DNA from: Acidocella aminolytica 101 = DSM 11237
GTDB lineage: Bacteria > Pseudomonadota > Alphaproteobacteria > Acetobacterales > Acetobacteraceae
Assembly (NCBI RefSeq): GCF_900129125.1
Contig: NZ_FQVJ01000023.1
Location: forward strand, 1-63,227
Direction of reading: 5' to 3'
Length of the DNA: 63,227 bases
Shown here: positions 1 to 63,227 of the stretch, one piece after another
Numbering within the stretch: position 1 is the first letter of the stretch
How the letters are laid out: every line of letters starts with the position of its first letter
Program-made: the position numbers and the translations under genes
Notes under the pieces: model-generated
Told to the model about the DNA's origin: nothing
Seen by the model: the letters and a program-made list of their open reading frames with translations, nothing else
The model's database searches: none

Positions 1-6
1 TGGGAA

Positions 7-90
7 ATTATGTTGACTGCCGGTTAGCCAGTTGGCGGGCCGGCTACCAATGACGGGCACTCCGCAACATAATACGCTAAGCAACATATT
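7..90. repeat. Nested short repeats at the left edge (probable end of a mobile element)
   Basis: ATTATGTTG at 7-15 is the exact reverse complement of CAACATAAT at 65-73, and GCAACATATT (81-90) is a near-direct copy of GCAACATAAT (64-73). GGTTAGCC (22-29) faces GGCTACC (42-48). No gene is visible in 1-119. Dense short repeats next to a larger palindrome suggest recombinase binding sites at an element end. Which element is unknown. Confidence 0.45.
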
Positions 91-120
91 CCTGCTTATG
101 TGTAACTGCACATAAGCAGG
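91..120. repeat. Perfect 12-bp inverted repeat at the junction with a truncated gene
   Basis: CCTGCTTATGTG (91-102) and CACATAAGCAGG (109-120) are perfect reverse complements around the six bases TAACTG. Protein similarity to the primase begins at the end of the right arm: the codons from 120 read DAAEGTHGDLLDLI, a stretch typical of the middle of that protein's N-terminal domain. The palindrome therefore marks a recombination breakpoint. Its form, two arms around a 6-nt centre, resembles a tyrosine-recombinase core site, but this is inference. Confidence 0.6.
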
Positions 121-146
121 ATGCCGCCGAGGGCACGCATGGCGAT

Positions 147-1094
147 TTGCTGGATTTGATCCGGGAAAACTGCGGCCTGACGGATTTCCGCGACGTGGCC
201 GAGGAGGCGCGGCGGTTTCTGGGGCTGGCAGGAGGTGATCATGCTGCCGCTCGCGAACGCTGCTGCCACCCTCTGGGCCAACTGCCCAGCTTACCGGATG
301 CTCGTGCCGTCTCCGAGCCCCAGGCGGATGATGGCCGTGATCCCGCCCCTGATGCCGCCCAAGCCCAACGCGCTGGTAGGCGATTGTTCGGTATGGCGCA
401 GCCACTCCCTGGTACGCTTGGCGAGACCTATTTGCACCGGCGCGGCATCTCGACAGCGGCACTTACCGGAATCGACGCCTTGCGGTTCCATCCGCGCTGT
501 TTCCACCGTGCGACGCCGGAGGCACAGCCTGAACCTTGGCCAGCACTGATCGCAGCGGTTACGGACCTCGATGGCACCATCACCGGCATCCAGCGCACTT
601 GGCTTGATCCAGACGGGTTTGATCCCCTCGATCGCATCCGGTTGGGTAAGGCGCCAGTGGCAACGCCACGCCGGGCGATGGGACTGCTGTTGGGCCATGC
701 CGTGCGGTTTGGCATCACGGCAGGGCTGGACGGCGAACCGGTGAACGATCTGCTTGTGGCGGGCGAGGGCATCGAGACCATGTTATCGCTGCGCTGCTTG
801 CTTCCCGCCATCCCGATGGCTGCCGCACTCTCGGCTGGGCATCTCGCCGCTCTTTTGCTCCCTGCCGGGCTGCGGCGGTTCTACATCGCCCGTGACGCCG
901 ATGCGGCCGGTGACCGCGCCGTGGCACGCTTGACCGAACGCGCAGGGGCCGCCGGGATCCAGGCGATCACGCTCTCGCCCTACCTTGGTGATTTCAACGA
1001 TGACCTCCGCGAGCTTGGCGCATCTGAATTGCGGGCAAACCTGCGGGTGCAATTGGCGCCCGAGGACGCGCAACGCTTCTTGGTGTCCGGCTGA
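147..1094 (+). CDS. Toprim domain primase-like protein, 5'-truncated
   Basis: This is a plasmid-type Toprim protein related to CHC2/DUF7146 primases, which are thought to help plasmid DNA replication after transfer. The Toprim core is visible at about residues 203-214 (LLVAGEGIETMLSL, carrying the conserved Glu) and 249-256 (RDADAAGD, the DxD metal motif). The frame is open upstream only to a stop at 78. Family-like sequence begins at 120, directly after the palindrome, so the N-terminal domain has been lost. The TTG at 147 is only the first possible start inside the homologous part. It may be a pseudogene. A DUF2493 gene follows about 400 bp downstream on the same strand. Confidence 0.7.
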   Translation: MLDLIRENCGLTDFRDVAEEARRFLGLAGGDHAAARERCCHPLGQLPSLPDARAVSEPQADDGRDPAPDAAQAQRAGRRLFGMAQPLPGTLGETYLHRRGISTAALTGIDALRFHPRCFHRATPEAQPEPWPALIAAVTDLDGTITGIQRTWLDPDGFDPLDRIRLGKAPVATPRRAMGLLLGHAVRFGITAGLDGEPVNDLLVAGEGIETMLSLRCLLPAIPMAAALSAGHLAALLLPAGLRRFYIARDADAAGDRAVARLTERAGAAGIQAITLSPYLGDFNDDLRELGASELRANLRVQLAPEDAQRFLVSG

Positions 1095-1240
1095 GACTTA
1101 GTCTGGCGGATGACGAGATAATGGCCCGCCAACGCCGGGATCATCGCACCCGTTGGGCACTTCATGCCCCTGCCTACCAGGAGGCCGCGCTGGCGGCCTT
1201 CCGAGAGGGCGCTCTGTGCCGGGGGCGGCGGCGGCCCGCA

Positions 1241-1353
1241 ATGGCGGCGGGGTCGCTATTTTCCGCCGCCCCGGGGACTTATCAGCGGCGCTGGGCATGT
1301 TGAGTGATTCCGGGGCTTTGCAGCGCGAAGCAAAATAGCGGCCCCACCGCCAT
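1241..1353 (+). repeat. Long-hairpin intergenic element, copy A (upstream of DUF2493)
   Basis: In the gene-free stretch 1095-1493, the 22-nt arm at 1241-1262 (starts ATGGCGGC, ends GCTATTTT) pairs with 1332-1353 at 20 of 22 positions, enclosing a loop of about 69 nt. Immediately after the right arm comes the block CATCCTCCGCTGACGCT. The same architecture and the same trailing block recur at 4005-4110 before DUF736, with different arm sequence, so the structure and the block are conserved rather than the stem. It could be a regulatory RNA structure, a terminator/attenuator or a mobile miniature element. Confidence 0.6.
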
Positions 1354-1493
1354 CCTCCGCTGACGCTCCGGCCCGCAAATCCAGCCCATGGCGTCACGGA
1401 GAGCCATGGCGGGTGCGGGCCGCCGCCGCCCCCGGCTGGGATCGCCATGGAAGGCCGCGATGGGCGCGGGCTTCCGGCAAACAGGAGCATCCC

Positions 1494-2432
1494 ATGACCC
1501 GCGACTATGACGAGACCGGCTATGAGCCACCCCACGCCGCTTCACCGACCGCACATATCCTCAGCGAACTGCAACTCTATGGCTACCACCCCGGCCAGGA
1601 AGAGCCCGACCCACGGCCCTTGCCCGAAGCCCCGCTGATCGCCGGGGCGATCGCGGATATCTTCGACGCTTTCACCGCCACCCTGAGTGACACCCGCCTG
1701 GAGCCTGACCTCGAGGAATTGCTCTGGGCCACGGTCAATCTGTTCCACCGCGCCACCGGACGGATCGAACGGCAGCTCGACGATAACGAGCAGGCGCAAA
1801 AGCGCAGCCAGAAGGAGCAGGACGGCTCCGAGATCCGCTCAGTCGAGCTGGAACGGCTGACGGCGGAAGGGCAGACCTTACTGGAACGCCGGGATTGCCT
1901 GGAATTCTTCCGTGACCAGGCCGCCGAGCAGTTCGAGCGCCACACGCGCACCGCCTGGCGACCGCGCTCAGGCTCGATGGTTAACCACCGGGCATTGACC
2001 GCGTCCCTCATCGATAGCCGCGACTTTATCGCCGCCAAACGCCGGGCCGAGACCGAGCCGCTTCTGCCCTCCGGTACAAAAATCGCCTTCACTGGCGGGA
2101 TGGAGTGCAATGATCACATTCTGATCTGGGACAAGCTGGACAAAGTGCACGCCAAGCACCCGGATATGGTGTTGTTGCACGGCGGCAGCCCGAAGGGAGC
2201 CGAGCGCATTGCCGCCGCCTGGGCGGATGCGCGCAAGGTCACGCAGATTGCCTACCGCCCGGACTGGACCCGGCACGCCAAGGCCGCCCCGTTCCGGCGC
2301 AATGACGCGATGCTGGAGGCATTGCCGATTGGCGTCATGGTATTCCCCGGCACTGGTATCCAGGACAATCTCGCCGACAAGGCCAAGAAACTCGGCATCC
2401 CGGTGTGGAGCTTTGGGAGTGGGGGCGCATAG
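1494..2432 (+). CDS. DUF2493 (SLOG-like) domain protein
   Basis: This 312-residue protein is found on many alphaproteobacterial plasmids and its function is not established. The ATG at 1494 is chosen because ACAGGAG lies just upstream and the codons before it look non-coding. The N-terminal two thirds are acidic and probably helical. The C-terminal part from about residue 195 is the DUF2493 domain: KIAFTGGMECNDH, then LLHGGSPKGAERIAAAWA and a late VMVFPGTG, which is a Rossmann-like nucleotide-binding pattern. The hairpin element copy A lies upstream and may control it. It probably belongs to the plasmid backbone with DUF736 and the primase. Confidence 0.8.
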   Translation: MTRDYDETGYEPPHAASPTAHILSELQLYGYHPGQEEPDPRPLPEAPLIAGAIADIFDAFTATLSDTRLEPDLEELLWATVNLFHRATGRIERQLDDNEQAQKRSQKEQDGSEIRSVELERLTAEGQTLLERRDCLEFFRDQAAEQFERHTRTAWRPRSGSMVNHRALTASLIDSRDFIAAKRRAETEPLLPSGTKIAFTGGMECNDHILIWDKLDKVHAKHPDMVLLHGGSPKGAERIAAAWADARKVTQIAYRPDWTRHAKAAPFRRNDAMLEALPIGVMVFPGTGIQDNLADKAKKLGIPVWSFGSGGA

Positions 2433-2456
2433 TTCCCACAACGCTGAGGCGCCGCT

Positions 2457-2705
2457 TTAACCGGCAGCACCGCGCGCAGGCGGGCAGCACCCGCCTTTGC
2501 CGCCTTCGGCCTGGATGGGCGGGCATGGAATGCTGCCGAAGGAGCAAAAAACGCAGCAATCCCCCGGCTTTGGCCGCAACAGGGTGCCGCATCCCTTACA
2601 TTCGTAAAAATACTGGCAGGCATTGGTCGGCATCGTTTCGGTCGCCTGGAAGCCGCAATGCGGGCAGGTGATGGCCGATTCCAAGATCACGGATGCCTCA
2701 CGCAT
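2457..2705 (-). CDS. GDCCVxC-domain putative metal-binding protein
   Basis: This 82-residue Cys-rich protein has CPHCGF at about 14-19, YECKGCGTLLRP at 34-45 and the family signature GDCCVFCSFGSIPCPP at about 48-63. The family commonly sits in mer operons and is presumed to bind soft metal ions in the cytoplasm, but its role is unproven. The gene overlaps the end of merT by 8 nt, so the two are translationally coupled and read leftward from the MerR-controlled promoter near 3130. No MerP or mercuric reductase gene follows. Confidence 0.85.
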   Translation of the reverse strand: MREASVILESAITCPHCGFQATETMPTNACQYFYECKGCGTLLRPKPGDCCVFCSFGSIPCPPIQAEGGKGGCCPPARGAAG

Positions 2706-3090
2706 AGAGATAGCCGATCACCAGCAGCACCAGCCCGGCGATGAGGCCGATGGTTGTCAGGCCACGAGTCAGTGGCTTGGAACAGAGTGAGCCGGTTGCG
2801 CAAATACCAGCCGGCTGACGCCGCCACAGCAAGCCAGCCCCCGCGATGAGGCACAGCGCCGCCAGGGTGAGCAACAGCGGCCGGTGTGGTGCCGCGAGCA
2901 GCGCAACGCCCCCCAACCATGCCGTGCTGAACCCCGCCGTCGCCAACAGGAATGGAAGGCCGCAGCATGAGGCCACGCCAAACGCGGCGGCGAGGCCGCT
3001 CAGGGTCAACAACGCCGCGCTGGTGTCGCGCATGGGACGATTGGGCCGGGCTGGTCCGGTGGGGCTGGGTTCGGTTGGGTCTGGCGGCAT
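2698..3090 (-). CDS. merT: Mercuric ion transporter MerT
   Basis: This inner-membrane protein imports Hg(II), normally handing it to MerA. It has 130 residues with three hydrophobic segments. The first contains the vicinal pair in GVASCCGLPFLLA, and the first cytoplasmic loop carries a second pair (ICATGSLC), as in known MerT proteins. The ATG at 3090 is chosen because upstream codons run back through the divergent merR promoter. The N-terminus is Pro-rich (TEPSPTGPARP), which is unusual but compatible with a cytosolic tail. It is divergent from merR. With no merP or merA in the window, import would be uncoupled from reduction unless MerA is encoded elsewhere. Confidence 0.88.
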   Translation of the reverse strand: MPPDPTEPSPTGPARPNRPMRDTSAALLTLSGLAAAFGVASCCGLPFLLATAGFSTAWLGGVALLAAPHRPLLLTLAALCLIAGAGLLWRRQPAGICATGSLCSKPLTRGLTTIGLIAGLVLLVIGYLYA

Positions 3091-3121
3091 GTCACGGGTT
3101 CCTTGCGGTGGGCGCCATCGC

Positions 3122-3152
3122 CTCGTAACATCTATAGTTACTACAGACTCAA
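3122..3152 (-). promoter_or_regulatory. MerR-type operator/promoter between merT and merR
   Basis: TCTATAGT-T-ACTACAGA (3131-3147) is a 17-bp dyad with one mismatch. Read on the minus strand, TTGAGT (3152-3147) is a -35 box, and TTACGA or TACGAG lies 18-19 bp further on. This over-long spacer is the hallmark of promoters that MerR underwinds. The dyad sits in the spacer, as expected. Confidence 0.75.
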
Positions 3153-3172
3153 GCCCTGAATTGAGGTGGCCG

Positions 3173-3589
3173 ATGAACCGAGATGCCATGAGCCACGATG
3201 ACATGCCGATTGGAGACTTCTCGCGCCGCACGGGCTGTGCGATCGAGACGATCCGGTTTTACGAAAAGATTTGCATTCTGCCGAAACCGCGCAGGCGTGG
3301 GCGGTACCGGCTATACCAGGCCGCCGACATTGGCCGCCTTGTCTTCGTTCGGCGCGCGCGGGAGCTGGGGTTTACCCTGGATGAGGTGCGTGAATTGCTG
3401 CGTCTGTCCGGTGCCGGAGCAGAAGCATGCGGGGAAGTGCGGGAACTCGCCGCCGCGCATTTGAACGATGTGCGGGCACGGATTGCCGATTTGAAGGCCA
3501 TGGAGCGCGTGCTGGCGGATGCTGTAAAGCGTTGCGCTGCGGGTGCCGATGCGGCCTGCCCGCTGATCGAGACGCTTTCCGCGGTATGA
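3173..3589 (+). CDS. merR: MerR-family mercury-responsive regulator
   Basis: This 138-residue transcription factor would repress or activate the divergent merT operon. The N-terminal winged helix begins MPIGDFSRRTGCAIETIRFY, and the dimerisation helix follows from about residue 80. Cys86, Cys121 and Cys129 reproduce the three-Cys Hg(II) site (spacing 35 and 8; Tn501 MerR has Cys82, 117 and 126). The start at 3173 has GAGGTGG upstream; an in-frame ATG at 3188 is possible. The cysteine pattern supports Hg(II) rather than Cu or Zn sensing. Confidence 0.88.
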   Translation: MNRDAMSHDDMPIGDFSRRTGCAIETIRFYEKICILPKPRRRGRYRLYQAADIGRLVFVRRARELGFTLDEVRELLRLSGAGAEACGEVRELAAAHLNDVRARIADLKAMERVLADAVKRCAAGADAACPLIETLSAV

Positions 3590-4004
3590 TGCTCGCGCCG
3601 GCATCACCAGGCGGAATTCATCGCGGTGTTTGTCCCGGTTTGTTTTCGGAGCGGGACGTAAAAGATATTCGCCTCGTGCGGTATTGTCGTGGATTGGCAT
3701 AGTCAGGTGTGAATCTCGATTCATCGCTTGGACAGAATGATCGCTTGACGGCGAAACTCATGGCCATGTGCCGGCCGATCCGCTTGTCCATTGATGTGAC
3801 GGCAGGATGGCCTCGGAGCAACCGGTTATACGCGGCATGATAACGCGGTGACGTCTGCAAGACAGGTTACGCTCATATGCCATGGGTGATACCACTTTGA
3901 TGAAAGCCCCGAGTATCGCCAAATATCTCCTGAATGCGTGCCCCAAGCCGCGCCACGCGGCCTCTCCGTGGCTGATCTGACCGAAGGACGATCGCCTTCC
4001 TGCA
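3590..4004. other. Gene-free stretch between merR and DUF736 (left part)
   Basis: No convincing coding region is seen. A short palindrome, TGAATC-TC-GATTCA, lies at 3710-3723. A leftward open frame at about 3618-3860 shows no recognisable family and no good ribosome site. The stretch leads into the second long-hairpin element. Confidence 0.4.
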
Positions 4005-4110
4005 ATGGCGGCTTCCGGCTTTTTTCCCCGGCAGCGATGCTGCCTCCTCGCGGACGCTGCGCTCCAAAAAAGCCGGAAGCCGCCATCCTCCGCTGACGCT
4101 TCGGCCGAAG
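4005..4110 (+). repeat. Long-hairpin intergenic element, copy B (upstream of DUF736)
   Basis: The 21-nt arm at 4005-4025 (ATGGCGGCTTCCGGC followed by six T) is a perfect reverse complement of 4066-4086, enclosing a 40-nt loop. The right arm runs into CATCCTCCGCTGACGCT, the same block that follows the right arm of copy A near 1351. The arm begins ATGGCGGC in both copies. The element ends about 90 bp before the DUF736 start, so it probably lies in the transcript leader. Confidence 0.65.
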
Positions 4111-4197
4111 GCGGTGCAGGCCGACCGTGCCCCCGGTCAATTGATCGCCATCGAGGCTGCGATGGTCGCGGGCTCGAAACAGCAAAGGAGATTTGAC

Positions 4198-4521
4198 ATG
4201 GCTACCATCGGAACCTTCAAGAAAGCCGGCAATGAAATCCACGGCGAAATCGTAACCCTGAGCGTGCAGACGAAGAATGTGCGCATCGTGCCTGAAACCA
4301 ACCGCAGCAATGACAACGCACCCAGCCATCGCGTGTACGTTTCAAGGGCTGAGATCGGGGCTGGATGGTCACGGCGCTCCGCCGAGGGACGCGATTATAT
4401 CTCGGTCAAGCTGGATGATCCGAGCTTCAGCGCACCGATTTACGCCAACCTCTTCGACGATGAAGGTGGCGAGGGCTACAGCCTCATCTGGTCGCGCAGT
4501 CGCAAGCAAAACGGGGAGTAA
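4198..4521 (+). CDS. DUF736 family plasmid protein
   Basis: This 107-residue protein starts MATIGTFKKAGNEIHGEI, the conserved opening of DUF736, and contains YISVKLDDPSFSAPIYANLF. DUF736 proteins are small beta-rich cytosolic proteins widespread on rhizobial and acetobacterial plasmids. Their role is unknown, though they lie near conjugation and antirestriction genes. The ATG at 4198 has AAAGGAG at good spacing. The gene follows hairpin copy B. Confidence 0.88.
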   Translation: MATIGTFKKAGNEIHGEIVTLSVQTKNVRIVPETNRSNDNAPSHRVYVSRAEIGAGWSRRSAEGRDYISVKLDDPSFSAPIYANLFDDEGGEGYSLIWSRSRKQNGE

Positions 4522-4610
4522 GAACCACGATGAACCCTGCCCGGCGATGCCGGGCGGGGGGAGTGTTTTGAAAACTGGCGGGAGCTCAAAAAGCTCTTGA
4601 TAAGAAGAAC

Positions 4611-4632
4611 GCAGCTTTTTGAAAAAAGCTGC
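4611..4632. terminator. Inverted repeat downstream of DUF736
   Basis: GCAGCTTTTT (4611-4620) and AAAAAGCTGC (4623-4632) form a 10-bp perfect hairpin with a 2-nt loop. It lies in the 300-bp non-coding gap between DUF736 and the leftward copper operon. It could terminate either operon, but there is no clean T-tract beyond the stem. The rest of 4522-4820 shows nothing recognisable. Confidence 0.4.
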
Positions 4633-4820
4633 GCCAAAAACTTCTCGATTTAGGGGAGTAGCTTGGGCCGAACCCTGCCGGGCTGCGTTTTGATCGTCAC
4701 ACCGGATAAGCCGCCATCCCAGTGCCATGCGGCGATGATGGCTAAACTTCGATCCCACCCGCGAGAGAGGCGGTTGTGGCAAGGCTGCCACCATTTCCGG
4801 CGGCAGCCGTTCCTGCGGGC

Positions 4821-5222
4821 TTATCCTTCGAGGATGTCGCGTTTCTTTTGAAGATATTCCTCGCGGTTGATCTCGCCACGCGCATAGCGTTCATCGAGCG
4901 CATGTAGCCCCGCTGAATTTGCCCGGTTATGCGGCATTGGTTGTTGCGGCGGATGTGCCGTCCATGCGGACGCACGGAAGAGGAACACCAGAAGAGCGAC
5001 AACGATAACCGCGCCAAAAATCATCATGATCCAACCGCCTCCACCATATCCCATCATGGGGCCGCCGCCCCAGCCGCCCATCATCCACGGCCCCGGGCCG
5101 TAACCAGTCCAGCCTGGGCCGGCAATAGCCGTTGGGGGCGCCGATGAATCCGCCAATGCCGCCGGCGTGGTTGCGCCCAGCGCCAAAACCGCCGCCACAA
5201 TATTACGAAGAGTCGTTTTCAT
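4821..5222 (-). CDS. SHOCT-domain small membrane protein of the copper operon
   Basis: This 133-residue protein has an N-terminal signal (MKTTLRNIVAAVLALGATTP), a Gly/Met/Pro/Trp-rich periplasmic stretch with MMGGWGGG and MMGYGGGG, one membrane segment (about 62-82) and a C-terminal SHOCT motif, ALDERYARGEINREEYLQKK. SHOCT segments are short oligomerisation or targeting modules. The Met-rich part could bind Cu(I). It is the last gene of the leftward csoR operon, 43 bp behind the multicopper oxidase. The start at 5222 is chosen because the signal peptide begins there. Confidence 0.75.
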   Translation of the reverse strand: MKTTLRNIVAAVLALGATTPAALADSSAPPTAIAGPGWTGYGPGPWMMGGWGGGPMMGYGGGGWIMMIFGAVIVVALLVFLFRASAWTAHPPQQPMPHNRANSAGLHALDERYARGEINREEYLQKKRDILEG

Positions 5223-5265
5223 GAACTCGCTCTTTGTCTCTCGTGAAAAATTTACCAGCTTGGTT

Positions 5266-6669
5266 TCAGACATAGCGCACCTCCGTCATCATGCCGGCCG
5301 CCATGTGGTAGAGATTATGGCAATGAAACAGCCAGCGTCCGGGGTTATTGGCATCGAAGCCAATGCGCATCAGGGTCATTGGCGGCACCAATACGGTGTC
5401 GCGCACGGCGCCCGGGAGTGGGTGCCCATCGATGGCGAGAACCTGAAAATGATGCCCGTGCAGATGCATCGGATGCGCCATCATACTGTGGTTGAAGATG
5501 TCAAATGCCACGCGCTCGCCTTGCTTCACCTGCAAGGGATCGTGATTTTTCCAGGTCTTGCCATTGATCGTCCAATCGTACGCCGCCATGCTGCCGGCGA
5601 GTACCACCCGATGCACGCGGTCGATAGGCCGGCTCGTGAGTGGCGCCTGCGCCTGCAGATAAGCTTCCAGCGAGATGCCACAAGCCCCCGCCGCCGCGTT
5701 TGCCTGTGGGCTGATTTTCAGGATTTGTGCGGCGGGTGTGGCGAGGATAATGCCCGTGCGGGCGACATCGCCTTCACGCTGCGCGAGGATGGGATAGGCG
5801 CCATCACCGGCGGGCAGAGCCAAGAGCAGGTCCAGCCGCTGGCCCTGTGCCACGGGCATGGGGGCGGAGATGTCGAGCGGCTGCACCGCATCGCCATCCA
5901 CGGCGATCAGCTGCGTGGCAACACCGCCGGTATCGATCCAGAAGGCGGTCGCGGTGGCGCCATTGATCAGCCGCAGACGCACGCGCCCCCCGCGTTCCAC
6001 GCGCACGATCTGCGGATCGTCCAGCGTGCGTCCATTGGCGAGATAGGCGTCGAAATCGACGTCATTAAGGTCCGGGCCGTTGCCCATGGCCATGCCACCC
6101 ATCATGCCCATGCCGCCTTGGGTGCTGCCAGAGGTGAGGCTCGCGAGAATCTCCATCGGGTCGCGGAAGGTGAAGTCATGCAGCAGCAACGTCACCTCCT
6201 GGGTGTCGGCACGTAAATCCTCCACGGTATGCACAATCAATGGCGCGGCCATGAGCTGCTGCTCTTGCAGGCCGAGATGCGAATGCATCCAATGCGTGCC
6301 GGGGCGGGGCGCGTAGTCATAATCCGCTGAAGCGCCATCGGCGATGGGTTGCTCGTAGCCGGTGGCGGTCACGCCATCCTGCGCAACCGGTGGCGTCTGG
6401 CCGTGCCAGTGGATGATCGTCGGTGCGCCGCAGGTGTTTTCCAGCGTCAGCGCAAAGCGCTCGCCCGGTGCCAGCCGCGCGCCATCGAGACCGTCATCGC
6501 CTGCAATGGCGAACATGGAAGCGGCTTTGCCGTTCACCTCGATCACGCGTTTGGTGGCACGCAGGCGGTGTGTTGGCGCCGCAAGGGCCGGGGCAGATGG
6601 TAGCCAGGCCAGCGCGCCCGTGGCAGCGCCCGCCGTCAAAATCTGGCGGCGTGAAAAAATTCCCGTCAT
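5266..6669 (-). CDS. Multicopper oxidase, copper resistance (CopA/CueO type)
   Basis: This 467-residue periplasmic enzyme is expected to oxidise Cu(I) to the less toxic Cu(II) with O2. A twin-arginine signal opens it (SRRQILTAGAATGALAWLP, cleavage near ALA). All four copper-ligand blocks are present: HWHG and HSHLG in the N-terminal cupredoxin, and HPMHLHGHHF and HCHNLYHMAAGM at the C-terminus. The last block includes the type-1 Cys, two His and Met. A Met/Gly-rich insert (GGMGMMGGMAMGNG, about residue 187-200) recalls the Met-rich segments of CueO. It lies in the csoR operon. Confidence 0.88.
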   Translation of the reverse strand: MTGIFSRRQILTAGAATGALAWLPSAPALAAPTHRLRATKRVIEVNGKAASMFAIAGDDGLDGARLAPGERFALTLENTCGAPTIIHWHGQTPPVAQDGVTATGYEQPIADGASADYDYAPRPGTHWMHSHLGLQEQQLMAAPLIVHTVEDLRADTQEVTLLLHDFTFRDPMEILASLTSGSTQGGMGMMGGMAMGNGPDLNDVDFDAYLANGRTLDDPQIVRVERGGRVRLRLINGATATAFWIDTGGVATQLIAVDGDAVQPLDISAPMPVAQGQRLDLLLALPAGDGAYPILAQREGDVARTGIILATPAAQILKISPQANAAAGACGISLEAYLQAQAPLTSRPIDRVHRVVLAGSMAAYDWTINGKTWKNHDPLQVKQGERVAFDIFNHSMMAHPMHLHGHHFQVLAIDGHPLPGAVRDTVLVPPMTLMRIGFDANNPGRWLFHCHNLYHMAAGMMTEVRYV

Positions 6670-6747
6670 TGTCGATAACCTTCAAAATGGTCTGATATTG
6701 TTCAAAGGGCAAAGCCCTGAAGATACGGCGGATGATCCCGCCAAAGG

Positions 6748-7140
6748 TTAGCCGATGCGGCGCGGCGGCGGCGCGGTGGGGCTGATTGTGCGGCCGGGCG
6801 GGAAGGATGCGGCGGATAGCGGATAGATGGCACTGACCGCCTGACCAATCGGCAGGTTTGCCGAACTCCTAGTGAAGATTCCCGCCATGCCCGTGCCGAA
6901 TGTGCAATTTGCGCCCTGGTCCGGGCAGCAGGGGCAGGCAGGTGATGGCCCGGTTTGCGTGGGTGCGGCCAAGGGCGAAGTTGTGGTCATAACCTGCACA
7001 CGCGGCACGGCCGGACAGGGCGCCGCCGCCCATCCAGGCAATAATCCAAGCGAGAACACCAGCATAAGCGCAAGGGGTAGCCGGGCAATGCCGCGCAGCT
7101 GCCGTTTATGCGCCTGCAGCCCCCTGCTGTGCCGCATCAT
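6748..7140 (-). CDS. Secreted Cys-rich small protein of the copper operon
   Basis: This 130-residue protein has an N-terminal hydrophobic export signal (about residues 20-40, ending GWAAA). A compact cluster, CPCCPDQGANC, at about 70-80 could hold a metal ion in the periplasm. The C-terminus is Pro/Arg-rich. It overlaps csoR by 4 nt and precedes the multicopper oxidase, so copper binding is a reasonable inference. It resembles the short exported DUF2946-type proteins of copper loci, but I cannot assign the family with confidence. Confidence 0.6.
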   Translation of the reverse strand: MMRHSRGLQAHKRQLRGIARLPLALMLVFSLGLLPGWAAAPCPAVPRVQVMTTTSPLAAPTQTGPSPACPCCPDQGANCTFGTGMAGIFTRSSANLPIGQAVSAIYPLSAASFPPGRTISPTAPPPRRIG

Positions 7141-7412
7141 CTGGTCATCCTGCCCAAGGTTTGCACCAACTCCTCCACCTTATGGCGTTGATCCACCGCA
7201 TCGCCGGATGCGAAGGCATCGGCGACGCAATGGTTGAGGTGGTCACGTAGAATCTCTTCCTCAACCTTATGCAAAGCGGCGCGCATTGCACTGATCTGTG
7301 TCAAAAGATCGATGCAATAACGATCATCCTCGACCATGCGCAGCACGCCGCCAACCTGGCCTTCGACCCGCTTCAACCGCTGGGTTACTTTCCGCCGTGT
7401 CGTGTCATGCAT
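7137..7412 (-). CDS. csoR: CsoR/RcnR-family copper-sensing repressor
   Basis: This 91-residue all-helical repressor binds DNA as the apo-form and leaves on Cu(I) binding. Cys33, His58 and Cys62 reproduce the Cys-His-Cys Cu(I) site of CsoR (36-61-65 in Mycobacterium tuberculosis). The conserved RRKVTQRLKRVEGQVGGVLRM motif region sits at the N-terminus. The start at 7412 is chosen because it matches family length. It is divergent from copA across the operator at 7433-7449 and leads a leftward operon with the Cys-rich protein, the oxidase and the SHOCT protein. Confidence 0.88.
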   Translation of the reverse strand: MHDTTRRKVTQRLKRVEGQVGGVLRMVEDDRYCIDLLTQISAMRAALHKVEEEILRDHLNHCVADAFASGDAVDQRHKVEELVQTLGRMTR

Positions 7413-7432
7413 GGTGTCAGGCCCTTGATACA

Positions 7433-7449
7433 ATACCCATGCAGGGTAT
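7433..7449. promoter_or_regulatory. CsoR-type operator between csoR and copA
   Basis: ATACCC-ATGCA-GGGTAT is a perfect dyad. Opposed C and G tracts flanked by AT are typical of CsoR sites. It lies 21 bp before csoR and 70 bp before copA, placed to repress both. Confidence 0.8.
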
Positions 7450-7518
7450 ATTGCCATGGAGATAAGTCCGTTGGCAAACCATTCAAGGGCTTGCCCGGCC
7501 AGTAATGGAGCCAGTCTC

Positions 7519-9858
7519 ATGTCTGAACATCAGCATCATGCCCATCACGCGGCCGCGCCTGCCCTGGGCGTGTTGAGGGATCCGGTCTGCGGCATGACCG
7601 TCGATCCCGCCTCATCCAAGCATCAGACCACGCATCAGGGGCGGGTTTTCCATTTCTGCTCGAATGGCTGCCGCGAGAAATTCATGGCGGATCCGGCGCG
7701 CTACATGGCGCCCGCCATGGAGCCGCCCCCAGCGCCCGGCGGCACCATCTATACCTGCCCGATGCACCCGCAAATCCGGCAAGACCATCCCGGGGCCTGC
7801 CCGCTCTGCGGCATGGCACTGGAACCATTGGCCCCAACTGCCGAGGCCGGGGAAGACCATGAATTGCAGGACATGAGGCGGCGTTTCTGGATGGCTTTGG
7901 CGCTGACCGTGCCGGTGGTGGTGCTGGCAATGGGCGGCCTCATTCCCGGTTTTGGTCCTGCATTAGACCGCGCGCTGCCGCATAGGCTCTCCGGCCTCAT
8001 CCAACTCTTCCTGGCCACCCCGGTCGTATTATGGGCGGGTTCCGTGTTCTTCGTACGGGGCTGGCACTCGGTTTTGCGGCGCAGCCTGAACATGTTCACG
8101 CTCATCGCCATGGGCACGGGCACCGCCTATCTTTATAGCGTGCTGGCGGTTGTGCTGCCGGGTATCTTCCCGGCGGGTTTTCGTGCCGCCGATGGAACCG
8201 TGGCCACTTATTTCGAGGCCGCTGCCACGATCACCGTTCTGGTTTTGCTGGGCCAGATGCTGGAATTACGCGCCCGGGCGCAAACCGGGGGCGCCATCCG
8301 CGCCTTGCTCCGGCTGGCGCCCAAGACCACGCGGCGTTTGCGCGAGGATGGCGGCGAGGATGAAATTCAGGTCGAGCAAGTGGTAAAAGGCGACCGCCTG
8401 CGCATCCGCCCCGGCGAGGCCGTGCCGGTGGATGGCGTGGTGCTGGAAGGCAGCAGCCATCTCGATGAATCGATGGTGACGGGCGAGGCAATGCCCGTGG
8501 CCAAGGCCGCTGGCGCGACCCTCATTGGCGGCACAGTGAACGGCACCGGCGCTCTGGTGATGCAAGCCGAGAAAATCGGTGCCGAGACCATGCTGGCGCA
8601 AATCGTCGCCATGGTCAGCCAGGCGCAACGCTCCCGCGCGCCGATCCAGCGACTGGCCGATATCGTGGCGGGATATTTTGTCCCGGCCGTCATCGGCGTG
8701 GCGCTGCTGGCTTTCGTCGTTTGGGCCGTCTGGGGGCCGGCTCCATCGCTCAGCTATGGGCTGCTGGCGGCAGTGTCGGTGCTCATCATCGCCTGCCCCT
8801 GCGCGCTGGGCCTGGCGACGCCAATGTCCGTGCAGGTCGGCGTGGGGAAGGGGGCGGCGGCGGGCGTGCTGATCAAATCCGCCGAGGCGCTGGAGCGCAT
8901 GGAAAAAATCGACACGCTGGTCGTGGACAAGACCGGCACGCTCACCGAGGGCAAGCCCCGCGTCACGCAAATTGTGCCGGCCCCGGGGTTCTACGAGGCG
9001 GATGTGTTGCGGCTGGCCGCCGGGCTGGAGCGCGGCAGCGAACACCCGCTGGCGGCGGCGATTGTGCGTGAAGCTGAGGCTCGCAAGCTGATGCTCTCAT
9101 CGCCAAGGGAGTTTGCATCCACAACCGGCCAGGGCGTGGCGGGAATCATTGAGGGCCGGCATGTGCAAGCTGGCAACGCGGCGCTGCTGGCTGGAATGGA
9201 TCTGAACGCGCTCATGCAACAAGCCGAGCAACTGCGCGCCAGCGGGGCCACGGCCTTGTTTGTGGCGGTGGATGGGCAACCAGCGGGCGTGATCGCCATT
9301 GCCGATCCGCTCAAAACCAGCACCAAGGCGGCGTTGGAAGCATTGCGGGCGGAGGGCGTGCGCATCGTCATGCTCACCGGCGATCACCGCCGCACCGCCG
9401 AGGCCATCGCCCGCCAGCTTGGCATTACCGATATCGAGGCCGAGGTTCTGCCGGAGCAGAAACATGCGGTCATTCAGCGTCTGCGCGGTGAAGGGCGCGT
9501 GGTGGCCATGGCGGGTGATGGGGTGAACGATGCCCCGGCCCTGGCCGCGGCGGATATCGGCATTGCCATGGGCACGGGCACGGATGTGGCAATGCAAAGC
9601 GCCGGCATCACGCTCGTAAAGGGCGATCTGGGCGGCATCGTGCGGGCCAGGCGCCTGAGCCGCGCGGTGATGCGCAACATCCGCCAGAATCTGGCCTTCG
9701 CCTTCATTTACAACGCCGCCGGTGTGCCCATTGCGGCTGGCGTGCTGTATCCGTGGTTCGGTATTCTGCTGAGCCCTGTCATCGGCGCCCTGGCAATGTC
9801 CCTCAGCTCAGTCTCGGTGGTCACCAATGCGCTGCGCCTGCGCCGGTTGCGGCTGTAG
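7519..9858 (+). CDS. copA: Copper-exporting P1B-type ATPase
   Basis: This 779-residue inner-membrane pump exports Cu(I) at the cost of ATP. The His-rich N-terminus is followed by a YHS domain (about 19-65, DPVCGMTV and [11 protein letters not shown]) and a heavy-metal-binding domain with CPMHP and CPLCGMAL (79-103), in place of the usual HMA domains. The translocation motif CPC is at about 425-427, with DKTGTLT at about 470, GSEHPLA, and [18 protein letters not shown]. The start at 7519 follows GGAG and leaves the operator outside the gene. The YHS/CxxC front end is common in copper ATPases of metal islands. Confidence 0.9.
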
Positions 9859-9868
9859 GGGAGGGAGT

Positions 9869-10270
9869 TCAGCGTACCATGGCGGCGATGCCATCAATCA
9901 CGGCCTTCAGTTGCTCCCGCACTTTTTGCGCGACCTCTCCAAGAGCAGGATTATCGATTGCTTGCATCGAGGCCACGGGATCGACAGCCGAGATTTCGAT
10001 CGTGCCATCGCCGCGGTCCTGCAATATCACATTGCACGGTAACATCGTGCCGATCTTATCCTCGGCTTGCAGCGCCTTGTAAGCCATTTGCGGATTGCAG
10101 GCGCCGAGAATGCGATAAGGCCGGAAATCGACGCCCAATTTTTCCTTCAGTGTCGTCTGCACATCAATGGATGTGAGTACGCCGAAACCATGCTGTTTCA
10201 GCATGGCCTTGGTGGCTTCAACTGCGTCCTCAAAAGGTCCGTTCATGGCCGTCGAGAAATGATAGGTCAT
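9869..10270 (-). CDS. DUF302 family protein
   Basis: This 133-residue cytosolic protein begins MTYHFSTAMNGPFEDAVEATKAML and includes RILGACNPQMAYKALQAEDKIG and MLPCNVILQD, all standard DUF302 features. The fold is known from structures but the function is not; two conserved Cys (in GACNP and LPCNV) suggest metal or redox binding. AAAGGAGA precedes the ATG at 10270. It converges with copA. A broken gene with a similar start lies at 51992. Confidence 0.85.
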   Translation of the reverse strand: MTYHFSTAMNGPFEDAVEATKAMLKQHGFGVLTSIDVQTTLKEKLGVDFRPYRILGACNPQMAYKALQAEDKIGTMLPCNVILQDRGDGTIEISAVDPVASMQAIDNPALGEVAQKVREQLKAVIDGIAAMVR

Positions 10271-10375
10271 TAGAGTTCTCCTTTCCGTCTCAATATGCAT
10301 GTTGCGCGCCATCTGATTCCTGACTCGTATCTGGTGTTCAAGCTCCCCAAGGCTTTTCCTCGGCCGCGATTATGC

Positions 10376-10522
10376 TCAGGGCGGGCGGACAAACGGATCA
10401 TGCACTTGCACGTCGAGCAGCGCAAAATGCCGCAGTTTGCGTGTCAGCCCGTGGCGTTGGGCGGTGGCGGCGATGATGATGTCGGCGAAGCCGTGGGCAT
10501 GGCCCTGGCCTCGGGCGCGCTC
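10376..10522 (-). pseudogene. vapC-like PIN toxin, 3' remnant
   Basis: The minus strand reads ERARGQGHAHGFADIIIAA followed by TAQRHGLT, RKLRHFALL and DVQVHDPF, then a stop. This is the C-terminal part of a VapC ribonuclease (GFAD, IAATA.. HGL, RHF, ..PF). A few residues are missing between HGLT and LRHF, and no N-terminal half or vapB partner is found. The rest of the gap 10271-10615 holds only the promoter of the next operon. Confidence 0.6.
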
Positions 10523-10562
10523 TGATAGACCGCCGGGAGGCCGGTTGGTCGGCCAATTTGTA

Positions 10563-10591
10563 TTGACGTTGTAGTTACATTATGCGATACC
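10563..10591 (+). promoter_or_regulatory. Promoter/operator of toxin-antitoxin pair 1
   Basis: A -35-like TTGACG is at 10563-10568 and a weak -10 (GATACC) lies 17 bp on. Between them is GTAGTTACATTATGCGATAC (10571-10590). Its core CATTATGC flanked by GTAG and ATAC recurs, reverse-complemented, before the second pair at 32232-32250. This suggests an autoregulatory antitoxin site. Confidence 0.55.
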
Positions 10592-10615
10592 CAAAACCTG
10601 AAGCGGAGACTAGAT

Positions 10616-10909
10616 ATGGCCCAGTCCACCACTGTCGGCCCGGCACGCAAGGACGATGTCATTCAGATCCGGGCGACGGCTGAGACCAAGGCGATTTTGA
10701 CCCGGGCGGCGTCGCTGCGAGGGCAGAAACTGTCGGAATTCATGCTGGAATCAGCCCGGCGTCAGGCTGAGGATACGATCCTCGATCAGCGTGTGTTCTA
10801 TCTGTCGCCCAAGGCCCATGAGGCGTTTCTGGCGATGCTGGATGAACCGGCGCAAAGCGTGCCGGAATTGCGCGCGCTGTTGACCCGGCCTCCGGCCTGG
10901 GAGCGCTGA
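10616..10909 (+). CDS. tacA: DUF1778 (TacA-like) antitoxin
   Basis: This 97-residue ribbon-helix-helix antitoxin would neutralise the GNAT toxin and repress its own operon. The N-terminal IQIRATAETKAILTRAASLRG is the RHH DNA-binding part, and the C-terminal tail with FYLSPKAHEAFLAMLDEPA is the usual toxin-wrapping DUF1778 segment. The stop overlaps the toxin start (TGATG). A paralogous pair is encoded at 32270-33213. Confidence 0.85.
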   Translation: MAQSTTVGPARKDDVIQIRATAETKAILTRAASLRGQKLSEFMLESARRQAEDTILDQRVFYLSPKAHEAFLAMLDEPAQSVPELRALLTRPPAWER

Positions 10910-11472
10910 TGGTAAAGCCCGGCGGGAAGCTGCCAGCCGGCGTCAAGCCGGTGAAGCTGCGGATATTGCCGCCGGAGCGTCTGACCGCCGCGCATGATGT
11001 TTCGGGATTCCAGAATGGCCAGCACCCCTCGCTGGATGAGTGGCTACGGGAGAGAGCTTTGGCCAGTGAGGGGCTGTCAGCCCGAACCTATGTGGTCTGC
11101 GCTGCTGAGGCGCCTAACGTTGTGGTGGGCTATTATGCGATCACCACGGCCATGGAGCAGCGGCTTTCCCTGCCCAGTGCCAAATTGCGACGGGGTATGC
11201 CAGAACAAATTCCGCTCATGTTGCTAGCCCGTTTGGCGGTGGAACAGCGCTACCATGGTGTTGGTCTGGGTACGGACCTGTTGGCGGATGCCCTCAAGCG
11301 CTGTCTGACCGTGTCCGAGGTGGCGGGGGTTAGGGCAGTGGTGACACATGCCATCGATGAATCCGCCATGGCTTTTTACGGGCGGCATGGCTTTGTGGCC
11401 TCGCCGTTGGGTGAGAAGGTGATGATGATGCCGATCGAAACGGTGCGGGCCTTGTTCGCTCGGCAACCATAA
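10909..11472 (+). CDS. tacT: GNAT acetyltransferase toxin (TacT-like)
   Basis: This 187-residue Gcn5-type acetyltransferase belongs to a family whose members acetylate the amino group of charged tRNAs and stop translation. The acetyl-CoA loop is in LAVEQRYHGVGLGTDLL (Q/R-x-x-G-x-G, about 106-115), and a late SAMAFYGRHGFVA carries the usual Tyr. The start ATG overlaps the antitoxin stop. On a conjugative plasmid the pair would act as an addiction module. Confidence 0.85.
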   Translation: MVKPGGKLPAGVKPVKLRILPPERLTAAHDVSGFQNGQHPSLDEWLRERALASEGLSARTYVVCAAEAPNVVVGYYAITTAMEQRLSLPSAKLRRGMPEQIPLMLLARLAVEQRYHGVGLGTDLLADALKRCLTVSEVAGVRAVVTHAIDESAMAFYGRHGFVASPLGEKVMMMPIETVRALFARQP

Positions 11473-11496
11473 AGACCCGTGGCGTATAACGCACGG

Positions 11497-12201
11497 CTAT
11501 TGCCCGGATGCAGTTGGGATTGCCGGTGACATCGGGTCGGTCCATACCGGCATGAAGCAGTAATGCCGCCCGTCGGCGTCCTGCTGCATGGATTTGCGGC
11601 AGGCGGCCATGGCAACGACGCCGTCATTATCCTGCATCAGTTGCCCCCAGGCGGTGGCCTCGGCCGGGCTGGCCTTCATGGCGACATTGATCAGATGGGT
11701 CGCAACCTCGCCCTGGAAGCGCCCGGCATTCAGCCCCGCGGCATAGGTGAAGATACAGGGCGCCACGCCGAGCGCGAGCACGATTGCCGACCAGATGCCG
11801 AGGGTTTTATATTTCACGATCTTGGCGTGCTGAACTGCGGCGTAACTCACCGTACTGGCGAGTTTTGGCGCCAACTGTTCCACGATGCCGGCCTGCTTGG
11901 TCTGTAATACCGCCTCGGCCTGCCGCACAGCCAGGTCAGTTTTCTGTATGGTTTCATGGTAGGCGCGGTCGAGCCGGTCGCTGGCGTCGTGGAAATAACG
12001 CACGGCCTGGTTATGCAGGCGCCATTGCAGACGCAGCGATGCGGACAGAATTTTGAGCAACGGCAGGGTCGGGTCGTTGGTCAGCCCGGCGACCGTGATA
12101 ATGCGTTCCAACTCGGCCTGCATGCGGGCGATTTCCTGGCCGAGGATTTCGCTGTCTCGGCGTAAATCAAGCGTGCCCTCTGGCCCGGTCATGGTAGCCA
12201 T
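11497..12201 (-). CDS. Plasmid membrane-anchored coiled-coil protein
   Basis: This 234-residue protein of unknown family has a helical, probably coiled-coil N-terminal part (residues 10-130, rich in Glu, Arg, Leu, Ala), one hydrophobic segment (about 137-155, GIWSAIVLALGVAPCIFTY) and a C-terminal domain with two Cys. It overlaps the end of the ParA-like gene by 13 nt and is the last gene of a leftward three-gene unit. The arrangement suggests a membrane partner for the ATPase in partition or mating-pore placement, but this is inference. Confidence 0.55.
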   Translation of the reverse strand: MATMTGPEGTLDLRRDSEILGQEIARMQAELERIITVAGLTNDPTLPLLKILSASLRLQWRLHNQAVRYFHDASDRLDRAYHETIQKTDLAVRQAEAVLQTKQAGIVEQLAPKLASTVSYAAVQHAKIVKYKTLGIWSAIVLALGVAPCIFTYAAGLNAGRFQGEVATHLINVAMKASPAEATAWGQLMQDNDGVVAMAACRKSMQQDADGRHYCFMPVWTDPMSPAIPTASGQ

Positions 12202-13124
12202 GAGCGTATTCCGGCAAAATGATCATCCATCATGGCCAGCCAATTCTTGACCCGTGAGCGGTCGAATGGCCCAAGCGGCGTGTCGGCCCGACCGGTTTTG
12301 CCCGCGGCGGCATCGTGAAATTTCAGCCGACGGATTTCCACAGCTTGAGCGGCGAACAGCTTGGGCATGAACACCGGCACCGCGCCCGCGCCGATGGCGT
12401 GGCGGACCACGCTGTGGCGTAAAATCCGCGCGAAAGCTGTCTCTCGCGTCTCGCCGATATCCATCATGGCTTCGTTCAGGATGATGGCGGAGGCGGTTGG
12501 CTTGAAGCCCAGACCCTGCAAGGTGGCGAGTGGTGATAAATCCTCTTCCTGTGGGCCGACCGTATGGAACAGCACGACCGCGAAGCCCTGCGCCTCAAAC
12601 AGCGCGACCAGATCGGGCAGCTCGACGGCGAGGCGGCGCAACGTAGTGTCGCCGCCGCCCAGATCGATCAGCGCCGATATTTTCTGGTTCAGGCTGTGCT
12701 GCAGTAATCGATCCAACCATTTGAGGGACATCGCGGGGTCGATGGCTTCCGGCGGGCGCGCCACCTTGTCGATATAGCGGGAGAAGGTGTCATTCGTGGT
12801 GTCCAGATCCGCCATCAGCAAAGGCGTGCCGTTCAGCAGGGTTTTTTCCGCCAGCCAGCGTATGCCGGTGGTTTTGCCCGTTTTGCCCCGCCCGACCCAG
12901 AAGATGATTTTGTGCCGCCCGCTTAAATCCATGCCTGTCAGGGGTGTCGGCCCGGGCGAAGACATTGCCTGACCGGCGGCGCAGACCAATTCCATCTCCG
13001 GGCCAGTATCTTCGTCCTGCCCAAAATTGAATATTGATGTTGTGATTGGGGAAGCAGATGTTCGGCCGGAAGTTGGATTTGGAAATCGCAGCAATTCTGG
13101 CGTGTTGTCTTTCTGTTCAGGCAT
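12189..13124 (-). CDS. ParA/MinD-like P-loop ATPase of the plasmid backbone
   Basis: This 311-residue protein has a disordered N-terminus (about 65 residues), then WVGRGKTGKTTGIRWLAE, a deviant Walker A with the extra Lys of the ParA/MinD class, LMADLDTTND (A'-like) and LIDLGGGDTTLRRL (Walker B-like). Similar ATPases (TraL of IncP plasmids, ParA) serve in conjugation or partition; no ParB is seen, which favours a transfer role. It lies between a small HTH-like protein and a membrane protein, downstream of a lux-box-like dyad. Confidence 0.65.
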   Translation of the reverse strand: MPEQKDNTPELLRFPNPTSGRTSASPITTSIFNFGQDEDTGPEMELVCAAGQAMSSPGPTPLTGMDLSGRHKIIFWVGRGKTGKTTGIRWLAEKTLLNGTPLLMADLDTTNDTFSRYIDKVARPPEAIDPAMSLKWLDRLLQHSLNQKISALIDLGGGDTTLRRLAVELPDLVALFEAQGFAVVLFHTVGPQEEDLSPLATLQGLGFKPTASAIILNEAMMDIGETRETAFARILRHSVVRHAIGAGAVPVFMPKLFAAQAVEIRRLKFHDAAAGKTGRADTPLGPFDRSRVKNWLAMMDDHFAGIRSWLP

Positions 13125-13159
13125 TTTGGGCTCCTTTCAAAGAGGTCAATCAGCCTTGC

Positions 13160-13738
13160 TTATGACGGCGACTTTTTGCCGAGCAGGCGTTCCATGACTT
13201 CGTCATAAGTGGGGGCTGGCGGCCGGATGATCGGGGCGGCTTGCTCGTCAGCAGGTGGTGCGTCAGTTGCTAAACGTCTGACCTCCCAATCGATAAAACG
13301 TGCTGGCTGAAATTCTGGTTCGCCCGCAACATCCGATGGATATGGCTCGATAAATTGTGCGGATACTGGCGGAGCGGATGGCATCGGTGTTTGCGCCGCT
13401 AAACCCTGAGAAGACATTGTCTGGTTGCGGCGCCGATACCCTTTTAATGGCAGGCGTGCCCGATAGGCTTCGCTCTGCAGCCAATCCGCCGTCCATGGTT
13501 TGCCCGTGCGGTAGGTGATGCCTGCCAGTGTCATGGCGCGCGCGATTGCTGCCCATGACCAGCCGCTCTGCACCAACGCCAGCAGCATTTCAGCGTGCAG
13601 GCGCAACCAGGGGCGGATGACATCACCTGATGACCATAGCGCAAGAAACCTTGCCGCCAGGGCATTGATCTCATCATCGGAAGGGGTGCGCTTGAGGGCC
13701 ATGTGGTGAACCGGCTTGGTGAAATCTAAACGCGTCAC
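13160..13738 (-). CDS. Plasmid protein with HTH-like segment
   Basis: This 192-residue protein has no family I can name. Residues about 60-105 (SGWSWAAIARAMTLAGITY, then WTADWLQSEAYRARLP) look like a helix-turn-helix unit of the type found in recombinase-like and mobilisation accessory proteins. The C-terminal half is Pro-rich and probably flexible. The start may be at 13738 or at the Met 13702. It is the first gene of the leftward operon, and its start lies only about 25 bp from a lux-box-like dyad. A DNA-binding accessory factor for oriT is possible. Confidence 0.5.
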   Translation of the reverse strand: MTRLDFTKPVHHMALKRTPSDDEINALAARFLALWSSGDVIRPWLRLHAEMLLALVQSGWSWAAIARAMTLAGITYRTGKPWTADWLQSEAYRARLPLKGYRRRNQTMSSQGLAAQTPMPSAPPVSAQFIEPYPSDVAGEPEFQPARFIDWEVRRLATDAPPADEQAAPIIRPPAPTYDEVMERLLGKKSPS

Positions 13739-13763
13739 CCTGGCATTTTTGCTTCTGGTATTT

Positions 13764-13785
13764 CAACTTCCGAATCGGAATCTTG
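13764..13785. promoter_or_regulatory. Lux-box-like dyad upstream of the leftward ATPase operon
   Basis: TTCCGA-A-TCGGAA is a perfect 13-bp dyad. Its right flank extends it to TCGGAATCTTG, identical to the right arm of the palindrome in front of luxI at 15064-15074. The left arm (CAACTTCCGA) is one base short and less perfect. LuxR control of the leftward operon is inferred. Confidence 0.6.
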
Positions 13786-13820
13786 ACAAAGCCAGATTTG
13801 GTTTCTCAGCCCAAAGCTGT

Positions 13821-13900
13821 GCTCATTCCTATGCTGCTTCCTAATCTCAATCCTGAGTGCAATCCTAACCTCATCTCTATGCTCAATCCTGATCTCTAAT
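13821..13900 (+). repeat. Pyrimidine-rich degenerate direct repeats
   Basis: CTCAATCCTGA occurs at 13846-13856 and 13882-13892, with decayed copies (CTCATTCCTATGC, CAATCCTAACCTC) between and around them. The gene-free gap 13739-14121 also holds the lux-box-like dyad. Strand-biased repeats beside transfer genes fit an iteron or oriT region. No known nic-site sequence could be matched. Confidence 0.4.
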
Positions 13901-14121
13901 TTCGTCGGTCAGGTGTGGTATCGGATTACGTTTCTACGACAGACCAAGGAATGCTAGCGCATGCGGGTGCGGTAATATGATAGGGGTTAGGCAATACGAT
14001 TTCACGGCCAATGTGCATTCTGCTCGTGTTCCTGTGACATTACCGATGTTTCAATTTACGCAACCATTCGTAACGCGGTAATGCAATTTCGCGTTGTCTC
14101 CGCTCGACCGGGAGGCTTGTT

Positions 14122-14859
14122 ATGATAGCCGGTGACGATGATTGCTACGAAGAGATCGTAACGCAGATTGGAGCGGCGAATAGTCTCGCGCAAATGCAAG
14201 ACGTGGCCGCCGGTATATGCAAAGCGTATCATCTCGCCAATATCGCGTATCACGCGGTTTATCTTCCAGGCGCTCAAATTTTCAACCCGATCCTGGTTCT
14301 GACTTATGAGCCGGAATGGATCGAACGTTATAAAAGCAATGACTACTTCAAAATTGATCCGGTGGTAGTGTCTGGCACCAAAGGCTTCCTGCCGCTGGAC
14401 TGGACGCATCTTGACCGTGGCAACCACATTGCGCGTGATTTTTTCGCGGAAGCTGACCGGTTTGCTGTTGGCCGGCAAGGCATGACTTGGCCCGTTCGCG
14501 GGGCTGGGGGCGAGCGGGCATTATTCACAATTACCGCGAATATGTCGGTGCCTGAGTGGGAGGAGCGGCGGGTTTCGTATAAAAGAGAATTCCAGATGAT
14601 CGCGCATTATATGCATGATCGGATTGTGGAGATTTCAGGCTATCGAGATGCAAAGCCAAAGCCATCTCTATCCCGGCGTGAGATCGCGTGCCTCGAATTG
14701 GCTGCCCAGGGTGCCACTCCCAAGCAAACTGGCGCTAAGCTCAAAATATCTGACCGTGCCGTGCGTTTGTTTTTAAGCTCCGCCTGCACCAAGCTCGACT
14801 GCGCCAATACGCAACAGGCAATTGGCAAAATGGTTTCACTTGAAATGCTACGCCCATAA
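14122..14859 (+). CDS. LuxR-family quorum-sensing regulator
   Basis: This 245-residue acyl-homoserine-lactone receptor and activator conserves the ligand pocket: Trp66, Tyr70 and Asp79 (in YEPEWIERY and YFKIDPV) match TraR Trp57, Tyr61 and Asp70 at a constant offset. The C-terminal LuxR HTH runs from about 184 (LSRREIACLELAAQGATPKQT) to the end. An ATG with GGGAGG upstream gives 14122. It is transcribed towards luxI with a palindrome between them, so it probably activates the luxI-virB operon. The AHL it senses cannot be read from sequence. Confidence 0.9.
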   Translation: MIAGDDDCYEEIVTQIGAANSLAQMQDVAAGICKAYHLANIAYHAVYLPGAQIFNPILVLTYEPEWIERYKSNDYFKIDPVVVSGTKGFLPLDWTHLDRGNHIARDFFAEADRFAVGRQGMTWPVRGAGGERALFTITANMSVPEWEERRVSYKREFQMIAHYMHDRIVEISGYRDAKPKPSLSRREIACLELAAQGATPKQTGAKLKISDRAVRLFLSSACTKLDCANTQQAIGKMVSLEMLRP

Positions 14860-15051
14860 ACGGGGCAACAGATGGCATGGCTGTCTTATCATACAACGCG
14901 CTGATAAGCGGATAATTCCTCGCAATTTCTAAACGGAATATCGCTTGGTCATTCTCTATGACCCGGCGTGTTCGATGCTGTCTTGGCTTTAAAATAATAC
15001 TCTTTCAGTCCGAATAAAATCGTCGATTGAAAGAGGGTTCGATAGGTGTGT
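14860..15051. other. luxR-luxI spacer, left part
   Basis: The luxR-luxI gap (14860-15190) holds no gene. CTCTTTCA and TGAAAGAG near 15000-15036 form a loose inverted repeat. The lux-box-like palindrome follows at 15052. A promoter for luxI is expected 3' of that box, but no clear -10 was picked out. Confidence 0.45.
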
Positions 15052-15074
15052 CAAGATTCCGATTCGGAATCTTG
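15052..15074 (+). promoter_or_regulatory. Lux-box-like palindrome upstream of luxI-virB
   Basis: CAAGATTCCGA (15052-15062) and TCGGAATCTTG (15064-15074) are perfect 11-bp arms around a single T. The site lies between luxR and luxI, about 117 bp before the chosen luxI ATG, and shares its right arm with the dyad at 13775-13785. Position and symmetry make it the best candidate LuxR operator. Confidence 0.75.
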
Positions 15075-15190
15075 TGGTCAGAAAAACTCCGCATCTAAAG
15101 TCGAATCGACGCCCCTAAGGCGGATGAGATTTTGTGCCGACAAAGCGTCAGGCCAACGACAATGATGACATTTCATTGAAGGAAAGCGGA

Positions 15191-15811
15191 ATGGTAATGA
15201 TCATTACTTTGAGCAATGCTGACCGGGCCGAGCGACCTGCTTTGTTCGATCAGATGTTTCAATCGCGCGCGGCGGTATTTCATGACCGTCTGGGCTGGGA
15301 TGTGACGGTTGAGAATGGCCGCGAGATGGATTGGTATGATCGGCAAGCCGATCCGGTTTATCTGCTGGCTGTTGATGACGGGCAGCGCGTGCTCGGGTCC
15401 TTGCGACTGTTGGCGACAACCGGGCCGACCATGCTGCAAAGCGAGTTCAAGCATTTCTTTGATGACGATGTGGATGTCGCGGCACCCACCATCTGGGAAT
15501 GCACGCGGTTTTGCGTGCCGCCAGTTGCGGACGGTGCAGCCCCGAATGTGAGCAATGTCTCCGCCGAACTGCTGATTGGCTTATGCGAGCTTTGTCTGAA
15601 CTCCGGCATCGAATTTATACTTGGTGTGTACGAGACGCCGATGACCCGCCTTTATGCGCGGATCGGTTGGTGCCCGGAGAAGCTGGCGCAGGCGCGCCCG
15701 GAGATCGGCGACATTCAGGCTGGTATTTGGGAGGCCAACCCAGAGGTGCTTGCCACCATGCGTCGGCGTCTGTCCGCCCGGATCGGCGTGCGACAAATTG
15801 TGACCGCGTAG
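15191..15811 (+). CDS. Acyl-homoserine-lactone synthase (LuxI family)
   Basis: This 206-residue enzyme makes an AHL from S-adenosylmethionine and an acyl carrier. All invariant family residues are visible: Arg26, Phe30, Trp36, Asp47, Asp50, Arg72, Glu103 and Arg106 (LuxI/TraI 24, 28, 34, 45, 48, about 70, 100, 103). The ATG at 15191 is preferred over a GTG at 15134 because GAAAGGAAAGCGG precedes it and the family start pattern fits. Its stop abuts the virB1 ATG with no gap, so signal synthesis and the mating apparatus form one transcript. The arrangement recalls traI heading the trb operon of Ti plasmids. Confidence 0.9.
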   Translation: MVMIITLSNADRAERPALFDQMFQSRAAVFHDRLGWDVTVENGREMDWYDRQADPVYLLAVDDGQRVLGSLRLLATTGPTMLQSEFKHFFDDDVDVAAPTIWECTRFCVPPVADGAAPNVSNVSAELLIGLCELCLNSGIEFILGVYETPMTRLYARIGWCPEKLAQARPEIGDIQAGIWEANPEVLATMRRRLSARIGVRQIVTA

Positions 15812-16588
15812 ATGTCCGAGCAACGCGACAGGCTGACACGCGGTCCGTCCTTGGCTGTGGTGAGCTTTGTTGGGTTGACCAGCCTGATGGCATTTGCCGG
15901 CCCGCCCGCGCAAGCCACTTCCGCATCAGCTGTATCTGCCGCGAGGTTTTCCATTTTGGCAGGCCGCTGTGCGCCCGCCGTTCCAGAATGGGTGCTCGGT
16001 GCCGTCGCGCGTACAGAAAGCAATTTCCATCCCTGGCGGTTGCACGACAATACGGCGCGCGTCAGCAGCGATCCGCCCAGCCTGGAGGCGGCCGAGACCG
16101 AAGCGGCAGCGTGGATGGCCGCAGGTCATTCCGTCGATCTGGGGCTGATGCAGATCAACAGTGGCAATTTACCCGCGTTGGGGATGAATGTGAACGAAGC
16201 GCTAGACCCATGCGCTTCACTGGCGGCCGGCGCCGCGGTGCTACGGGCGGCTTATGGCGGCGGCCCGGTCAAGGCGGGGCAGCAGGCTGCTTTGCTGATG
16301 GCGCTCTCGGTTTACAACACCGGCTCGCCGCTCAAAGGCATCATGAATGGCTATGCGAGGACAGTGATGCGCAATGCCAGCGCGGTTCCTTTGTCGGCGC
16401 CTTTGCCACAAGCCCAACCAGATGCCACCCCGGATATGCCGCCCGCATGGAATGTTTCGGCCACCGGCAACTACACACAGGTCCATGGCGCACCATGGCT
16501 GGTGCCGCTGGGATTGGACATGGCCGGCAACAACACTGCCGCGGCAGCCGAGTCCGGTTCTCCACACCAAACGATGAGGTCGCCATGA
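15812..16588 (+). CDS. virB1: Lytic transglycosylase VirB1
   Basis: This 258-residue periplasmic muramidase opens the peptidoglycan for the type IV secretion channel. A signal peptide (about 12-36) is followed by the lytic transglycosylase core: GAVARTESNFHPWRLHDN with the catalytic Glu, VDLGLMQINSGNL, LDPCASLAAGAAVL and ALSVYNTGSPLKG. The ATG immediately follows the luxI stop. The C-terminal tail is Ala/Pro-rich and probably unstructured. Confidence 0.9.
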   Translation: MSEQRDRLTRGPSLAVVSFVGLTSLMAFAGPPAQATSASAVSAARFSILAGRCAPAVPEWVLGAVARTESNFHPWRLHDNTARVSSDPPSLEAAETEAAAWMAAGHSVDLGLMQINSGNLPALGMNVNEALDPCASLAAGAAVLRAAYGGGPVKAGQQAALLMALSVYNTGSPLKGIMNGYARTVMRNASAVPLSAPLPQAQPDATPDMPPAWNVSATGNYTQVHGAPWLVPLGLDMAGNNTAAAAESGSPHQTMRSP

Positions 16589-16947
16589 TGAACATGATCG
16601 CCCCGCTGCTTTTGGCGCAGGGGCAGAGATTGCGCATGACCAGTTTCTGGCCCGTGTTGGCCCGAGCGTGGCCCTTGGCGCTGCTGGTGGGAATGCTGGG
16701 CATTCCCACGCTCGCCTATGCCCAGACCGTCTCAGGCGGTGCCAGTCCACAGACCATGATCAATAATGTCTGCACCTTCATCCTGGGGCCGTTCGGCGAG
16801 ACGATCGCCGTGCTCGGGATTATCGGCATCGGGTTTTTGTTCATGTTCGGCCGGGCCTCGCTTGGGGTGATCGCGGGCATTATCGGCGGCATCGTCATCA
16901 TGTTCGGGGCCTCCTATCTGGGCCAGACCCTGACCGGGGGCGGTTGA
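16585..16947 (+). CDS. virB2: VirB2 major pilin
   Basis: This 120-residue propilin has a long leader (about 46 residues, ending TLAYAQ) and two hydrophobic helices (ETIAVLGIIGIGFLFMFG and GVIAGIIGGIVIMFGASYL), as in TrbC/VirB2 pilins. The start overlaps the virB1 stop (ATGA). The single Cys in NNVCTFI is at the mature N-terminal region. It would form the conjugative pilus. Confidence 0.88.
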   Translation: MMNMIAPLLLAQGQRLRMTSFWPVLARAWPLALLVGMLGIPTLAYAQTVSGGASPQTMINNVCTFILGPFGETIAVLGIIGIGFLFMFGRASLGVIAGIIGGIVIMFGASYLGQTLTGGG

Positions 16948-16948
16948 G

Positions 16949-17287
16949 ATGGAGCCCCTGGAGACCGATACGCTGTACCTCGCGGCAACGAGACCCGCGA
17001 TGTTCATGGGCGTGCCGCTCAGTCTCGGGGCCATGCTGCTCATGCTGGCCGGGCTGATCGTGGTGGTGCTGAAGAACCCGCTTTATCTGGCAGTCATGGC
17101 GCCACTCTGGCTGGCGGCACGCGAGCTGGTGGCGCGCGATTATAACGCGGTTGGTGTTGTGCTGCTTTATTTGCGCACCGCAGGCCGCTCGGTTGATAGC
17201 AAGCGCTGGGGCGGGGCGTCGGTGTCGCCGGCGCCGGTTCGTGGCCATCGTAATGGCCATGGGCGGGGGATGCTCGATGTGGGGTGA
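16949..17287 (+). CDS. virB3: VirB3 inner-membrane protein
   Basis: This 112-residue protein contains the typical VirB3 pattern: a short cytosolic start (ETDTLYLAATRPAMFMGVPL), one hydrophobic hairpin (about 22-62) and a basic tail. It begins 1 nt after the virB2 stop and runs 11 nt into virB4. VirB3 sits beside VirB4 in the inner-membrane complex and is needed for pilus assembly. Confidence 0.85.
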   Translation: MEPLETDTLYLAATRPAMFMGVPLSLGAMLLMLAGLIVVVLKNPLYLAVMAPLWLAARELVARDYNAVGVVLLYLRTAGRSVDSKRWGGASVSPAPVRGHRNGHGRGMLDVG

Positions 17288-19679
17288 TGCCAGCCGCACC
17301 GAGCGCGCCGCCACGCAGTATCTGCCCTATATCGGGCATATCGGGCCGCAAACCCTGCTGCTGGAAAATGGCGCGCTGCTGGCAATGGCAAATGTGGAGG
17401 GTCAGGCGTTCGAACTGGCTGACCATGCAGCGCGTAACGCCCGGCTGCGGCTGCTCAACACTCTGTACCGCAATCTCGCCGATGATAACGTCACCCTCCA
17501 TACGCATCTTATCCGCCATGAAGACGCGGGCGCGGTTCCCGCCCGCCGGTTCCGCTCGGGCTTTGCCCAGGCGTTGGATGAAACCTACAGGCGGAGCGCT
17601 CTGGATGGCCGGCTGTATCGGAATGATTATTTCGTCAGCCTGCTTGTTTCACCGCGCAGCCCGCTGGGCACGGGCATAGCCCGAAAATGGGCGCGGCGGG
17701 GGCGTAAAATACCGGAGACCTCGGAGGGGCTGGCGCGGGAGTTAGAGGATAAGTGGATCATTCTGGCGAATGGGCTGGAAGGGTTCAGAGTCCGGCGGCT
17801 GGGGGTGGTTGAGCGGGATGGTATTGCCTTCTCGGAAATAGCTGAGGCGCTGCGGTTGGTCGTCACCGCCCGGCCGCTACCCGTACCGATCATCTCCGGG
17901 CATCTGGGAGATTCGATCTACACTGACCGCGTGATTTGCGGGCGGCGCGGCATTGAAATCCGTGCCCCGGACAAAAGCCTGTTCGGGACCATTTTTTCCT
18001 TCCGCGAATACCCGGCCAAGACCAGGCCGGGGATGCTCAACACGCTGCTCTCGGTGCCGTTCCCCATCGTGTTGTCGCAATCCTTCGCCTTCGTCACCCG
18101 CGCCCAGGCGCAGGACCGGCTTTCCTTGAAATCCGCGCAGATGCTGGGCGCGCAGGATAAGGCGCTAAGCCAGATTGCCGGGCTGGATGAGGCGGCGGAT
18201 GCCCTGGCATCCAACGAATTCGTCATGGGCGCGCACCACCTCTCGCTGGCGGTATATGGCACTTCGCTGGCCGAGGTGGAGGAGCGGGCGGGGCTGGCGC
18301 GCGGACGGTTGGCCGATGCCGGGGCGGTGGTGGTTGAGGAGCGGCTAGGGTTGGAGGCGGCTTTCTGGTCGCAACTGCCAGGTAATCTGGAATGGCGGAC
18401 CCGGCCGGGGGCGATCAACTCACGCAATTTCGCCGGGCTTTCCAGCTTCGACAATTTCCCCGCCGGAGAAAAAGCCGGCCACTGGGGCGCTCCCATCGCG
18501 CGGTTCCGTACCGATGGCGGCACTGCTTATGATTACGTGCCGCATGTGGCCGATGTGGCGATGACGATCATCTTCGGACCCATCGGCTCCGGCAAGACCG
18601 CGCTGTTGATGTTTCTGCTCGCGATGTTCGAGCAGGCGATGGTGCCGCACGCTGACGCGGAGGGGCCGTCCCCACGGCCCAATGGGTCTGTGGTGTTTTT
18701 CGATAAGGACCGGGGCGGAGAATTGCTGGTCCGTGCCACGGCTGGGACATATCTCGAATTGCGGCGCGGCGAAGCCTCCGGCCTCGCACCCTTACGAGGC
18801 CTCAAGGATACCGAAGCGGATCGGGATTTTCTGCGGGGCTGGTTGATCGCGCTGGTGCAAAGCGACGGCAAAGGCGGTCTCGCCCCCGATGAAGAAAAGC
18901 GCCTGGAGCGCGCCATCGCCCGGCAGTTGAGTATGCCGGAGGAGTTGCGCTCGCTTGCGGGTCTGCGGGAGTTCCTCGGTCATACCGACCCGATGGGGCT
19001 TGGCCCCCGGCTTGAGAAATGGTGCCGAGGCAACGCCCTGGGCTGGGCGTTTGACGGCGAGCGGGATGACGTCAGTCTCGATGGCGCGATTACCGGCGTC
19101 GATATGACGCAATTGCTGGAGCATGACGAGGTCTGTGCGCCCGCCGGGGCTTATCTGCTCTACCGGGTGACGCAGATTCTCGATGGGCGGCGGGTGGTGC
19201 TGAGCATCGATGAATTCCGCTTCTATCTCAAGAACCCACAATTCGCCGCCGTGGTGGATAATCTGCTGCTGACCGTGCGCAAGAGCAATGGCGCGGTATT
19301 TCTGGCCTTACAGATGCCCGAGCATATTCTGGAAAGCCCGCTTGGGCCATCGATCGTGGCGCAATGCCAAACGAAAATCATGTTCCCGTCGCCGACGGCG
19401 GATCGAGCGGTCTATATTGATGGGCTCAAATGCACCGAAGGTGAGTATCGCGCCGTGCGCGAGTACATGGTGGTGGGCAAACGCCGGTTCCTGCTCAAAC
19501 GCGAGAAAGCCAGTGTCATCTGCGAATTCGATTTGAGTGCGATGCGCGACTATGTCGCCATTCTCTCAGGTCGCGCTAATACTGTGCGCTTCGCGGAAAA
19601 ACTGCGCCGGCGGCTGGGCGATGTTCCCGAGCAATGGCTGCCGGAATTTTTGCGTTCCTATCATGATGCCAAGGACTGA
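17277..19679 (+). CDS. virB4: VirB4 type IV secretion ATPase
   Basis: This 800-residue ATPase is the largest motor of the mating channel. Walker A is GPIGSGKTALL at about 434-444, and Walker B is VVLSIDEFRFYL at about 640-651. The N-terminal CagE/TrbE domain region contains YLPYIGHIGPQTLLLENGALL and NDYFVSLLVSP. The start at 17277 (ATG-TGG-GGT) is chosen inside the end of virB3; upstream codons show no family similarity. Confidence 0.9.
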   Translation: MWGDASRTERAATQYLPYIGHIGPQTLLLENGALLAMANVEGQAFELADHAARNARLRLLNTLYRNLADDNVTLHTHLIRHEDAGAVPARRFRSGFAQALDETYRRSALDGRLYRNDYFVSLLVSPRSPLGTGIARKWARRGRKIPETSEGLARELEDKWIILANGLEGFRVRRLGVVERDGIAFSEIAEALRLVVTARPLPVPIISGHLGDSIYTDRVICGRRGIEIRAPDKSLFGTIFSFREYPAKTRPGMLNTLLSVPFPIVLSQSFAFVTRAQAQDRLSLKSAQMLGAQDKALSQIAGLDEAADALASNEFVMGAHHLSLAVYGTSLAEVEERAGLARGRLADAGAVVVEERLGLEAAFWSQLPGNLEWRTRPGAINSRNFAGLSSFDNFPAGEKAGHWGAPIARFRTDGGTAYDYVPHVADVAMTIIFGPIGSGKTALLMFLLAMFEQAMVPHADAEGPSPRPNGSVVFFDKDRGGELLVRATAGTYLELRRGEASGLAPLRGLKDTEADRDFLRGWLIALVQSDGKGGLAPDEEKRLERAIARQLSMPEELRSLAGLREFLGHTDPMGLGPRLEKWCRGNALGWAFDGERDDVSLDGAITGVDMTQLLEHDEVCAPAGAYLLYRVTQILDGRRVVLSIDEFRFYLKNPQFAAVVDNLLLTVRKSNGAVFLALQMPEHILESPLGPSIVAQCQTKIMFPSPTADRAVYIDGLKCTEGEYRAVREYMVVGKRRFLLKREKASVICEFDLSAMRDYVAILSGRANTVRFAEKLRRRLGDVPEQWLPEFLRSYHDAKD

Positions 19680-19691
19680 CAGGAGGATCTT

Positions 19692-20414
19692 ATGAGACCA
19701 GCATTGTTCGCGGCTGTGATATTGGGCGCCGGCGTGATGTTTGACCTGGGCGCGGCGCAGCAGGCCGTAGCACAGATGGCGGTGATCGATAGCGCCAATC
19801 TGGCACAGAATATTCGAACCGCGGCACAGGAGGTTCTTGCGGTTGAGCAGCTCAAGGCGCAACTTGCCCAGCTTGAGCAGACTTATCAGATGTTCACCAA
19901 CCCCACCAATATTCTCGGTATGGCGGCGGGGATGGAAAATCAGTCCATTGAAAATCCGATGCCGGTGGCCAATGCGATGGCGGGATTGGTCGACGGCTCT
20001 ACTTCGCCCACCGGTGCGGCGGCGAGTTATTATAACCAAAGCCATGTTTATTCGCCAACGGATGGCTCGATCGCGAGTGCGCAGCTGAATGCCAATGGTA
20101 ATAGCATTGCTAATATCGAAGGCATGGCGGCAACGAATCTTGCTTCTATTCAGCAGCGCATGCAGGAATTGCCGAGTTTGGAATCGGATCTGAACGCGGC
20201 AAGTTCCATCACGCAGGTTGACGCGATCAACGGCCGTATCGCGGCGGAGAGCCAGTTCGTACAGGCGCAACAGGCGCAGGCGCAGAATCTTCAGGTGCTG
20301 GCCAGCGAGCAGGCGCAGTCTCAGCAACAGCAGCAACAAGAACAATATGATGAGGACCAGACCAATCTTGTAAGCGAATTGCAGGCTGATGCAGCCGCAA
20401 ATGGAGGGCAATGA
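19692..20414 (+). CDS. virB5: VirB5/TrbJ-like minor pilin protein
   Basis: This 240-residue secreted protein has a signal peptide to about residue 28 and a helical body with LAQLEQTYQMFTNPTNILGMA, typical of the VirB5 start, ending in a Gln-rich coil (about 190-225). VirB5 proteins cap the pilus and contact recipients. AGGAGG precedes the ATG. From about here to virB7 the DNA is visibly richer in A and T than its neighbours, which suggests that this segment was exchanged. Confidence 0.82.
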   Translation: MRPALFAAVILGAGVMFDLGAAQQAVAQMAVIDSANLAQNIRTAAQEVLAVEQLKAQLAQLEQTYQMFTNPTNILGMAAGMENQSIENPMPVANAMAGLVDGSTSPTGAAASYYNQSHVYSPTDGSIASAQLNANGNSIANIEGMAATNLASIQQRMQELPSLESDLNAASSITQVDAINGRIAAESQFVQAQQAQAQNLQVLASEQAQSQQQQQQEQYDEDQTNLVSELQADAAANGGQ

Positions 20415-20770
20415 TGTTTTACCCGTCCCGAATACAAATCATTGTTGCCGTTGTAGCGATAGCCGGTGTGAGTGGGTTGATCGGCGGCATCGAATATAGC
20501 GCACATCGCTCTGGCCGCTCGATATCCGGGCAAGGGCAGGTGTTCGAGCTCCCTCCAACCGCAATTGTGCATACAGCCAGCTGGTATGTCGCACATCCCG
20601 ACATCGTCAAACAGGACGAGGCGCGGTGCGGCGATAATGCCGCTACGATATCTCAAGCCGCCTGTCAGAATGTCGAGTCGGCCGAGGAGCAATTGCTTGC
20701 CGTTCAAATGCGCAATGCCGCCGCTCAAAATAATGCATTGGCGAAATCAAACGCCATGAAAGTGCCATGA
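20411..20770 (+). CDS. eexN: EexN-like entry-exclusion protein
   Basis: This 119-residue protein has one N-terminal membrane segment (about 9-26) and the EexN-type body: HTASWYVAHPDIVKQDEARC, then CQNVESAEEQL. Such proteins stop redundant mating with cells already holding the plasmid. Most relatives are lipoproteins; no lipobox is seen here, so anchorage is by the N-terminal helix. The start overlaps the virB5 stop, and virB6 follows. Confidence 0.75.
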   Translation: MMFYPSRIQIIVAVVAIAGVSGLIGGIEYSAHRSGRSISGQGQVFELPPTAIVHTASWYVAHPDIVKQDEARCGDNAATISQAACQNVESAEEQLLAVQMRNAAAQNNALAKSNAMKVP

Positions 20771-20777
20771 GGTAAAA

Positions 20778-21695
20778 ATGGCCAGTACGGACAATTACGC
20801 GCCATTCTATACTTTTGATCAAATCATCCAGGCGCCGTTTACGAGCAGCTTGGAGACAACTGTCAATGCGGCGATGTCAGCGATCCAGGGGCCTTTAACC
20901 GCACTTGTGGTTCTGTGGATCATTGTAACAGGTATCTTGGTTATGCGGGGTGATGTCGCTGTTCGCCAAGGCGTCAGCCGGATTATAACGATTAGCCTGG
21001 TCACCGGGGTTTTGATGTCAACAACTCTCTATGACCAGTATGTCGTAACGTTCTTCACGGTGGGGTTGCCAAACTATTTGGCATCTACGTTTTTGGGCGT
21101 CACGGGTTCGGCACCGGCCGCGCATCAATTCGACGCTCTTTGGAATTCGGCGTCAGAGGTCTTTGCCATCGCTGAAAATCACATGAATTTTCTGAATGTG
21201 CTTTACTCCGTTCAGCTTGCGATCTTGCAAAGCCTGATGGTCTTCCCTATTGGTTTGGTCTTTTTGATCTACGAAGCAACAAGAATATTAACGGATGTTG
21301 TCGTTTGCTTGGGATCGTTTGTTCTTGCGGGTTACTTGTTCGGAGCTACAAGGGGTGTCGCCGACCGGTTTGTTGGAAAGCTTATAGGACTAACGCTTTT
21401 GACGTTGCTGGTCGACATCGTTTTAGCCATTATCATCAATGGCTTTATCACCTACGTGAACAGCACATTGGGTGATGTCGCAACGGCATCAAAACCAGAA
21501 GCAATTTTGATTTGCACACAGCTCGTTATCTTCCTGGCGATTGGCAGCTTGATAACCTGCTTCCTGCCAGGGATTGCCGCCTATATTGGCGGTGGAATCT
21601 CTGTAAGTCCCCTTGCCATGGCTGCTTCGGCAACGCAGGCGAGGCGTATCGTTCAGACGTCACGTAGTAAAGCAAATACGGGGTCGGTCAGATGA
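20778..21695 (+). CDS. virB6: VirB6 polytopic membrane protein
   Basis: This 305-residue protein has at least six hydrophobic segments, including LTALVVLWIIVTGILVMRG (about 37-55), SLMVFPIGLVFLIYEATRI and ILICTQLVIFLAIGSLITCF. The conserved Trp in the first helix matches VirB6/TrbL. VirB6 carries DNA across the inner membrane. Base composition is clearly more A+T-rich than virB4 or virB8. Confidence 0.88.
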   Translation: MASTDNYAPFYTFDQIIQAPFTSSLETTVNAAMSAIQGPLTALVVLWIIVTGILVMRGDVAVRQGVSRIITISLVTGVLMSTTLYDQYVVTFFTVGLPNYLASTFLGVTGSAPAAHQFDALWNSASEVFAIAENHMNFLNVLYSVQLAILQSLMVFPIGLVFLIYEATRILTDVVVCLGSFVLAGYLFGATRGVADRFVGKLIGLTLLTLLVDIVLAIIINGFITYVNSTLGDVATASKPEAILICTQLVIFLAIGSLITCFLPGIAAYIGGGISVSPLAMAASATQARRIVQTSRSKANTGSVR

Positions 21696-21985
21696 ACGCA
21701 AACGCGCAGTTTGTTCCATATTTTGCTGAAAGCGCCAGTTGCTTTTTTTGGGGATGGATTTTGTGCCGGAAATTCATCTCTGCCAAACCGTTGCCTGGTG
21801 TTTTGCGCCTTGCTGGAAAATTCGTGAAATTGTGCTTGGTTCTTATCACTTTTGGCCTCCTCGCTGGTTGCTCCAATCCCGATCCGCTTGCTGTGGCGTC
21901 CGGGCCGCTCTTCGCGCTGAATGCGGGGCATTGGCAGCCAACGCCGCGTGATTTGGCGGCACCCCCAAAAGTCGCGGATCGGTAG
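21692..21985 (+). CDS. virB7: VirB7-like outer-membrane lipoprotein
   Basis: This protein has 97 residues from the ATG that overlaps the virB6 stop. A lipobox (LLAGC) follows a hydrophobic stretch at about residues 44-58. A GTG at 21824 would give a shorter, more normal lipoprotein (MKLCLVLITFGLLAGC), and I think it is the likelier start. The mature part is only about 39 residues and carries PLFALNAGHWQPTPRDL. VirB7 pins the outer-membrane core complex and partners VirB9, encoded two genes downstream. Confidence 0.7.
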   Translation: MNANAQFVPYFAESASCFFWGWILCRKFISAKPLPGVLRLAGKFVKLCLVLITFGLLAGCSNPDPLAVASGPLFALNAGHWQPTPRDLAAPPKVADR

Positions 21986-21991
21986 GGCGCT

Positions 21992-22684
21992 ATGGACCAA
22001 TCCTCAGGTGCTTTCCCCCTCGCACCCGCCATGCTGGAGCAGCATTACAAGCAAGTGCTGTCCTTCCAGGAAGCGCGGACGCGCTCAGCGCGGCTGCTCT
22101 CCAAAGGTGCCTTGGTGGCGCTAGTGGTTTCCATGGTGGCCAATGCCGGTCTGGGTTGGGCTGTGGCCTCCATGCTGCCGTTGACCAAATTGGTGCCGGT
22201 GTATTTTCTGATCCGCCCGGACGGCACGATCGATGATTCTGTTTCGCTTTCCACCTTGCCGGCTTCCACGCATCAGGCGGTGATCCGCTCTGCCCTCTGG
22301 CAATATGTGCAGATGCGCGAGGGGTACTCCTATGACACAGCGCGCTATCGCTACGACATTGTCTCCGGCATGTCGGATGCTGCCACCAAAGCCGCGTATC
22401 AAGCCTGGTTCAATTATCCGAACCCGCAATCCCCACAAGTGATCATCGGCAAGAACGGTGTGGTCACGGTTGAGCCGATCTCAGTGGCGCTGATCGGGCC
22501 GGGTGTGGCGCAGGTGCGTTATCAGCGGATTTTCGAGGCGGGCATGAATAGCGCTGTCACGACCACCTGGACCGCCACCGAACAATTCGAGCAGGTCGAC
22601 ACCTTGCCCGATGCTGAACGCCTGACCGATCCGGGCGGGATCATTATCACCAGCTATCAGGATGAAGAGGATACCGCACCATGA
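21992..22684 (+). CDS. virB8: VirB8 inner-membrane scaffold
   Basis: This 230-residue protein has a cytosolic start, one membrane helix (about 41-62), and a periplasmic NTF2-like domain with LVPVYFLIRPDG, MREGYSYDTARYRYDIVS and VRYQRIFE. VirB8 nucleates the mating channel and binds VirB9 and VirB10. The stop overlaps the virB9 ATG by 4 nt. Base composition returns to that of the rest of the operon. Confidence 0.9.
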   Translation: MDQSSGAFPLAPAMLEQHYKQVLSFQEARTRSARLLSKGALVALVVSMVANAGLGWAVASMLPLTKLVPVYFLIRPDGTIDDSVSLSTLPASTHQAVIRSALWQYVQMREGYSYDTARYRYDIVSGMSDAATKAAYQAWFNYPNPQSPQVIIGKNGVVTVEPISVALIGPGVAQVRYQRIFEAGMNSAVTTTWTATEQFEQVDTLPDAERLTDPGGIIITSYQDEEDTAP

Positions 22685-23607
22685 GGCGGGTTCTTGCAGC
22701 GGCCGCATTTGGCTGGTGGCTGACCATGGCGGTGGCGCATCAGGCTCATGCGGATCAAACCCCGGTCGCCGGACGGTATGACAGCCGCATGCGCTATGTC
22801 GCCTATAATCCCGGGCAGGTGGTGCATTTATCGACCATCGTGGGAGCAACGATGGTGGTCAGCTTCGCCCCCGACGAAACCGTAACCTCCGTCGCGGAAA
22901 CCGACAGTCTGCATCTGGCGGCTGTGCCGAAGGGGAATTATCTGTTCCTCAAGCCCAGTGCGGCGCTGACATTGCAGCCAATTATTGTGCTGACCCAGCG
23001 CTCGGATGGGTCGCTGCGCCGCTATGTGTTTGAGATCGAGACGGTGAGCGCGCCGAGCACGGCGGATGGCGCCAAGGGCGTGTTCTATGCGGTGCAGTTC
23101 ACCTATCCGGCGGACGCGGCCAAAGCTGCGGCGGCGCGCGCGGCTCTCGATGCCAAAAAGGTGGAGCAGCTCAACCAGCAGGCCTTGCGGCGGGCGACGC
23201 AAATGGCGGCGAATGCGGCGCTGCAAGATGAGCAGACCAATCCCAGTGCCGGGCCGCGCAATTACCGCTATGTTGCCCAAGGTGACCGCTCCCTCGCGCC
23301 GGTGGCGGTGTGGGATAACGGCTATTCCACCCTGCTGCAATTTGCCGGGAATCAGCGCATTCCTTCGATCTTCGTGATCGACCCGGATGGCAAGGAGGCC
23401 AGCGCCAGTTACGCGGTCAATGGCGATATCGTACAGCTTGACCAGACCGCGCGGGAGTGGCGGCTGCGCGATGGCGGCACGGTGCTGAATATCTACAATC
23501 TTGGCTATCAGTCGGTGGGTGGTAATCCCGAAACCGGGACGACTAGCCCGGACGTGTCGCGGGTCGTTGTGCCGCCAAGCGCGCCGCAGAAAGAGGCATC
23601 GCCATGA
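22681..23607 (+). CDS. virB9: VirB9 outer-membrane core protein
   Basis: This 308-residue periplasmic/outer-membrane protein has a signal peptide (to about 25, HAHA/DQ). The N-terminal domain contains DSRMRYVAYNPGQVVHLST, the classic VirB9 opening, and the C-terminal domain contains RNYRYVAQGD, VWDNGYSTLLQF and GKEASASYAVNGDIVQLDQ. With VirB7 and VirB10 it forms the outer core ring. It overlaps both neighbours by 4 nt. Confidence 0.92.
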   Translation: MRRVLAAAAFGWWLTMAVAHQAHADQTPVAGRYDSRMRYVAYNPGQVVHLSTIVGATMVVSFAPDETVTSVAETDSLHLAAVPKGNYLFLKPSAALTLQPIIVLTQRSDGSLRRYVFEIETVSAPSTADGAKGVFYAVQFTYPADAAKAAAARAALDAKKVEQLNQQALRRATQMAANAALQDEQTNPSAGPRNYRYVAQGDRSLAPVAVWDNGYSTLLQFAGNQRIPSIFVIDPDGKEASASYAVNGDIVQLDQTAREWRLRDGGTVLNIYNLGYQSVGGNPETGTTSPDVSRVVVPPSAPQKEASP

Positions 23608-24809
23608 GCGGACAGGTTCCGGGCGGCCAGCAGACTCCCGGCTCGGCCCCGGCCGCTCAAACGTCAGCGGCGCAAACAGCATCGCAGGCAGGGGGATCAC
23701 CCGTCGAGGATGGGCGTTCGCCGGTTGCAGGTACTGCGCGCCGGGAGTTGAGCATTGGCACCAAGCTCGGTCTCTTGGCGCTGATCGGGGTGCTGGGGCT
23801 GGGGTTTATCTGGTTCAACGCGCTGTTCAGCCATAAGCGGGCGGTGGGACGCGGCGCTGTCCCAGCTTTGTACACGAGTGGGGGCGAGGTATTTGCCGCC
23901 CCGCCCGCGCAAGCCACCAAGCCTGTTGTACAGACCTTGCCTACGCCAACGGATGCACAGGCGCCGTTGCTTGGGTCTGCATCGCAATCCTCACCGCAAT
24001 CGGCGCCGATCCTGGCATATTCTGGCTCGAGCGTGCCCGTGCCTGTTCAGCAGGCTTCGGCATCCACTGCGAGCGCTCAGCCTGGCGGCGCGGTGGTCCC
24101 GCCAGCACCCGATCAATCCCCTTTGGCGGCCCGGCTGAAGCCGACAGTTCTGGATGGCGAACAGGCCACGGTTATGCGGCATCCGGACATGGTGATCACT
24201 GAAGGCACGATAATTCCCTGCACCCTGCAAACCGCCATCGACAGTCAGCTGCCGGGGCTGGTCACCTGTGTTGTGCCGATCGATATCAGAGGCGCCACGG
24301 GCAATGTCGTGCTGCTGGATCGCGGCACCAAAATCATCGGTCAGTTGGAAACCGGGCTGCTGCAGGGGCAGAACCGGGTGTTCGTCGATTGGACCCGGGC
24401 GGAGACACCGGATCATGTGATCGTCACGCTGGATTCACCTGGCTCTGATGAGCTGGGCCGGGCGGGTTTGCCGGGAGCGGTGAATAATCATTTCTGGGAC
24501 AGGTTTGGCGGGGCGCTGATGCTGACACTGGTGCAGGGCGGCTTGCAGGCCGGAACCCTGGCGGCAGCGGGCAATGGCAACAACAACTCGACCTCGCAGC
24601 AGGCGGCCCTCGGTTTTGTTTATGCCGCGCAAAGCAATGGCCAATCGGTTGCCAATACGGCACTGGCCAATTCGATCAATATCCCGCCGACCCTGACCAA
24701 GAACCAGGGTGATACCGTGTCATTGATCGTCGCGCATGATCTGGATTTTTCCAGCGTGTACCGTCTGCGGCTGGACAATATTGGTGCGGAGACCGGCGAT
24801 GGTGGGTGA
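23604..24809 (+). CDS. virB10: VirB10 channel protein
   Basis: This 401-residue protein spans both membranes. A cytosolic Gln/Ala/Pro-rich start precedes a membrane helix (about 53-72), a long Pro/Gln/Ser-rich periplasmic linker, and the conserved C-terminal domain: LPGLVTCVVPIDIRGATGN, VVLLDRGTKIIGQ, RVFVDWTRAETPD, LPGAVNNHFWDRFGGALML. VirB10 senses ATP use and gates the channel. It overlaps virB9 and virB11. Confidence 0.92.
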   Translation: MSGQVPGGQQTPGSAPAAQTSAAQTASQAGGSPVEDGRSPVAGTARRELSIGTKLGLLALIGVLGLGFIWFNALFSHKRAVGRGAVPALYTSGGEVFAAPPAQATKPVVQTLPTPTDAQAPLLGSASQSSPQSAPILAYSGSSVPVPVQQASASTASAQPGGAVVPPAPDQSPLAARLKPTVLDGEQATVMRHPDMVITEGTIIPCTLQTAIDSQLPGLVTCVVPIDIRGATGNVVLLDRGTKIIGQLETGLLQGQNRVFVDWTRAETPDHVIVTLDSPGSDELGRAGLPGAVNNHFWDRFGGALMLTLVQGGLQAGTLAAAGNGNNNSTSQQAALGFVYAAQSNGQSVANTALANSINIPPTLTKNQGDTVSLIVAHDLDFSSVYRLRLDNIGAETGDGG

Positions 24810-25839
24810 GGCGGCGCAATTGCTGAATTACCTGATGCAGCCTCTGGCGCCCTGGCTGGATGACCCGGCGACGGAGGAGATTTGCATCAACCGGCCCGGC
24901 GAGCTGTTCGTGCGCCAGCGCGGCCAGTTCCGTGCCGAAGCAGTGCCGTTCGATTATGCGGACCTCGAGGATATTGCCACCTTGGCCGGGGCATTGCGCA
25001 AACAGGATGTCGGGCCGCGCAGCCCGCTTTGTGCCACGGAGCTGCCGGGTGGTGAGCGGCTGCAAATCTGCATGCCGCCCGCCGTGCCGCGAGGTTCGCT
25101 GAGTATCACCATCCGCAAGCCTGGGGTCTCGGTGGCGCCGCTCGACTCGCTGGTGAGCCGCTACCGAGTGACGGGCTGGAATCTCTGGGCTGGCCGTGAG
25201 CAAGCGGCGCAGCATGATTATGCCGCTTTGCTCGCTCTGTACGATGAAGGGGATATCCAAAAGTTCCTGGAACGCGCGGTGCGGGCGCGGCTGACTATTC
25301 TGCTTTGTGGCGCCACCGGCTCAGGCAAGACGACCATGAGCAAGACCCTGATCAGCGCCATCCCGGCCCATGAGCGCCTGATCACCATCGAGGATACGCT
25401 CGAGCTGGTGATTCCGCAGCCCAACCATGTCCGCCTGCTTTACGGCAAGGATAATATCGGCTCAGCCCGGGTGACGCCGGAGATGCTGCTGCAGGCCAGC
25501 CTGCGCATGAAGCCGGACCGGATCTTGTTGCAGGAACTGCGCGATGACTCGGCCTGGACCTATATCAATGAGATCGTCTCCGGCCATCCTGGTTCGATCA
25601 CCACCATCCATGGCCGGAACCCTGAACAGGCCTTCCGGCGGCTGTTCGCGCTGGTGAAGGGCAGCCCGCAAGGCGGGCGTTGGGATGACAGAACACTGAT
25701 GGAGTTCTTGTCCGCTGCTGTCGATCTGATCATCCCGTTTCACAATGAAGGGGCGGTTTATCAGATCGGCGAGGTCTGGTTCGCCGCCGATGCCGCTCGT
25801 CGTGGTGAGACGGCAGCGCATTTGCTGCGGGCGGCTTGA
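24799..25839 (+). CDS. virB11: VirB11 traffic ATPase
   Basis: This 346-residue hexameric ATPase has Walker A LLCGATGSGKTTMSKTL at about 168-182, the Asp box IEDTLELVI, Walker B RILLQELRDDSAW and the His box GHPGSITTIHG. The start at 24799 overlaps the virB10 stop by 11 nt and matches the family N-terminus (LLNYLMQPLAPWLDDPATEEICINRPGE region). It would switch the machine between pilus building and DNA transfer. Confidence 0.92.
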   Translation: MVGEAAQLLNYLMQPLAPWLDDPATEEICINRPGELFVRQRGQFRAEAVPFDYADLEDIATLAGALRKQDVGPRSPLCATELPGGERLQICMPPAVPRGSLSITIRKPGVSVAPLDSLVSRYRVTGWNLWAGREQAAQHDYAALLALYDEGDIQKFLERAVRARLTILLCGATGSGKTTMSKTLISAIPAHERLITIEDTLELVIPQPNHVRLLYGKDNIGSARVTPEMLLQASLRMKPDRILLQELRDDSAWTYINEIVSGHPGSITTIHGRNPEQAFRRLFALVKGSPQGGRWDDRTLMEFLSAAVDLIIPFHNEGAVYQIGEVWFAADAARRGETAAHLLRAA

Positions 25840-25842
25840 GCC

Positions 25843-27708
25843 ATGAGCATCACCCTCTCAGACCAAGCGGGGCAGCTCATCGTCAAAGCCGGTTTTGGTA
25901 TTATCCTGGCGCTGATTGCCTGGACGGTGGTGGCGTCCTTTGTGTTTCTGTTTGGGACCGGGCTGTTGCACGCATTTGCCCACCCTTTCTGGCAATGGTG
26001 GCTCTATGCGCTGAACTTTGATGGCAACCCGCGTGTCGCGCTCTGGCTTAAAATTGGCGCTGGGGTAGGCGTTTTACCGCCGGGACTGATGATCGGGGCA
26101 CTGATTTATCGTGCCCAGCGCGTGGTAGGACCAAAGCTCCGGCGGCCGCTATTGGGCGGCATCGTCAAATCCCCTCTGGCGGTGACGGATAATCATGGCC
26201 GCGCGGCCTGGATGAGGATGGCGGCGGCGCGGGAGCGGTTCCCGGGGCCTAACCCTGGCTTTGGTGGTATCGTCGTGGGCGAGGCTTATCGGGTCGATCA
26301 GGACAAAATAGCGGCACGGCGCTTCGACCCGGAGGACGCCAAAAGTTGGGGGCAGGGCGGGCAGGCGCCGCTGCTGATTGACCCGTGCCGGGAGGGGCCA
26401 ACGCACTCGCTGATGATCATCGGCAGCGGCGGCTTTAAGACCACCACGGCGGTCTCCAGCCTGCTGCATTGGACGGGTGCTGCGGTCATTCTCGACCCTG
26501 CTGGCGAACTGGCGCCGATGCTGCGGGAGGCGCGCAAGGCGATGGGGCACAAGGTGCATGAACTCGATCCGCGCGCGGGGACTGGGTTCAATGTGCTGGA
26601 CTGGATCGACACCACCTCACCACTGGCGGCAACGAATATCGATTCCGTGGTGGCCTGGGTCTGCGGGGATCACAAGCCGGCAGCTAAGAAGGATGATTTT
26701 TTCGATAGCATGGCCCGTAATGTCGTGCGCTGCTTCCTGGCGCATATTTTGTTCGACGAGGCTGCACCCGAAAAACTTAAAACCTTGCGGGCGGTCCGTC
26801 AGGCAATCGCCATGCCGGTCAAGGAGGTCCGGGCCGTGTTGCGCGGGATATTTGAGACGAGCCCCAGCCTCTATGCGCGCCAGCTGGCGGGGCCGGTTTG
26901 CGGGCTGGTCGAGGAGACGTTCAGCGGGGTGATCGGCAGTGCCGCCGAGCTCACCACTTGGCTCGCCAACCCTGCCTTCGCCAATTTGGTCTCCGGCAAC
27001 AGTTTTAGGACCTCCGCCCTGCTCGACGGCAAGGTGACGATCTTTCTCAAAATGCCGTTGAAGGCGCTGGAGACAGAGCCTGGCATATCGCGCACCATCA
27101 TCGGCGCGTTGCTCAATGCCGTGTACGAGGCCGATGGGGCGATGCAGGGGCGGGTGCTGTTCCTGCTCGATGAGGCGGCCCGGCTGGGCTATATGAAAAT
27201 TCTGGAGACCGCGCGCGATGCCGGACGCAAATACGGCATCACCATGCAGCTGCTCTACCAGTCGAGCGGGCAGATCGTCGAACAATGGGGCGAGCAGGGC
27301 AAGCGGTCTTGGTATGATGGCGTGTCTTATCGCTGCTATGCGGCGGTACAGGATCTGGACACCGCCACCGAGTTGGAAAATTCGTTTGGCACCTACGGTG
27401 TCATGGCAAGCTCCGAGGGCATGAATACCGGTAAATCCGGCAAAGCGATGCAATCTTCTTCGCTCTCGCGCGGTTCGAATATTTCTTATCATGAAATCGG
27501 GCGCCCGCTGATCCGCAAGGCCGAACTGATGCACGATGTGCGCGACGACGAAATGTTTGTACTGGCGCGCGGCATGGCGCCGCTGCGCTGCGGACGGGCG
27601 ATTTATTTTAGGCGTCCCGAGATGCGCGCGCGTGTGGCGGAAAACCGCTTCCACAAGCCGGCACATCAGACCGGCGCCAAGCAGCAATCAAACCGGGAAG
27701 GAGCATAA
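25843..27708 (+). CDS. virD4: VirD4/TraG coupling protein
   Basis: This 621-residue inner-membrane ATPase recruits the relaxase-DNA complex to the channel. Two N-terminal membrane segments (about 12-40 and 68-90) are followed by IIGSGGFKTTTAVSSLLHW (Walker A of the VirD4 class, about 190-205) and VLFLLDEAARLGYMKILE (Walker B). It lies 3 nt behind virB11. The C-terminal tail is basic and may contact the relaxosome. Confidence 0.92.
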   Translation: MSITLSDQAGQLIVKAGFGIILALIAWTVVASFVFLFGTGLLHAFAHPFWQWWLYALNFDGNPRVALWLKIGAGVGVLPPGLMIGALIYRAQRVVGPKLRRPLLGGIVKSPLAVTDNHGRAAWMRMAAARERFPGPNPGFGGIVVGEAYRVDQDKIAARRFDPEDAKSWGQGGQAPLLIDPCREGPTHSLMIIGSGGFKTTTAVSSLLHWTGAAVILDPAGELAPMLREARKAMGHKVHELDPRAGTGFNVLDWIDTTSPLAATNIDSVVAWVCGDHKPAAKKDDFFDSMARNVVRCFLAHILFDEAAPEKLKTLRAVRQAIAMPVKEVRAVLRGIFETSPSLYARQLAGPVCGLVEETFSGVIGSAAELTTWLANPAFANLVSGNSFRTSALLDGKVTIFLKMPLKALETEPGISRTIIGALLNAVYEADGAMQGRVLFLLDEAARLGYMKILETARDAGRKYGITMQLLYQSSGQIVEQWGEQGKRSWYDGVSYRCYAAVQDLDTATELENSFGTYGVMASSEGMNTGKSGKAMQSSSLSRGSNISYHEIGRPLIRKAELMHDVRDDEMFVLARGMAPLRCGRAIYFRRPEMRARVAENRFHKPAHQTGAKQQSNREGA

Positions 27709-27712
27709 CCCA

Positions 27713-27937
27713 ATGTCTGAAATCGATGCCGATCTCGACCGTGCCGCAGCCGCGTACTGGCTGTCGGTGGCCAGTAAATCCGGGCCGGAGAAGAATGCGG
27801 CCCTCTCCCGGGCGGCGAGCCTGCTGCGCGATGCGCGGGCGGAAGCGCGTATCCCTGACAGCGCGCGCCAGCCAACACTCAATGATCTGGACGCGCCGCC
27901 CATGGATGTGGCGCATCGGCGGCGGCTGACGCCGTGA
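27713..27937 (+). CDS. Small conserved transfer-region protein
   Basis: This 74-residue acidic-then-basic protein is predicted to be helical. GGAAGGAG precedes the ATG at 27713, 4 nt behind virD4. No family is recognised. The SEIDADLDRAAAAYWLSVAS start and the DLDAPPMDVAHRRRLTP end have no known motif. Its place between the coupling protein and relaxase genes suggests a small relaxosome accessory factor. Confidence 0.55.
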   Translation: MSEIDADLDRAAAAYWLSVASKSGPEKNAALSRAASLLRDARAEARIPDSARQPTLNDLDAPPMDVAHRRRLTP

Positions 27938-27989
27938 CGATCCTTGGACGGTCCGCGCCAGGTTGCGTCAGCATTCCTCCGCTCCTGTG

Positions 27990-28397
27990 ATGGAACGTCA
28001 GAGCGACAAGGCGGAACATCGCAGGGGGCAGCCAGCGCCACCTATATCCCTGGAGTTGATTGCCGCGCGGCTGGCGGCGTTAGATGCCGGGCAGGCGGCG
28101 ATGAGTGGCGCGCTGGGGCTGATGCTGGATACGCTGCATGTGCAGACAACGCTGCTGCGCAAGCTCAACGAGTTCGCCGCTGAGGATGCGGCACCTTCGC
28201 CGCTGCTCACAACACTCCAGAGCCTCACCGCCGCGATCATGGAGCTGGATGCGTCGGTTGGGGATGTGGAACGCAAATTCGACGGGCTGGCGCAAATTCT
28301 GAGCATGGCCTTTGACGGACCGCCTGCCGAAACGCCTTCCGATCAAAACGGACCGGCATGGCCGCAAGGTCCGGCCATGGACGGCGAGGGCGGTTGA
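27990..28397 (+). CDS. Transfer-region protein of unknown function
   Basis: This 135-residue protein is helical, with heptad-like leucines in the middle (LIAARLAALDAGQAAMSGAL, TLLRKLNEF, LQSLTAAIMELDASVGDVE), so it is probably a coiled-coil oligomer. The stop abuts the relaxase start. The start could also be a TTG at 27963. No family is recognised. Its position fits an oriT-binding or relaxase-partner role, but there is no DNA-binding motif I can point to. Confidence 0.55.
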   Translation: MERQSDKAEHRRGQPAPPISLELIAARLAALDAGQAAMSGALGLMLDTLHVQTTLLRKLNEFAAEDAAPSPLLTTLQSLTAAIMELDASVGDVERKFDGLAQILSMAFDGPPAETPSDQNGPAWPQGPAMDGEGG

Positions 28398-31300
28398 ATG
28401 CTGACCTATCGCACCGGCGCAGCAGGGGCATCGGGTGCAGCGCGGTTCATGAGCGAGCATTTATTGCAGCAGACCTTGTCCCCGGAAATGGCGGCGATGG
28501 CAGAATATTACGAGCAGGGTGTAACCCCACCGACGCTCGCCGATGCCGCCGCTTCGCGTTACGGCCGGTTCATGGCGGGTGGCACGCTTTTGGCGGCCGA
28601 GGTGCTGGATGGGCTGGTGCAGGCGGAAGCGGCGCGCCTCGCTGAGAGTGGCGTGTCTTGGGGGCAGGGCCGGGAACAAATCGGATATGAGTTGGTCTTG
28701 CCCGCCGTCGCGGCCTTCGCGGCGGCGGGGCTGGCGGGCCGAGACGAGGCGCTGGCTTGTCTGTCGCGTCTGTCAGGGATTGGCCCCGGTTATGGTGTCG
28801 GTAATGCTGGCAGCGCAAATAGCGCGCATGCCACTGCCACCGAGGACATCGCTCAGCGCCTGGATGCCGCAATGGCCGCGGCCGCCAGTACACCAGACCG
28901 CAGCAGCGCAACGGCAACGCCACGGCGGGACATGAACCCGCTGCTGGCGCGGCGGCTGGGGATTGAGCCGCGGCGCGGGCTGAAGCCAGATGAGGTGGCG
29001 TGCCTGTTGAATGGCCGGCGCGCCGATGGCGGCTTCATCGAAGGGAAGGTGCGGCGCGCCTCGAGCCTGCCACTGGCGCAGATATTTGGGCTTGATGCGG
29101 GGCAGGTGCCGACACGGGCGCAATTAGAGCAGATGCTGGTGGGGCGGAAGGCCAATGGCGAGGCGTTATCCGCCGAGGCAGCTGAGCGGGCGGTGCGGCG
29201 TTTGCTCTCGGGCCTGGGTGTGAAGGACAAAACACCTGCCCCCGAACAGCTTGCGTATATTCTGGCCGGTCGGGACGCCGAGGGCAGGGAAGTGAGTGCT
29301 CGCCAATACCGTGCCATTCTTGAAGCCGCGAAGATGCGGATTGGCTATATCGACCTGACTTTCTCCGCGCCCAAGTCCCTTTCCATTGCCTGGGCCTTTG
29401 CGCCCACCAAAGCCGAACAGGCGATGCTGCATCAGGCGCACCGGGACGCGATCGACAATGTCATGGCGGTCATCGAGCACGAGATCGGCCGCGCTTCGAT
29501 CGGGGATGCGGCGAAGCGGGGCTATGAGGCTGGCGCCATTGGCTGGGTGTCCTTCGATCATTATGCGGCGCGGCCCACGATTGAGATCGTGCGGGCGGAT
29601 GAGCGTGGGGAGCCGGTGACAGAGTTGCACACGCTGACCGGTACGCAAGGCCGCGCGCCGGGCGACATGCAGATGCACACCCATGTCGCGCTGTTCAACA
29701 TCGTGGAGACGCCGAGCGGGCGGGTGGGTAGCATCAACCTCGCCTTGCTTGAAGGGAGGATCCATGAATGGGGCGCGCTGTATCAGGCCTATCTCGCCAA
29801 TCATCTGCGCGCCCATGGCGTGGCGGTGGAGCTCGATGCCCGCACCGGGATGGCCAAGCTCTCCGCTGTGCCAGAAAGCGTCGTGGCGCAATTCAGTAAG
29901 CGGACCGTAAGCGGCACCGAGGCGGCACGTGTTTATGCGCGGGCGCAGGGGCTTGAGTGGGATGATCTCGCGCCCGCCCGGAAAATCGCCCTGCTCAAAT
30001 CCGGGGTACAGAATCCGCGCGAAGCCAAGAGCGATGATGTCAGCGACCTTGCCGCCTGGCAGGCAATGGCGGCGAGGCTCGGCTACCAGCATCGCAGCGT
30101 CTTGCGCCCTGGTGAAATCGCCCCCCTGCCGAGCCGGGAGCAGCGGCTGGAGAGCGCATTCCAGGCGGCCTTGCCATTGCTGAGCAAGCAGTTCGACCGG
30201 CGGGCGGTGATTGACGGCGCCGATGCCCGGATCGCCGCTGCCAAGGGGCTGATCGCCGCGGGGATTGGCGAGGCCAACGACGTGGATGCCCTGACCGAAG
30301 CCTTCCGGGAGCGGGGCGTGCAGCGTCAGGGTGAGGATGCCGCCTTGATCTGGGGCCGGGTGCCGGGGCGGCAGGGCCGGGACCGCGTGGCGATAACCAC
30401 CACGCTGGAACTGCGTGAGGAACAGCGGCTTATTGAAACGGTCCAGGCTGGGGCGCGGGATCGAAGTGCAACCCTCACACGTAAAGCCATCGCGACGGCG
30501 GTGGCCACATTCCCGGAGATCGATTTTACCAGCGCGCATGGTAGGGCACAGCGGCAGATTATCGACCAGTTGGGCACTGGCGGGCGGATTGGTTTGGCCA
30601 TTGGCGTGGCGGGTTCCGGCAAAAGCACGTTGCTGAAGCCCTTGGTTCGGGCCTGGCAGGAGGATGGCAGGGCCGTGCATGGCATTGCCCTGGCGTGGCG
30701 GCAATCGGATGATTTGGCCGGGGCGGGTATTCCGGCGGGTGATACCAGGGCGGTCGCGGCCTTTTTTCGGGGTATAGAGCGCGGCTCGATCCGGCTTGAT
30801 CGCAAATCGGTCGTGGTGGTCGATGAGGTGGGACTACTGGGCACGCGGCAATTGAACGTGATCATGGCGGCGCAGGCGGCGCACAAATTCCAGTTGGTGA
30901 TGATTGGTGACCCGAAGCAGATGCAGGCGGTGGAGGCCGGGCCGGTGATCGAGCTACTGCGTCGGGCGTTGGGGGCCGACAAGGTGCCGGAATTAGGTTC
31001 CTCGGTGCGGCAGACAGCGGAGCAAGAGCGCGAGACCGTGCTGATGTTGCGCAATGGCCAGACGGAAGAAGCGATACGCCGCAAAGATGAAAACGGCACC
31101 CTCAAAATTGTGCCGGGCGGGTATGAGGACGCGGTACAATACATTGCCCAGCTTTGGCGGCAACGGTGGGAGGCAAACCGGGACCGGGTGGACTTCAGCA
31201 TTTCGGTGAGCGCGCCGAGCAACGCGGAGGCGCATGATATCAGCCGCGCCATCCGCCAGCAGCGCCGGGATAGGGGAGAGATCGGGATGGATGTGGTGAC

Positions 31301-32216
31301 ACTCAGGGCCACCGACGGTGCAGGGGAGCGGGACTATGAATTGGCGCTCGCCTTGGGTGACCGGGTGCGGTTGTTCAGGCGGACCAATGCCAAGTTCACG
31401 GAGACCGGCACGGTCGGGAATATCGGGCGCAACGGCACGGTGCTGGAAATTACCGCCATTGATGAGGCTGGACTGACCTTGAAGACCATCACGGGAAGGG
31501 AAGGGCTGGTGACGTGGGAGAGCTTGCGGGGCGAGCCAAGTGGCAGAGTTCAGTTGGCCTACGGCGATGCGTTGACCACCAACACCGCGCAAGGGAGTAC
31601 GGTTACCGAACATATTCATGCGATGCCGGCTGGCACGAAGCTGGTCTCGGCATTCGGGGCCTATACCTCAGGCAGCCGCCACCGGGAGCAGAGTTTTATC
31701 GTGACCTCGGAGGGGGTGGAGCGCGCCGAGATCATCGCCCGGCGGCCGCTTGGCGACCGGCGCGAGATTGGGCGCGCTGATGTGCTGAACAACATCGTAC
31801 GCAATTTTGCACAAGCACCCGAGAAGCAAGCGGCGCTGGGGTTGATGGAGCGTGCGGCCGGGCTGCGGCGGGGAACGGTTCAGGTTGTGCAGAGAGTGCA
31901 CCAGGCGGGGGAAGCGCGGGGGAGCGGCCTGGAGCGGCCATCAGTGCTGCGGGAACGGATGTTGAGCCGCCGGATAGCGCTGGCATTTGAAAAGCAGCTG
32001 CCTGGTTTGGCGGCACAACTCCGGCGTCATGGTGAGGTGCTGGGGCGGGTGGCCCGTATCGGCGCGGATTTGGCGGAAATACTTGCCAGCCTTGCCCGCC
32101 GCCAGGCGGCAAGCCGCCAGAGCGATATGGAATTTTGGCGTGAACTCGGCCAGCGGGCTGAGCGAGTGCCCGGGTGGGAGAAGCAACCCCGGCAATCGCG
32201 GCGGCGCGGGCGGTGA
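28398..32216 (+). CDS. traA: MobF-family conjugative relaxase-helicase (TrwC/TraA type)
   Basis: This 1272-residue protein nicks oriT and unwinds the transferred strand. The catalytic tyrosine pair is YY at 37-38 (AEYYEQG, as in TrwC). The conserved YIDLTFSAPKSLSIAW begins at about 317, and the metal-binding histidines are H388, H427 and H429 (MQMHTHVALFN). A RecD-like helicase follows, with GVAGSGKSTLLKPL at about 740 and VVVVDEVGLLGTRQL. Between the tyrosines and the DLTFSAPK motif lie about 280 residues, far more than the roughly 60 in TrwC. This includes three tandem copies of a segment with L..LL.GR.A.G (near 199-211, 243-254 and 284-296). Transfer-operon membership and MobF class are clear. 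Confidence 0.9.
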   Translation: MLTYRTGAAGASGAARFMSEHLLQQTLSPEMAAMAEYYEQGVTPPTLADAAASRYGRFMAGGTLLAAEVLDGLVQAEAARLAESGVSWGQGREQIGYELVLPAVAAFAAAGLAGRDEALACLSRLSGIGPGYGVGNAGSANSAHATATEDIAQRLDAAMAAAASTPDRSSATATPRRDMNPLLARRLGIEPRRGLKPDEVACLLNGRRADGGFIEGKVRRASSLPLAQIFGLDAGQVPTRAQLEQMLVGRKANGEALSAEAAERAVRRLLSGLGVKDKTPAPEQLAYILAGRDAEGREVSARQYRAILEAAKMRIGYIDLTFSAPKSLSIAWAFAPTKAEQAMLHQAHRDAIDNVMAVIEHEIGRASIGDAAKRGYEAGAIGWVSFDHYAARPTIEIVRADERGEPVTELHTLTGTQGRAPGDMQMHTHVALFNIVETPSGRVGSINLALLEGRIHEWGALYQAYLANHLRAHGVAVELDARTGMAKLSAVPESVVAQFSKRTVSGTEAARVYARAQGLEWDDLAPARKIALLKSGVQNPREAKSDDVSDLAAWQAMAARLGYQHRSVLRPGEIAPLPSREQRLESAFQAALPLLSKQFDRRAVIDGADARIAAAKGLIAAGIGEANDVDALTEAFRERGVQRQGEDAALIWGRVPGRQGRDRVAITTTLELREEQRLIETVQAGARDRSATLTRKAIATAVATFPEIDFTSAHGRAQRQIIDQLGTGGRIGLAIGVAGSGKSTLLKPLVRAWQEDGRAVHGIALAWRQSDDLAGAGIPAGDTRAVAAFFRGIERGSIRLDRKSVVVVDEVGLLGTRQLNVIMAAQAAHKFQLVMIGDPKQMQAVEAGPVIELLRRALGADKVPELGSSVRQTAEQERETVLMLRNGQTEEAIRRKDENGTLKIVPGGYEDAVQYIAQLWRQRWEANRDRVDFSISVSAPSNAEAHDISRAIRQQRRDRGEIGMDVVTLRATDGAGERDYELALALGDRVRLFRRTNAKFTETGTVGNIGRNGTVLEITAIDEAGLTLKTITGREGLVTWESLRGEPSGRVQLAYGDALTTNTAQGSTVTEHIHAMPAGTKLVSAFGAYTSGSRHREQSFIVTSEGVERAEIIARRPLGDRREIGRADVLNNIVRNFAQAPEKQAALGLMERAAGLRRGTVQVVQRVHQAGEARGSGLERPSVLRERMLSRRIALAFEKQLPGLAAQLRRHGEVLGRVARIGADLAEILASLARRQAASRQSDMEFWRELGQRAERVPGWEKQPRQSRRRGR

Positions 32217-32231
32217 CGGCAACACTAGTCC

Positions 32232-32263
32232 GTATTGCATAATGCGCTACAATCAACTATATC
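32232..32263 (+). promoter_or_regulatory. Promoter/operator of toxin-antitoxin pair 2
   Basis: GTATTGCATAATGCGCTAC (32232-32250) is a 19-bp near-palindrome centred on one A. TTGCAT (32235-32240) and TATATC (32258-32263) give -35 and -10 boxes 17 bp apart, so the palindrome covers the -35. The reverse complement resembles the site at 10571-10590 of pair 1. Confidence 0.65.
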
Positions 32264-32269
32264 CCGGTC

Positions 32270-32584
32270 ATGACAAGAACCACCGCCATGACCGCTTCGC
32301 CCAAGCGTAAAGACCATCCGCTCTCGATGCGGCTACCGGAAGGCGATATCGCGATTATCGACCGTGCGGCGGATTTGCGCGGGCGCTCACGCACGGATTT
32401 TGTGCGGGAAGCCGCGGTGCGTGCCGCCGAGGAGGTGCTGATGGAAAGCACGCTGGTGCGCATGAGCCCGGAAGGGTTTGAGGCGTTCGTTCAAGCCGTC
32501 TCCGCCCCTGCGGCGCCCGTGCCGGAAATGGTGGCCTCTCTGCGCCGCAAGGCGCCGTGGGAAAAAGATGCCACGACGCGTTGA
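32270..32584 (+). CDS. tacA: DUF1778 antitoxin, second copy
   Basis: This 104-residue (or 98 from the ATG at 32288) ribbon-helix-helix antitoxin has an RHH part in HPLSMRLPEGDIAIIDRAAD and a DUF1778 tail in LVRMSPEGFEAFVQAVSAPAA. It ends MVASLRRKAPWEKDATTR, comparable to the other copy's LRALLTRPPAWER. Starting at 32270 would leave almost no leader behind the -10 box, so 32288 may be correct. The stop overlaps the toxin ATG. Confidence 0.82.
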   Translation: MTRTTAMTASPKRKDHPLSMRLPEGDIAIIDRAADLRGRSRTDFVREAAVRAAEEVLMESTLVRMSPEGFEAFVQAVSAPAAPVPEMVASLRRKAPWEKDATTR

Positions 32585-33213
32585 TGGGGGAGGTATTGCT
32601 CTCCGCACCGGAGCTTCTGCATGCCGAGCATGATGTATCCCAGTTCTCCTGCGGTAAGCCCTCTCTCGACCATTGGCTGAAGAGCCGGGCGCTGGCCAAC
32701 CAGCAGAAAGGATTCTCCGTGGTCATGGTGGTCCATGTGGCGGGCCGAGTGGTGGGCTATTACGGCTTGGCCCCCACCGCCGTTGTTCCAGCCAGCCTCC
32801 CGCGCGCGATCCGCACCGGCCAGCCGCCGAGCCCAATGCCGTGTATTCTGTTGGGCCAGCTTGCCACAGACACGGCCTGGGCGGGGCAGGGGATTGGCGT
32901 TGGGTTGCTCAATCACGCGTTGGCCCGCAGTGTAAATGGAGCCGCGTTGATTGGCGGGCGGGCGCTGATGGTCAATGCCATCGATGATGACGCCGCCGCG
33001 TTCTGGCGCCGCCGGGGGTTTATGCCGTCCAAAGACAATGCGCTCATGCTGTTCCGGTCGATCGGCGATATCTCGGCTTCGCTGGAGGCTGCAAGAGAGG
33101 TGGTGTGGAGAGTTGCCAACCGGGCGTCGCCACACACCACATCAGAACACCCAAAACGAAAGGAGAAAAGTCCGCCTTTGACCCCTTCACGAAACCCAAA
33201 CCATAACCAATAG
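32584..33213 (+). CDS. tacT: GNAT acetyltransferase toxin, second copy
   Basis: This 209-residue TacT-like toxin has the CoA loop WAGQGIGVGLLNHAL at about 98-112 and the family opening HDVSQFSCGKPSLDHWLKSRAL, which parallels HDVSGFQNGQHPSLDEWLRERAL in the first copy. The late segment AAFWRRRGFMPS has Trp-Arg where TacT usually has Tyr-x, so the general-acid Tyr may be replaced. The tail after about residue 180 is basic and extends past the usual end, suggesting an altered 3' end. Confidence 0.8.
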   Translation: MGEVLLSAPELLHAEHDVSQFSCGKPSLDHWLKSRALANQQKGFSVVMVVHVAGRVVGYYGLAPTAVVPASLPRAIRTGQPPSPMPCILLGQLATDTAWAGQGIGVGLLNHALARSVNGAALIGGRALMVNAIDDDAAAFWRRRGFMPSKDNALMLFRSIGDISASLEAAREVVWRVANRASPHTTSEHPKRKEKSPPLTPSRNPNHNQ

Positions 33214-33312
33214 GCGGGTCATTCTCAGCGGAATTCCCAGGGTACTTCTCAGTGAAAGTCAACACGCACACGTCGAGATAGCGCTTACCATCACGAGAAG
33301 ACGCAAGAACTA

Positions 33313-33333
33313 CGCCGCCGCGAGACGGCGGCG
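33313..33333 (-). terminator. GC hairpin after the dmeF gene
   Basis: CGCCGCCG (33313-33320) pairs perfectly with CGGCGGCG (33326-33333) around a 5-nt loop, 25 bp past the leftward dmeF stop. On the minus strand it is followed by TAGTTCTT, a weak T-run. It could end the dmeRF transcript. The remaining 33214-33358 shows no gene. Confidence 0.45.
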
Positions 33334-33358
33334 CATTCAGCTGTCAGAGTCGCATGGT

Positions 33359-34612
33359 TCAGCTATTCTGGCTCCGGGATTCGTGAACCTCAATGGTCAG
33401 ATGCGACAGGGATTTGAACCGGCCGAGGCGCTCACGATAGTGAAGAGCCGTGCGCTCGCTTGAGGTGGTAACGGAGAGGATCGCGCCCAGATGGCCAGGG
33501 CCGAGCCGCCAGAGATGCAGATCGGCCACTTCATCGCCGTCGCGCTCGATTGCGTCGCGCAGCTTTTGCTCCATGCCCCTGTCTGGCGTCATGTCCAGCA
33601 GGATGCCGCCCGTGTCGCGGATCAGCCCGACGGCCCAGCTCGCGATGACGGCCGCGCCCGCAATGCCGACCAACGGGTCCATCCACAGCCAGCCGAAGGC
33701 GCGGGCAAGCAGCAGACCCACGATCACCAGCACGGAAACGGCCGCGTCGGCGGCGACGTGCACCACGGCGGCGCGCATGTTGTTGTCCCGCCCGGCGGCG
33801 CCACTGGCGTGCTCATGCTCCTCGAACGCGACTTCATAGGATTGATCGAAGAGTTTGACGCTGGCCGTGAATTCGTGCGGCTCTGGAATCTCATCGACGG
33901 ATTCAAGATAGCCATCGCGCGCCACGAAGGCGAAGCTCTGGCACGCGCCATTGGGACGCACGGTCTCGATCATGGCGGCGTCGGCGGAGATATCGAACCC
34001 AGGTGCGGCGCGCAGGCGGAAGTGCGGCGGCACACCGTGCTCGAACACCTCCAGCCGAACCTCGCCAAAGGAAGTAGGGATGATGTATTCGTCATCATGG
34101 TCATGATGTGCGTGGTTGTGTCCATGTCCATGCCCATGACTGTGCCCATGGTCGTGCCCGCCGGAAAGCAGCAGGGCGCTGACGATGTTCACGACTAGCC
34201 CGAGGCAGGCAATGGGGATGGCCTCAGCAAAATGGATCGGCACCGGGGAAAGAAAGCGGCTCACCGCCTCGAAGCCGATCAGCAGCGCGATTATGGCCAG
34301 GATGATGGCGCTGGTGAAGCCCGCGAGGTCGCCCAGCTTGCCGGTGCCGAAAGAGAAGCGTGGATCGCTCGCGTGCCGGCGGGCGTATCTGTAGGCAAGA
34401 GCGGCCAGCAGCATGGCCCCGGCATGGGTGCTCATGTGCAACCCGTCGGCGACAAGGGCGATAGAGCCGAACAGCCAACCGCCTAATATTTCCGCCACCA
34501 TCATCGCGCCGCAGAGCCAGATCACCCACCAGGTGCGCTGCTCGCTGCGGTCATGATCGGCGCCTAGAAAAATATGGCTGTGGCCGGCCTTGGGCATAGT
34601 TTGAGTCTGCAT
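33359..34612 (-). CDS. dmeF: CDF-family Ni/Co efflux protein (DmeF-like)
   Basis: This 417-residue inner-membrane cation/proton antiporter has six predicted helices with the CDF metal motifs (ALVADGLHMSTHA in helix 2, HVAADAAVSVLVIVG in helix 5). The long loop after helix 4 is extremely His-rich (GHDHGHSHGHGHGHNHAHHD) and followed by an extra beta-like domain, as in DmeF. A cytosolic C-terminal domain ends it. It is 7 nt behind dmeR. The regulator's residues point to Ni(II) or Co(II). Confidence 0.88.
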   Translation of the reverse strand: MQTQTMPKAGHSHIFLGADHDRSEQRTWWVIWLCGAMMVAEILGGWLFGSIALVADGLHMSTHAGAMLLAALAYRYARRHASDPRFSFGTGKLGDLAGFTSAIILAIIALLIGFEAVSRFLSPVPIHFAEAIPIACLGLVVNIVSALLLSGGHDHGHSHGHGHGHNHAHHDHDDEYIIPTSFGEVRLEVFEHGVPPHFRLRAAPGFDISADAAMIETVRPNGACQSFAFVARDGYLESVDEIPEPHEFTASVKLFDQSYEVAFEEHEHASGAAGRDNNMRAAVVHVAADAAVSVLVIVGLLLARAFGWLWMDPLVGIAGAAVIASWAVGLIRDTGGILLDMTPDRGMEQKLRDAIERDGDEVADLHLWRLGPGHLGAILSVTTSSERTALHYRERLGRFKSLSHLTIEVHESRSQNS

Positions 34613-34619
34613 CAGGATA

Positions 34620-34898
34620 TTACTTCAAATAGGTGCGGACGACTTCGAGCAGTTGCTCGGCCGCGTCTTCGTTCAGGGCGCCGGGGTGTTTTTCGGCATC
34701 CACGAGATGGGTGAGGACATGGTCCTCGACTATCTGCGCCATCAGCCCGGCTGTGGCGCCGCGCATGCCGGCGAGCAGGTGCATCACCTTCTCGCAACTG
34801 GCCTCGCTCTCCAGCGCGCGCTCGATGGCTTCAACCTGGCCACGGATGCGGCGCACGCGCGCCAGCAGGCGCTGTTTGTCACGGACGGTATGGGTCAT
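34620..34898 (-). CDS. dmeR: RcnR/DmeR-family nickel/cobalt-sensing repressor
   Basis: This 92-residue all-helical repressor carries His3, Cys35, His60 and His64, the exact set of Ni/Co ligands in RcnR. It lacks the Cys-His-Cys copper pattern of the CsoR protein at 7137-7412, so the two paralogues in this window clearly sense different metals. The start at 34898 is fixed by His3 numbering. It leads the dmeRF unit and is divergent from a short CDF gene across a C-tract operator. Confidence 0.88.
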   Translation of the reverse strand: MTHTVRDKQRLLARVRRIRGQVEAIERALESEASCEKVMHLLAGMRGATAGLMAQIVEDHVLTHLVDAEKHPGALNEDAAEQLLEVVRTYLK

Positions 34899-34913
34899 GC
34901 CGGTTGTATAGTC

Positions 34914-34923
34914 TACCCCCCTA
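34914..34923. promoter_or_regulatory. RcnR/DmeR-type operator
   Basis: TA-CCCCCC-TA lies 15 bp before dmeR and 46 bp before the divergent CDF gene. An uninterrupted run of six C (G on the other strand) flanked by TA is the core of RcnR sites (TACT-G6-N-AGTA). It could serve both directions. Confidence 0.65.
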
Positions 34924-34968
34924 TGCCATGGAAGACGCGCAACGAGACTGTGCCAGAGAGGATCAAGC

Positions 34969-35565
34969 TTGAGCGAGGCCGCCAAAAATTCAACTTTCCG
35001 CCGTGCGGTCTTCTGGGCAGGCACGTTCAACCTCGCCTATTTCGGCATCGAGTTCGCCGTGGCGCTGGCCATTGGCTCGGTCTCGCTCTTCGCCGACAGC
35101 ATCGACTTCCTTGAGGACGCCTCGGTCAACCTGCTTATCATGCTGGCGCTGGGCTGGGGCCTGAAGCAGCGGGCGCGGCTGGGCATGGCGCTGGCCGGCA
35201 TCCTGCTGGTGCCCGGCCTCGCCACACTCTGGATGGCCTGGCAGAAATTCCTCCACCCCGTGCCGCCTTCGCCCTTGCTGCTCTCGGCCACGGCCGCTGG
35301 GGCGATGCTGATCAACGCCACCTGCGCGCTCATGTTGGCGCGTCACCGCGCGCATGGTGGCAGTCTCGCCAAGGCCGCCTACCTCTCCGCCCGCAACGAC
35401 GTGCTGGCCAACATCGCCATCATCCTCACAGGTATGGTCACAGCCTCCTTCTGGCGCTCGGCCTGGCCCGACCTGCTGGTCGGCCTCGGCATCGCCATCA
35501 TCAATGCGGATGCTGCCCGTGAGGTGTGGTCCGCCGCCCGCGAGGAGCACAGCGCGGCGGCGTAG
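34969..35565 (+). CDS. Short CDF-like cation transporter
   Basis: This 198-residue membrane protein is made almost only of the CDF transmembrane domain, with five or six helices. Helix 2 has LFADSIDFLEDASVN, a CDF-type metal site with Asp in place of His, and a second acidic pair is in YLSARNDVLANIAII. It lacks the cytosolic C-terminal domain. A TTG start at 34969 with GAGAGGA upstream fits best. Divergent placement from dmeR suggests shared metal control. The gap 35566-35841 holds nothing recognisable. Confidence 0.75.
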   Translation: MSEAAKNSTFRRAVFWAGTFNLAYFGIEFAVALAIGSVSLFADSIDFLEDASVNLLIMLALGWGLKQRARLGMALAGILLVPGLATLWMAWQKFLHPVPPSPLLLSATAAGAMLINATCALMLARHRAHGGSLAKAAYLSARNDVLANIAIILTGMVTASFWRSAWPDLLVGLGIAIINADAAREVWSAAREEHSAAA

Positions 35566-35841
35566 GGCACGCGGTTGGCTGCCTGCCGAGGGCGAATGGC
35601 TGACCGTCAAGTTCATCAATACCGGAGCGACGAACGTTGTATTCAGGCGAACCACGACCGGCCGCCCTTGGTCTGGCGGTTCGGGCCTACCCTTTGTCTC
35701 CCGCCGTGGCCTCCCGTCACCCTCCATCACCGTTGCACGCCCGAGGGAATTGTGAGGGGAAGTTGCCGGAAAGCGGACGGAGCTAGCTGCTTCGACGCTG
35801 GGGGGATATGCTTGCCGAGACCTGCTTTCGCAGAAGGGATC

Positions 35842-36513
35842 ATGCAGCTTCTACTGGCCGAGGACGAACGGAAAACGGTCGACTACCTCACTAAGGGGTT
35901 GCGTGAGGACGGCCATGCCGTGGATGCTGTGTGTGATGGCGCGGATGCGCTGGCCCTGGCTTTGGCGAGGGAGTTCGACGCGATTATCTTAGACGTGATG
36001 ATGCCCGGCCTCGATGGCTGGGAGGTGCTCAAACGTCTGCGTGCCGCCGGGCGGCCCACGCCGGTGCTGTTCCTGACCGCGCGAGATCATGTGGAGGACC
36101 GGGTGCGCGGCTTTGATCTCGGCGCCAATGATTATCTCATCAAGCCCTTCGCCTTCGCGGAATTGCTGGCCCGGCTGCGTAATCTGGCGCGTCTGCCCAA
36201 GGCGGTACCCGGCTCCAGCCTGATGACCGTGGGGGATCTGGAGATCGACACGCTGCGCCACCGTGTCAGCCGTGCCGGCATGGTGCTGCACCTTACCTCA
36301 AAGGAATATGCGCTGCTGCTGTTGCTGGCGCGCAACCAGGGGCGTGTGCTCTCGCGTACTCTCATCGCCGAGGCAATCTGGGGCCTGTTCCACGACCAGC
36401 AAGCCAATGCGGTGGACGCGCTGGTCCGCCGCCTACGCGCCAAGCTCGACACGCCCTTTGAAACGGCCTTGCTGCACACAATCCGCGGCACGGGCTATGT
36501 GCTGGATATATGA
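35842..36513 (+). CDS. Heavy-metal-type response regulator (CusR/CopR class)
   Basis: This 223-residue OmpR-type regulator has a receiver with phospho-acceptor Asp51 (IILDVMMPGLDG) and Lys in LIKPFAF, and a winged helix with LTSKEYALLLLLARNQGRVLSR and NAVDALVRRLRAKLD. The start MQLLLAEDERKT is preferred over longer open codons. It overlaps the sensor kinase by 4 nt and is followed by the RND efflux genes, which it probably activates. Confidence 0.88.
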   Translation: MQLLLAEDERKTVDYLTKGLREDGHAVDAVCDGADALALALAREFDAIILDVMMPGLDGWEVLKRLRAAGRPTPVLFLTARDHVEDRVRGFDLGANDYLIKPFAFAELLARLRNLARLPKAVPGSSLMTVGDLEIDTLRHRVSRAGMVLHLTSKEYALLLLLARNQGRVLSRTLIAEAIWGLFHDQQANAVDALVRRLRAKLDTPFETALLHTIRGTGYVLDI

Positions 36514-37916
36514 TGCGCTGCTTCCTCCGCCCTGCCTCCATCAGCGGGCGCTTGGCCTTGCTCTACACGCTGGGGGCGCTGTTGGCGGTGGGGTTGTTCG
36601 CGCTGCTTGCAAACTGGAAGCTTGAGGCGAATTTCACTGTCGCGCATCGGGATTTTCTCCAGGCCAAGGTCGCGGAGTTTCAGGATGATCTGAATGATGG
36701 CGGCGGCGAGCCAAGCCTGCTCATCAATGAAATCTTGAAGGAAACTGACGGCGCGCGCCTGCGCGCCTACGAAGCGAGGGTGCTGGTGGCGGGTAAGCAG
36801 GCGGGTGAAACGCCAGGCATGGCCACCATGCTGCCCGCGCGCTTATTTCCCGCCGTGCGTGGGGTGCAGAATCTAACACTCACCCGCTACCAAACCGGCA
36901 ACACCTCCTGGCTGCTCACCAGCCTGCCCTTGCAAGGGTCACAGGGTCTGGTGCTGCAAATCGGGCTTGACGTTACGCGGGACAATGCACTGCTAACGGA
37001 TTTTCACCGCGCTCTGGCCGTGTTCTTCCTGCTGATGGTGCCGCTTTTGCTGGGGGCCGGACGGCTGGCCGCCGCCCATGCGCTGGCGCCGCTGGCGCGC
37101 ATCGCCAAGGTGGCGCAGAGCATTACCCCTGCCCAACTTTCCCGGCGCATTCCGCAGGACCCGCCATGGCCGCGCGAGCTAACTGGCCTAGTGCAAGTGT
37201 TCAACCAGATGCTGGATAATCTTGAAACCAGCTTCGAGCGTCTCTCCCGTTTCTCGGCGGATATCGCGCATGAGCTGCGCACTCCGCTCTCCAATCTCAC
37301 CGGGAGTCTGGAGGTCTGCCTCACCCGCCCCCGTGACGAGGCGGAATACCGCGCCGCCATCGCTTCCGCGCTGGAGGATAGCCAGCGCTTGACCGGGTTG
37401 ATCGAGAATCTGCTGTTTCTGGCCCGGGTGGAGAACCCCAGCCACGCGCTGCGGCATGAGCGTTGCGAGGCCGGAGATATCTGCGCCTGGGTGGTAGCGC
37501 AATATGAGGCTCAATCCCGTCCCAAGGGTTTGCGCCTGCGCATTGAGGAAGCTGCCACGCTCTATGCGGATACGCTGCTGCTCCGCCAGGCGTTGGGCAA
37601 TGTGCTGGCCAACGCCGTGCGCCATGCGCCACCGGGCTCGGAGATTGTGCTGGCCATTTCGGGCAGCCCGGCCAGCGGCGTGGAAATCTCTGTTTCCGAC
37701 CAGGGGCCGGGCATCACGCCTGAGCATCTGCCCCGGCTGTTTGATCGCTTCTACCAGACCGACCCGGCGCGGGGCCACAAGGCAACGCAAGGCTCAGGGC
37801 TGGGGCTGTCTATCGTGCGTTCGATCATGGAACTGCATGGCGGGCGGGTGACGATCGAGAGCGTGCCAAGGCAGGGAACACGCGTGAACCTGCATTTTCC
37901 GCCCATGGAGGCCTGA
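36510..37916 (+). CDS. Sensor histidine kinase (CusS-like)
   Basis: This 468-residue membrane kinase has helices at about 15-33 and 163-185 that flank a periplasmic sensor of about 130 residues. A HAMP-like linker precedes FSADIAHELRTPLSNLTG with the phospho-His at about 253, and the ATPase has NVLANAVRHAP, DQGPGITPEHLPRLFDRFYQ and GSGLGLSIV. The sensor has no obvious Cys/His metal site, so the signal could be a metal, an envelope stress or another compound. It is coupled to the regulator. Confidence 0.87.
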   Translation: MMRCFLRPASISGRLALLYTLGALLAVGLFALLANWKLEANFTVAHRDFLQAKVAEFQDDLNDGGGEPSLLINEILKETDGARLRAYEARVLVAGKQAGETPGMATMLPARLFPAVRGVQNLTLTRYQTGNTSWLLTSLPLQGSQGLVLQIGLDVTRDNALLTDFHRALAVFFLLMVPLLLGAGRLAAAHALAPLARIAKVAQSITPAQLSRRIPQDPPWPRELTGLVQVFNQMLDNLETSFERLSRFSADIAHELRTPLSNLTGSLEVCLTRPRDEAEYRAAIASALEDSQRLTGLIENLLFLARVENPSHALRHERCEAGDICAWVVAQYEAQSRPKGLRLRIEEAATLYADTLLLRQALGNVLANAVRHAPPGSEIVLAISGSPASGVEISVSDQGPGITPEHLPRLFDRFYQTDPARGHKATQGSGLGLSIVRSIMELHGGRVTIESVPRQGTRVNLHFPPMEA

Positions 37917-37917
37917 A

Positions 37918-37935
37918 AATGATAAAATTATCATT
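37918..37935. promoter_or_regulatory. AT-rich palindrome between the kinase and RND operon
   Basis: AATGATAA-AA-TTATCATT has perfect 8-bp arms. It begins directly behind the kinase stop and 45 bp before the membrane-fusion gene. The sequence partly resembles Fur-type boxes (GATAATGATAATCATTATC). It may give the efflux genes their own control point. Confidence 0.5.
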
Positions 37936-37979
37936 GAAATAGCGCCGTTCTGCCCGGCGGGCGCGCTTATCAAGGCTGG

Positions 37980-38957
37980 ATGATTCGACGCTCAAGATCT
38001 ACGCGGCCATTCTGGCTCATGCTGGCCGCGTTGGTCCTTACCGCGCAGGCTCCATCCGGCTGGGTAACGGTGCGGACCACCCAGCAGGCGCCCATCCTCT
38101 CCGGCTTCGCGGCCGTGCAGCCGGGCACGCCCGTCACCATTGCCGCCCTGCAACCAGGCGTGCTCACCAGCCTCTCTATCACGCCGGGTGAGACCGTGCA
38201 GCCGGGCCAGACCATAGGGTTACTTGGCGGGCCGCAGATCGCGGCGGCGCTGGCCACGGCGCAAGGGGCCAGCAATGCCGCCAATACCAACCTGGCCGCC
38301 GAGCGCGGTAAATTCGCGGATCATCTCTCCACGAAAGCCGCGGTGGCGCAGGCCGAGGCGGCGGCGAAAGCGGCGCGGGCTGATCTATCGGCACTGCGGG
38401 CGGCATCCAGCCTGCAAAGCCCGGTGGCTGGGCAGGTGCAAAGTCTCACCGCCGGGCCGGGGGCATCGCTCCAGCCGGGCCAGGCCATAGCGGTGGTGCA
38501 GCCCGCTGCCGGAGCGTGGGTGAAGGCCGTGCTTTTTGGCTCGCAGGCGGCCAGGCTTTCTCCCGGCATGGCGGCACGGTTTATCCCCGCCGATGGCGCG
38601 CCTGCAGTGTCCGTTACGCTGCGCGGCGTTCAGGGCACGCAGCCCGATGGTGGGCTGGTGCTGGCCTTCTCGGGCACTGGCTTGCAGCCGGGCGAAGCGG
38701 GCACGCTCAGTCTCTCCTTGTCACCCCGCCCGGTGCTGCTAGTGCCCAGCGAAGCGCTGGTGCTGGATGACGGGCGCTGGTGGGTGATGCTGCATGACGC
38801 AAAAGGGGACCACGCCGTGCAGGTGGTGCCAGGCGAGGCGGAGGGCGCGCAAACCCCCATCCTTTCCGGCTTGGCCGCTGGAGACCAGGTGATCGTCCAG
38901 GATGCGGCACTGCTCTACCATCGGGGTATCGCTGCCCAATATCAGCCGCCGGATTAA
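37980..38957 (+). CDS. RND periplasmic adaptor (HlyD-like membrane-fusion protein)
   Basis: This 325-residue protein joins the RND pump to the outer-membrane channel. It has an N-terminal signal/anchor (about 10-28), a lipoyl-like half motif (LQPGVLTSLSITPGETVQPGQTI region, 60-82), a short Ala-rich coiled-coil hairpin (about 95-140), the second lipoyl half (SLQSPVAGQVQSLTAGPGASL) and beta-barrel domains. It is shorter than CusB/CzcB and has no Met- or His-rich metal-binding extension. It is 3 nt from the RND gene. Confidence 0.82.
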   Translation: MIRRSRSTRPFWLMLAALVLTAQAPSGWVTVRTTQQAPILSGFAAVQPGTPVTIAALQPGVLTSLSITPGETVQPGQTIGLLGGPQIAAALATAQGASNAANTNLAAERGKFADHLSTKAAVAQAEAAAKAARADLSALRAASSLQSPVAGQVQSLTAGPGASLQPGQAIAVVQPAAGAWVKAVLFGSQAARLSPGMAARFIPADGAPAVSVTLRGVQGTQPDGGLVLAFSGTGLQPGEAGTLSLSLSPRPVLLVPSEALVLDDGRWWVMLHDAKGDHAVQVVPGEAEGAQTPILSGLAAGDQVIVQDAALLYHRGIAAQYQPPD

Positions 38958-38960
38958 GCC

Positions 38961-41900
38961 ATGCCAGCAGCTTTGCTCCGCCTGCTTGGCCGCCCGGCTT
39001 TGTGGCTGATGATCTATGCCGCTCTGCTCGGTTACGGGTTGTTTGCCCTGTTCAATATCCCGGAAGAGGTACTGCCCGCCTTCAACTATCCCGAGGTGAG
39101 TGTGACGGTGCATCTGCCCGGCACCACCGCCACGGATATGGAGGCAATGGTGGCCACCCCGCTGGAGGGCGTGCTGCTCGGCCTGCCGGGGGTCTCGAAT
39201 GTCCGCAGCACCATCAGCGACGGGCTGGTGGAGACCGATCTGCGTTTTGCCGACACCACCAGCGCACAGGCGGATTTGCAGGCGGTGAATGGCGCCATCG
39301 AGCGCGCCCAGACCAGCCTGCCGCCCGGCGTACAGCCTTTCACGCAGATCATGGGCAACGCCATCAACGAGCTGGCGGATTACGCCGTGCGCTTTGCTCC
39401 CGGCACATCGCAGGCAGAGGCGGCGCGGGCGGTGGCTATGCAACTGGCCCCGGCCTTGCGCGCGGTGCCGGGGGTGCAGCTTGTCACCACCGCCGGGCTG
39501 GGGGGCGAGGCGCTCTGGGTGCAGCCTAACCTACCCGCCATGGAACAGGCTGGGATTTCCGTGCAGGCTTTGCAACAGGCGCTGGCCGGACAGGCCATGC
39601 TAGTGCCGGGCGGCTCTCTCAGCCTCGGCCACACGGATTCCCTTATCACCTTCGGCAACGCCCCAACTGCCGGCGCGCTGGCGCAAGTGCCGGTGATGGG
39701 GCCGCACGGGCCAATCCCACTCGGCACCCTGGCGCGCATTGTTCACAGCACAGAGCCGGTGCATCAGCGCGAGTTGCTGGACGGCGAGCCCGCCATCGCG
39801 CTTACCATCTTCAAGCAACAGGGCGCTTCCACACTGCCCGTTACCCGGGCGTTATCTTCGGCCATTCAATCCGTACCAATGCCGCCCGGCGTATCGGTTG
39901 TGCCGATTTACGATCAAGGTCATCTGGTGGGCGCGACGAGCGATGATCTGCGCCGCAATCTGCTGATCGGCGGCGTGCTGGCCATTGCCGGGCTACTCGC
40001 CGTGTTGGGGGTGAGCAGCGGCGCCTGGCTGCTGGCGCTGTCCCTCCCGGCCTCGCTGCTGCTGGGCATCGCCGGGCTGTACGCAACCGGGCAGAGTCTC
40101 AACCTGCTTACCTTTGGCGCCATCATCGTCGCTCTCGGGCTGGTGGCGGATGATTCCATCATCGTGCTGGAGAGCATTTTTCATCGCTGGGAAGCTGGTG
40201 ATGACACCTGGCCCGGCATCTGGCGGGGCCTGCGGGAGATCATGGCGCCGGATATCATCGGCACGCTCACCACCATTCTGGTCTTCGTGCCGCTGCTGTT
40301 CACCGGCGGGCTGGCGGGGCTGTTCTGTGTGCCTTTCGCGCTGGGCATGATTTTCTCGCTCGGCGCGTCGCTGCTGGTCTCGCTCACGCTGATCCCGCTG
40401 GGCCTCGGGCTGCTGCCCCGCCATGCCGTACGCCCGCCGCGTGTAGCCAATGCGTTGCTCCTGCGGTTGATGGGCTGGAACCGTCATCTATTCCGCCTCG
40501 CCTTGGCCTATCCCAAACGCGCCGTGCTTACCTGCGGGGCGCTGCTGCTGCTCAGCCTGGGGGCGATGAGCCTGGTTTCGGTGAATGTGCTGCCGCTGCC
40601 GAATGAGGGCGTGCTACTGGAATCCTTTACCCTCGCCCCCGGTACCTCACTGGCGGATACGGATGCGCTGATGCGCCGCCTCTCCGCCCGGCTGGCGAAA
40701 GATCCGGCGGTAGAGCATGTGCTGGCGCGTATCGGCTCGGCCGCTGACTCCACTTATACGGAGCCCGCCTATGCCGGAGAGATCACCATTTGCCTCAAGC
40801 CAGGTGCTGGCGGTGCCAGCCTGGACGCCATCGCCGCCCGGGTGCAGGCCGAGACGCAATTCCCCTCGCTGCAAACCGGCATCGACACGCCAACCATCGA
40901 GCGGCTGGGCGAGAGCCTGAACGGCCTGCCGCAGCCCTTCGCGCTGGATTTGTACGGCGACAATCTCAGCCAGATGACGGAAACCGCCCAAGCGATCGCG
41001 CAACGGCTGAGCCGGGTGCCAGGACTGAGCGATTTGTTCAACGACGAGGGCTACCCTGAAACGCAGTTGCGCATCACCCCGCGCCCGGCCGCGCTCGCGG
41101 CGGCGGGGATGACCCCGGCAGGCTTAAGCGGAGAGGTCTCCGCCCTGATGGCCGGGCAGATTGCGGCCGAGCTGCCGGATGGTGCCGCGCCGTTGCCGCT
41201 TTATCTGCGCCTGCCGGATGCGCATCTGCTCTCACTGGCCCAACTCGACGCCCTGCCGGTGGGGCCGGGCAGTGCCACGCCGCTGGGCGCGCTGGCGGAT
41301 ATTTCGCTCGTCACCAGCCCCAACCAGTTCATGCATATAGACGGCGCGCGGGCGCTGGAAATTCTCGCCACCCCCACCACCGCGCCCAATCTCGCGATCG
41401 CTCAGGCGAAGCACGCTTTGGCCGGGCTGAAGTTGCCACCGGGCGAGCGGATCGCTTTCGGTGGCCTCTACCCGATGCTGGAGCACGCCGCCTTGGGGTT
41501 GGGGATTGCCGCCATCGCTGCCATCGCATCGCTGGCCTGGGTGCTGTTTTTGCGCTTCTCCGGCCGGCGCGTGCCGCTCTTGCTCCTCGCGCAAATCCCG
41601 CTGGCGATGACCGGCGGCGGGCTGGCGCTGGCGGTGAGCGGGCTGGGGCTGAACGGCATCGGGTTGATCGGCTTCCTGGCCTTGGCCGGAGTCAGCCTGA
41701 ACCATGGCGTGGTGCTGTTGGACCGCGCCCAGCGCAACGAGACCGAGGGCATGAGCCCGGAAGAGGCCATCGACGAGGCGTTGAATGTGCGTTTCCGGCC
41801 CATCTTCCTCACCACCGCCGTGGCGATTCTGGGCATGCTGCCCACCGCCTTGGGATTTGGCACAGGCGCCGCGCCTGAGCAGGGGCTGGCGGTGGTCATC

Positions 41901-41999
41901 GGCGGTGGTATTCTCTGGAGCGCGCTGCTCTGCACCAACCTGCTGCCGGCGCTTTATCTGGCTGGGCGCGGCGAGCGGAAGCCGGAGAACCAGCCATGA
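38961..41999 (+). CDS. RND efflux transporter permease
   Basis: This 1012-residue proton-driven inner-membrane pump has twelve helices. Helix 4 reads LGLVADDSIIVLESI, with the Asp pair typical of drug/hydrophobe (HAE) pumps, whereas metal (HME) pumps read DFG...DG..V..EN. Helix 10 reads LAGVSLNHGVVLLDRA, where AcrB has the essential Lys940; Asn stands there instead, which is closer to HME members. The substrate class is therefore unclear. It overlaps the outer-membrane gene by 4 nt. Confidence 0.85.
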   Translation: MPAALLRLLGRPALWLMIYAALLGYGLFALFNIPEEVLPAFNYPEVSVTVHLPGTTATDMEAMVATPLEGVLLGLPGVSNVRSTISDGLVETDLRFADTTSAQADLQAVNGAIERAQTSLPPGVQPFTQIMGNAINELADYAVRFAPGTSQAEAARAVAMQLAPALRAVPGVQLVTTAGLGGEALWVQPNLPAMEQAGISVQALQQALAGQAMLVPGGSLSLGHTDSLITFGNAPTAGALAQVPVMGPHGPIPLGTLARIVHSTEPVHQRELLDGEPAIALTIFKQQGASTLPVTRALSSAIQSVPMPPGVSVVPIYDQGHLVGATSDDLRRNLLIGGVLAIAGLLAVLGVSSGAWLLALSLPASLLLGIAGLYATGQSLNLLTFGAIIVALGLVADDSIIVLESIFHRWEAGDDTWPGIWRGLREIMAPDIIGTLTTILVFVPLLFTGGLAGLFCVPFALGMIFSLGASLLVSLTLIPLGLGLLPRHAVRPPRVANALLLRLMGWNRHLFRLALAYPKRAVLTCGALLLLSLGAMSLVSVNVLPLPNEGVLLESFTLAPGTSLADTDALMRRLSARLAKDPAVEHVLARIGSAADSTYTEPAYAGEITICLKPGAGGASLDAIAARVQAETQFPSLQTGIDTPTIERLGESLNGLPQPFALDLYGDNLSQMTETAQAIAQRLSRVPGLSDLFNDEGYPETQLRITPRPAALAAAGMTPAGLSGEVSALMAGQIAAELPDGAAPLPLYLRLPDAHLLSLAQLDALPVGPGSATPLGALADISLVTSPNQFMHIDGARALEILATPTTAPNLAIAQAKHALAGLKLPPGERIAFGGLYPMLEHAALGLGIAAIAAIASLAWVLFLRFSGRRVPLLLLAQIPLAMTGGGLALAVSGLGLNGIGLIGFLALAGVSLNHGVVLLDRAQRNETEGMSPEEAIDEALNVRFRPIFLTTAVAILGMLPTALGFGTGAAPEQGLAVVIGGGILWSALLCTNLLPALYLAGRGERKPENQP

Positions 42000-43279
42000 A
42001 GCGTGCTTTTGTGCTGGTCTTGGCCGGGCTTTCCAGCTGCGCCACCTATCATTCCGCTCCTTTGCCAGGCATGGAGCCAGTTGTGGCCCCGCTGCCCGCC
42101 ACAAAGCCCTTAACATTGACGCAGCTTGCCGCCCTGGCCGTGCGGCGAGACCCGGACCTGACAGCCACACGGGCACAAGCCGGCATTGCCCAGACGGAAT
42201 TATTGGCGGCCGGAACGCCGCCCAATCCCTCGCTTTCCATTGGGTTCGAGGCGCTGCTGGGCGGCCCAGCCTCCATGTCTTCCATTGCCGGCAGTCTGGT
42301 GGAAGATGTCTCGCCGCTCATCACCCGCTCAGCCAACGTAAATGCCGCCAAGGCGCATCTGCTGCAGGTGAATGCGGGCATTCTCTGGCAGGAATGGCAG
42401 GTGGCGGCACAGGCGGAGCAGCTTGGCGTGACTTTGACCGGCGAGGCCGCCGATTTGGCGAGCCTGCACAGCGATGATCAGGCGCTGACAGCGCTGGAGC
42501 AGGATGTGCAGGCACAGACGGCGGCGGGTAATCTCACCCAGCAGGATGTGTCCGCCACGCAGATCGCGCTGGCCACGCTCCGCACCGCGCTCAATAGCGA
42601 GGAACAAGCCCAGGCGCGGGATGAAGCGCAGCTCGACGCGCTATTGGCGCTGTCGCCCGGCACCCCGATAGCATTGGCGCCGATCGATGTGGCGCAAATT
42701 CCCCCAGGGCTTCAGCAACAGGCATTGGCGACCTTGCCGCAGCGCCGGCCGGACCTGCTGGCCCTGCGCTATGGCTATACCGAAGCTGACGAAAAACTCC
42801 GCGCTGCGATCCGCGGCCAGTTCCTGCCCATCAGCCTCGGCGCGCAAGGCGGGCGCGATACATCAGGCGTGACCAGCGCCGGACCACAGGTTACGTTGTC
42901 TTTGCCCTTGTTCAACCGCAACCGCCCGGCGATCCAAACTGACGAAGCCACGCGCACCGCCCTGCGCGCGCAATATGCGGCGAGTCTGGCCGCAGCCCGG
43001 AACGGCGCCGAAGCGCTGGGGCAAAGCATAACCATGCTGCAACATCAGAGCGCGCAGGCGGATCAAGCCGCCGCGCAGGCAGCCGCCATCGCCGAGGATG
43101 CCCGCCATAGCTTTTTCGCAGGAGGGCTGGATGCCAGCGCGGAGACCGATCTCATCACTGCTGCAGGCGACCGTCGGCGTGAGGCGATCCAACTGCGCAC
43201 GCAGCTGCAAACAGCCGAAGTTTCTCTGGCCACGCTGCTGGGGCTCGGTTTGCCCGTTCATGGCCGAGCGACTCGCTAA
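41996..43279 (+). CDS. Outer-membrane efflux lipoprotein (TolC/OMF family)
   Basis: This 427-residue channel has a lipobox (LAGLSSC, Cys at about 15). Two outer-membrane efflux repeats follow, with LAALAVRRDPDLTATRAQAGIA and LPQRRPDLLALRYGYTEADEKLRAAIRGQFLP, the usual NPxL and RPD positions. Long Ala/Gln-rich helices form the periplasmic tunnel. It completes the tripartite pump with the two genes upstream. Confidence 0.87.
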   Translation: MKRAFVLVLAGLSSCATYHSAPLPGMEPVVAPLPATKPLTLTQLAALAVRRDPDLTATRAQAGIAQTELLAAGTPPNPSLSIGFEALLGGPASMSSIAGSLVEDVSPLITRSANVNAAKAHLLQVNAGILWQEWQVAAQAEQLGVTLTGEAADLASLHSDDQALTALEQDVQAQTAAGNLTQQDVSATQIALATLRTALNSEEQAQARDEAQLDALLALSPGTPIALAPIDVAQIPPGLQQQALATLPQRRPDLLALRYGYTEADEKLRAAIRGQFLPISLGAQGGRDTSGVTSAGPQVTLSLPLFNRNRPAIQTDEATRTALRAQYAASLAAARNGAEALGQSITMLQHQSAQADQAAAQAAAIAEDARHSFFAGGLDASAETDLITAAGDRRREAIQLRTQLQTAEVSLATLLGLGLPVHGRATR

Positions 43280-43370
43280 CCCGCTACCCGAAGCGCAAGT
43301 ATCCCGACATTGCAGGGCCATGCGCCCTTTGCGATGCTGTGCAAAGCCATTTTCGGGAGAGGGTTCTGAA

Positions 43371-44198
43371 TTGCCGACTGGTCTGACATGGGTGCACCAG
43401 GGGTTGCGATGGGCCGCAGTACCCGTGTGGCGGCTAGCCTATGGTCTTTACGAACGTCAGCTTGAAAAACAGGTGCGGGCTTTGCCAATGCCCGGCCATG
43501 TCGGCATCATTCTCGACGGCAACCGGCGCCATGCGCGCGAGGCCGGCGTACAGAGTCCGGATGCGATTTACCGCCTCGGCGCAGCAAAGCTGGATGATAT
43601 CCTGACCTGGAGCGTCGACCTTGGCGTGCGCAGGGTCACGCTTTGGGTATTTTCGCCTGACAATCTGCGCCGCCCGGAAGCCGAAGTTGGCGGAATTTTC
43701 GGCGCGGTCGAGACCAAGATGCGCGCACTCGCCGCCGATCCGCATATCCGCCACAAAGGCGTGCATATTACCGCCATGGGGCGCCGCGACCTGCTACCCC
43801 CCGCTTTGGTGGAGGCTCTCGACGCGGCTGAAACCGCGACACGCGGCAACGACCAAATCACCGTGACATTGGCGATTGGCTATGGCGGACGCGAGGAAAT
43901 TGCCGATGCCGTGCGCGCCCTACTGGAAGATTACGCGACCCAGGGTCTCTCCACAGCGCAGGCCGCTGTCCTGGTCTCGCCCGAGACAATCCGGCGGCAT
44001 CTTTATCTGGCAGATGTGCCCGACCCGGATCTGATCATCCGCACCAGCGGCGAGGTGAGGCTTTCCGGCTTCATGCTGTGGCAGAGCGTGCATAGCGAGC
44101 TGTATTTCTGTGACGTGAACTGGCCGGTGATGCGCCGAATCGATTATTTGCGCGCCATCCGCGCCTACCAGCGCCGCGAGCGGCGTTTTGGTGTCTGA
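43371..44198 (+). CDS. cis-prenyltransferase (UppS family, short-chain-like subtype)
   Basis: This 275-residue enzyme condenses isopentenyl diphosphate in cis. HVGIILDGNRRHAREAG has the catalytic Asp49, and the C-terminal IIRTSGEVRLSGFMLWQS is invariant. It differs from housekeeping UppS: His replaces Trp in DGN.RW, and LWVFSPDNLRR replaces the S.ENW.R motif. The N-terminal VWRLAYGLYERQLEKQV and IGYGGREEIADAVRALL resemble mycobacterial Z-FPP synthase (Rv1086), so the product may be short. TTG at 43371 follows GGGAGAGGG. It is in the RND operon direction, 18 bp before the DedA-PAP2 fusion. Confidence 0.82.
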   Translation: MPTGLTWVHQGLRWAAVPVWRLAYGLYERQLEKQVRALPMPGHVGIILDGNRRHAREAGVQSPDAIYRLGAAKLDDILTWSVDLGVRRVTLWVFSPDNLRRPEAEVGGIFGAVETKMRALAADPHIRHKGVHITAMGRRDLLPPALVEALDAAETATRGNDQITVTLAIGYGGREEIADAVRALLEDYATQGLSTAQAAVLVSPETIRRHLYLADVPDPDLIIRTSGEVRLSGFMLWQSVHSELYFCDVNWPVMRRIDYLRAIRAYQRRERRFGV

Positions 44199-44216
44199 AA
44201 GGCGGCGGCTTTCCCT

Positions 44217-46238
44217 ATGAACCTCATCCACAGCTTCATCTCCGCTATCGTCATCTTCGCTGGCGGGCATCGACTGCTGGCTTACGGCCTAGCCTTCCTG
44301 TTGACGGCAGCGGAAGCGTTTCCTGTCGTTGGTGCCTTGGTGCCCGGCACGGCGGTCATCGTTGGGCTTGGCGCGCTGGTGCCAGGCGGCGCGCTGGCGA
44401 TGTGGCCGCTGATCGGCGTCACGGCCTTCGGTGCCCTTGCGGGAGATGGTCTCTCCTACTTGTTCGGGCGGCATTATAAGCAACGCGCCATGGGGATGTG
44501 GCCACTGCGGGCGAGACCGGGCCTATTAGCGGCGGGCGAAGCGTTTTTCGCCCGCCATGGCAGTAAGGCGGTGCTGATTTCCCGCTTCCTGCCTGGTGTG
44601 CGGGCCGCAATTCCCATGGTGGCGGGCATGTCGGGTATGTCCGCCGTCCGGTTCTACGCGGTCGATATATGTGCCGCCGTGCTGTTTGCGTTGGCGCATA
44701 TCTGGTTCGGCATGGCGCTTGGCGCCTCTTTGGCCATTCTCCACGCCATTGCTGGCCGGCTGGTCGTGCTGGTCCTCATTCTGGTGGCAGCGCTGGCGCT
44801 GTTGGTGTGGCTGACGCCCCTGGCCATCCGGCGGACCATCGGACTGGTGGCGCGCCTGCGCGGGCCGGTGCGGCAATGGGCTGAGGCCGGAGACGGCGGG
44901 GCGCGGCGGCTGGTCCGCTCGGCGCTCGACCCGGAGCGGCCAGAAGCGCTGGGCCTGCTGGCGCTTGGCGCCGCCCTCATCGGCGGATTATGGCTGTTCT
45001 TCGGCGTGTTGCAGGATGTCATCGCCGGAGATCCGCTGGTGCGGGCGGATGCGGCGATTTTCCATTTTCTGCAATCGCTGCGCACGCCTGTGATCGATCA
45101 GGTGATGGTGGCCATCACCGAGCTCGGCGACGCGGCGGTCGTTGTCCCCGTTCTCATAGTGACGTTGGCTTGGCTTGCCTGGCAGCGGGCCTGGCGTGCG
45201 GCAATTTACGGGTTTGCCGCGGTGGCTGGCGCCAGCCTGTTCGCATTCCTGATGAAGATCACCCTGCGGCAAACCCGTCCGGACGCGATTTTTGCCGGGT
45301 GGAATTCCTATTCCTTTCCCAGTGGGCATGCCACGGCCAGCGCGGCTCTCTATGGATTTTTGGTGGTGTTGATCTGCCGCGAGGTGGGCGCCCGAGCCCG
45401 GGTGGCGGTCACGCTCGCCGCGGTCCTGCTCGTGGGCGCCATTGCCTTCTCGCGGCTTTATCTCGGCGCGCACTGGCTTTCCGACGTGACGGCGGGACTG
45501 GCCTTTGGCGTAGCCTGGGTCGCATTACTAGGGATCGTCTATTTACAGCATGCGCGCAGGGAGGTGCGCGCCCCTGGTCTCGCGACGGCGGGGCTCGCCG
45601 TGCTGCTCGTGGCAGGTGGGCTGCATATCGGAACCAAACACGCCGTGGATATGCGACGCTATGCGCTCACTTTGCCCGTGCGGGAGATGTCCCTCACGGA
45701 TTGGCGCCACGGCGGATGGGCCAATCTGCCGGTGTGGCGTGTCGATCTCACCGGCGATTATGAAGAGCCGTTTGTTCTGCAATGGGCAGGATCCTTGGCG
45801 CCCTTGAAAGCCACCTTGCTGAAACATAGCTGGCAGGTGCCGGTACCGTGGAATTTGTCGTCATCTGCGGAATGGCTATTGCCCAACGCCAAGGCAGACG
45901 CTCTGCCCGTGCTGCCGCATCTCGATAATGGCCGGTCAGAGGCATTGGTGATGATTAAAACTGGCGGCAACGTGCCACTCGGCCAGCGGTTGATTTTAAG
46001 GGTTTGGCCTTCCGGCATGGTGCTGACCAACGCAGGACTTACGCAGCCGCTTTGGATTGGCACTGTGGTTGCGGAGAAAGTGGAGCATTTGACGCCATTC
46101 GCCAGCCTTGTCGATGAGCGGAATGACGTGAACGGCGCTTTGCAAACGCTCCGAACCGCCTTGCCGGGAATAGAATTGGAAAATCGTTCGCTCACAGTGC
46201 CGGAATGGAATGGCGAGGTTTTGCTTGGACAGTCTTAA
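44217..46238 (+). CDS. DedA - PAP2 phosphatase - LssY C-terminal fusion protein
   Basis: This 673-residue polytopic protein has three parts. Residues 1-200 form a DedA/VTT domain (FPVVGALVPGTAVIVGLGA, FFARHGSKAVLISRFLPGVR), a family that includes undecaprenyl-phosphate flippases. Residues about 240-440 form a PAP2 phosphatase with all three signatures: KITLRQTRP, FPSGHATASA (about 367) and SRLYLGAHWLSDV (about 413-425). Residues about 470-673 form an LssY-type C-terminal domain outside the membrane. It follows the cis-prenyltransferase by 18 bp. Together they could make, dephosphorylate and flip a prenyl carrier; this is inference. Confidence 0.85.
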   Translation: MNLIHSFISAIVIFAGGHRLLAYGLAFLLTAAEAFPVVGALVPGTAVIVGLGALVPGGALAMWPLIGVTAFGALAGDGLSYLFGRHYKQRAMGMWPLRARPGLLAAGEAFFARHGSKAVLISRFLPGVRAAIPMVAGMSGMSAVRFYAVDICAAVLFALAHIWFGMALGASLAILHAIAGRLVVLVLILVAALALLVWLTPLAIRRTIGLVARLRGPVRQWAEAGDGGARRLVRSALDPERPEALGLLALGAALIGGLWLFFGVLQDVIAGDPLVRADAAIFHFLQSLRTPVIDQVMVAITELGDAAVVVPVLIVTLAWLAWQRAWRAAIYGFAAVAGASLFAFLMKITLRQTRPDAIFAGWNSYSFPSGHATASAALYGFLVVLICREVGARARVAVTLAAVLLVGAIAFSRLYLGAHWLSDVTAGLAFGVAWVALLGIVYLQHARREVRAPGLATAGLAVLLVAGGLHIGTKHAVDMRRYALTLPVREMSLTDWRHGGWANLPVWRVDLTGDYEEPFVLQWAGSLAPLKATLLKHSWQVPVPWNLSSSAEWLLPNAKADALPVLPHLDNGRSEALVMIKTGGNVPLGQRLILRVWPSGMVLTNAGLTQPLWIGTVVAEKVEHLTPFASLVDERNDVNGALQTLRTALPGIELENRSLTVPEWNGEVLLGQS

Positions 46239-46243
46239 ACCGC

Positions 46244-47017
46244 TTAACTGATCCGTTGCGGTGCCGGGTGCAACCCAGCACGTTGCGGCAGAGCGACAAT
46301 CAGCAGGAGCATCGCACCAATGAGCACCGCGGAGGCTCCCATTCGGCTCAATTCAAGCCCGCCTTGGGCCAGGGGTTTGTCGAGCAGGTCGCCAACCGTG
46401 GCGCCTAGCGGACGGGTGAGGATGAACGCCGCCCAGAACAGCATGACATGCGAGATGCGGGTGAAGTAATACGCCGCCGCAATCAGGACGATAGCCGTGC
46501 CGAACACCACGGCGCCGCCGCCAAAACCCAGGCCGTTGCTATCCGCCATCCAGTCGCCCAGCGCCGTTCCCAGAGTTTGAGAGAACAGGATGGTGATCCA
46601 GTAGAAGGTTTCAGTGCGGGGCGTCGCCACGCGATTCACCGAGACGCTGCCCTCAGTCCAGCGCCACACGGCGAGTGAGGTGGCCAAAAGCAATGCCAGG
46701 ATAAAGGAACCGCCGGCGTAGCCGATGCCGAGCGAACGGTCCGCGAAATCAGCCATGGTCGTGCCAAGCGTCGTGGTGGCCACGATGGTCAGCCAATAGA
46801 GATAGGGGTTGAAGCGCTCGGCACGCATCTGCCCGATGACAGCTATCACGAAAATGGCTGCGAAAATCATCGTGCCTGCCGCGTAGCCAAGATGCATTGA
46901 CATCGTCACCGCGTCGCCACCTGTTTCGCCGAGCGTGGTGGCAAGAATCTTGATGATCCAAAAACTCAGTACAACTTCGGGCACCTTGCTGAGCCCCTGT
47001 TTGACAATGCCGGTCAT
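46244..47017 (-). CDS. DUF347 (COG4705) membrane protein
   Basis: This 257-residue inner-membrane protein is built of four internal repeats, each with a T-x-LG-x-T-x-(G/A)D pattern (ILATTLGETGGD, TTTLGTTMADF, SQTLGTALGDW, TRPLGATVGDL). Eight or more helices are predicted. The acidic residue inside each repeat suggests ion movement. The family is often near PepSY proteins and QseBC regulators; no substrate can be read from sequence. It is the last gene of the leftward unit. Confidence 0.78.
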   Translation of the reverse strand: MTGIVKQGLSKVPEVVLSFWIIKILATTLGETGGDAVTMSMHLGYAAGTMIFAAIFVIAVIGQMRAERFNPYLYWLTIVATTTLGTTMADFADRSLGIGYAGGSFILALLLATSLAVWRWTEGSVSVNRVATPRTETFYWITILFSQTLGTALGDWMADSNGLGFGGGAVVFGTAIVLIAAAYYFTRISHVMLFWAAFILTRPLGATVGDLLDKPLAQGGLELSRMGASAVLIGAMLLLIVALPQRAGLHPAPQRIS

Positions 47018-47090
47018 AACGCCCCCTTTTATCCATGAAATAGCCTGCGCCGATGCGTATCGGAGCAGGCTATCTGGCCATCAGCTTTGG

Positions 47091-47408
47091 TCAGTCGGCG
47101 TTCGGGCCTTCGACACTGTTCTCGAGCACGGCACCGGTCACAGCATCGACGCCGACCTCATGCGTCGCCGCTCCGGACTTGATGTCGAACGAATAACGCA
47201 GGCCGCTGCCGCCAGATTCCTTCTCCAGCTCTTCATCGGCAATGGTCCCAGGCTGTGCCTTCAGCGCAGTTGCCCGCGCCGCATCGATGCTGATTTTGGT
47301 GCCACCGGCCAAATCCTGGCCGGTATAGGCGAGCGCCGGGGCAGCAAATCCGGCCAGGATCGCAAGAGCACCAAGTGTGCGGGCCGGGTATGAAAACTTC
47401 ATCGTCAT
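47091..47408 (-). CDS. Periplasmic PepSY-domain protein
   Basis: This 105-residue protein has a signal peptide (ending APALA, about residue 27) and one PepSY domain (ISIDAARATALKAQPGTIAD, then YSFDIKSGAATHEVGVDAVTGAVL). PepSY proteins inhibit proteases or sense envelope stress. Paired ACTTAG repeats, a likely response-regulator site, lie 68-84 bp upstream. The gene sits between the QseC-like kinase and the DUF347 gene. Confidence 0.83.
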   Translation of the reverse strand: MTMKFSYPARTLGALAILAGFAAPALAYTGQDLAGGTKISIDAARATALKAQPGTIADEELEKESGGSGLRYSFDIKSGAATHEVGVDAVTGAVLENSVEGPNAD

Positions 47409-47475
47409 TCTCCATCAACAGTTCAATCGCAGCGTCGGTCTCGCCGAACGCCTCGCAATCCTTTTGCCGGAGAAG

Positions 47476-47492
47476 ACTTAGGTGAAACTTAG
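47476..47492 (-). promoter_or_regulatory. Direct-repeat response-regulator site before the PepSY gene
   Basis: ACTTAG-GTGAA-ACTTAG is a direct repeat with an 11-bp period, the form used by OmpR-class regulators such as PmrA and QseB (CTTAA-type half-sites). It overlaps the kinase stop codon and points to the PepSY-DUF347 genes, probably bound by the regulator encoded at 48799-49455. Confidence 0.65.
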
Positions 47493-48802
47493 CTCCTCAC
47501 GCCGGGCATGGTCACGCGCGCCATAACGCCGGTTATGCCATCTGTGCGGTTGCGCACCTCAAGCCCGAAGCCATGGCGATCGGCAATGCGGCGCGCGATG
47601 GCAAGGCCCAAGCCAGTCCCCTCCGCCGCTTCGGGGGCCGCTCGAAAGAAACGTTCGAAAATATGTGCTTCCGCACCTGCGGGGAAACCGGGGCCGGTAT
47701 CCAGCACTTCCGCGCAAAAACCGCTCTTGGTCCGCCGCAGGGACACATCGACCTTGCCACCCGGTTGCGTGTAGATCAGCGCATTTTCGATTAAATTACT
47801 GAACAACGTGCGCACTTCATTCTCGGCGCCGTTGATCATGACCGGCGGGACAATTTCCGCGCCCAGATCAATGCCTTTACGCGCGGCGCGCGCGGCGTGA
47901 TCCGCAACGCAGTCGAGCAACAAGGCGGCGGCATCAAATGGGATACTGGCAGGACGTTGCGGCTCGTCGAGCCGGGCAAGACGCAGGAGTTGATCCACCA
48001 GCTGAGCGGCTCGGCGCGCGCCTGCCGCCAGCGCGTCCAGCCGCGCGCGGGCCGGCGGCACCTCGACGGTGAGGTTGCCGATCTCGATTTGCATCGCGGC
48101 GACCGGTGTGCGCAGCGTATGGGCGGCATCGGCGAGGAAGCGTTTTTGCGCCATAAGCGCATCGTGCTGCCTCAGGATCAGGCCATTCATGCCGGTTACC
48201 AGCGGCGTCAGCTCGACAGGGATATCCGTAAGCGGCAAGGGCTCTTTGGCCATGGTGCTGCGCGTGGCGAGTTCGGTGACCAGAACATCGAGCCGCCGCA
48301 AGGTGCGGTGCAAAGCCAAACCCACCACCAGCCAGGAAAGCGGGATCAGCAGCAGCACCGGCAGGGCCGCGCCGATGGCGGCATTGCTGGCGATTTCATC
48401 GCGCACGGTCACGCGCTGCGCCACTTCCACCGTCTGGGCGGTGCCCCGCAGCGTATAAACCCGCCAAGCTTCGCCGTTGATCTGGGCGCTGGAAAATCCG
48501 GACGCCGGCGGGATTGGAATGGCCACGCCAAGAAGGGACTGATGCACGATCTGCCCTTCCGCATTCCAGATGGTCACGGCGAAACGATCCTCCGGGTCTT
48601 GGTCAGGCGCGGCAGGAGCGTTGGCCGCGGCTGGCCCCGGGCCAGCGTTCAGGGCGATCTGGCGAAGCTGCCCATCAAGAAAATCGGCGGTCTCGCTTTC
48701 GCTGTCCAGATACGCCACACCGGCGGCGATCAGCCCGGCGGCGGCGAGAAGCACGGTCACCCAGATCAGGGCAGTCCGGCGCAAGGAGGGGCGGTGGCTC
48801 AT
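47489..48802 (-). CDS. Sensor histidine kinase (QseC-like)
   Basis: This 437-residue kinase has helices at about 12-32 and 145-165. The short periplasmic part is Ala/Pro-rich near residues 50-70. The phosphorylation site reads FLADAAHTLRTPVAAMQ, with Thr instead of the usual Glu or Gln after the His. ATPase motifs are NLIENALIYTQP, DTGPGFP and GTGLGLAIARR. The ATG at 48802 overlaps the regulator stop (ATGA); a GTG 15 nt upstream is the alternative. Thr next to His is where phosphatase activity is tuned in this kinase class. Confidence 0.85.
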   Translation of the reverse strand: MSHRPSLRRTALIWVTVLLAAAGLIAAGVAYLDSESETADFLDGQLRQIALNAGPGPAAANAPAAPDQDPEDRFAVTIWNAEGQIVHQSLLGVAIPIPPASGFSSAQINGEAWRVYTLRGTAQTVEVAQRVTVRDEIASNAAIGAALPVLLLIPLSWLVVGLALHRTLRRLDVLVTELATRSTMAKEPLPLTDIPVELTPLVTGMNGLILRQHDALMAQKRFLADAAHTLRTPVAAMQIEIGNLTVEVPPARARLDALAAGARRAAQLVDQLLRLARLDEPQRPASIPFDAAALLLDCVADHAARAARKGIDLGAEIVPPVMINGAENEVRTLFSNLIENALIYTQPGGKVDVSLRRTKSGFCAEVLDTGPGFPAGAEAHIFERFFRAAPEAAEGTGLGLAIARRIADRHGFGLEVRNRTDGITGVMARVTMPGVRS

Positions 48803-49455
48803 TTTTTTACCATCCACCCGGCGCCGCGGATGTTGAGAATAACCCCCTTGCCGAATTTGCGGCGGACGGAATGGATCAGCACCTCCACCGCGTTGCTCTC
48901 CACCTCCTCGCCCCAGCCGTAAAGGCGTTCTTCGATTTGTGCGCGTGAGAGGATGTGCCCGGGCCGTTCCATCAGCGCCCGCATCAGCGCGTATTCCCGC
49001 GCGGGCAGAAGCTCCGTCCGTCCGCCATGGGAAAATTCATGCGTGCCTGTATCGAGTACCGCCTCTCTTGTGCTCAACCGCGATGTGGCCTTTCCGGCAC
49101 TACGGCGCATGAGGGCACGCATGCGGGCCAGTAGTTCGGGCACCTCAAACGGTTTGACCAGGTAATCATCGGCGCCGAGATCCAGCCCTGCGACCCGGCT
49201 CTCGACCGCATCCCAGGCAGTGATCACGAGCACGGGTGTCTCCACCCCCTGCCGCCTGGCGGATTTCAGCACGGCCATGCCATCCATGCCGGGCAGGCCG
49301 AGATCCAGCAGCGCAATTGTATAGGCGGTGTCATGCAGTGCCTCCTGGGCGGTCAGACCGTCTCTGACCCAATCCACCGCCAACCCAGCCGCCTTTAGCG
49401 CGGCGACCAGGCCGGCGCCGATTAACGCATCATCCTCGATCAGCAATACACGCAT
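48799..49455 (-). CDS. Response regulator (QseB/PmrA-like)
   Basis: This 218-residue OmpR-type regulator has acceptor Asp51 (IALLDLGLPGMDG), DDYLVKPFEVPELLARM, and winged-helix LLPAREYALMRALMERPGHILSR with NAVEVLIHSVRRKFG. The start at 49455 (MRVLLIEDDALIG) matches the family. It is divergent from the proton ATPase gene, with start codons only 105 bp apart, so their promoters must overlap or adjoin. Confidence 0.87.
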   Translation of the reverse strand: MRVLLIEDDALIGAGLVAALKAAGLAVDWVRDGLTAQEALHDTAYTIALLDLGLPGMDGMAVLKSARRQGVETPVLVITAWDAVESRVAGLDLGADDYLVKPFEVPELLARMRALMRRSAGKATSRLSTREAVLDTGTHEFSHGGRTELLPAREYALMRALMERPGHILSRAQIEERLYGWGEEVESNAVEVLIHSVRRKFGKGVILNIRGAGWMVKK

Positions 49456-49560
49456 GTATGGAGCTTGAGCCAAGGCCATGGGCCGGGCAAGGCTCTGTGC
49501 CTGGCTGAGAGGGGACACTCCTGGGCAAAGCCTGCCATTTTGCGGCATAACGCGCTTGTC

Positions 49561-51894
49561 ATGCTGGAGAATAGTCCCGCCACCCCCTCGAACCTCCCTA
49601 TGGGCTTATCCAGCGCGGAGGCGGGCCGGCTGCTGGCCGAACATGGCCCCAATGAGGTTGCCGAGCCCAGGCGCAACCCCCTGACGGCCTTATTGGGCAA
49701 TTTCTGGGCGCCCGTGCCGTGGATGCTGGAGGCGGCGGTCTTGTTGCAGGCTCTCACCGGGGCCTATCTGGAGGCGGCCGTTATTGCCGGACTCCTCCTA
49801 TTCAACGCAGCGCTATCCTTTGCGCAGGGGAGGCGGGCTGATACCGCCTTGGCCGCGCTCAAATCGCGCTTGGCGCTCACGGCCTCGGTCCGGCGTGATG
49901 GCGCCTGGCTCACCCTGCCCGCGCGCGAGATTGTTCCCGGGGATTTGGTAAAGCTGTCCCTCGGTGCGATCGTGCCTGCCGATGTGCGCCTCGCCAGCGG
50001 CAATGTGCTGCTCGATCAGTCGATGATCACCGGAGAATCGCTGCCCATTGACGCTGGCATTGGTGCAATAAGCTATGCGGGTTCTATGGTGCGCCGGGGG
50101 GAGGCGCAGGCGCTTGTGATTGCTACCGGCGCGCGCACCTATTCCGGCCGGGCTGCCGAATTGGTGCGCATTGCCCATGGGCCCAGCGCAGAACAATCCG
50201 CGATCCTCCGCGTTGTACGAAATCTTGCCGTGTTCAATGGTTTCGTGCTGCTGCTGATGATCGGCTATGCGCGCGAACATGACATGCCGGTCACGCATCT
50301 TATCGCGCTTACGTTGACCGTTATTCTGGCCACCGTTCCAGTCGCTCTGCCGGCCACCTTCACCCTTGCCACGGCGCTTGGCGCGCAAAGCCTTGCCCGC
50401 CGCGGCGTGCTGCCAACACGCTTGTCCGCCGTGCACGAAGCCGCCGCCATGGATGTCCTCTGCGCCGACAAGACGGGCACATTGACCCAGAATCAGCTCC
50501 ACGTAAGCGCGGTGCGAGCCTTTGGCAGCGATAGCATGGTCAGCGTTTTGGCCCTGGCCGCCGCGACGAGCAGCGAAGGCGGCAAGGATGCCGTGGATTC
50601 GGCGATCCGGCTTGCCGCACACGAAAGCGGAGCCGCGCCACTGCCCATACGCCGCTTCGTTCCCTTTGATCCTGCCCGGAAAGCATCTGAAGCGCTGATA
50701 TGGCAGGATGGTGCCGAATGGGTGGTGATGAAAGGTGCATACTCGGCGCTGGCGGCTGTCACAACGGTGCCCCCAGAGGCAGCACGCATGACTGATGAAC
50801 TCGCGGCCGACGGTAATCGTGTACTGGCCGTAGCCTGCGGACCAATGGGCGCACTGCACATCGCGGGGCTTGTGGCTTTGAGCGACAGCCCGCGTGACGA
50901 TGCCGCGCCGCTGATTACCGAACTGGTCAATCTCGGCGTTGCCACTGTGATGGTAACGGGTGATGCCGCCGCCACTGCCGAAACTATCGCACACGCTGTC
51001 GGCATCGACGGCAATATATGCCCGGCAGGTAGCATTCCCACCCAAGTTGCACCGGACGATTACGCAGTCTTCGCGGGCGTCTTCCCCGAGGACAAATTCC
51101 GCCTTGTCAAAGCCTTTCAAAAGGGCGGCCATACGGTTGGCATGTGCGGTGACGGTGCGAACGACGCGCCAGCCTTACGGCAGGCGCAAATTGGCATCGC
51201 CGTGGCTACGGCTACCGATGTTGCGAAAGCCGCGGCGGGGCTGGTGCTGACCGAGCCAGGGCTTGGCGGGATCGTGACCGCGATCAAGGAAGGCCGGGCC
51301 ACGTTTCAACGCATTTTGACCTATACCATGAACGCGCTGCTACGGAAGGTTGAGCTGGTGCTGTTCCTTGCCGCTGGCCTGCTGATGACCGGCCACGCCG
51401 TGCTGACGCCCATGTTGATGGTGCTGCTGCTTGTGGTGAACGATTTTCTGACCATGTCGCTCACGACCGACCGCGCCCATCCATCCCCGCGTCCAGAACT
51501 CTGGAGGATCGGTCCAGTCAGCGCGGCGGCGGTGCTGCTTGGTTTGGTCAAGCTGGTATTCCTCATCGGTGTGCTGGCCTTCGGGCATTTTGAGCTGAAT
51601 CTGGAGATCGAACCGCTTCGCACGCTTGCCTTCTTCACCATGGTGATCGATGCCCAAATCACTGTCTACACAGTGCGCGAACGCCGGCGGATGTGGTCAT
51701 CCATGCCCGGCGGCTGGGTGCTGGCCTCCAGCGCGCTGGATATTAGCATTGGCACCCTTGTCGCGCTGACCGGTTGGCTGACACCGCCGCTAAACGCCCT
51801 GCTTCTCATGGAAATCGCCGGGGCAGCGGCGCTGTTCGCCATTCTGTTCGATGCATTGAAAGCCCCTCTTTTCAAATGGCTGGGAATCGCATGA
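49561..51894 (+). CDS. Plasma-membrane proton-efflux P-type ATPase
   Basis: This 777-residue P3A-type pump has DKTGTLTQNQL (phospho-Asp at about 303), SMITGESLPID, ILATVPVALPATFTL in helix 4, MCGDGANDAPALRQAQIGIAV in the hinge, and NDFLTMSLTTDRA in helix 6, where Asn-Asp matches the proton site of fungal and plant H+-ATPases. It lacks any metal-binding N-terminal domain. The ATG at 49561 is in-family length. In an acidophile it would expel protons and help pH homeostasis. Divergence from a two-component system suggests stress control. Confidence 0.86.
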   Translation: MLENSPATPSNLPMGLSSAEAGRLLAEHGPNEVAEPRRNPLTALLGNFWAPVPWMLEAAVLLQALTGAYLEAAVIAGLLLFNAALSFAQGRRADTALAALKSRLALTASVRRDGAWLTLPAREIVPGDLVKLSLGAIVPADVRLASGNVLLDQSMITGESLPIDAGIGAISYAGSMVRRGEAQALVIATGARTYSGRAAELVRIAHGPSAEQSAILRVVRNLAVFNGFVLLLMIGYAREHDMPVTHLIALTLTVILATVPVALPATFTLATALGAQSLARRGVLPTRLSAVHEAAAMDVLCADKTGTLTQNQLHVSAVRAFGSDSMVSVLALAAATSSEGGKDAVDSAIRLAAHESGAAPLPIRRFVPFDPARKASEALIWQDGAEWVVMKGAYSALAAVTTVPPEAARMTDELAADGNRVLAVACGPMGALHIAGLVALSDSPRDDAAPLITELVNLGVATVMVTGDAAATAETIAHAVGIDGNICPAGSIPTQVAPDDYAVFAGVFPEDKFRLVKAFQKGGHTVGMCGDGANDAPALRQAQIGIAVATATDVAKAAAGLVLTEPGLGGIVTAIKEGRATFQRILTYTMNALLRKVELVLFLAAGLLMTGHAVLTPMLMVLLLVVNDFLTMSLTTDRAHPSPRPELWRIGPVSAAAVLLGLVKLVFLIGVLAFGHFELNLEIEPLRTLAFFTMVIDAQITVYTVRERRRMWSSMPGGWVLASSALDISIGTLVALTGWLTPPLNALLLMEIAGAAALFAILFDALKAPLFKWLGIA

Positions 51895-51991
51895 GCATTG
51901 CGCTTTCCTTGCCCAACATGACCGAGATCAATCGCGGAATCCTAAAACAGCCTCTGAACGACATCATCTGATACAGAACGGAGAAACGCCC

Positions 51992-52039
51992 ATGACCTAT
52001 CATTTTTTGGCCACCATACAATTGCCCTTCGAAGACGCT
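51992..52039 (+). pseudogene. DUF302 gene, 5' remnant
   Basis: After GGAGAAACGCCC, the codons read MTYHFLATIQLPFEDA and stop. The opening MTYHF and GPFEDA-like segment match the DUF302 gene at 9869-10270 (MTYHFSTAMNGPFEDAVEA). Only the first 16 codons remain. The next sequence belongs to a DUF6880-like gene in another frame. Confidence 0.65.
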
Positions 52040-52424
52040 TGATCTTGTCAAGAATGACAAGGATTTTTCGGGCGCGCTTGGATTTCTTATCTCATGGCCG
52101 GATCTGAACCGCGCGGCGGCTCTGGTAATGGAGCGCAGGCGCGAATTGGACGGAGATCGGTATGAAATCCTCACCCCGGCATCAGAGGCGCTGGCGGGCA
52201 AGCATAAGCTAGCGGCCGTGCTGGTGCTGCGGGCGATGATCGATTTCGCGCTCACCCACAACCGTTCCAGCAGCTACAAGCACGCCGCTCGGCATTTGCT
52301 GAGCTGCACCAGCCTGTCTGCCGGAGTTGAGACATGCGGGGGCTTGGAACCGCACGATGCCTATGTGGCCCGGCTACGGCGGGAGCATGGCCGCAAAAAT
52401 GCGTTCTGGAGCCTGGTGGCGTAA
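52036..52424 (+). pseudogene. DUF6880-like protein, 3' fragment
   Basis: From about 52036 the frame reads LDLVKNDKDFSGALGFLISW, continues through ALVMERRRELDGDRYEI, ALAGKHKLAAVLVLRAMIDFAL and HAARHLLSC to VARLRREHGRKNAFWSLVA. This is the C-terminal end of DUF6880 proteins. There is no start codon or N-terminal part; an internal ATG at 52128 would give only 98 residues. The junction with the DUF302 start lies within a few bases. Confidence 0.65.
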
Positions 52425-52495
52425 GGCCCGGCCCAGTGGCGTATAATTCTGAGGATCAACTTCGCTAAGCGCCGCCGGGGAAGAGAACTTGTTGC

Positions 52496-52530
52496 CATAT
52501 GGCGATATATTTCTTATATATAGCCATATG
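52496..52530. promoter_or_regulatory. AT-rich operator palindrome of the Xre/RES pair
   Basis: CATATGGCGATATAT (52496-52510) and ATATATAGCCATATG (52516-52530) match as inverted arms at 14 of 15 positions with a 5-nt centre. It ends 13 bp before the antitoxin ATG and must overlap its promoter. It is likely the site where the antitoxin or the complex represses. Confidence 0.7.
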
Positions 52531-52543
52531 ACAGGAGCTGCCT

Positions 52544-52957
52544 ATGTCTGTGCTTAGCCAGATCATCGTTGCGCCGAAGCCCTTTTCGCCTGACCCGATC
52601 ACCGATGAAGAGGCAGGCGCCATGTTCCGCGCGGCCTTGAACCTCTTCCGCCTATGGGAGGTGACAGACGACCAGGCCGCGATCATTCTTGACTTGCCCC
52701 GCCGTACCTTTGCCCGCTGGAAGGCAGGCGAGATTGGCCGGATTGGCCGTGACGGCAAGGCCAGGCTCTCCAACCTCATGGGGATCCACAAAGCCTTGCG
52801 GATCATTTTCAAGGAGCCGGCGCGCGGCTATGGCTGGATCAAGGCCCCAAATGCGGCATTTAGCGGCCGCTCGGCTCTGGATGTCATGCTCCATGGCGAA
52901 TTAACCGATCTCATGCGGGTGCGGCATTATCTGGATGCGGAGCGTGGCGGCTGGTGA
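52544..52957 (+). CDS. Xre/MbcA/ParS-type antitoxin
   Basis: This 137-residue protein has an N-terminal Xre-like HTH region (FRAALNLFRLWEVTDDQAAIILDLPRRTFARWKAG) and a C-terminal MbcA/ParS/Xre toxin-binding domain (LSNLMGIHKALRIIF, then GWIKAPNAAFSGRSALDVMLHG, the conserved core). The start at 52544 follows CAGGAG. The gene overlaps the RES toxin start (GTGA). It should bind and cap the NAD-degrading toxin and repress from the palindrome at 52496-52530. Confidence 0.88.
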   Translation: MSVLSQIIVAPKPFSPDPITDEEAGAMFRAALNLFRLWEVTDDQAAIILDLPRRTFARWKAGEIGRIGRDGKARLSNLMGIHKALRIIFKEPARGYGWIKAPNAAFSGRSALDVMLHGELTDLMRVRHYLDAERGGW

Positions 52958-53673
52958 TCGACCCGTCGATCGTCCCCATCTCGCCGGTTCATTGGGTTGG
53001 TGCCAGGCGGATCATCCGCAGCCTGTATCCGCCTGTCGATTTGTTCGAGGATATCGCCGATCCAGAAGATTGGCCCTTATTGATTGCCGCTGAGCAGAAG
53101 ACCAATCCGCGCCTCATGGAAACGATTGGCGCCCTTGATCTGGTACCGGTGACGCGGCGCGTTTCTGGGCCGGGGGCGAGTTACCTCATGGCCCCTTTCA
53201 CGCATGTCAGCCCTGAGCGACCGAGCCGGTTCAGCGCAGGGGCTTATGGTGTGCTGTACGCCGCGCGGACATATGAGACGGCCCTGCTTGAAACCATTCA
53301 CCACCACGCCCGCTTCATGGCACAGACCGGCCAACCGCCTGGCTGGACATCGCAGTTCCGGGAGCTTGTGTTGGATATCCAGGCCTCGCTGCATGACCTG
53401 CGGGGCGGGATTGACGCATTCGCATCCGCACTAGACCCGGATGATTACACCATGGCGCAACAATTGGCTGTGGCCTTACGGGGCGGCGGGTCCCAAGGGC
53501 TGGTTTATCCCAGCAGGCGCGATCCTAACGGTGTTTGTGTAGGACTGTTTTATCCGGATCTAGCCTCGCCGCCTGTGCAAGGGCGCCATCTTGATTATCA
53601 TTGGGATGGGGCTCGCGTTGATTTGGTCCGCGATGCGGGGACAGGGGACGTGTTTCGGGTGAAGGAATGCTGA
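52954..53673 (+). CDS. RES-domain toxin (NAD+ glycohydrolase type)
   Basis: This 239-residue RES toxin belongs to a family that destroys NAD+. It has HWVGARRI with the conserved Arg near the N-terminus, YGVLYAARTYETALLET with Tyr and Glu of the active site (about 92-108), and a late GLVYPSRRDPNG with the conserved Ser. A GTG start overlaps the antitoxin stop. It is close to full family length, so the pair looks intact. Confidence 0.87.
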   Translation: MIDPSIVPISPVHWVGARRIIRSLYPPVDLFEDIADPEDWPLLIAAEQKTNPRLMETIGALDLVPVTRRVSGPGASYLMAPFTHVSPERPSRFSAGAYGVLYAARTYETALLETIHHHARFMAQTGQPPGWTSQFRELVLDIQASLHDLRGGIDAFASALDPDDYTMAQQLAVALRGGGSQGLVYPSRRDPNGVCVGLFYPDLASPPVQGRHLDYHWDGARVDLVRDAGTGDVFRVKEC

Positions 53674-53938
53674 AGGGCGGGAGCAAACGAAGGCCAGATA
53701 TGTTTGCATTTTTCGAAGTGACATCTTTCAGCCCGCTCCGGGTTTTTGGGAAACCAACGGGTAGTTTGGATACCCCTCGCGTTAAACGGTGCGGGCATGG
53801 TGTTTATGTTGGCCAATTAGGGCATTTTGAGCCAAAAATCGAAGCGAGCGAGGATTTCTAAGTGTATTATTTAGGGTAGTGCACGCGCGGTTTCGAAAGA
53901 TAGAAGAATATACTTGATTAAATTTAATGCCATTCCGT
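53674..53938. other. Gene-free stretch before the tRNA fragment
   Basis: No convincing gene is seen. The DNA becomes A+T-rich near 53860-53935, just before the tRNA-like block. If the block is an attP core, this is the other arm of the integrating element. Confidence 0.4.
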
Positions 53939-53983
53939 CTCATAACCTGAAGGCCGCACGTTCAAATCGTGCCCCCGCAACCA
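53939..53983 (+). other. 3' half of tRNA-fMet (probable attachment-site core)
   Basis: The 45 bases begin CTCATAACCTGAAGG (anticodon loop with CAT, 3' anticodon stem), continue with a perfect T-arm GCACG-TTCAAAT-CGTGC and end CCCCGCAACCA, the initiator-tRNA acceptor end with encoded CCA. The 5' half is absent: bases before 53939 do not form a D-arm or the matching acceptor strand. Integrases commonly use such 3' halves as attP cores. A recombinase tail is encoded on the opposite strand through this block. Confidence 0.75.
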
Positions 53984-54345
53984 ACTTCATTTGCGATGCA
54001 AGAACAGAAATAGAACCGTCCGCAAACATGTGGGCGGTTTTGCCGTTTGCAGCACCCAGCACAAGAATCCCAGCCAAAGCACCACGGATCTCAACGCGCA
54101 GTTCTCCATTCTCAGGAACAAGACGCACCTCCTCGATCAGGCCGCGAATAATCCCGAAGGCTTCGTCCTTGGTCGATGGGTCGGCCAGGGCGTCATGCAA
54201 CGCCGCCACCTTGTCCCTGTAGATTGTCGCCAGGTTGGGATGCAGGGCCGGTTCTTCGGCCGGCCGGTTGCTCAGCAGGCTCTGGTGAGTTCGTCTTCCC
54301 GGGCTTCCAGGGCGATCATCTGGCTGGATTCGTTTCTTGACATCG
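53940..54345 (-). pseudogene. Site-specific (serine-type) recombinase, C-terminal fragment with frameshift
   Basis: The minus strand encodes ALHPNLATIYRDKVAALHDAL, DEAFGIIRGLIEEVRLVPENG and a tail KLVAGARFERAAFRL, the equivalent of the AGxGFEPxTFxL ends seen in recombinases whose last codons are the antisense of a tRNA. Upstream, near 54285, the frame jumps: SRNESSQMIALEAREDELTR continues in another frame. The catalytic N-terminal part is absent, replaced by the acx region at 54368. Large serine recombinase is the best family guess. Confidence 0.65.
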
Positions 54346-54391
54346 GTGTCCTGGGACCGCCTTATGTTTGTCAATTCACAAGAGGTCAGAC

Positions 54392-56233
54392 ATGGCGGAA
54401 AGCATCCAGAAGGAGGACTGGGAGCGCTTTCGGGCCTTGGGGAGCGTACCCCCAAGCATTCGCGAAATCGTGCTCAGGTCATGGGTCAGATCACGCGACA
54501 GCATCGGGCTACAGCGTCTGAAGCGTGCTCCGTTGGTCGCTGATGAGGAATTGTACGCCATCCGCTTGCATAACGCCCGGCTGCGGCGTGCGGCGAGGGA
54601 TGCGGTCGGTCGCGCGGGGTATATGCTCGACGGTGCCGGGGCGATGCTGCTCTTGTGCGACCGGGCAGGAATGGTGCTGGATGCCACTGGCGATGCAAGT
54701 GTTCGTTCACGTGGCGAGGAAAACCATCTGCATCCGGGGGGACGCTGGGACGAAGGAGCGATCGGCACCAATGCGATAGGCACAGCGTTGCACCTGGGCA
54801 AGCCGGTTAGCATCACCGGGGTCGAGCATTTCTGCGAGGCGATTCAGCGCTGGTCCTGTGCGGCGGCCCCAGTTCGCGATCCGATCACCGGCGGTATCCT
54901 GGGCGTGGTCGATATCTCGGCCCCATCAGATGAGAACATGCGCCAGGGCGCCGCGTTGTCGGTCAGCCTAGCCATGCAGATAGAGGAGTCGCTGCGTCGG
55001 CTTGGTTTGCAGGAGCATCAGTTCCTCCTCGATCGGCTGCTGTCGCGGCGGGGGCGTGGCGGTGAGGAACTGCTGCTGTTGGACAGATACGGCAACCGGA
55101 TCTGGGCCAGTGAGAATTTCAACCGCGTCGAGGAACATTTCCGCGTTGGCGAACGAATGCTGGAGGAGCTTGCCGCCATCGCGCTCCCTGGCGACGAGGG
55201 TAATCCCTGTGCTCTGGCCGGGCGGATGCGTGAGGCGTTACCCGAGGCCGATGTGAGCCTGATCTCAGAAAACGGTGAGGCCTTTGGACTGATGCTTACC
55301 TTTACAGCTGCGCGCCCACGCGGCACCACGGTGCGAGGAGACCTTGCCGCCATCGCGGAAACAGGCCCGACCTTGGCCGCGATCTGTGCTGAGGCGCTGG
55401 ACCTCGTCAAAAGCGGGGTGCCGCTGTTGATCGAGGGGAGGGCAGGCAGCGGCAAAGAAACGCTGGCCCGCGCGCTGCACGGTGCGGGTCCGCTTGCAAA
55501 ACTGCCGCTGGAGGTGGTGGATTGCAGCCTGCTGGAGGCACAAGGTTTGCGCGGTGGTCCGGGCGGCTTCGCGGGGGCGGTTGGCGGCACTCTTGCGCGG
55601 CTGGCAGAGACTGGCGGTACGTTGGTCTTGGACGAGCCGGCCGAGACGCCAACCGGAGTGCAGGCACTACTGGTGCAGGCACTCGCGCATCTGCATCGTG
55701 AGGTCGGCATGCCGATTCAATTTATCAGCCTATCGTCTGTTGCGATGTCGGAGTGTCTTGCGGCGGGGGCGCTACGGGCGGATCTGCATTTCCGGCTATC
55801 GGGGGCGATCCTGCGCCTGCCCTCATTGGCTGAACGCCAGGACGATCTGAGGCAGTTGGTAAAGCGATTCTCGGAGCTTTATTTAGATCGGCGCAAGGGC
55901 TGTGCCCTGCGTTTCACCCCCACCGCCATGCTGCGGCTGCAGACTTATTCCTGGCCTGGAAACCTGCGCGAGTTGCGTAACCTGATAGAGGCGCTTTCCG
56001 CCACCTCTTTCAGCCGACTGATCGACGTAGCCGACCTGCCGCATTGCATTGTGCAGGGGATGGGCAAGGCGCGCGAGGACACCTTGCGTGATCGAGAGCG
56101 GGCCGAGATCCTGAACGCCGTGGCGGAATGCGCTGGCAACATGACCGAGACGGCGCGGCGGTTGGGCATTTCGCGCTCGACGCTTTATCTCAAGCTAGAA
56201 CAATACGGAGTCCCACGCGGCCGTCGTGGCTGA
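54392..56233 (+). CDS. acxR: Acetone carboxylase regulator AcxR (sigma-54 activator-like)
   Basis: This 613-residue protein has a GAF-type sensor region (about 60-200, with GGRWDEGAIGTNAIGTALHLG and VDISAPSDE), an AAA+ domain with GRAGSGKETLARALHG (Walker A) and GGTLVLDEPAE (Walker B), and a Fis-type HTH (AECAGNMTETARRLGISRSTLYLKL). The sigma-54-contacting GAFTGA loop reads GGFAGA, losing the key Thr. The ATG at 54392 follows AAGAGG. It is upstream of and co-oriented with acxABC, which it should activate on acetone. Confidence 0.85.
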   Translation: MAESIQKEDWERFRALGSVPPSIREIVLRSWVRSRDSIGLQRLKRAPLVADEELYAIRLHNARLRRAARDAVGRAGYMLDGAGAMLLLCDRAGMVLDATGDASVRSRGEENHLHPGGRWDEGAIGTNAIGTALHLGKPVSITGVEHFCEAIQRWSCAAAPVRDPITGGILGVVDISAPSDENMRQGAALSVSLAMQIEESLRRLGLQEHQFLLDRLLSRRGRGGEELLLLDRYGNRIWASENFNRVEEHFRVGERMLEELAAIALPGDEGNPCALAGRMREALPEADVSLISENGEAFGLMLTFTAARPRGTTVRGDLAAIAETGPTLAAICAEALDLVKSGVPLLIEGRAGSGKETLARALHGAGPLAKLPLEVVDCSLLEAQGLRGGPGGFAGAVGGTLARLAETGGTLVLDEPAETPTGVQALLVQALAHLHREVGMPIQFISLSSVAMSECLAAGALRADLHFRLSGAILRLPSLAERQDDLRQLVKRFSELYLDRRKGCALRFTPTAMLRLQTYSWPGNLRELRNLIEALSATSFSRLIDVADLPHCIVQGMGKAREDTLRDRERAEILNAVAECAGNMTETARRLGISRSTLYLKLEQYGVPRGRRG

Positions 56234-56280
56234 GTTTGTTTGCGGTTGTGCGTTATCGCGTCCGCAGCATGTCTAGCAGA

Positions 56281-56299
56281 TTGTCTGAAAATCGGACAA
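56281..56299 (+). promoter_or_regulatory. Putative AcxR upstream activating site
   Basis: TTGTCTGA-AAA-TCGGACAA is an inverted repeat with one mismatch, 73 bp before the acxA GTG. Position and symmetry fit an enhancer for AcxR. No clear -24/-12 (GG-N10-GC) sigma-54 promoter was found in 56234-56371. Confidence 0.5.
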
Positions 56300-56371
56300 C
56301 ACTCTCTCCGGAACACGGGCATCTTTCCAAAGCGCCATGGGTAGGTGGCGCCAAAGGAGGAGGATTTACCC

Positions 56372-58528
56372 GTGCCATTAGAAAAACAAACGGGCCGCCG
56401 TCGCGTGCAGGTGCTTGGCATCGACGCGGGCGGCACTATGACCGACACGTTCTTCGTCGATAGCGAAGGTGAGTTCGTCGTTGGCAAAGCACAATCGACG
56501 CCGCAGAACGAAGCCTTGGGCCTGATAGCCAGTTCCAAGGAGGGGCTGGAACATTGGGGTCTGATGCTGGAAGATGCATTGTCCGAGATCCAAACCGGCG
56601 TCTATTCAGGCACTGCGATGCTTAATCGCGTGGTGCAGCGCAAGGGGCTGCGTACCGGTCTGATCGTCAATGCGGGGATGGAGGATTTCCACCGCATGGG
56701 CCGCGCCGCCCAAGCATATCTAGGTTTCGCCTATGAGGATCGCATCCACCTCAACACGCATTATTATGATGATCCGCTAGTCCCACGTCATCTGACCCGC
56801 GGCGTGATGGAGCGGATCGACATGTCGGGCGACGTGGTGATTCCGTTGCGCGAGGAGACTGCCCGCCAAGCTGCACGCGATCTAATCGCGCAGGATGTGG
56901 AAGGCATTGTCATCTCATTGCTGCACAGCTATCGCAACCCAGCGCATGAGCGCCGTGTGCGCGATATCGTGGAAGAGGAAGTCAGGGGCGCGGGCCGGAC
57001 CATTCCGGTCTTTGCCTCGACCGACTACTACCCGGTGCGCAAGGAAACCCATCGTACCAACACCACGATTCTCGAGGCTTTTGCTGCCGAACCCTCTCGG
57101 CAGACGCTGCAAAAGATCACCACCGCCTTCAAGGAAAACGGCTCGAAGTTCGATTTCCGCGTGATGGCAACGCATGGGGGGACGATCTCATGGAAGGCCA
57201 AGGAACTGGCACGTACCATCGTCTCCGGCCCCATCGGGGGCGTGATCGGGGCAAAATACCTGGGAGAGGTGCTGGGCTACTCCAACATTGCCTGTTCCGA
57301 CATCGGCGGCACCTCGTTCGACGTGGCGTTGATCACCCAGAACGAATTGACCATTCGCAACGACCCCGACATGGCTAGGCTTCTCTTATCGCTGCCGCTG
57401 GTCGCCATGGATTCGGTCGGCGCGGGAGCGGGCAGCTTCATCCGGCTCGACCCCTATACCAAGGCGATTAAGCTGGGGCCGGATTCGGCGGGCTACCGCG
57501 TCGGCGTCTGTTGGGCTGAGTCGGGCATTGCCACGGTGACAGTCTCGGACTGCCATATCATCCTGGGGTATCTGAATCCTGACAACTTCCTCGGTGGGCA
57601 GGTCAAGCTCAGCCGGGAGCGCGCCTGGAACGCGATGAAGGAACAGATCGCCGATCCGCTGGGGCTTTCGGTCGAGGATGCCGCCGCTGGGGTGATTGAG
57701 CTCTTGGACAGTGATTTACGCGATTATCTGCGTTCGATGATTTCGGGCAAGGGTTCGACGCCAGGCAATTTTGTCTGCTTTAGTTATGGCGGCGCGGGAC
57801 CGGTTCATACCTACGGATATACTGAAGGTCTTGGCTTTGAGGATGTCATAGTTCCGGCTTGGGCGGCAGGCTTCTCGGCTTTCGGCTGTGCAGCGGCAGA
57901 TTTCGAATACCGGTACGACAAGTCGCTCGACATTAATATCGCCACCGATGCCTCGGGTGACCTGAAGGCGGTGCAGGCGCAGACCCTGCAATCGGCATGG
58001 CAGGAGCTAAAGGAACGCGTGCTCGAGGAATTTGAGATCAACGGCTACAGCTCGGATCGGGTAACGCTGCAACCGGGCTTCCGCATGCAGTATCGCGGCC
58101 AGCTTAATGACCTCGAGATCGAAAGCCCGATCATGGAGGCACATGGCGCTGAGGACTGGAACAAGCTGGTTGATGCCTTCAACGACACTTATGGCCGCGT
58201 CTATGCCGCCTCGGCCCGCTCGCCGGAACTGGGCTATTCCGTCACCGGCGCGATCATGCGCGGTATGGTGCCGATCCCGAAGCCGAAAATTCCCAAGGAC
58301 GAACTTCAGGGCGAGTCCCCGCCCAACTCGGCGAAGCTCGGAACTCGGAAATTCTACCGTCATAAGAAATGGGTCGATGCCCAGCTTTATAAGATGGAAG
58401 CGCTGTTGCCGGGTAACCGTATTACCGGGCCTGCAGTTATAGAATCCGACGCTACGACCTTTGTCGTGCCCGGCGGTTTCGAGACCTGGCTCGACGGGCA
58501 CCGCCTATTCCACTTGAAAGAAGTCTGA
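56372..58528 (+). CDS. acxA: Acetone carboxylase beta subunit
   Basis: This 718-residue ATP-binding subunit of the enzyme turns acetone, CO2 (bicarbonate) and ATP into acetoacetate. It belongs to the hydantoinase A/oxoprolinase family: GIDAGGTMTDTFF is the N-terminal phosphate loop, and VSGPIGGVIGAKYLG and CSDIGGTSFDVAL form the second. The GTG at 56372 is chosen because GGAGGAGGA is well placed and the upstream codons are not family-like. It is the first gene of acxABC, 21 bp before acxB. Confidence 0.9.
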   Translation: MPLEKQTGRRRVQVLGIDAGGTMTDTFFVDSEGEFVVGKAQSTPQNEALGLIASSKEGLEHWGLMLEDALSEIQTGVYSGTAMLNRVVQRKGLRTGLIVNAGMEDFHRMGRAAQAYLGFAYEDRIHLNTHYYDDPLVPRHLTRGVMERIDMSGDVVIPLREETARQAARDLIAQDVEGIVISLLHSYRNPAHERRVRDIVEEEVRGAGRTIPVFASTDYYPVRKETHRTNTTILEAFAAEPSRQTLQKITTAFKENGSKFDFRVMATHGGTISWKAKELARTIVSGPIGGVIGAKYLGEVLGYSNIACSDIGGTSFDVALITQNELTIRNDPDMARLLLSLPLVAMDSVGAGAGSFIRLDPYTKAIKLGPDSAGYRVGVCWAESGIATVTVSDCHIILGYLNPDNFLGGQVKLSRERAWNAMKEQIADPLGLSVEDAAAGVIELLDSDLRDYLRSMISGKGSTPGNFVCFSYGGAGPVHTYGYTEGLGFEDVIVPAWAAGFSAFGCAAADFEYRYDKSLDINIATDASGDLKAVQAQTLQSAWQELKERVLEEFEINGYSSDRVTLQPGFRMQYRGQLNDLEIESPIMEAHGAEDWNKLVDAFNDTYGRVYAASARSPELGYSVTGAIMRGMVPIPKPKIPKDELQGESPPNSAKLGTRKFYRHKKWVDAQLYKMEALLPGNRITGPAVIESDATTFVVPGGFETWLDGHRLFHLKEV

Positions 58529-58549
58529 TTTCTCGGGAGGAGAAACATC

Positions 58550-60865
58550 ATGAATGTGCAGTCTAAGGTTGATATAAGCGGAATCGTGCGCGGAGGTGAG
58601 ACGCTCAAGGGCCATCGCGATCGGCTGATGGAGGCAACAAAGCGGACGAAGCATTATGCTGGCCTGTCGAAGATGGAACTACGCGATAGCGATCCGATCA
58701 AATACAATAAGTTGTTCTCTCGTCTGCGGGCCGGTGTGGTTGATGCGCGTGAGACCGCCAAGAAGATCGCGGCCAGCCCTATAGTCGAGCAGGAGGGGGA
58801 ACTCTGCTTCACCCTCTATAACGCTGCCGGCGACAGCATTCTGACTTCGACCGGGATTATCATCCACGTCGGCACAATGGGCGCTGCGATCAAATACATG
58901 ATCGAAAACGGTTGGGAGCAGAACCCAGGCGTCCGGGATGGCGACATCTTCTGCAACAACGACAGTCTGATCGGGAACGTCCACCCTTGCGATATCCATA
59001 CGATCGTGCCGATTTTCCACGAAGGGAAACTGATCGGCTGGGTCGGCGGCGTAACCCATGTCATCGACACTGGCTCAGTTGGGCCGGGCTCGATGTCCAC
59101 TGGACAAGTGCAGCGTTTCGGCGACGGCTATTCGATCACCTGTCGCAAGATCGGTGAGAATGACGTGCTGTTCCGCGATTGGCTGCATGAATCGCAGAGA
59201 ATGGTGCGTACGACTCGCTACTGGATGCTGGACGAACGCACCCGCGTCGCTGGCTGCCATATGATCCGCGACCTAGTGTTGGAGGTGATCGCTGACGAGG
59301 GCATCGAGGCTTATTGGAAATTCGCCTATGAATCGGTCGAACATGGCCGCGTTGGCCTACAGGCCCGGATCAAGGCTATGACCATTCCCGGCAGGTATCG
59401 CCAAGTCGGCTTCGTCGATGTACCCTATGCGCATGAGGATGTGCGTGTGCCGTCCGATTTTGCCAAGGTCAATACGATCATGCACACCCCGTCCGAAATC
59501 ACCATTCGCTCGGACGGCACTTGGCGGCTGGATTTCGAGGGATCAAGTCGCTGGGGCTGGCATACCTACAATGCCCATCAGGTTAGCTTCACTAGCGGCA
59601 TCTGGGTGATGATGACCCAGTCGCTGATCCCGACAGAGATGATCAACGACGGTGCTGCCTATGGAACAGAGTTTCGGCTGCCCAAGGGCACCTGGATGAA
59701 CCCCGATGACCGCCGCGTCGCCTTCAGCTATTCATGGCACTTCCTGGTTAGCTCTTGGACAGCGCTGTGGCGCGGCCTCAGCCGGGCCTATTTTGGCCGA
59801 GGATACCTAGAAGAGGTCAACGCTGGCAATGCCAATACTTCGAATTGGCTGCAAGGTGGCGGCTTTAACCAGTATGACGAGATCCACGCCGTGAACTCGT
59901 TCGAATGCGCTGCGAACGGAGTCGGTGCCTCAGCCCATAGCGACGGCATCAGCCATGCCGCTGCCGTCTGGAACCCGGAAGGTGATATGGGCGACATGGA
60001 GATTTGGGAACTGGCTGAGCCGCTGGTCTATCTAGGCCGACAGATTAAGGCCAGTTCGGGCGGTGCTGGCAAGTATCGCGGCGGTTGCGGTTTTGAATCG
60101 CTGCGCATGGTCTGGAACGCCAAGGACTGGACGATGTTTTTTATGGGCAATGGCCATATCAGTTCCGACTGGGGACTAATGGGCGGCTATCCGGCTGCCT
60201 CGGGTTATCGCTTCGAGGCGCATGATACCCGCCTGAAAGAAATCATTAGAGAAGGCGGTGTTATTCCGCATGGCGGCGACACCGACCCGGAGAACCCGAC
60301 CTGGGAGGCGATGCTGCCTAATGCCCGCATCAAGCGCGACAAGCAGGCCATCACTACCGAGGCGATGTTCAAGGACTATGACCTTTACCTGAACTACATG
60401 CGCGGCGGACCTGGATTTGGCGATCCGTTGGACCGCGAACCGCAGAAGGTGGCCGATGACGTAAACGGCGGCTACTTGCTGCCCCGCTTTGCCGAAAGCG
60501 TGTATGGCGTAATCCTGGCCGATGCTGGCGACGGTATGACGGGAGTTAACATCGTCGCGACCGAGGCAAAGCGCACTGCCATTCGCAAGTCCCGGCTGGA
60601 GGAAGCCGTGCCGGTCAGTGAATGGATGGCATCGGAACGCGAAAAGATCCTGGACAAGGACGCAGGCGTCCATGTCCAGCAGATGTTCGCGGCGTCCTTC
60701 AAGCTGGGCCCACGGTTCGAACAGGATTTCCGTAAGTTCTGGAACCTACCCGAGGACTGGCAGCTGCTGGAAGCAGATCTGCCGATCCCCTCCTACGGGC
60801 GCGAATATTCGATGGACATCTCCGAACTGCCGGACGTCAAGACGGTACAATTCGTCGAGGAGTGA
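58550..60865 (+). CDS. acxB: Acetone carboxylase alpha subunit
   Basis: This 771-residue subunit is of the hydantoinase B/oxoprolinase family and holds the metal site where acetone is carboxylated. His145, Asp148 and His170 (NVHPCDIHTIV and GGVTHVIDTG) sit exactly five positions before the Mn ligands known from the Xanthobacter enzyme (His150, Asp153, His175), so the active site looks intact. GGGAGGAG precedes the ATG. Length matches the family. Confidence 0.92.
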   Translation: MNVQSKVDISGIVRGGETLKGHRDRLMEATKRTKHYAGLSKMELRDSDPIKYNKLFSRLRAGVVDARETAKKIAASPIVEQEGELCFTLYNAAGDSILTSTGIIIHVGTMGAAIKYMIENGWEQNPGVRDGDIFCNNDSLIGNVHPCDIHTIVPIFHEGKLIGWVGGVTHVIDTGSVGPGSMSTGQVQRFGDGYSITCRKIGENDVLFRDWLHESQRMVRTTRYWMLDERTRVAGCHMIRDLVLEVIADEGIEAYWKFAYESVEHGRVGLQARIKAMTIPGRYRQVGFVDVPYAHEDVRVPSDFAKVNTIMHTPSEITIRSDGTWRLDFEGSSRWGWHTYNAHQVSFTSGIWVMMTQSLIPTEMINDGAAYGTEFRLPKGTWMNPDDRRVAFSYSWHFLVSSWTALWRGLSRAYFGRGYLEEVNAGNANTSNWLQGGGFNQYDEIHAVNSFECAANGVGASAHSDGISHAAAVWNPEGDMGDMEIWELAEPLVYLGRQIKASSGGAGKYRGGCGFESLRMVWNAKDWTMFFMGNGHISSDWGLMGGYPAASGYRFEAHDTRLKEIIREGGVIPHGGDTDPENPTWEAMLPNARIKRDKQAITTEAMFKDYDLYLNYMRGGPGFGDPLDREPQKVADDVNGGYLLPRFAESVYGVILADAGDGMTGVNIVATEAKRTAIRKSRLEEAVPVSEWMASEREKILDKDAGVHVQQMFAASFKLGPRFEQDFRKFWNLPEDWQLLEADLPIPSYGREYSMDISELPDVKTVQFVEE

Positions 60866-60939
60866 TTGTTTTCGGCTGTGCCTACTCCCTTTGGGCGCAG
60901 CCACCTCCCTTTCAAGGCCAAACTCAACAGGAGAACCAC

Positions 60940-61440
60940 ATGGCCTATACCAAAGCTAAGATCAAAGACCTGCTGGACGGCAAGATCGACCGAGACACAC
61001 TGCACACCATGCTGTCCACGCCTAAGGACAAGGAGCGCTTTCAGGTTTATCTGGAGCTCCTGCAAGAGCAGGTGAAGTGGGATGACCAGATCATCCTGCC
61101 GTTAGGGCCGAAGCTTTATATCGTGCAGCGCAAGCTCGATAAAAAGTGGATGATCCGCAGCCAGGCTGGGTACGATTTCTGCGAATGGGACCAAAACTGG
61201 AAATTGCACGCCCGCATCCGGGTGCGCGATACCGCTGCGCAGATGGAGGAACTTTATCCCCGCCTGATGGCGCCTTCGCCCGAATGGCAGGTGATTCGCG
61301 AGTATTTCTGTCCACTCTCGGGCGACCTGCTGGATGTCGAAGCGCCGACGCCTTGGTATCCGGTGATCCATGACTTCGAGCCCGATATTGAGGCGTTCTA
61401 CAAGGACTGGTTGGGCATGCCGGTGCCAGAACGGGCCTAA
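60940..61440 (+). CDS. acxC: Acetone carboxylase gamma subunit
   Basis: This 166-residue small subunit has FCEWDQNWKLHARIRVRDT in the middle and YFCPLSGDLLDVEAPTPWYP in the C-terminal part, where conserved Cys residues suggest a zinc site. The ATG at 60940 follows AACAGGAG. It is the last gene of the operon, and a terminator-like hairpin follows at 61458. Confidence 0.9.
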   Translation: MAYTKAKIKDLLDGKIDRDTLHTMLSTPKDKERFQVYLELLQEQVKWDDQIILPLGPKLYIVQRKLDKKWMIRSQAGYDFCEWDQNWKLHARIRVRDTAAQMEELYPRLMAPSPEWQVIREYFCPLSGDLLDVEAPTPWYPVIHDFEPDIEAFYKDWLGMPVPERA

Positions 61441-61457
61441 AGATCGCCTTATAACCA

Positions 61458-61480
61458 ACAGGGGTGGACCACGCCCCTGT
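61458..61480 (+). terminator. Probable terminator of the acx operon
   Basis: ACAGGGG (61458-61464) pairs with CCCCTGT (61474-61480), followed by TTCTGG. The stem is GC-rich and lies 17 bp past the acxC stop. The T-run is short. Confidence 0.55.
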
Positions 61481-61516
61481 TTCTGGCGAAGATGTCTGAA
61501 TATTGGATTGGCTGGC

Positions 61517-61760
61517 TCACGAATGAGAAAACAATCGATCGAGACGGTGTAAAAACTTGTTTCTGAAGATTGGCACGAGACTGTTTGGAATTTTGTGCCT
61601 GACGCGTTTTGTTAGACCCTTGGGAAGCGATCCGAACATGATTGCGAGCTGACTTCTGACAGCATGCCACTCGCGCACCGAGCGCTTCCACTCGGTGGAT
61701 GTAGCATTCAAGGCCAAGTAGATCAATTTCGCCGCTGCCTCGTCACTTGGGAAGTGGCCG
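61517..61760 (-). pseudogene. IS256-family transposase, C-terminal remnant
   Basis: The minus strand reads PSDEAAAKLIYLALNATSTE, then WKRSVREWHAVRSQLAIMFG, the end of IS256-type transposases (KLIYLALRN....W..P...W......FAI.FG). The normal end RF is replaced by about 30 unrelated residues, and all catalytic Asp/Glu segments are absent. It directly abuts the truncated reverse transcriptase, so one element was cut by the other. Confidence 0.65.
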
Positions 61761-62379
61761 CGAACAAACCACGATGGATGTGGCCTGCCTTCAGAAACCG
61801 CCCGAGCAGATCAACAAACCGGTCGTCCCGGATAAGCCGCCGCACACAGCGAAGCAGAAGCCGATGGTGAACCGTGTCGAAGTAGCTCGCCAGATCACCT
61901 TCGATGATCCAGCGGCCCCTCGTCCCGGCACTACTATCCTGCAACTGTATTTTCACGGTCCGGACAGCGTGATGCACGCTGCGTTCCGGCCTGAAGCCGT
62001 AGGAGAGGCGATGAAAGTCGCTTTCCCAGATCGGCTCCATGGCCATCAGCATCGCACGCTGGACGACGCGGTCTTTCAGGGGCGGGATACCCAGTGGGCG
62101 TTTCTTGCCATTGGCTTTCGGGATATAGATACGCCTGACCGGCTGCGGGCTGTAATTCCCCGTCAGCAGGTCCGTTCGCAGGCTGGCTAGATGTTGCGCC
62201 AGTCCAGCCAGCATCCGTTGCTTATCCATTCCGTCAACGCCCGGCGTATGAGCGCCGCTAGACGCCAATACGATCCGGGCAGCTTCGGCAAGCCACGCCT
62301 GATCGTCAATGAGTCGGAGAAGGCGATCAAACCGCCGGGTTGAATCGCTCTCAGCCCATGTCGCGAGCTTGTGCTGCAT
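61723..62379 (-). pseudogene. ltrA: Group II intron reverse transcriptase/maturase, N-terminal fragment
   Basis: From MQHKLATWAESD the frame has GAHTPGVDGM, RIYIPKANGKKRPLGIPPLKDRVVQ, SDFHRLSYGFRPERSVHHAV and IIEGDLASYFDTVHH, that is RT blocks 0-3 including the first catalytic Asp. It ends after GHIHRGLFAATS, just before the expected G-x-PQGG and YADD blocks, and then runs 8 codons into IS256 remnant sequence. No RT activity is possible. No intron 5' RNA start (GTGYG) was found upstream. Confidence 0.75.
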
Positions 62380-62569
62380 TTCGCTGATTATCAAAGGTCT
62401 TCACCTCATTTGGTCAGATAGTTTGCACCTCAAGCCGATTGAACTGCCCCCTTCGCCATGTCGCCGGATTTCCCGATCGTGGACTATTACGGGGGCTCCG
62501 CCAGCATGGTGGACATCGGGGCCAACTCCCTTGGCATTCCATCAAAGCTACCAAGCGGAATAAAGCTGT

Positions 62570-62702
62570 ACGATAATGGCCGTCGAATTTTCTTCAACCG
62601 CGATTGATCGTGGTCGAATCGGTCACCGCTAACAAGGGCGCCGATCTTGATTCTTACCAAATCGTACCAGCGCAACTTGCGATCGATCGCCAAGTCAAAC
62701 AT
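62570..62702 (-). pseudogene. Phage-integrase-family fragment
   Basis: The minus strand reads MFDLAIDRKLRWYDLVRIKI followed by GALVSGDRF, and then SRLKKIRRP. This resembles the DLAIDSKLRG.DLV.LKV.D...G..V......QKKTGRP segment of small tyrosine recombinases. The Arg of the active site (SKLR) is in the fragment, but the rest of the domain is missing or out of frame. Confidence 0.4.
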
Positions 62703-63227
62703 CGTGCGAACGTGAATTCACCGCAAATGGTCGAGCCGAAGGTGAAGGATGGAACTACAATGCAATTTGCACGCAGAGAATAAATCGAAACGAAAAATTC
62801 AACATATAGTCGTTTCATTTAAGGTTGGAGCGATATAAGCTCTCCCGCCTCCTGTCTGGAGAACTGAGGCTTGCGTTTGAGGATAGCGAACGTCTGTTCG
62901 ATCGTTGGGGTGGAACGGCCCAAGGCATCGACTGTCCCATAATGAGGTTGCTCAAAGACCAATCAGAAAGGGCCGTTCCACATATGTCGCGCTCTCACAT
63001 CGGAATTCTCGAAGTTGAGCCAGGCAGCTGGGCGACAAAGGTCGAGATAACAAGTAATGTAGCGAAAGGAAGGTCGGTGCAAATTGCGTAAGCGTAAGCT
63101 GTTGCCCGCCTTGCGGTGATTTCCCTGATCCTGAATCTGGCCGTTTGAACTGAACGGCGGTTTTCATGGACGACGACACAGTAGTTGAGAGGGTACTCCG
63201 GAGGGCTCCGGAGGTGTTGGGGGAGGT
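62703..63227. other. Right edge without recognisable genes
   Basis: Short open frames (for example 62825-63091 on the plus strand) show no known family and no ribosome site. The sequence just left of it is made of element fragments, so this is probably intergenic or the edge of another element that continues outside the window. Confidence 0.35.

Follow-up and report, generated by a model that had tools for sequence, protein, structure and literature searches.

Conjugation under the control of acyl-homoserine lactone (AHL) signals is described for Ti-type plasmids (pTi, pAt15955), where, according to excerpts of PMC7856919, the AHL synthase gene stands first in the pore operon and is accompanied by a LuxR-type activator, inverted-repeat boxes precede the transfer promoters, and two co-resident quorum systems interact. 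AHL-controlled VirB-type pores are already known as well. On pAtP4 the synthase CinI controls the VirB-type AvhB pore and the tra genes in the transcriptome, and also conjugative transfer, with cinI placed in a separate cinR-cinI-cinX region outside the avhB operon and with a relaxosome of traA, traC and traD (PMC4992315, in part). In Dinoroseobacter shibae AHLs induce the VirB-type pore on two sister plasmids; there the relaxase is VirD2, the luxI genes are carried by other replicons, and AHL control of transfer itself is left as a hypothesis (PMC4886583). Finally, luxI-headed virB operons with other relaxases are known from the sphingomonad plasmids pISP0 and pNIN3, whose annotated records place luxR-luxR-luxI ahead of a virB operon and a coupling protein, all on the same strand; there luxI is separated from virB1 by a dioxygenase and a hypothetical gene, and the plasmids are typed MOBP (pISP0 also MOBQ).

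In the present study we analysed 63,227 nt of Acidocella aminolytica DNA (the window), in which one strand carries, in this order, luxR, a palindrome of 23 bp, luxI, all of virB1 to virB11, and the genes of a coupling protein and a MobF relaxase (Table 1), and Pfam bears out this order, which had been proposed in an initial annotation made from the letters alone. The eleven virB genes together with the coupling protein identify a VirB-type (MPF_T) secretion system, and the relaxase scores well above the MobF thresholds (NF041492, 140.2 bits vs cut-off 100; Pfam TrwC, 125.4 vs 25), so that the pore and relaxase classes first named both hold. The protein first called VirD4 is a coupling protein whose highest score is to the Ti-type TraG family (626.7 bits, cut-off 443). 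Besides these genes the unit holds an EexN-like gene and two small conserved unknowns. With a luxI-type gene first in the pore operon and a palindromic box before it, the Acidocella module works like Ti-type TraI-trb conjugation without being a member of that group, since a Trb pore is found there and a VirB-type pore plus MobF here, a contrast that had been drawn correctly in outline; a further difference is that the second target here would be an stb-like operon.

Table 1. Features of the transfer region, in window coordinates
Feature	Position	Strand	Evidence
divC, 234 aa, third gene of operon	11497..12201	-	45% identical on C23; 31% in Acetobacter pAACEN1
divB, 311 aa, Walker-A ATPase-like	12189..13124	-	GRGKTGKTT invariant in 7/7 rows; Walker reading by eye
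divA, 180 aa from conserved ATG	13160..13702	-	helix-turn-helix-like N-terminus (by eye); alignment of 7
second box, before divA, TGTCAAGATTCCGATTCGGAAgttg	13764..13788	-	21-nt exact inverted copy of luxI box
array of ~12-bp iterons	13821..13890		tandem repeats, period 12, 5.8 copies, score 47
putative oriT region	13892..13973		core GACCAAGGAATGCTAGCGCAT at 13942-13962
luxR, AHL receptor/activator	14122..14859	+	Autoind_bind 3.5e-25, GerE 9.3e-11
box before luxI, perfect 23-bp palindrome, 11-nt arms	15052..15074		conservation
luxI, AHL synthase (predicted)	15197..15811	+	Autoind_synth 1.3e-35; LasI 6.6e-18
virB1	15812..16588	+	SLT (Pfam)
virB2	16585..16947	+	TrbC/VirB2
virB3	16949..17287	+	VirB3
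virB4	17277..19679	+	CagE_TrbE_VirB
virB5	19692..20414	+	T4SS
EexN-like entry-exclusion lipoprotein candidate	20411..20770	+	NF033894 E 6e-7, 29.2 bits, below cut-off 33 (NCBIfam)
virB6	20778..21695	+	TrbL/VirB6
virB7	21692..21985	+	VirB7
virB8	21992..22684	+	VirB8
virB9	22681..23607	+	CagX
virB10	23604..24809	+	TrbI
virB11	24736..25839	+	T2SSE; 74-nt overlap with virB10, start may lie further in
coupling protein, VirD4/TraG family	25843..27708	+	T4SS-DNA_transf 5.5e-76; TraG 626.7 bits
74-aa conserved unknown	27713..27937	+	by eye; kept in relatives; no family match
135-aa conserved unknown	27990..28397	+	kept in relatives; pAACEN1 homologue, 33% over 69 aa, adjoins mobF
mobF, MobF relaxase-helicase	28398..32216	+	TrwC 4.2e-36, AAA_30 1.7e-35; NF041492
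TacA-like antitoxin + GNAT toxin candidate	32270..33213	+	53 nt after mobF

The packing of this unit is tight. Fifteen of the 16 junctions from luxI to mobF measure at most 12 nt (seven overlaps, two zero gaps, six gaps of 1-12 nt) and the remaining one 52 nt; the earlier picture of gene after gene overlapping is thus slightly overdrawn. At the head, the luxI stop abuts the virB1 start with a gap of zero (15811/15812), too close for a promoter or terminator to fit in, and over positions 13700-33500 we found no excess of consensus promoters (8 promoter-like vs 6.7 expected) nor of terminators (15 vs 18.1 expected). None of the promoter matches lies behind the luxI box, which counts against the quorum reading. 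The same zero gap recurs in 6 of the 7 loci read, window included, and virB1 adjoins luxI in 12 of 13 related luxI loci of the genus (the window and contig C23 counted, the LuxI of G317, 29% identical and in another context, left out); in the divergent member G306 they do not abut. One putatively quorum-controlled transcription unit, as initially suggested, is the best reading, partly supported and strengthened by the conserved junction and box. A TacA/GNAT pair is possibly the tail of this operon; on C23 and in L014, L017 and L021 mobF is likewise followed by such a pair, which is not seen in the 0.5 kb that can be read beyond mobF in L016 (A. aquatica NBRC 112502).

The best structure match of LuxR is the TraR of NGR234, with whose W, Y and D the residues W66, Y70 and D79 align; these, which we take to be the TraR pocket residues, are invariant in 9/9 rows, window included, confirming that the protein keeps them, and together with the Autoind_bind and GerE domains they mark a predicted AHL receptor. 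LuxI, read from the conserved ATG at 15197 (the mechanical reading frame begins at GTG 15134), is by its autoinducer synthase domain (123 bits vs cut-off 24) a predicted AHL synthase. Among the best 40 of 811 matches its nearest plasmid relatives are rhizobial (48.5-55% identical); of four of their records examined, two are annotated and do not show luxI beside conjugation genes, and two carry no annotation. A sphingomonad luxI-virB plasmid as the source of the lux genes was also considered and set aside, the LuxI tree giving it no support (with long-branch warnings for G306 and others). The LuxI of pISP0 and pNIN3 belongs to a distant clade, their VirB4 does not group with that of Acidocella, and therefore their arrangement was probably assembled separately.

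On the other side of luxR the initial annotation had missed a second box and the divergent three-gene stb-like operon that it precedes, which we call divABC. A comparable layout is that of R388 stbABC-oriT-trw, where a three-gene divergent operon with direct repeats upstream lies beside oriT (PMC3098194, in part), next to a VirB-type pore and a MobF relaxase. Here, likewise, three genes point away from the transfer genes and have direct repeats upstream, the intervening oriT being putative; the iteron array lies between the divA box and this element, and on C23 it recurs in other letters (period 12, 5.5 copies). The R388 record, unlike our locus, annotates no quorum genes, and the likeness of the proteins amounts to a weak hhalign profile match of DivA to StbA (E 8.6e-4, probability 23%) and a non-significant one of DivB to R388/R46 StbB (E 0.049, probability 1%). 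DivB matched no family in Pfam, NCBIfam and further family searches, and DivC none in Pfam. We regard divABC as a presumable analogue of the R388 stb operon.

Taken together, we hold, with a probability of roughly 70%, that this Acidocella plasmid family switches on its own conjugation by quorum sensing, through LuxR and AHL at the luxI and divA boxes and a single transfer transcript. At high cell density, AHL made by LuxI would activate LuxR, which would bind the palindrome before luxI and start one long transcript, yielding more LuxI as positive feedback together with the VirB-type pore, the coupling protein and the MobF relaxase. Through the second box LuxR would also drive divABC, whose induction may tip the plasmid out of stable inheritance and into transfer, and the DNA between both promoters would carry the iterons, likely the site of DivA, and a likely oriT.

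The last of these, which like the second copy of the module and the VirB-type and sphingomonad precedents had escaped the initial annotation, is likely on grounds of conservation and flank exchange. Of the 38 genomes of the genus, 15 contain its core, with 29 sites in total vs 1 for the reversed control (28 credible, after dropping a chance match inside a gene in L112), and the flanks are exchanged there, plasmid halves being swapped at this point. Such a pattern might instead mark where replication starts or where a site-specific recombinase acts, with the flanks exchanged by another recombination system, and we give this perhaps one chance in a handful or slightly better; it would touch the oriT only and is compatible with quorum-controlled transfer. 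In its favour, the relaxase site in the element is putative, and the core was not found in pAACEN1 despite a MobF 52% identical. Against it speak the position between the stb-like operon and the transfer genes, as for the R388 oriT, and the fact that 10 of the 28 core sites have no box next to them, which is what use of an oriT in trans would lead one to expect.

The boxes themselves called for caution. A palindrome alone proves little, as a second one with equally long arms (11 nt) occupies 4610-4633, and arms of this length also arose in 1 of 20 mononucleotide shuffles; it is its conservation that lifts the luxI box above chance, as a block of 23 columns between luxR and luxI with a mean identity of 0.97 vs 0.49 outside (11 of 12 rows, G306 left out). 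Lux boxes commonly follow the pattern CT-N12-AG, which by eye is absent here. A box is present at 17/17 cores flanked by divA in the window's orientation, and the 21-mer TGTCAAGATTCCGATTCGGAA is exact at 10 of these 17 divA sites and at 11 of the 12 luxI sites near a core, the twelfth (G327 C273) having one change. In all, the 13-bp box core occurs at 44 genus sites, namely 12 before luxI (a set slightly different from the former, with G308 C53 in and G327 C273 out), 17 before divA and 15 in other contexts.

This spread over at least three contexts gave rise to the thought that a plasmid-wide KorA-/StbA-like repressor uses the palindrome as its operator, silencing the transfer, stb-like and primase/toxin-antitoxin regions, with luxI riding along and LuxR acting elsewhere or adding to derepression. 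R388 StbA sites likewise lie in several promoters (as excerpted from PMC3098194). Moreover, 9 of the 15 other-context sites sit in genomes with no full-length LuxR match, i.e., G187 (1), G307 (1), G311 (2), G304 (1; C-terminal match only, 37%) and G322 (4; here a contig end cuts luxR, so that no more than the first 17 residues are visible). In G187, two divA loci carry a box although the genome gives no LuxR match. The arms of the other-context sites differ, however, and the 21-mer is found in 0 of the 14 examined (the G307 site not among them) vs 11/12 at luxI. Furthermore, in G306, with LuxR 48-50% identical, the luxI palindrome has changed along with LuxR while the other-context site retains the core; the changed palindrome is still the best in a 1.9-kb stretch. 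Counting against LuxR control, no recognisable box was found before divA there. We consider the repressor improbable, and binding of LuxR at the boxes, as their position and conservation suggest, the better account.

How firmly the lux genes belong to the pore can be judged from their distribution. Among 20 close virB4 loci of the genus (at least 74% identity), lux genes lie upstream in 10, are absent in 4 (in one of which only ~520 bp is visible) and are cut off by a contig end in 6; in the virB tree, examined for a single gain of the lux genes, the three loci lacking them group with the main lux clade (support 80/73), with G306, which has lux genes, outside. Acetobacter pAACEN1 has the R388-like layout, an stb-like operon divergent from MobF, without lux genes, and a search for the same plasmid in PLSDB, where records very near this genome may be left out, returned one short 107-bp match only. 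The four lux-free loci indicate that the pore can do without these genes, yet that luxR and luxI are a mere passenger cassette before an otherwise or constitutively driven virB operon, with quorum control weak or absent, seems to us very unlikely, given a zero-gap junction that persists at 75-77% LuxI identity, a box that is itself the conserved block and no promoter excess within the unit.

More speculatively, the quorum circuit may be a shared standard over a plasmid pool, in which satellites eavesdrop on a helper's quorum signal to time their mobilisation, an idea that we regard as tentative and rather doubtful. When halves swap at oriT, each would keep a compatible box, so that any resident LuxR could drive any partner, and the satellites would be those loci that have divAB, a box and oriT only, with no luxR, luxI or pore adjoining.

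If quorum-controlled transfer is true of this family, the range of AHL-controlled conjugation would come to include acidophilic Acetobacteraceae and a VirB/MobF machine, and an stb-like stability-transfer operon would become a second likely quorum target. Plasmids that exchange halves at oriT would also be a natural system for asking whether a common regulatory language can survive such swaps, and whether mobilisable satellites listen to the quorum signal of a helper plasmid. A second full copy of the module lies in the same genome (contig C23), and with two related modules in one genome the cross-talk between them becomes directly testable.

The conjugation operon headed by luxI, of VirB/MobF type, is real and conserved. 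Most likely it is the larger of the two halves of a quorum regulon that has two promoters and is arranged around the putative oriT. All the genes named in the initial annotation (luxR, luxI, virB1-11, coupling protein and relaxase) were confirmed by Pfam, the best family score of the coupling protein being that of the Ti-type TraG, and the operon further contains an EexN-like gene and two small unknown genes. Between luxI and mobF there are 16 gene junctions (7 overlapping, 2 with zero gap, 6 at 1-12 nt and 1 at 52 nt). The window groups with Acidocella by relatives of VirB8, which were found at 14 loci; among the named ones, at 91-92%, are Acidocella aquatica, Acidocella sp. KAb 2-4 and metagenome-assembled Acidocella. 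We infer that the operon is under quorum regulation.

Features of the window and their positions
Feature	Position	Remarks
Toprim/DUF7146 gene	147-1094	opens the window
Second palindrome	4610-4633	arm length equal to that of the luxI box
Cargo	5266-9858 and 33359-43279	multicopper oxidase, P-type metal ATPase, cation efflux protein, two-component system, RND pump
TacA/GNAT pair	10616-11472	
divA box	13768-13788	inverted copy of the luxI box, 21 nt, upstream of divergent divA-divB-divC
Iterons	13821-13890	about six, 12-bp; between divA box and luxR
Conserved block (putative oriT)	13892-13973	82 bp; between divA box and luxR; core GACCAAGGAATGCTAGCGCAT
luxI box	15052-15074	exact palindrome, 23 bp
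TacA/GNAT toxin-antitoxin pair	32270-33213	downstream of mobF, 53 nt after it
Xre-RES toxin-antitoxin pair	52544-53673	close relative in contig C22 of genome G187
Acetone carboxylase-like operon	54368-61440	sigma-54 activator, then hydantoinase A, hydantoinase B and acetone carboxylase gamma domains
Reverse transcriptase domain	61723-62394	minus strand, near contig end

The luxR/box/luxI operon stood as the initial annotation had described it, but the second box and the divergent divABC half had been overlooked. The layout of divABC, iterons and putative oriT matches that of R388, whose stbABC genes are divergent from the oriT region; according to PMC3098194, the direct repeats of R388 are bound by StbA, and transfer rises about 50-fold without StbA and is blocked without StbB. 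DivA and DivB, the latter with an invariant GRGKTGKTT motif, may be regarded as candidate counterparts of StbA and StbB, a likeness of layout short of established sequence homology. Relatives of divA-divB-divC also lie divergent from a MobF of 52% identity in the Acetobacter aceti plasmid pAACEN1, and since no match to LuxR or LuxI was found there, the div-operon/MobF layout probably predates the lux genes.

The palindrome before luxI is no proof by itself, because such an arm length is not rare enough in 63 kb: the window holds a second one, and an equal length turned up in 1 of 20 shuffles. Conservation is the better argument for the box. Across 11 aligned luxR-luxI intergenic regions, mean identity is 0.97 in the 23 columns of the box versus 0.49 in the remaining columns. 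The 21-mer TGTCAAGATTCCGATTCGGAA occurs unchanged at 11 of the 12 luxI-side sites near a core, and with one base changed at the twelfth. With up to two mismatches, TGTCAAGATTCCGATTCGGAA occurs in 3 of 299 sampled genomes of the family, all three of the same genus.

A real rival is that a plasmid-wide repressor binds the box, especially the divA box, 6 of 17 divA boxes being more than one base away from the 21-mer; no box was found before divA in genome G306. The 13-mer TTCCGAWTCGGAA, the inner part of the box, has 44 sites in the genus versus 4 for the reversed control, namely 12 before luxI, 17 before divA and 15 elsewhere, and 9 of these 15 lie in genomes without a full-length LuxR match: G187, G307, G311 (2), G304 (a 37% C-terminal match only) and G322 (4; LuxR residues 1-17 only, where a contig ends). 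Because sites occur outside luxI and divA, many of them where a full-length LuxR match is missing, the 13-mer core has another use. Among the 14 elsewhere sites that were read, the arms differ and the 21-mer is found in none; 10 adjoin a gene resembling the DUF7146/Toprim gene of locus L156 (a likeness by eye, with Pfam run on L156 only), and on the opposite side several are accompanied by a PIN-type toxin-antitoxin pair. Loci L155-L169 make up one more class of TTCCGAWTCGGAA palindromes, in which the arms differ and such a gene is often the neighbour.

As for the luxI-headed operon itself, LuxI was matched in 10 and VirB4 in 16 of 38 genus genomes. One of the 14 LuxI matches (G317, 29% identical) is unrelated in context, leaving 13 in 9 genomes, and the luxI-virB1 neighbourhood pointed out in the initial annotation recurs in 12 of these 13; at the exception, in G306, about 820 bp and, by eye, an AraC-like gene separate the two. 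The 20 close VirB4 loci (at least 74%) comprise 10 with lux genes, 4 without (in one of these no more than about 520 bp can be seen) and 6 that are cut. In the VirB4 tree a single clade unites the 15 close Acidocella rows; outside it fall the 52% identical system on contig C83 of the window's own genome and the lux-bearing sphingomonad systems. Split matches, of VirB11 and MobF in Acidiphilium iwatense (each in two pieces) and of LuxR in contig C396 of G327 (also two), are possibly decaying copies or sequencing errors.

Outside the genus, a VirB-type pore under AHL control is reported for pAtP4 (PMC4992315) and D. shibae (PMC4886583), and a trb operon headed by traI for pTi and pAt15955, two plasmids with interacting quorum systems (PMC7856919). 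A joined LuxI-VirB1-VirB2-VirB3 query matched 2,250 of 72,556 plasmid records, and among the best 60 of these 2,250, which were inspected, two sphingomonad plasmids, pISP0 and pNIN3, carry luxI together with virB genes at a single site. No description of a luxI-headed VirB/MobF system was found in the open-licence literature among the matches listed, judged by titles and abstract openings.

Sites of the putative oriT core number 29, spread over 15 of 38 genus genomes (reversed control, 1); one of the 29 is a chance match within a gene. The other 28 comprise 12 with divA and box on the left and luxR on the right, one with luxR and the left cut, one with divA and box and the right cut, 4 with divA and box and no luxR, and 10 without a box, three of which (L094, L106 and L111) have a divA-like stretch in opposite orientation; the box is present at 17 of 17 cores having a divA flank in the window's orientation. 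The window shares its left side with G324 (98.9% over 13701-13973; LuxR only 73% identical) and its right side with G315 (LuxR 96%, LuxI 100%; divA 47%), and contig C77 of the window's own genome resembles contig C20 of G187 on the right (99% over 500 nt), the left having no match. Plasmids have exchanged flanks at the core block, an outcome that would follow from relaxase-mediated joining at oriT as well as from homologous recombination within the conserved block.

Of the four loci that have a box but lack luxR, two belong to G187, which has no match to LuxR, LuxI or VirB4 and a MobF fragment of only 97 residues; the others are in G068 and G326, whose LuxR lies on a different contig. In C22 of G187, similarity to the window stops at 13973, just beyond the core, and in C1 of G068 (L124) the longest open frame starts at the core's edge, by eye the start of a type I restriction-modification operon. 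These four loci are the basis for a reading we consider doubtful, that satellites eavesdrop on the quorum signal of a helper plasmid. On contig C4 of G187 (L130), the core lies near an operon resembling, by eye, a type I restriction-modification system.

The 3.96-Mb genome stands in 109 contigs, the window being C45 (63,227 bases). Contig C83 carries a third VirB-type system (VirB4 about 50% identical, MobF match on the same contig), and no lux genes were seen on that contig. A related Toprim/DUF7146 gene, at 147-1121, opens contig C23 at the same start coordinate as in the window; a repeat common to both is therefore the probable place where the assembly broke. On C23 lies a second complete module (LuxR 74%, LuxI 75%, VirB8 90%, VirB11 90%, coupling protein 91% and MobF 79% identical to the window), with two boxes placed as in the window and iterons of equally 12-bp period and different letters. 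The near-identical LuxR recognition helices of the two modules suggest that sister plasmids of one genome may cross-talk.
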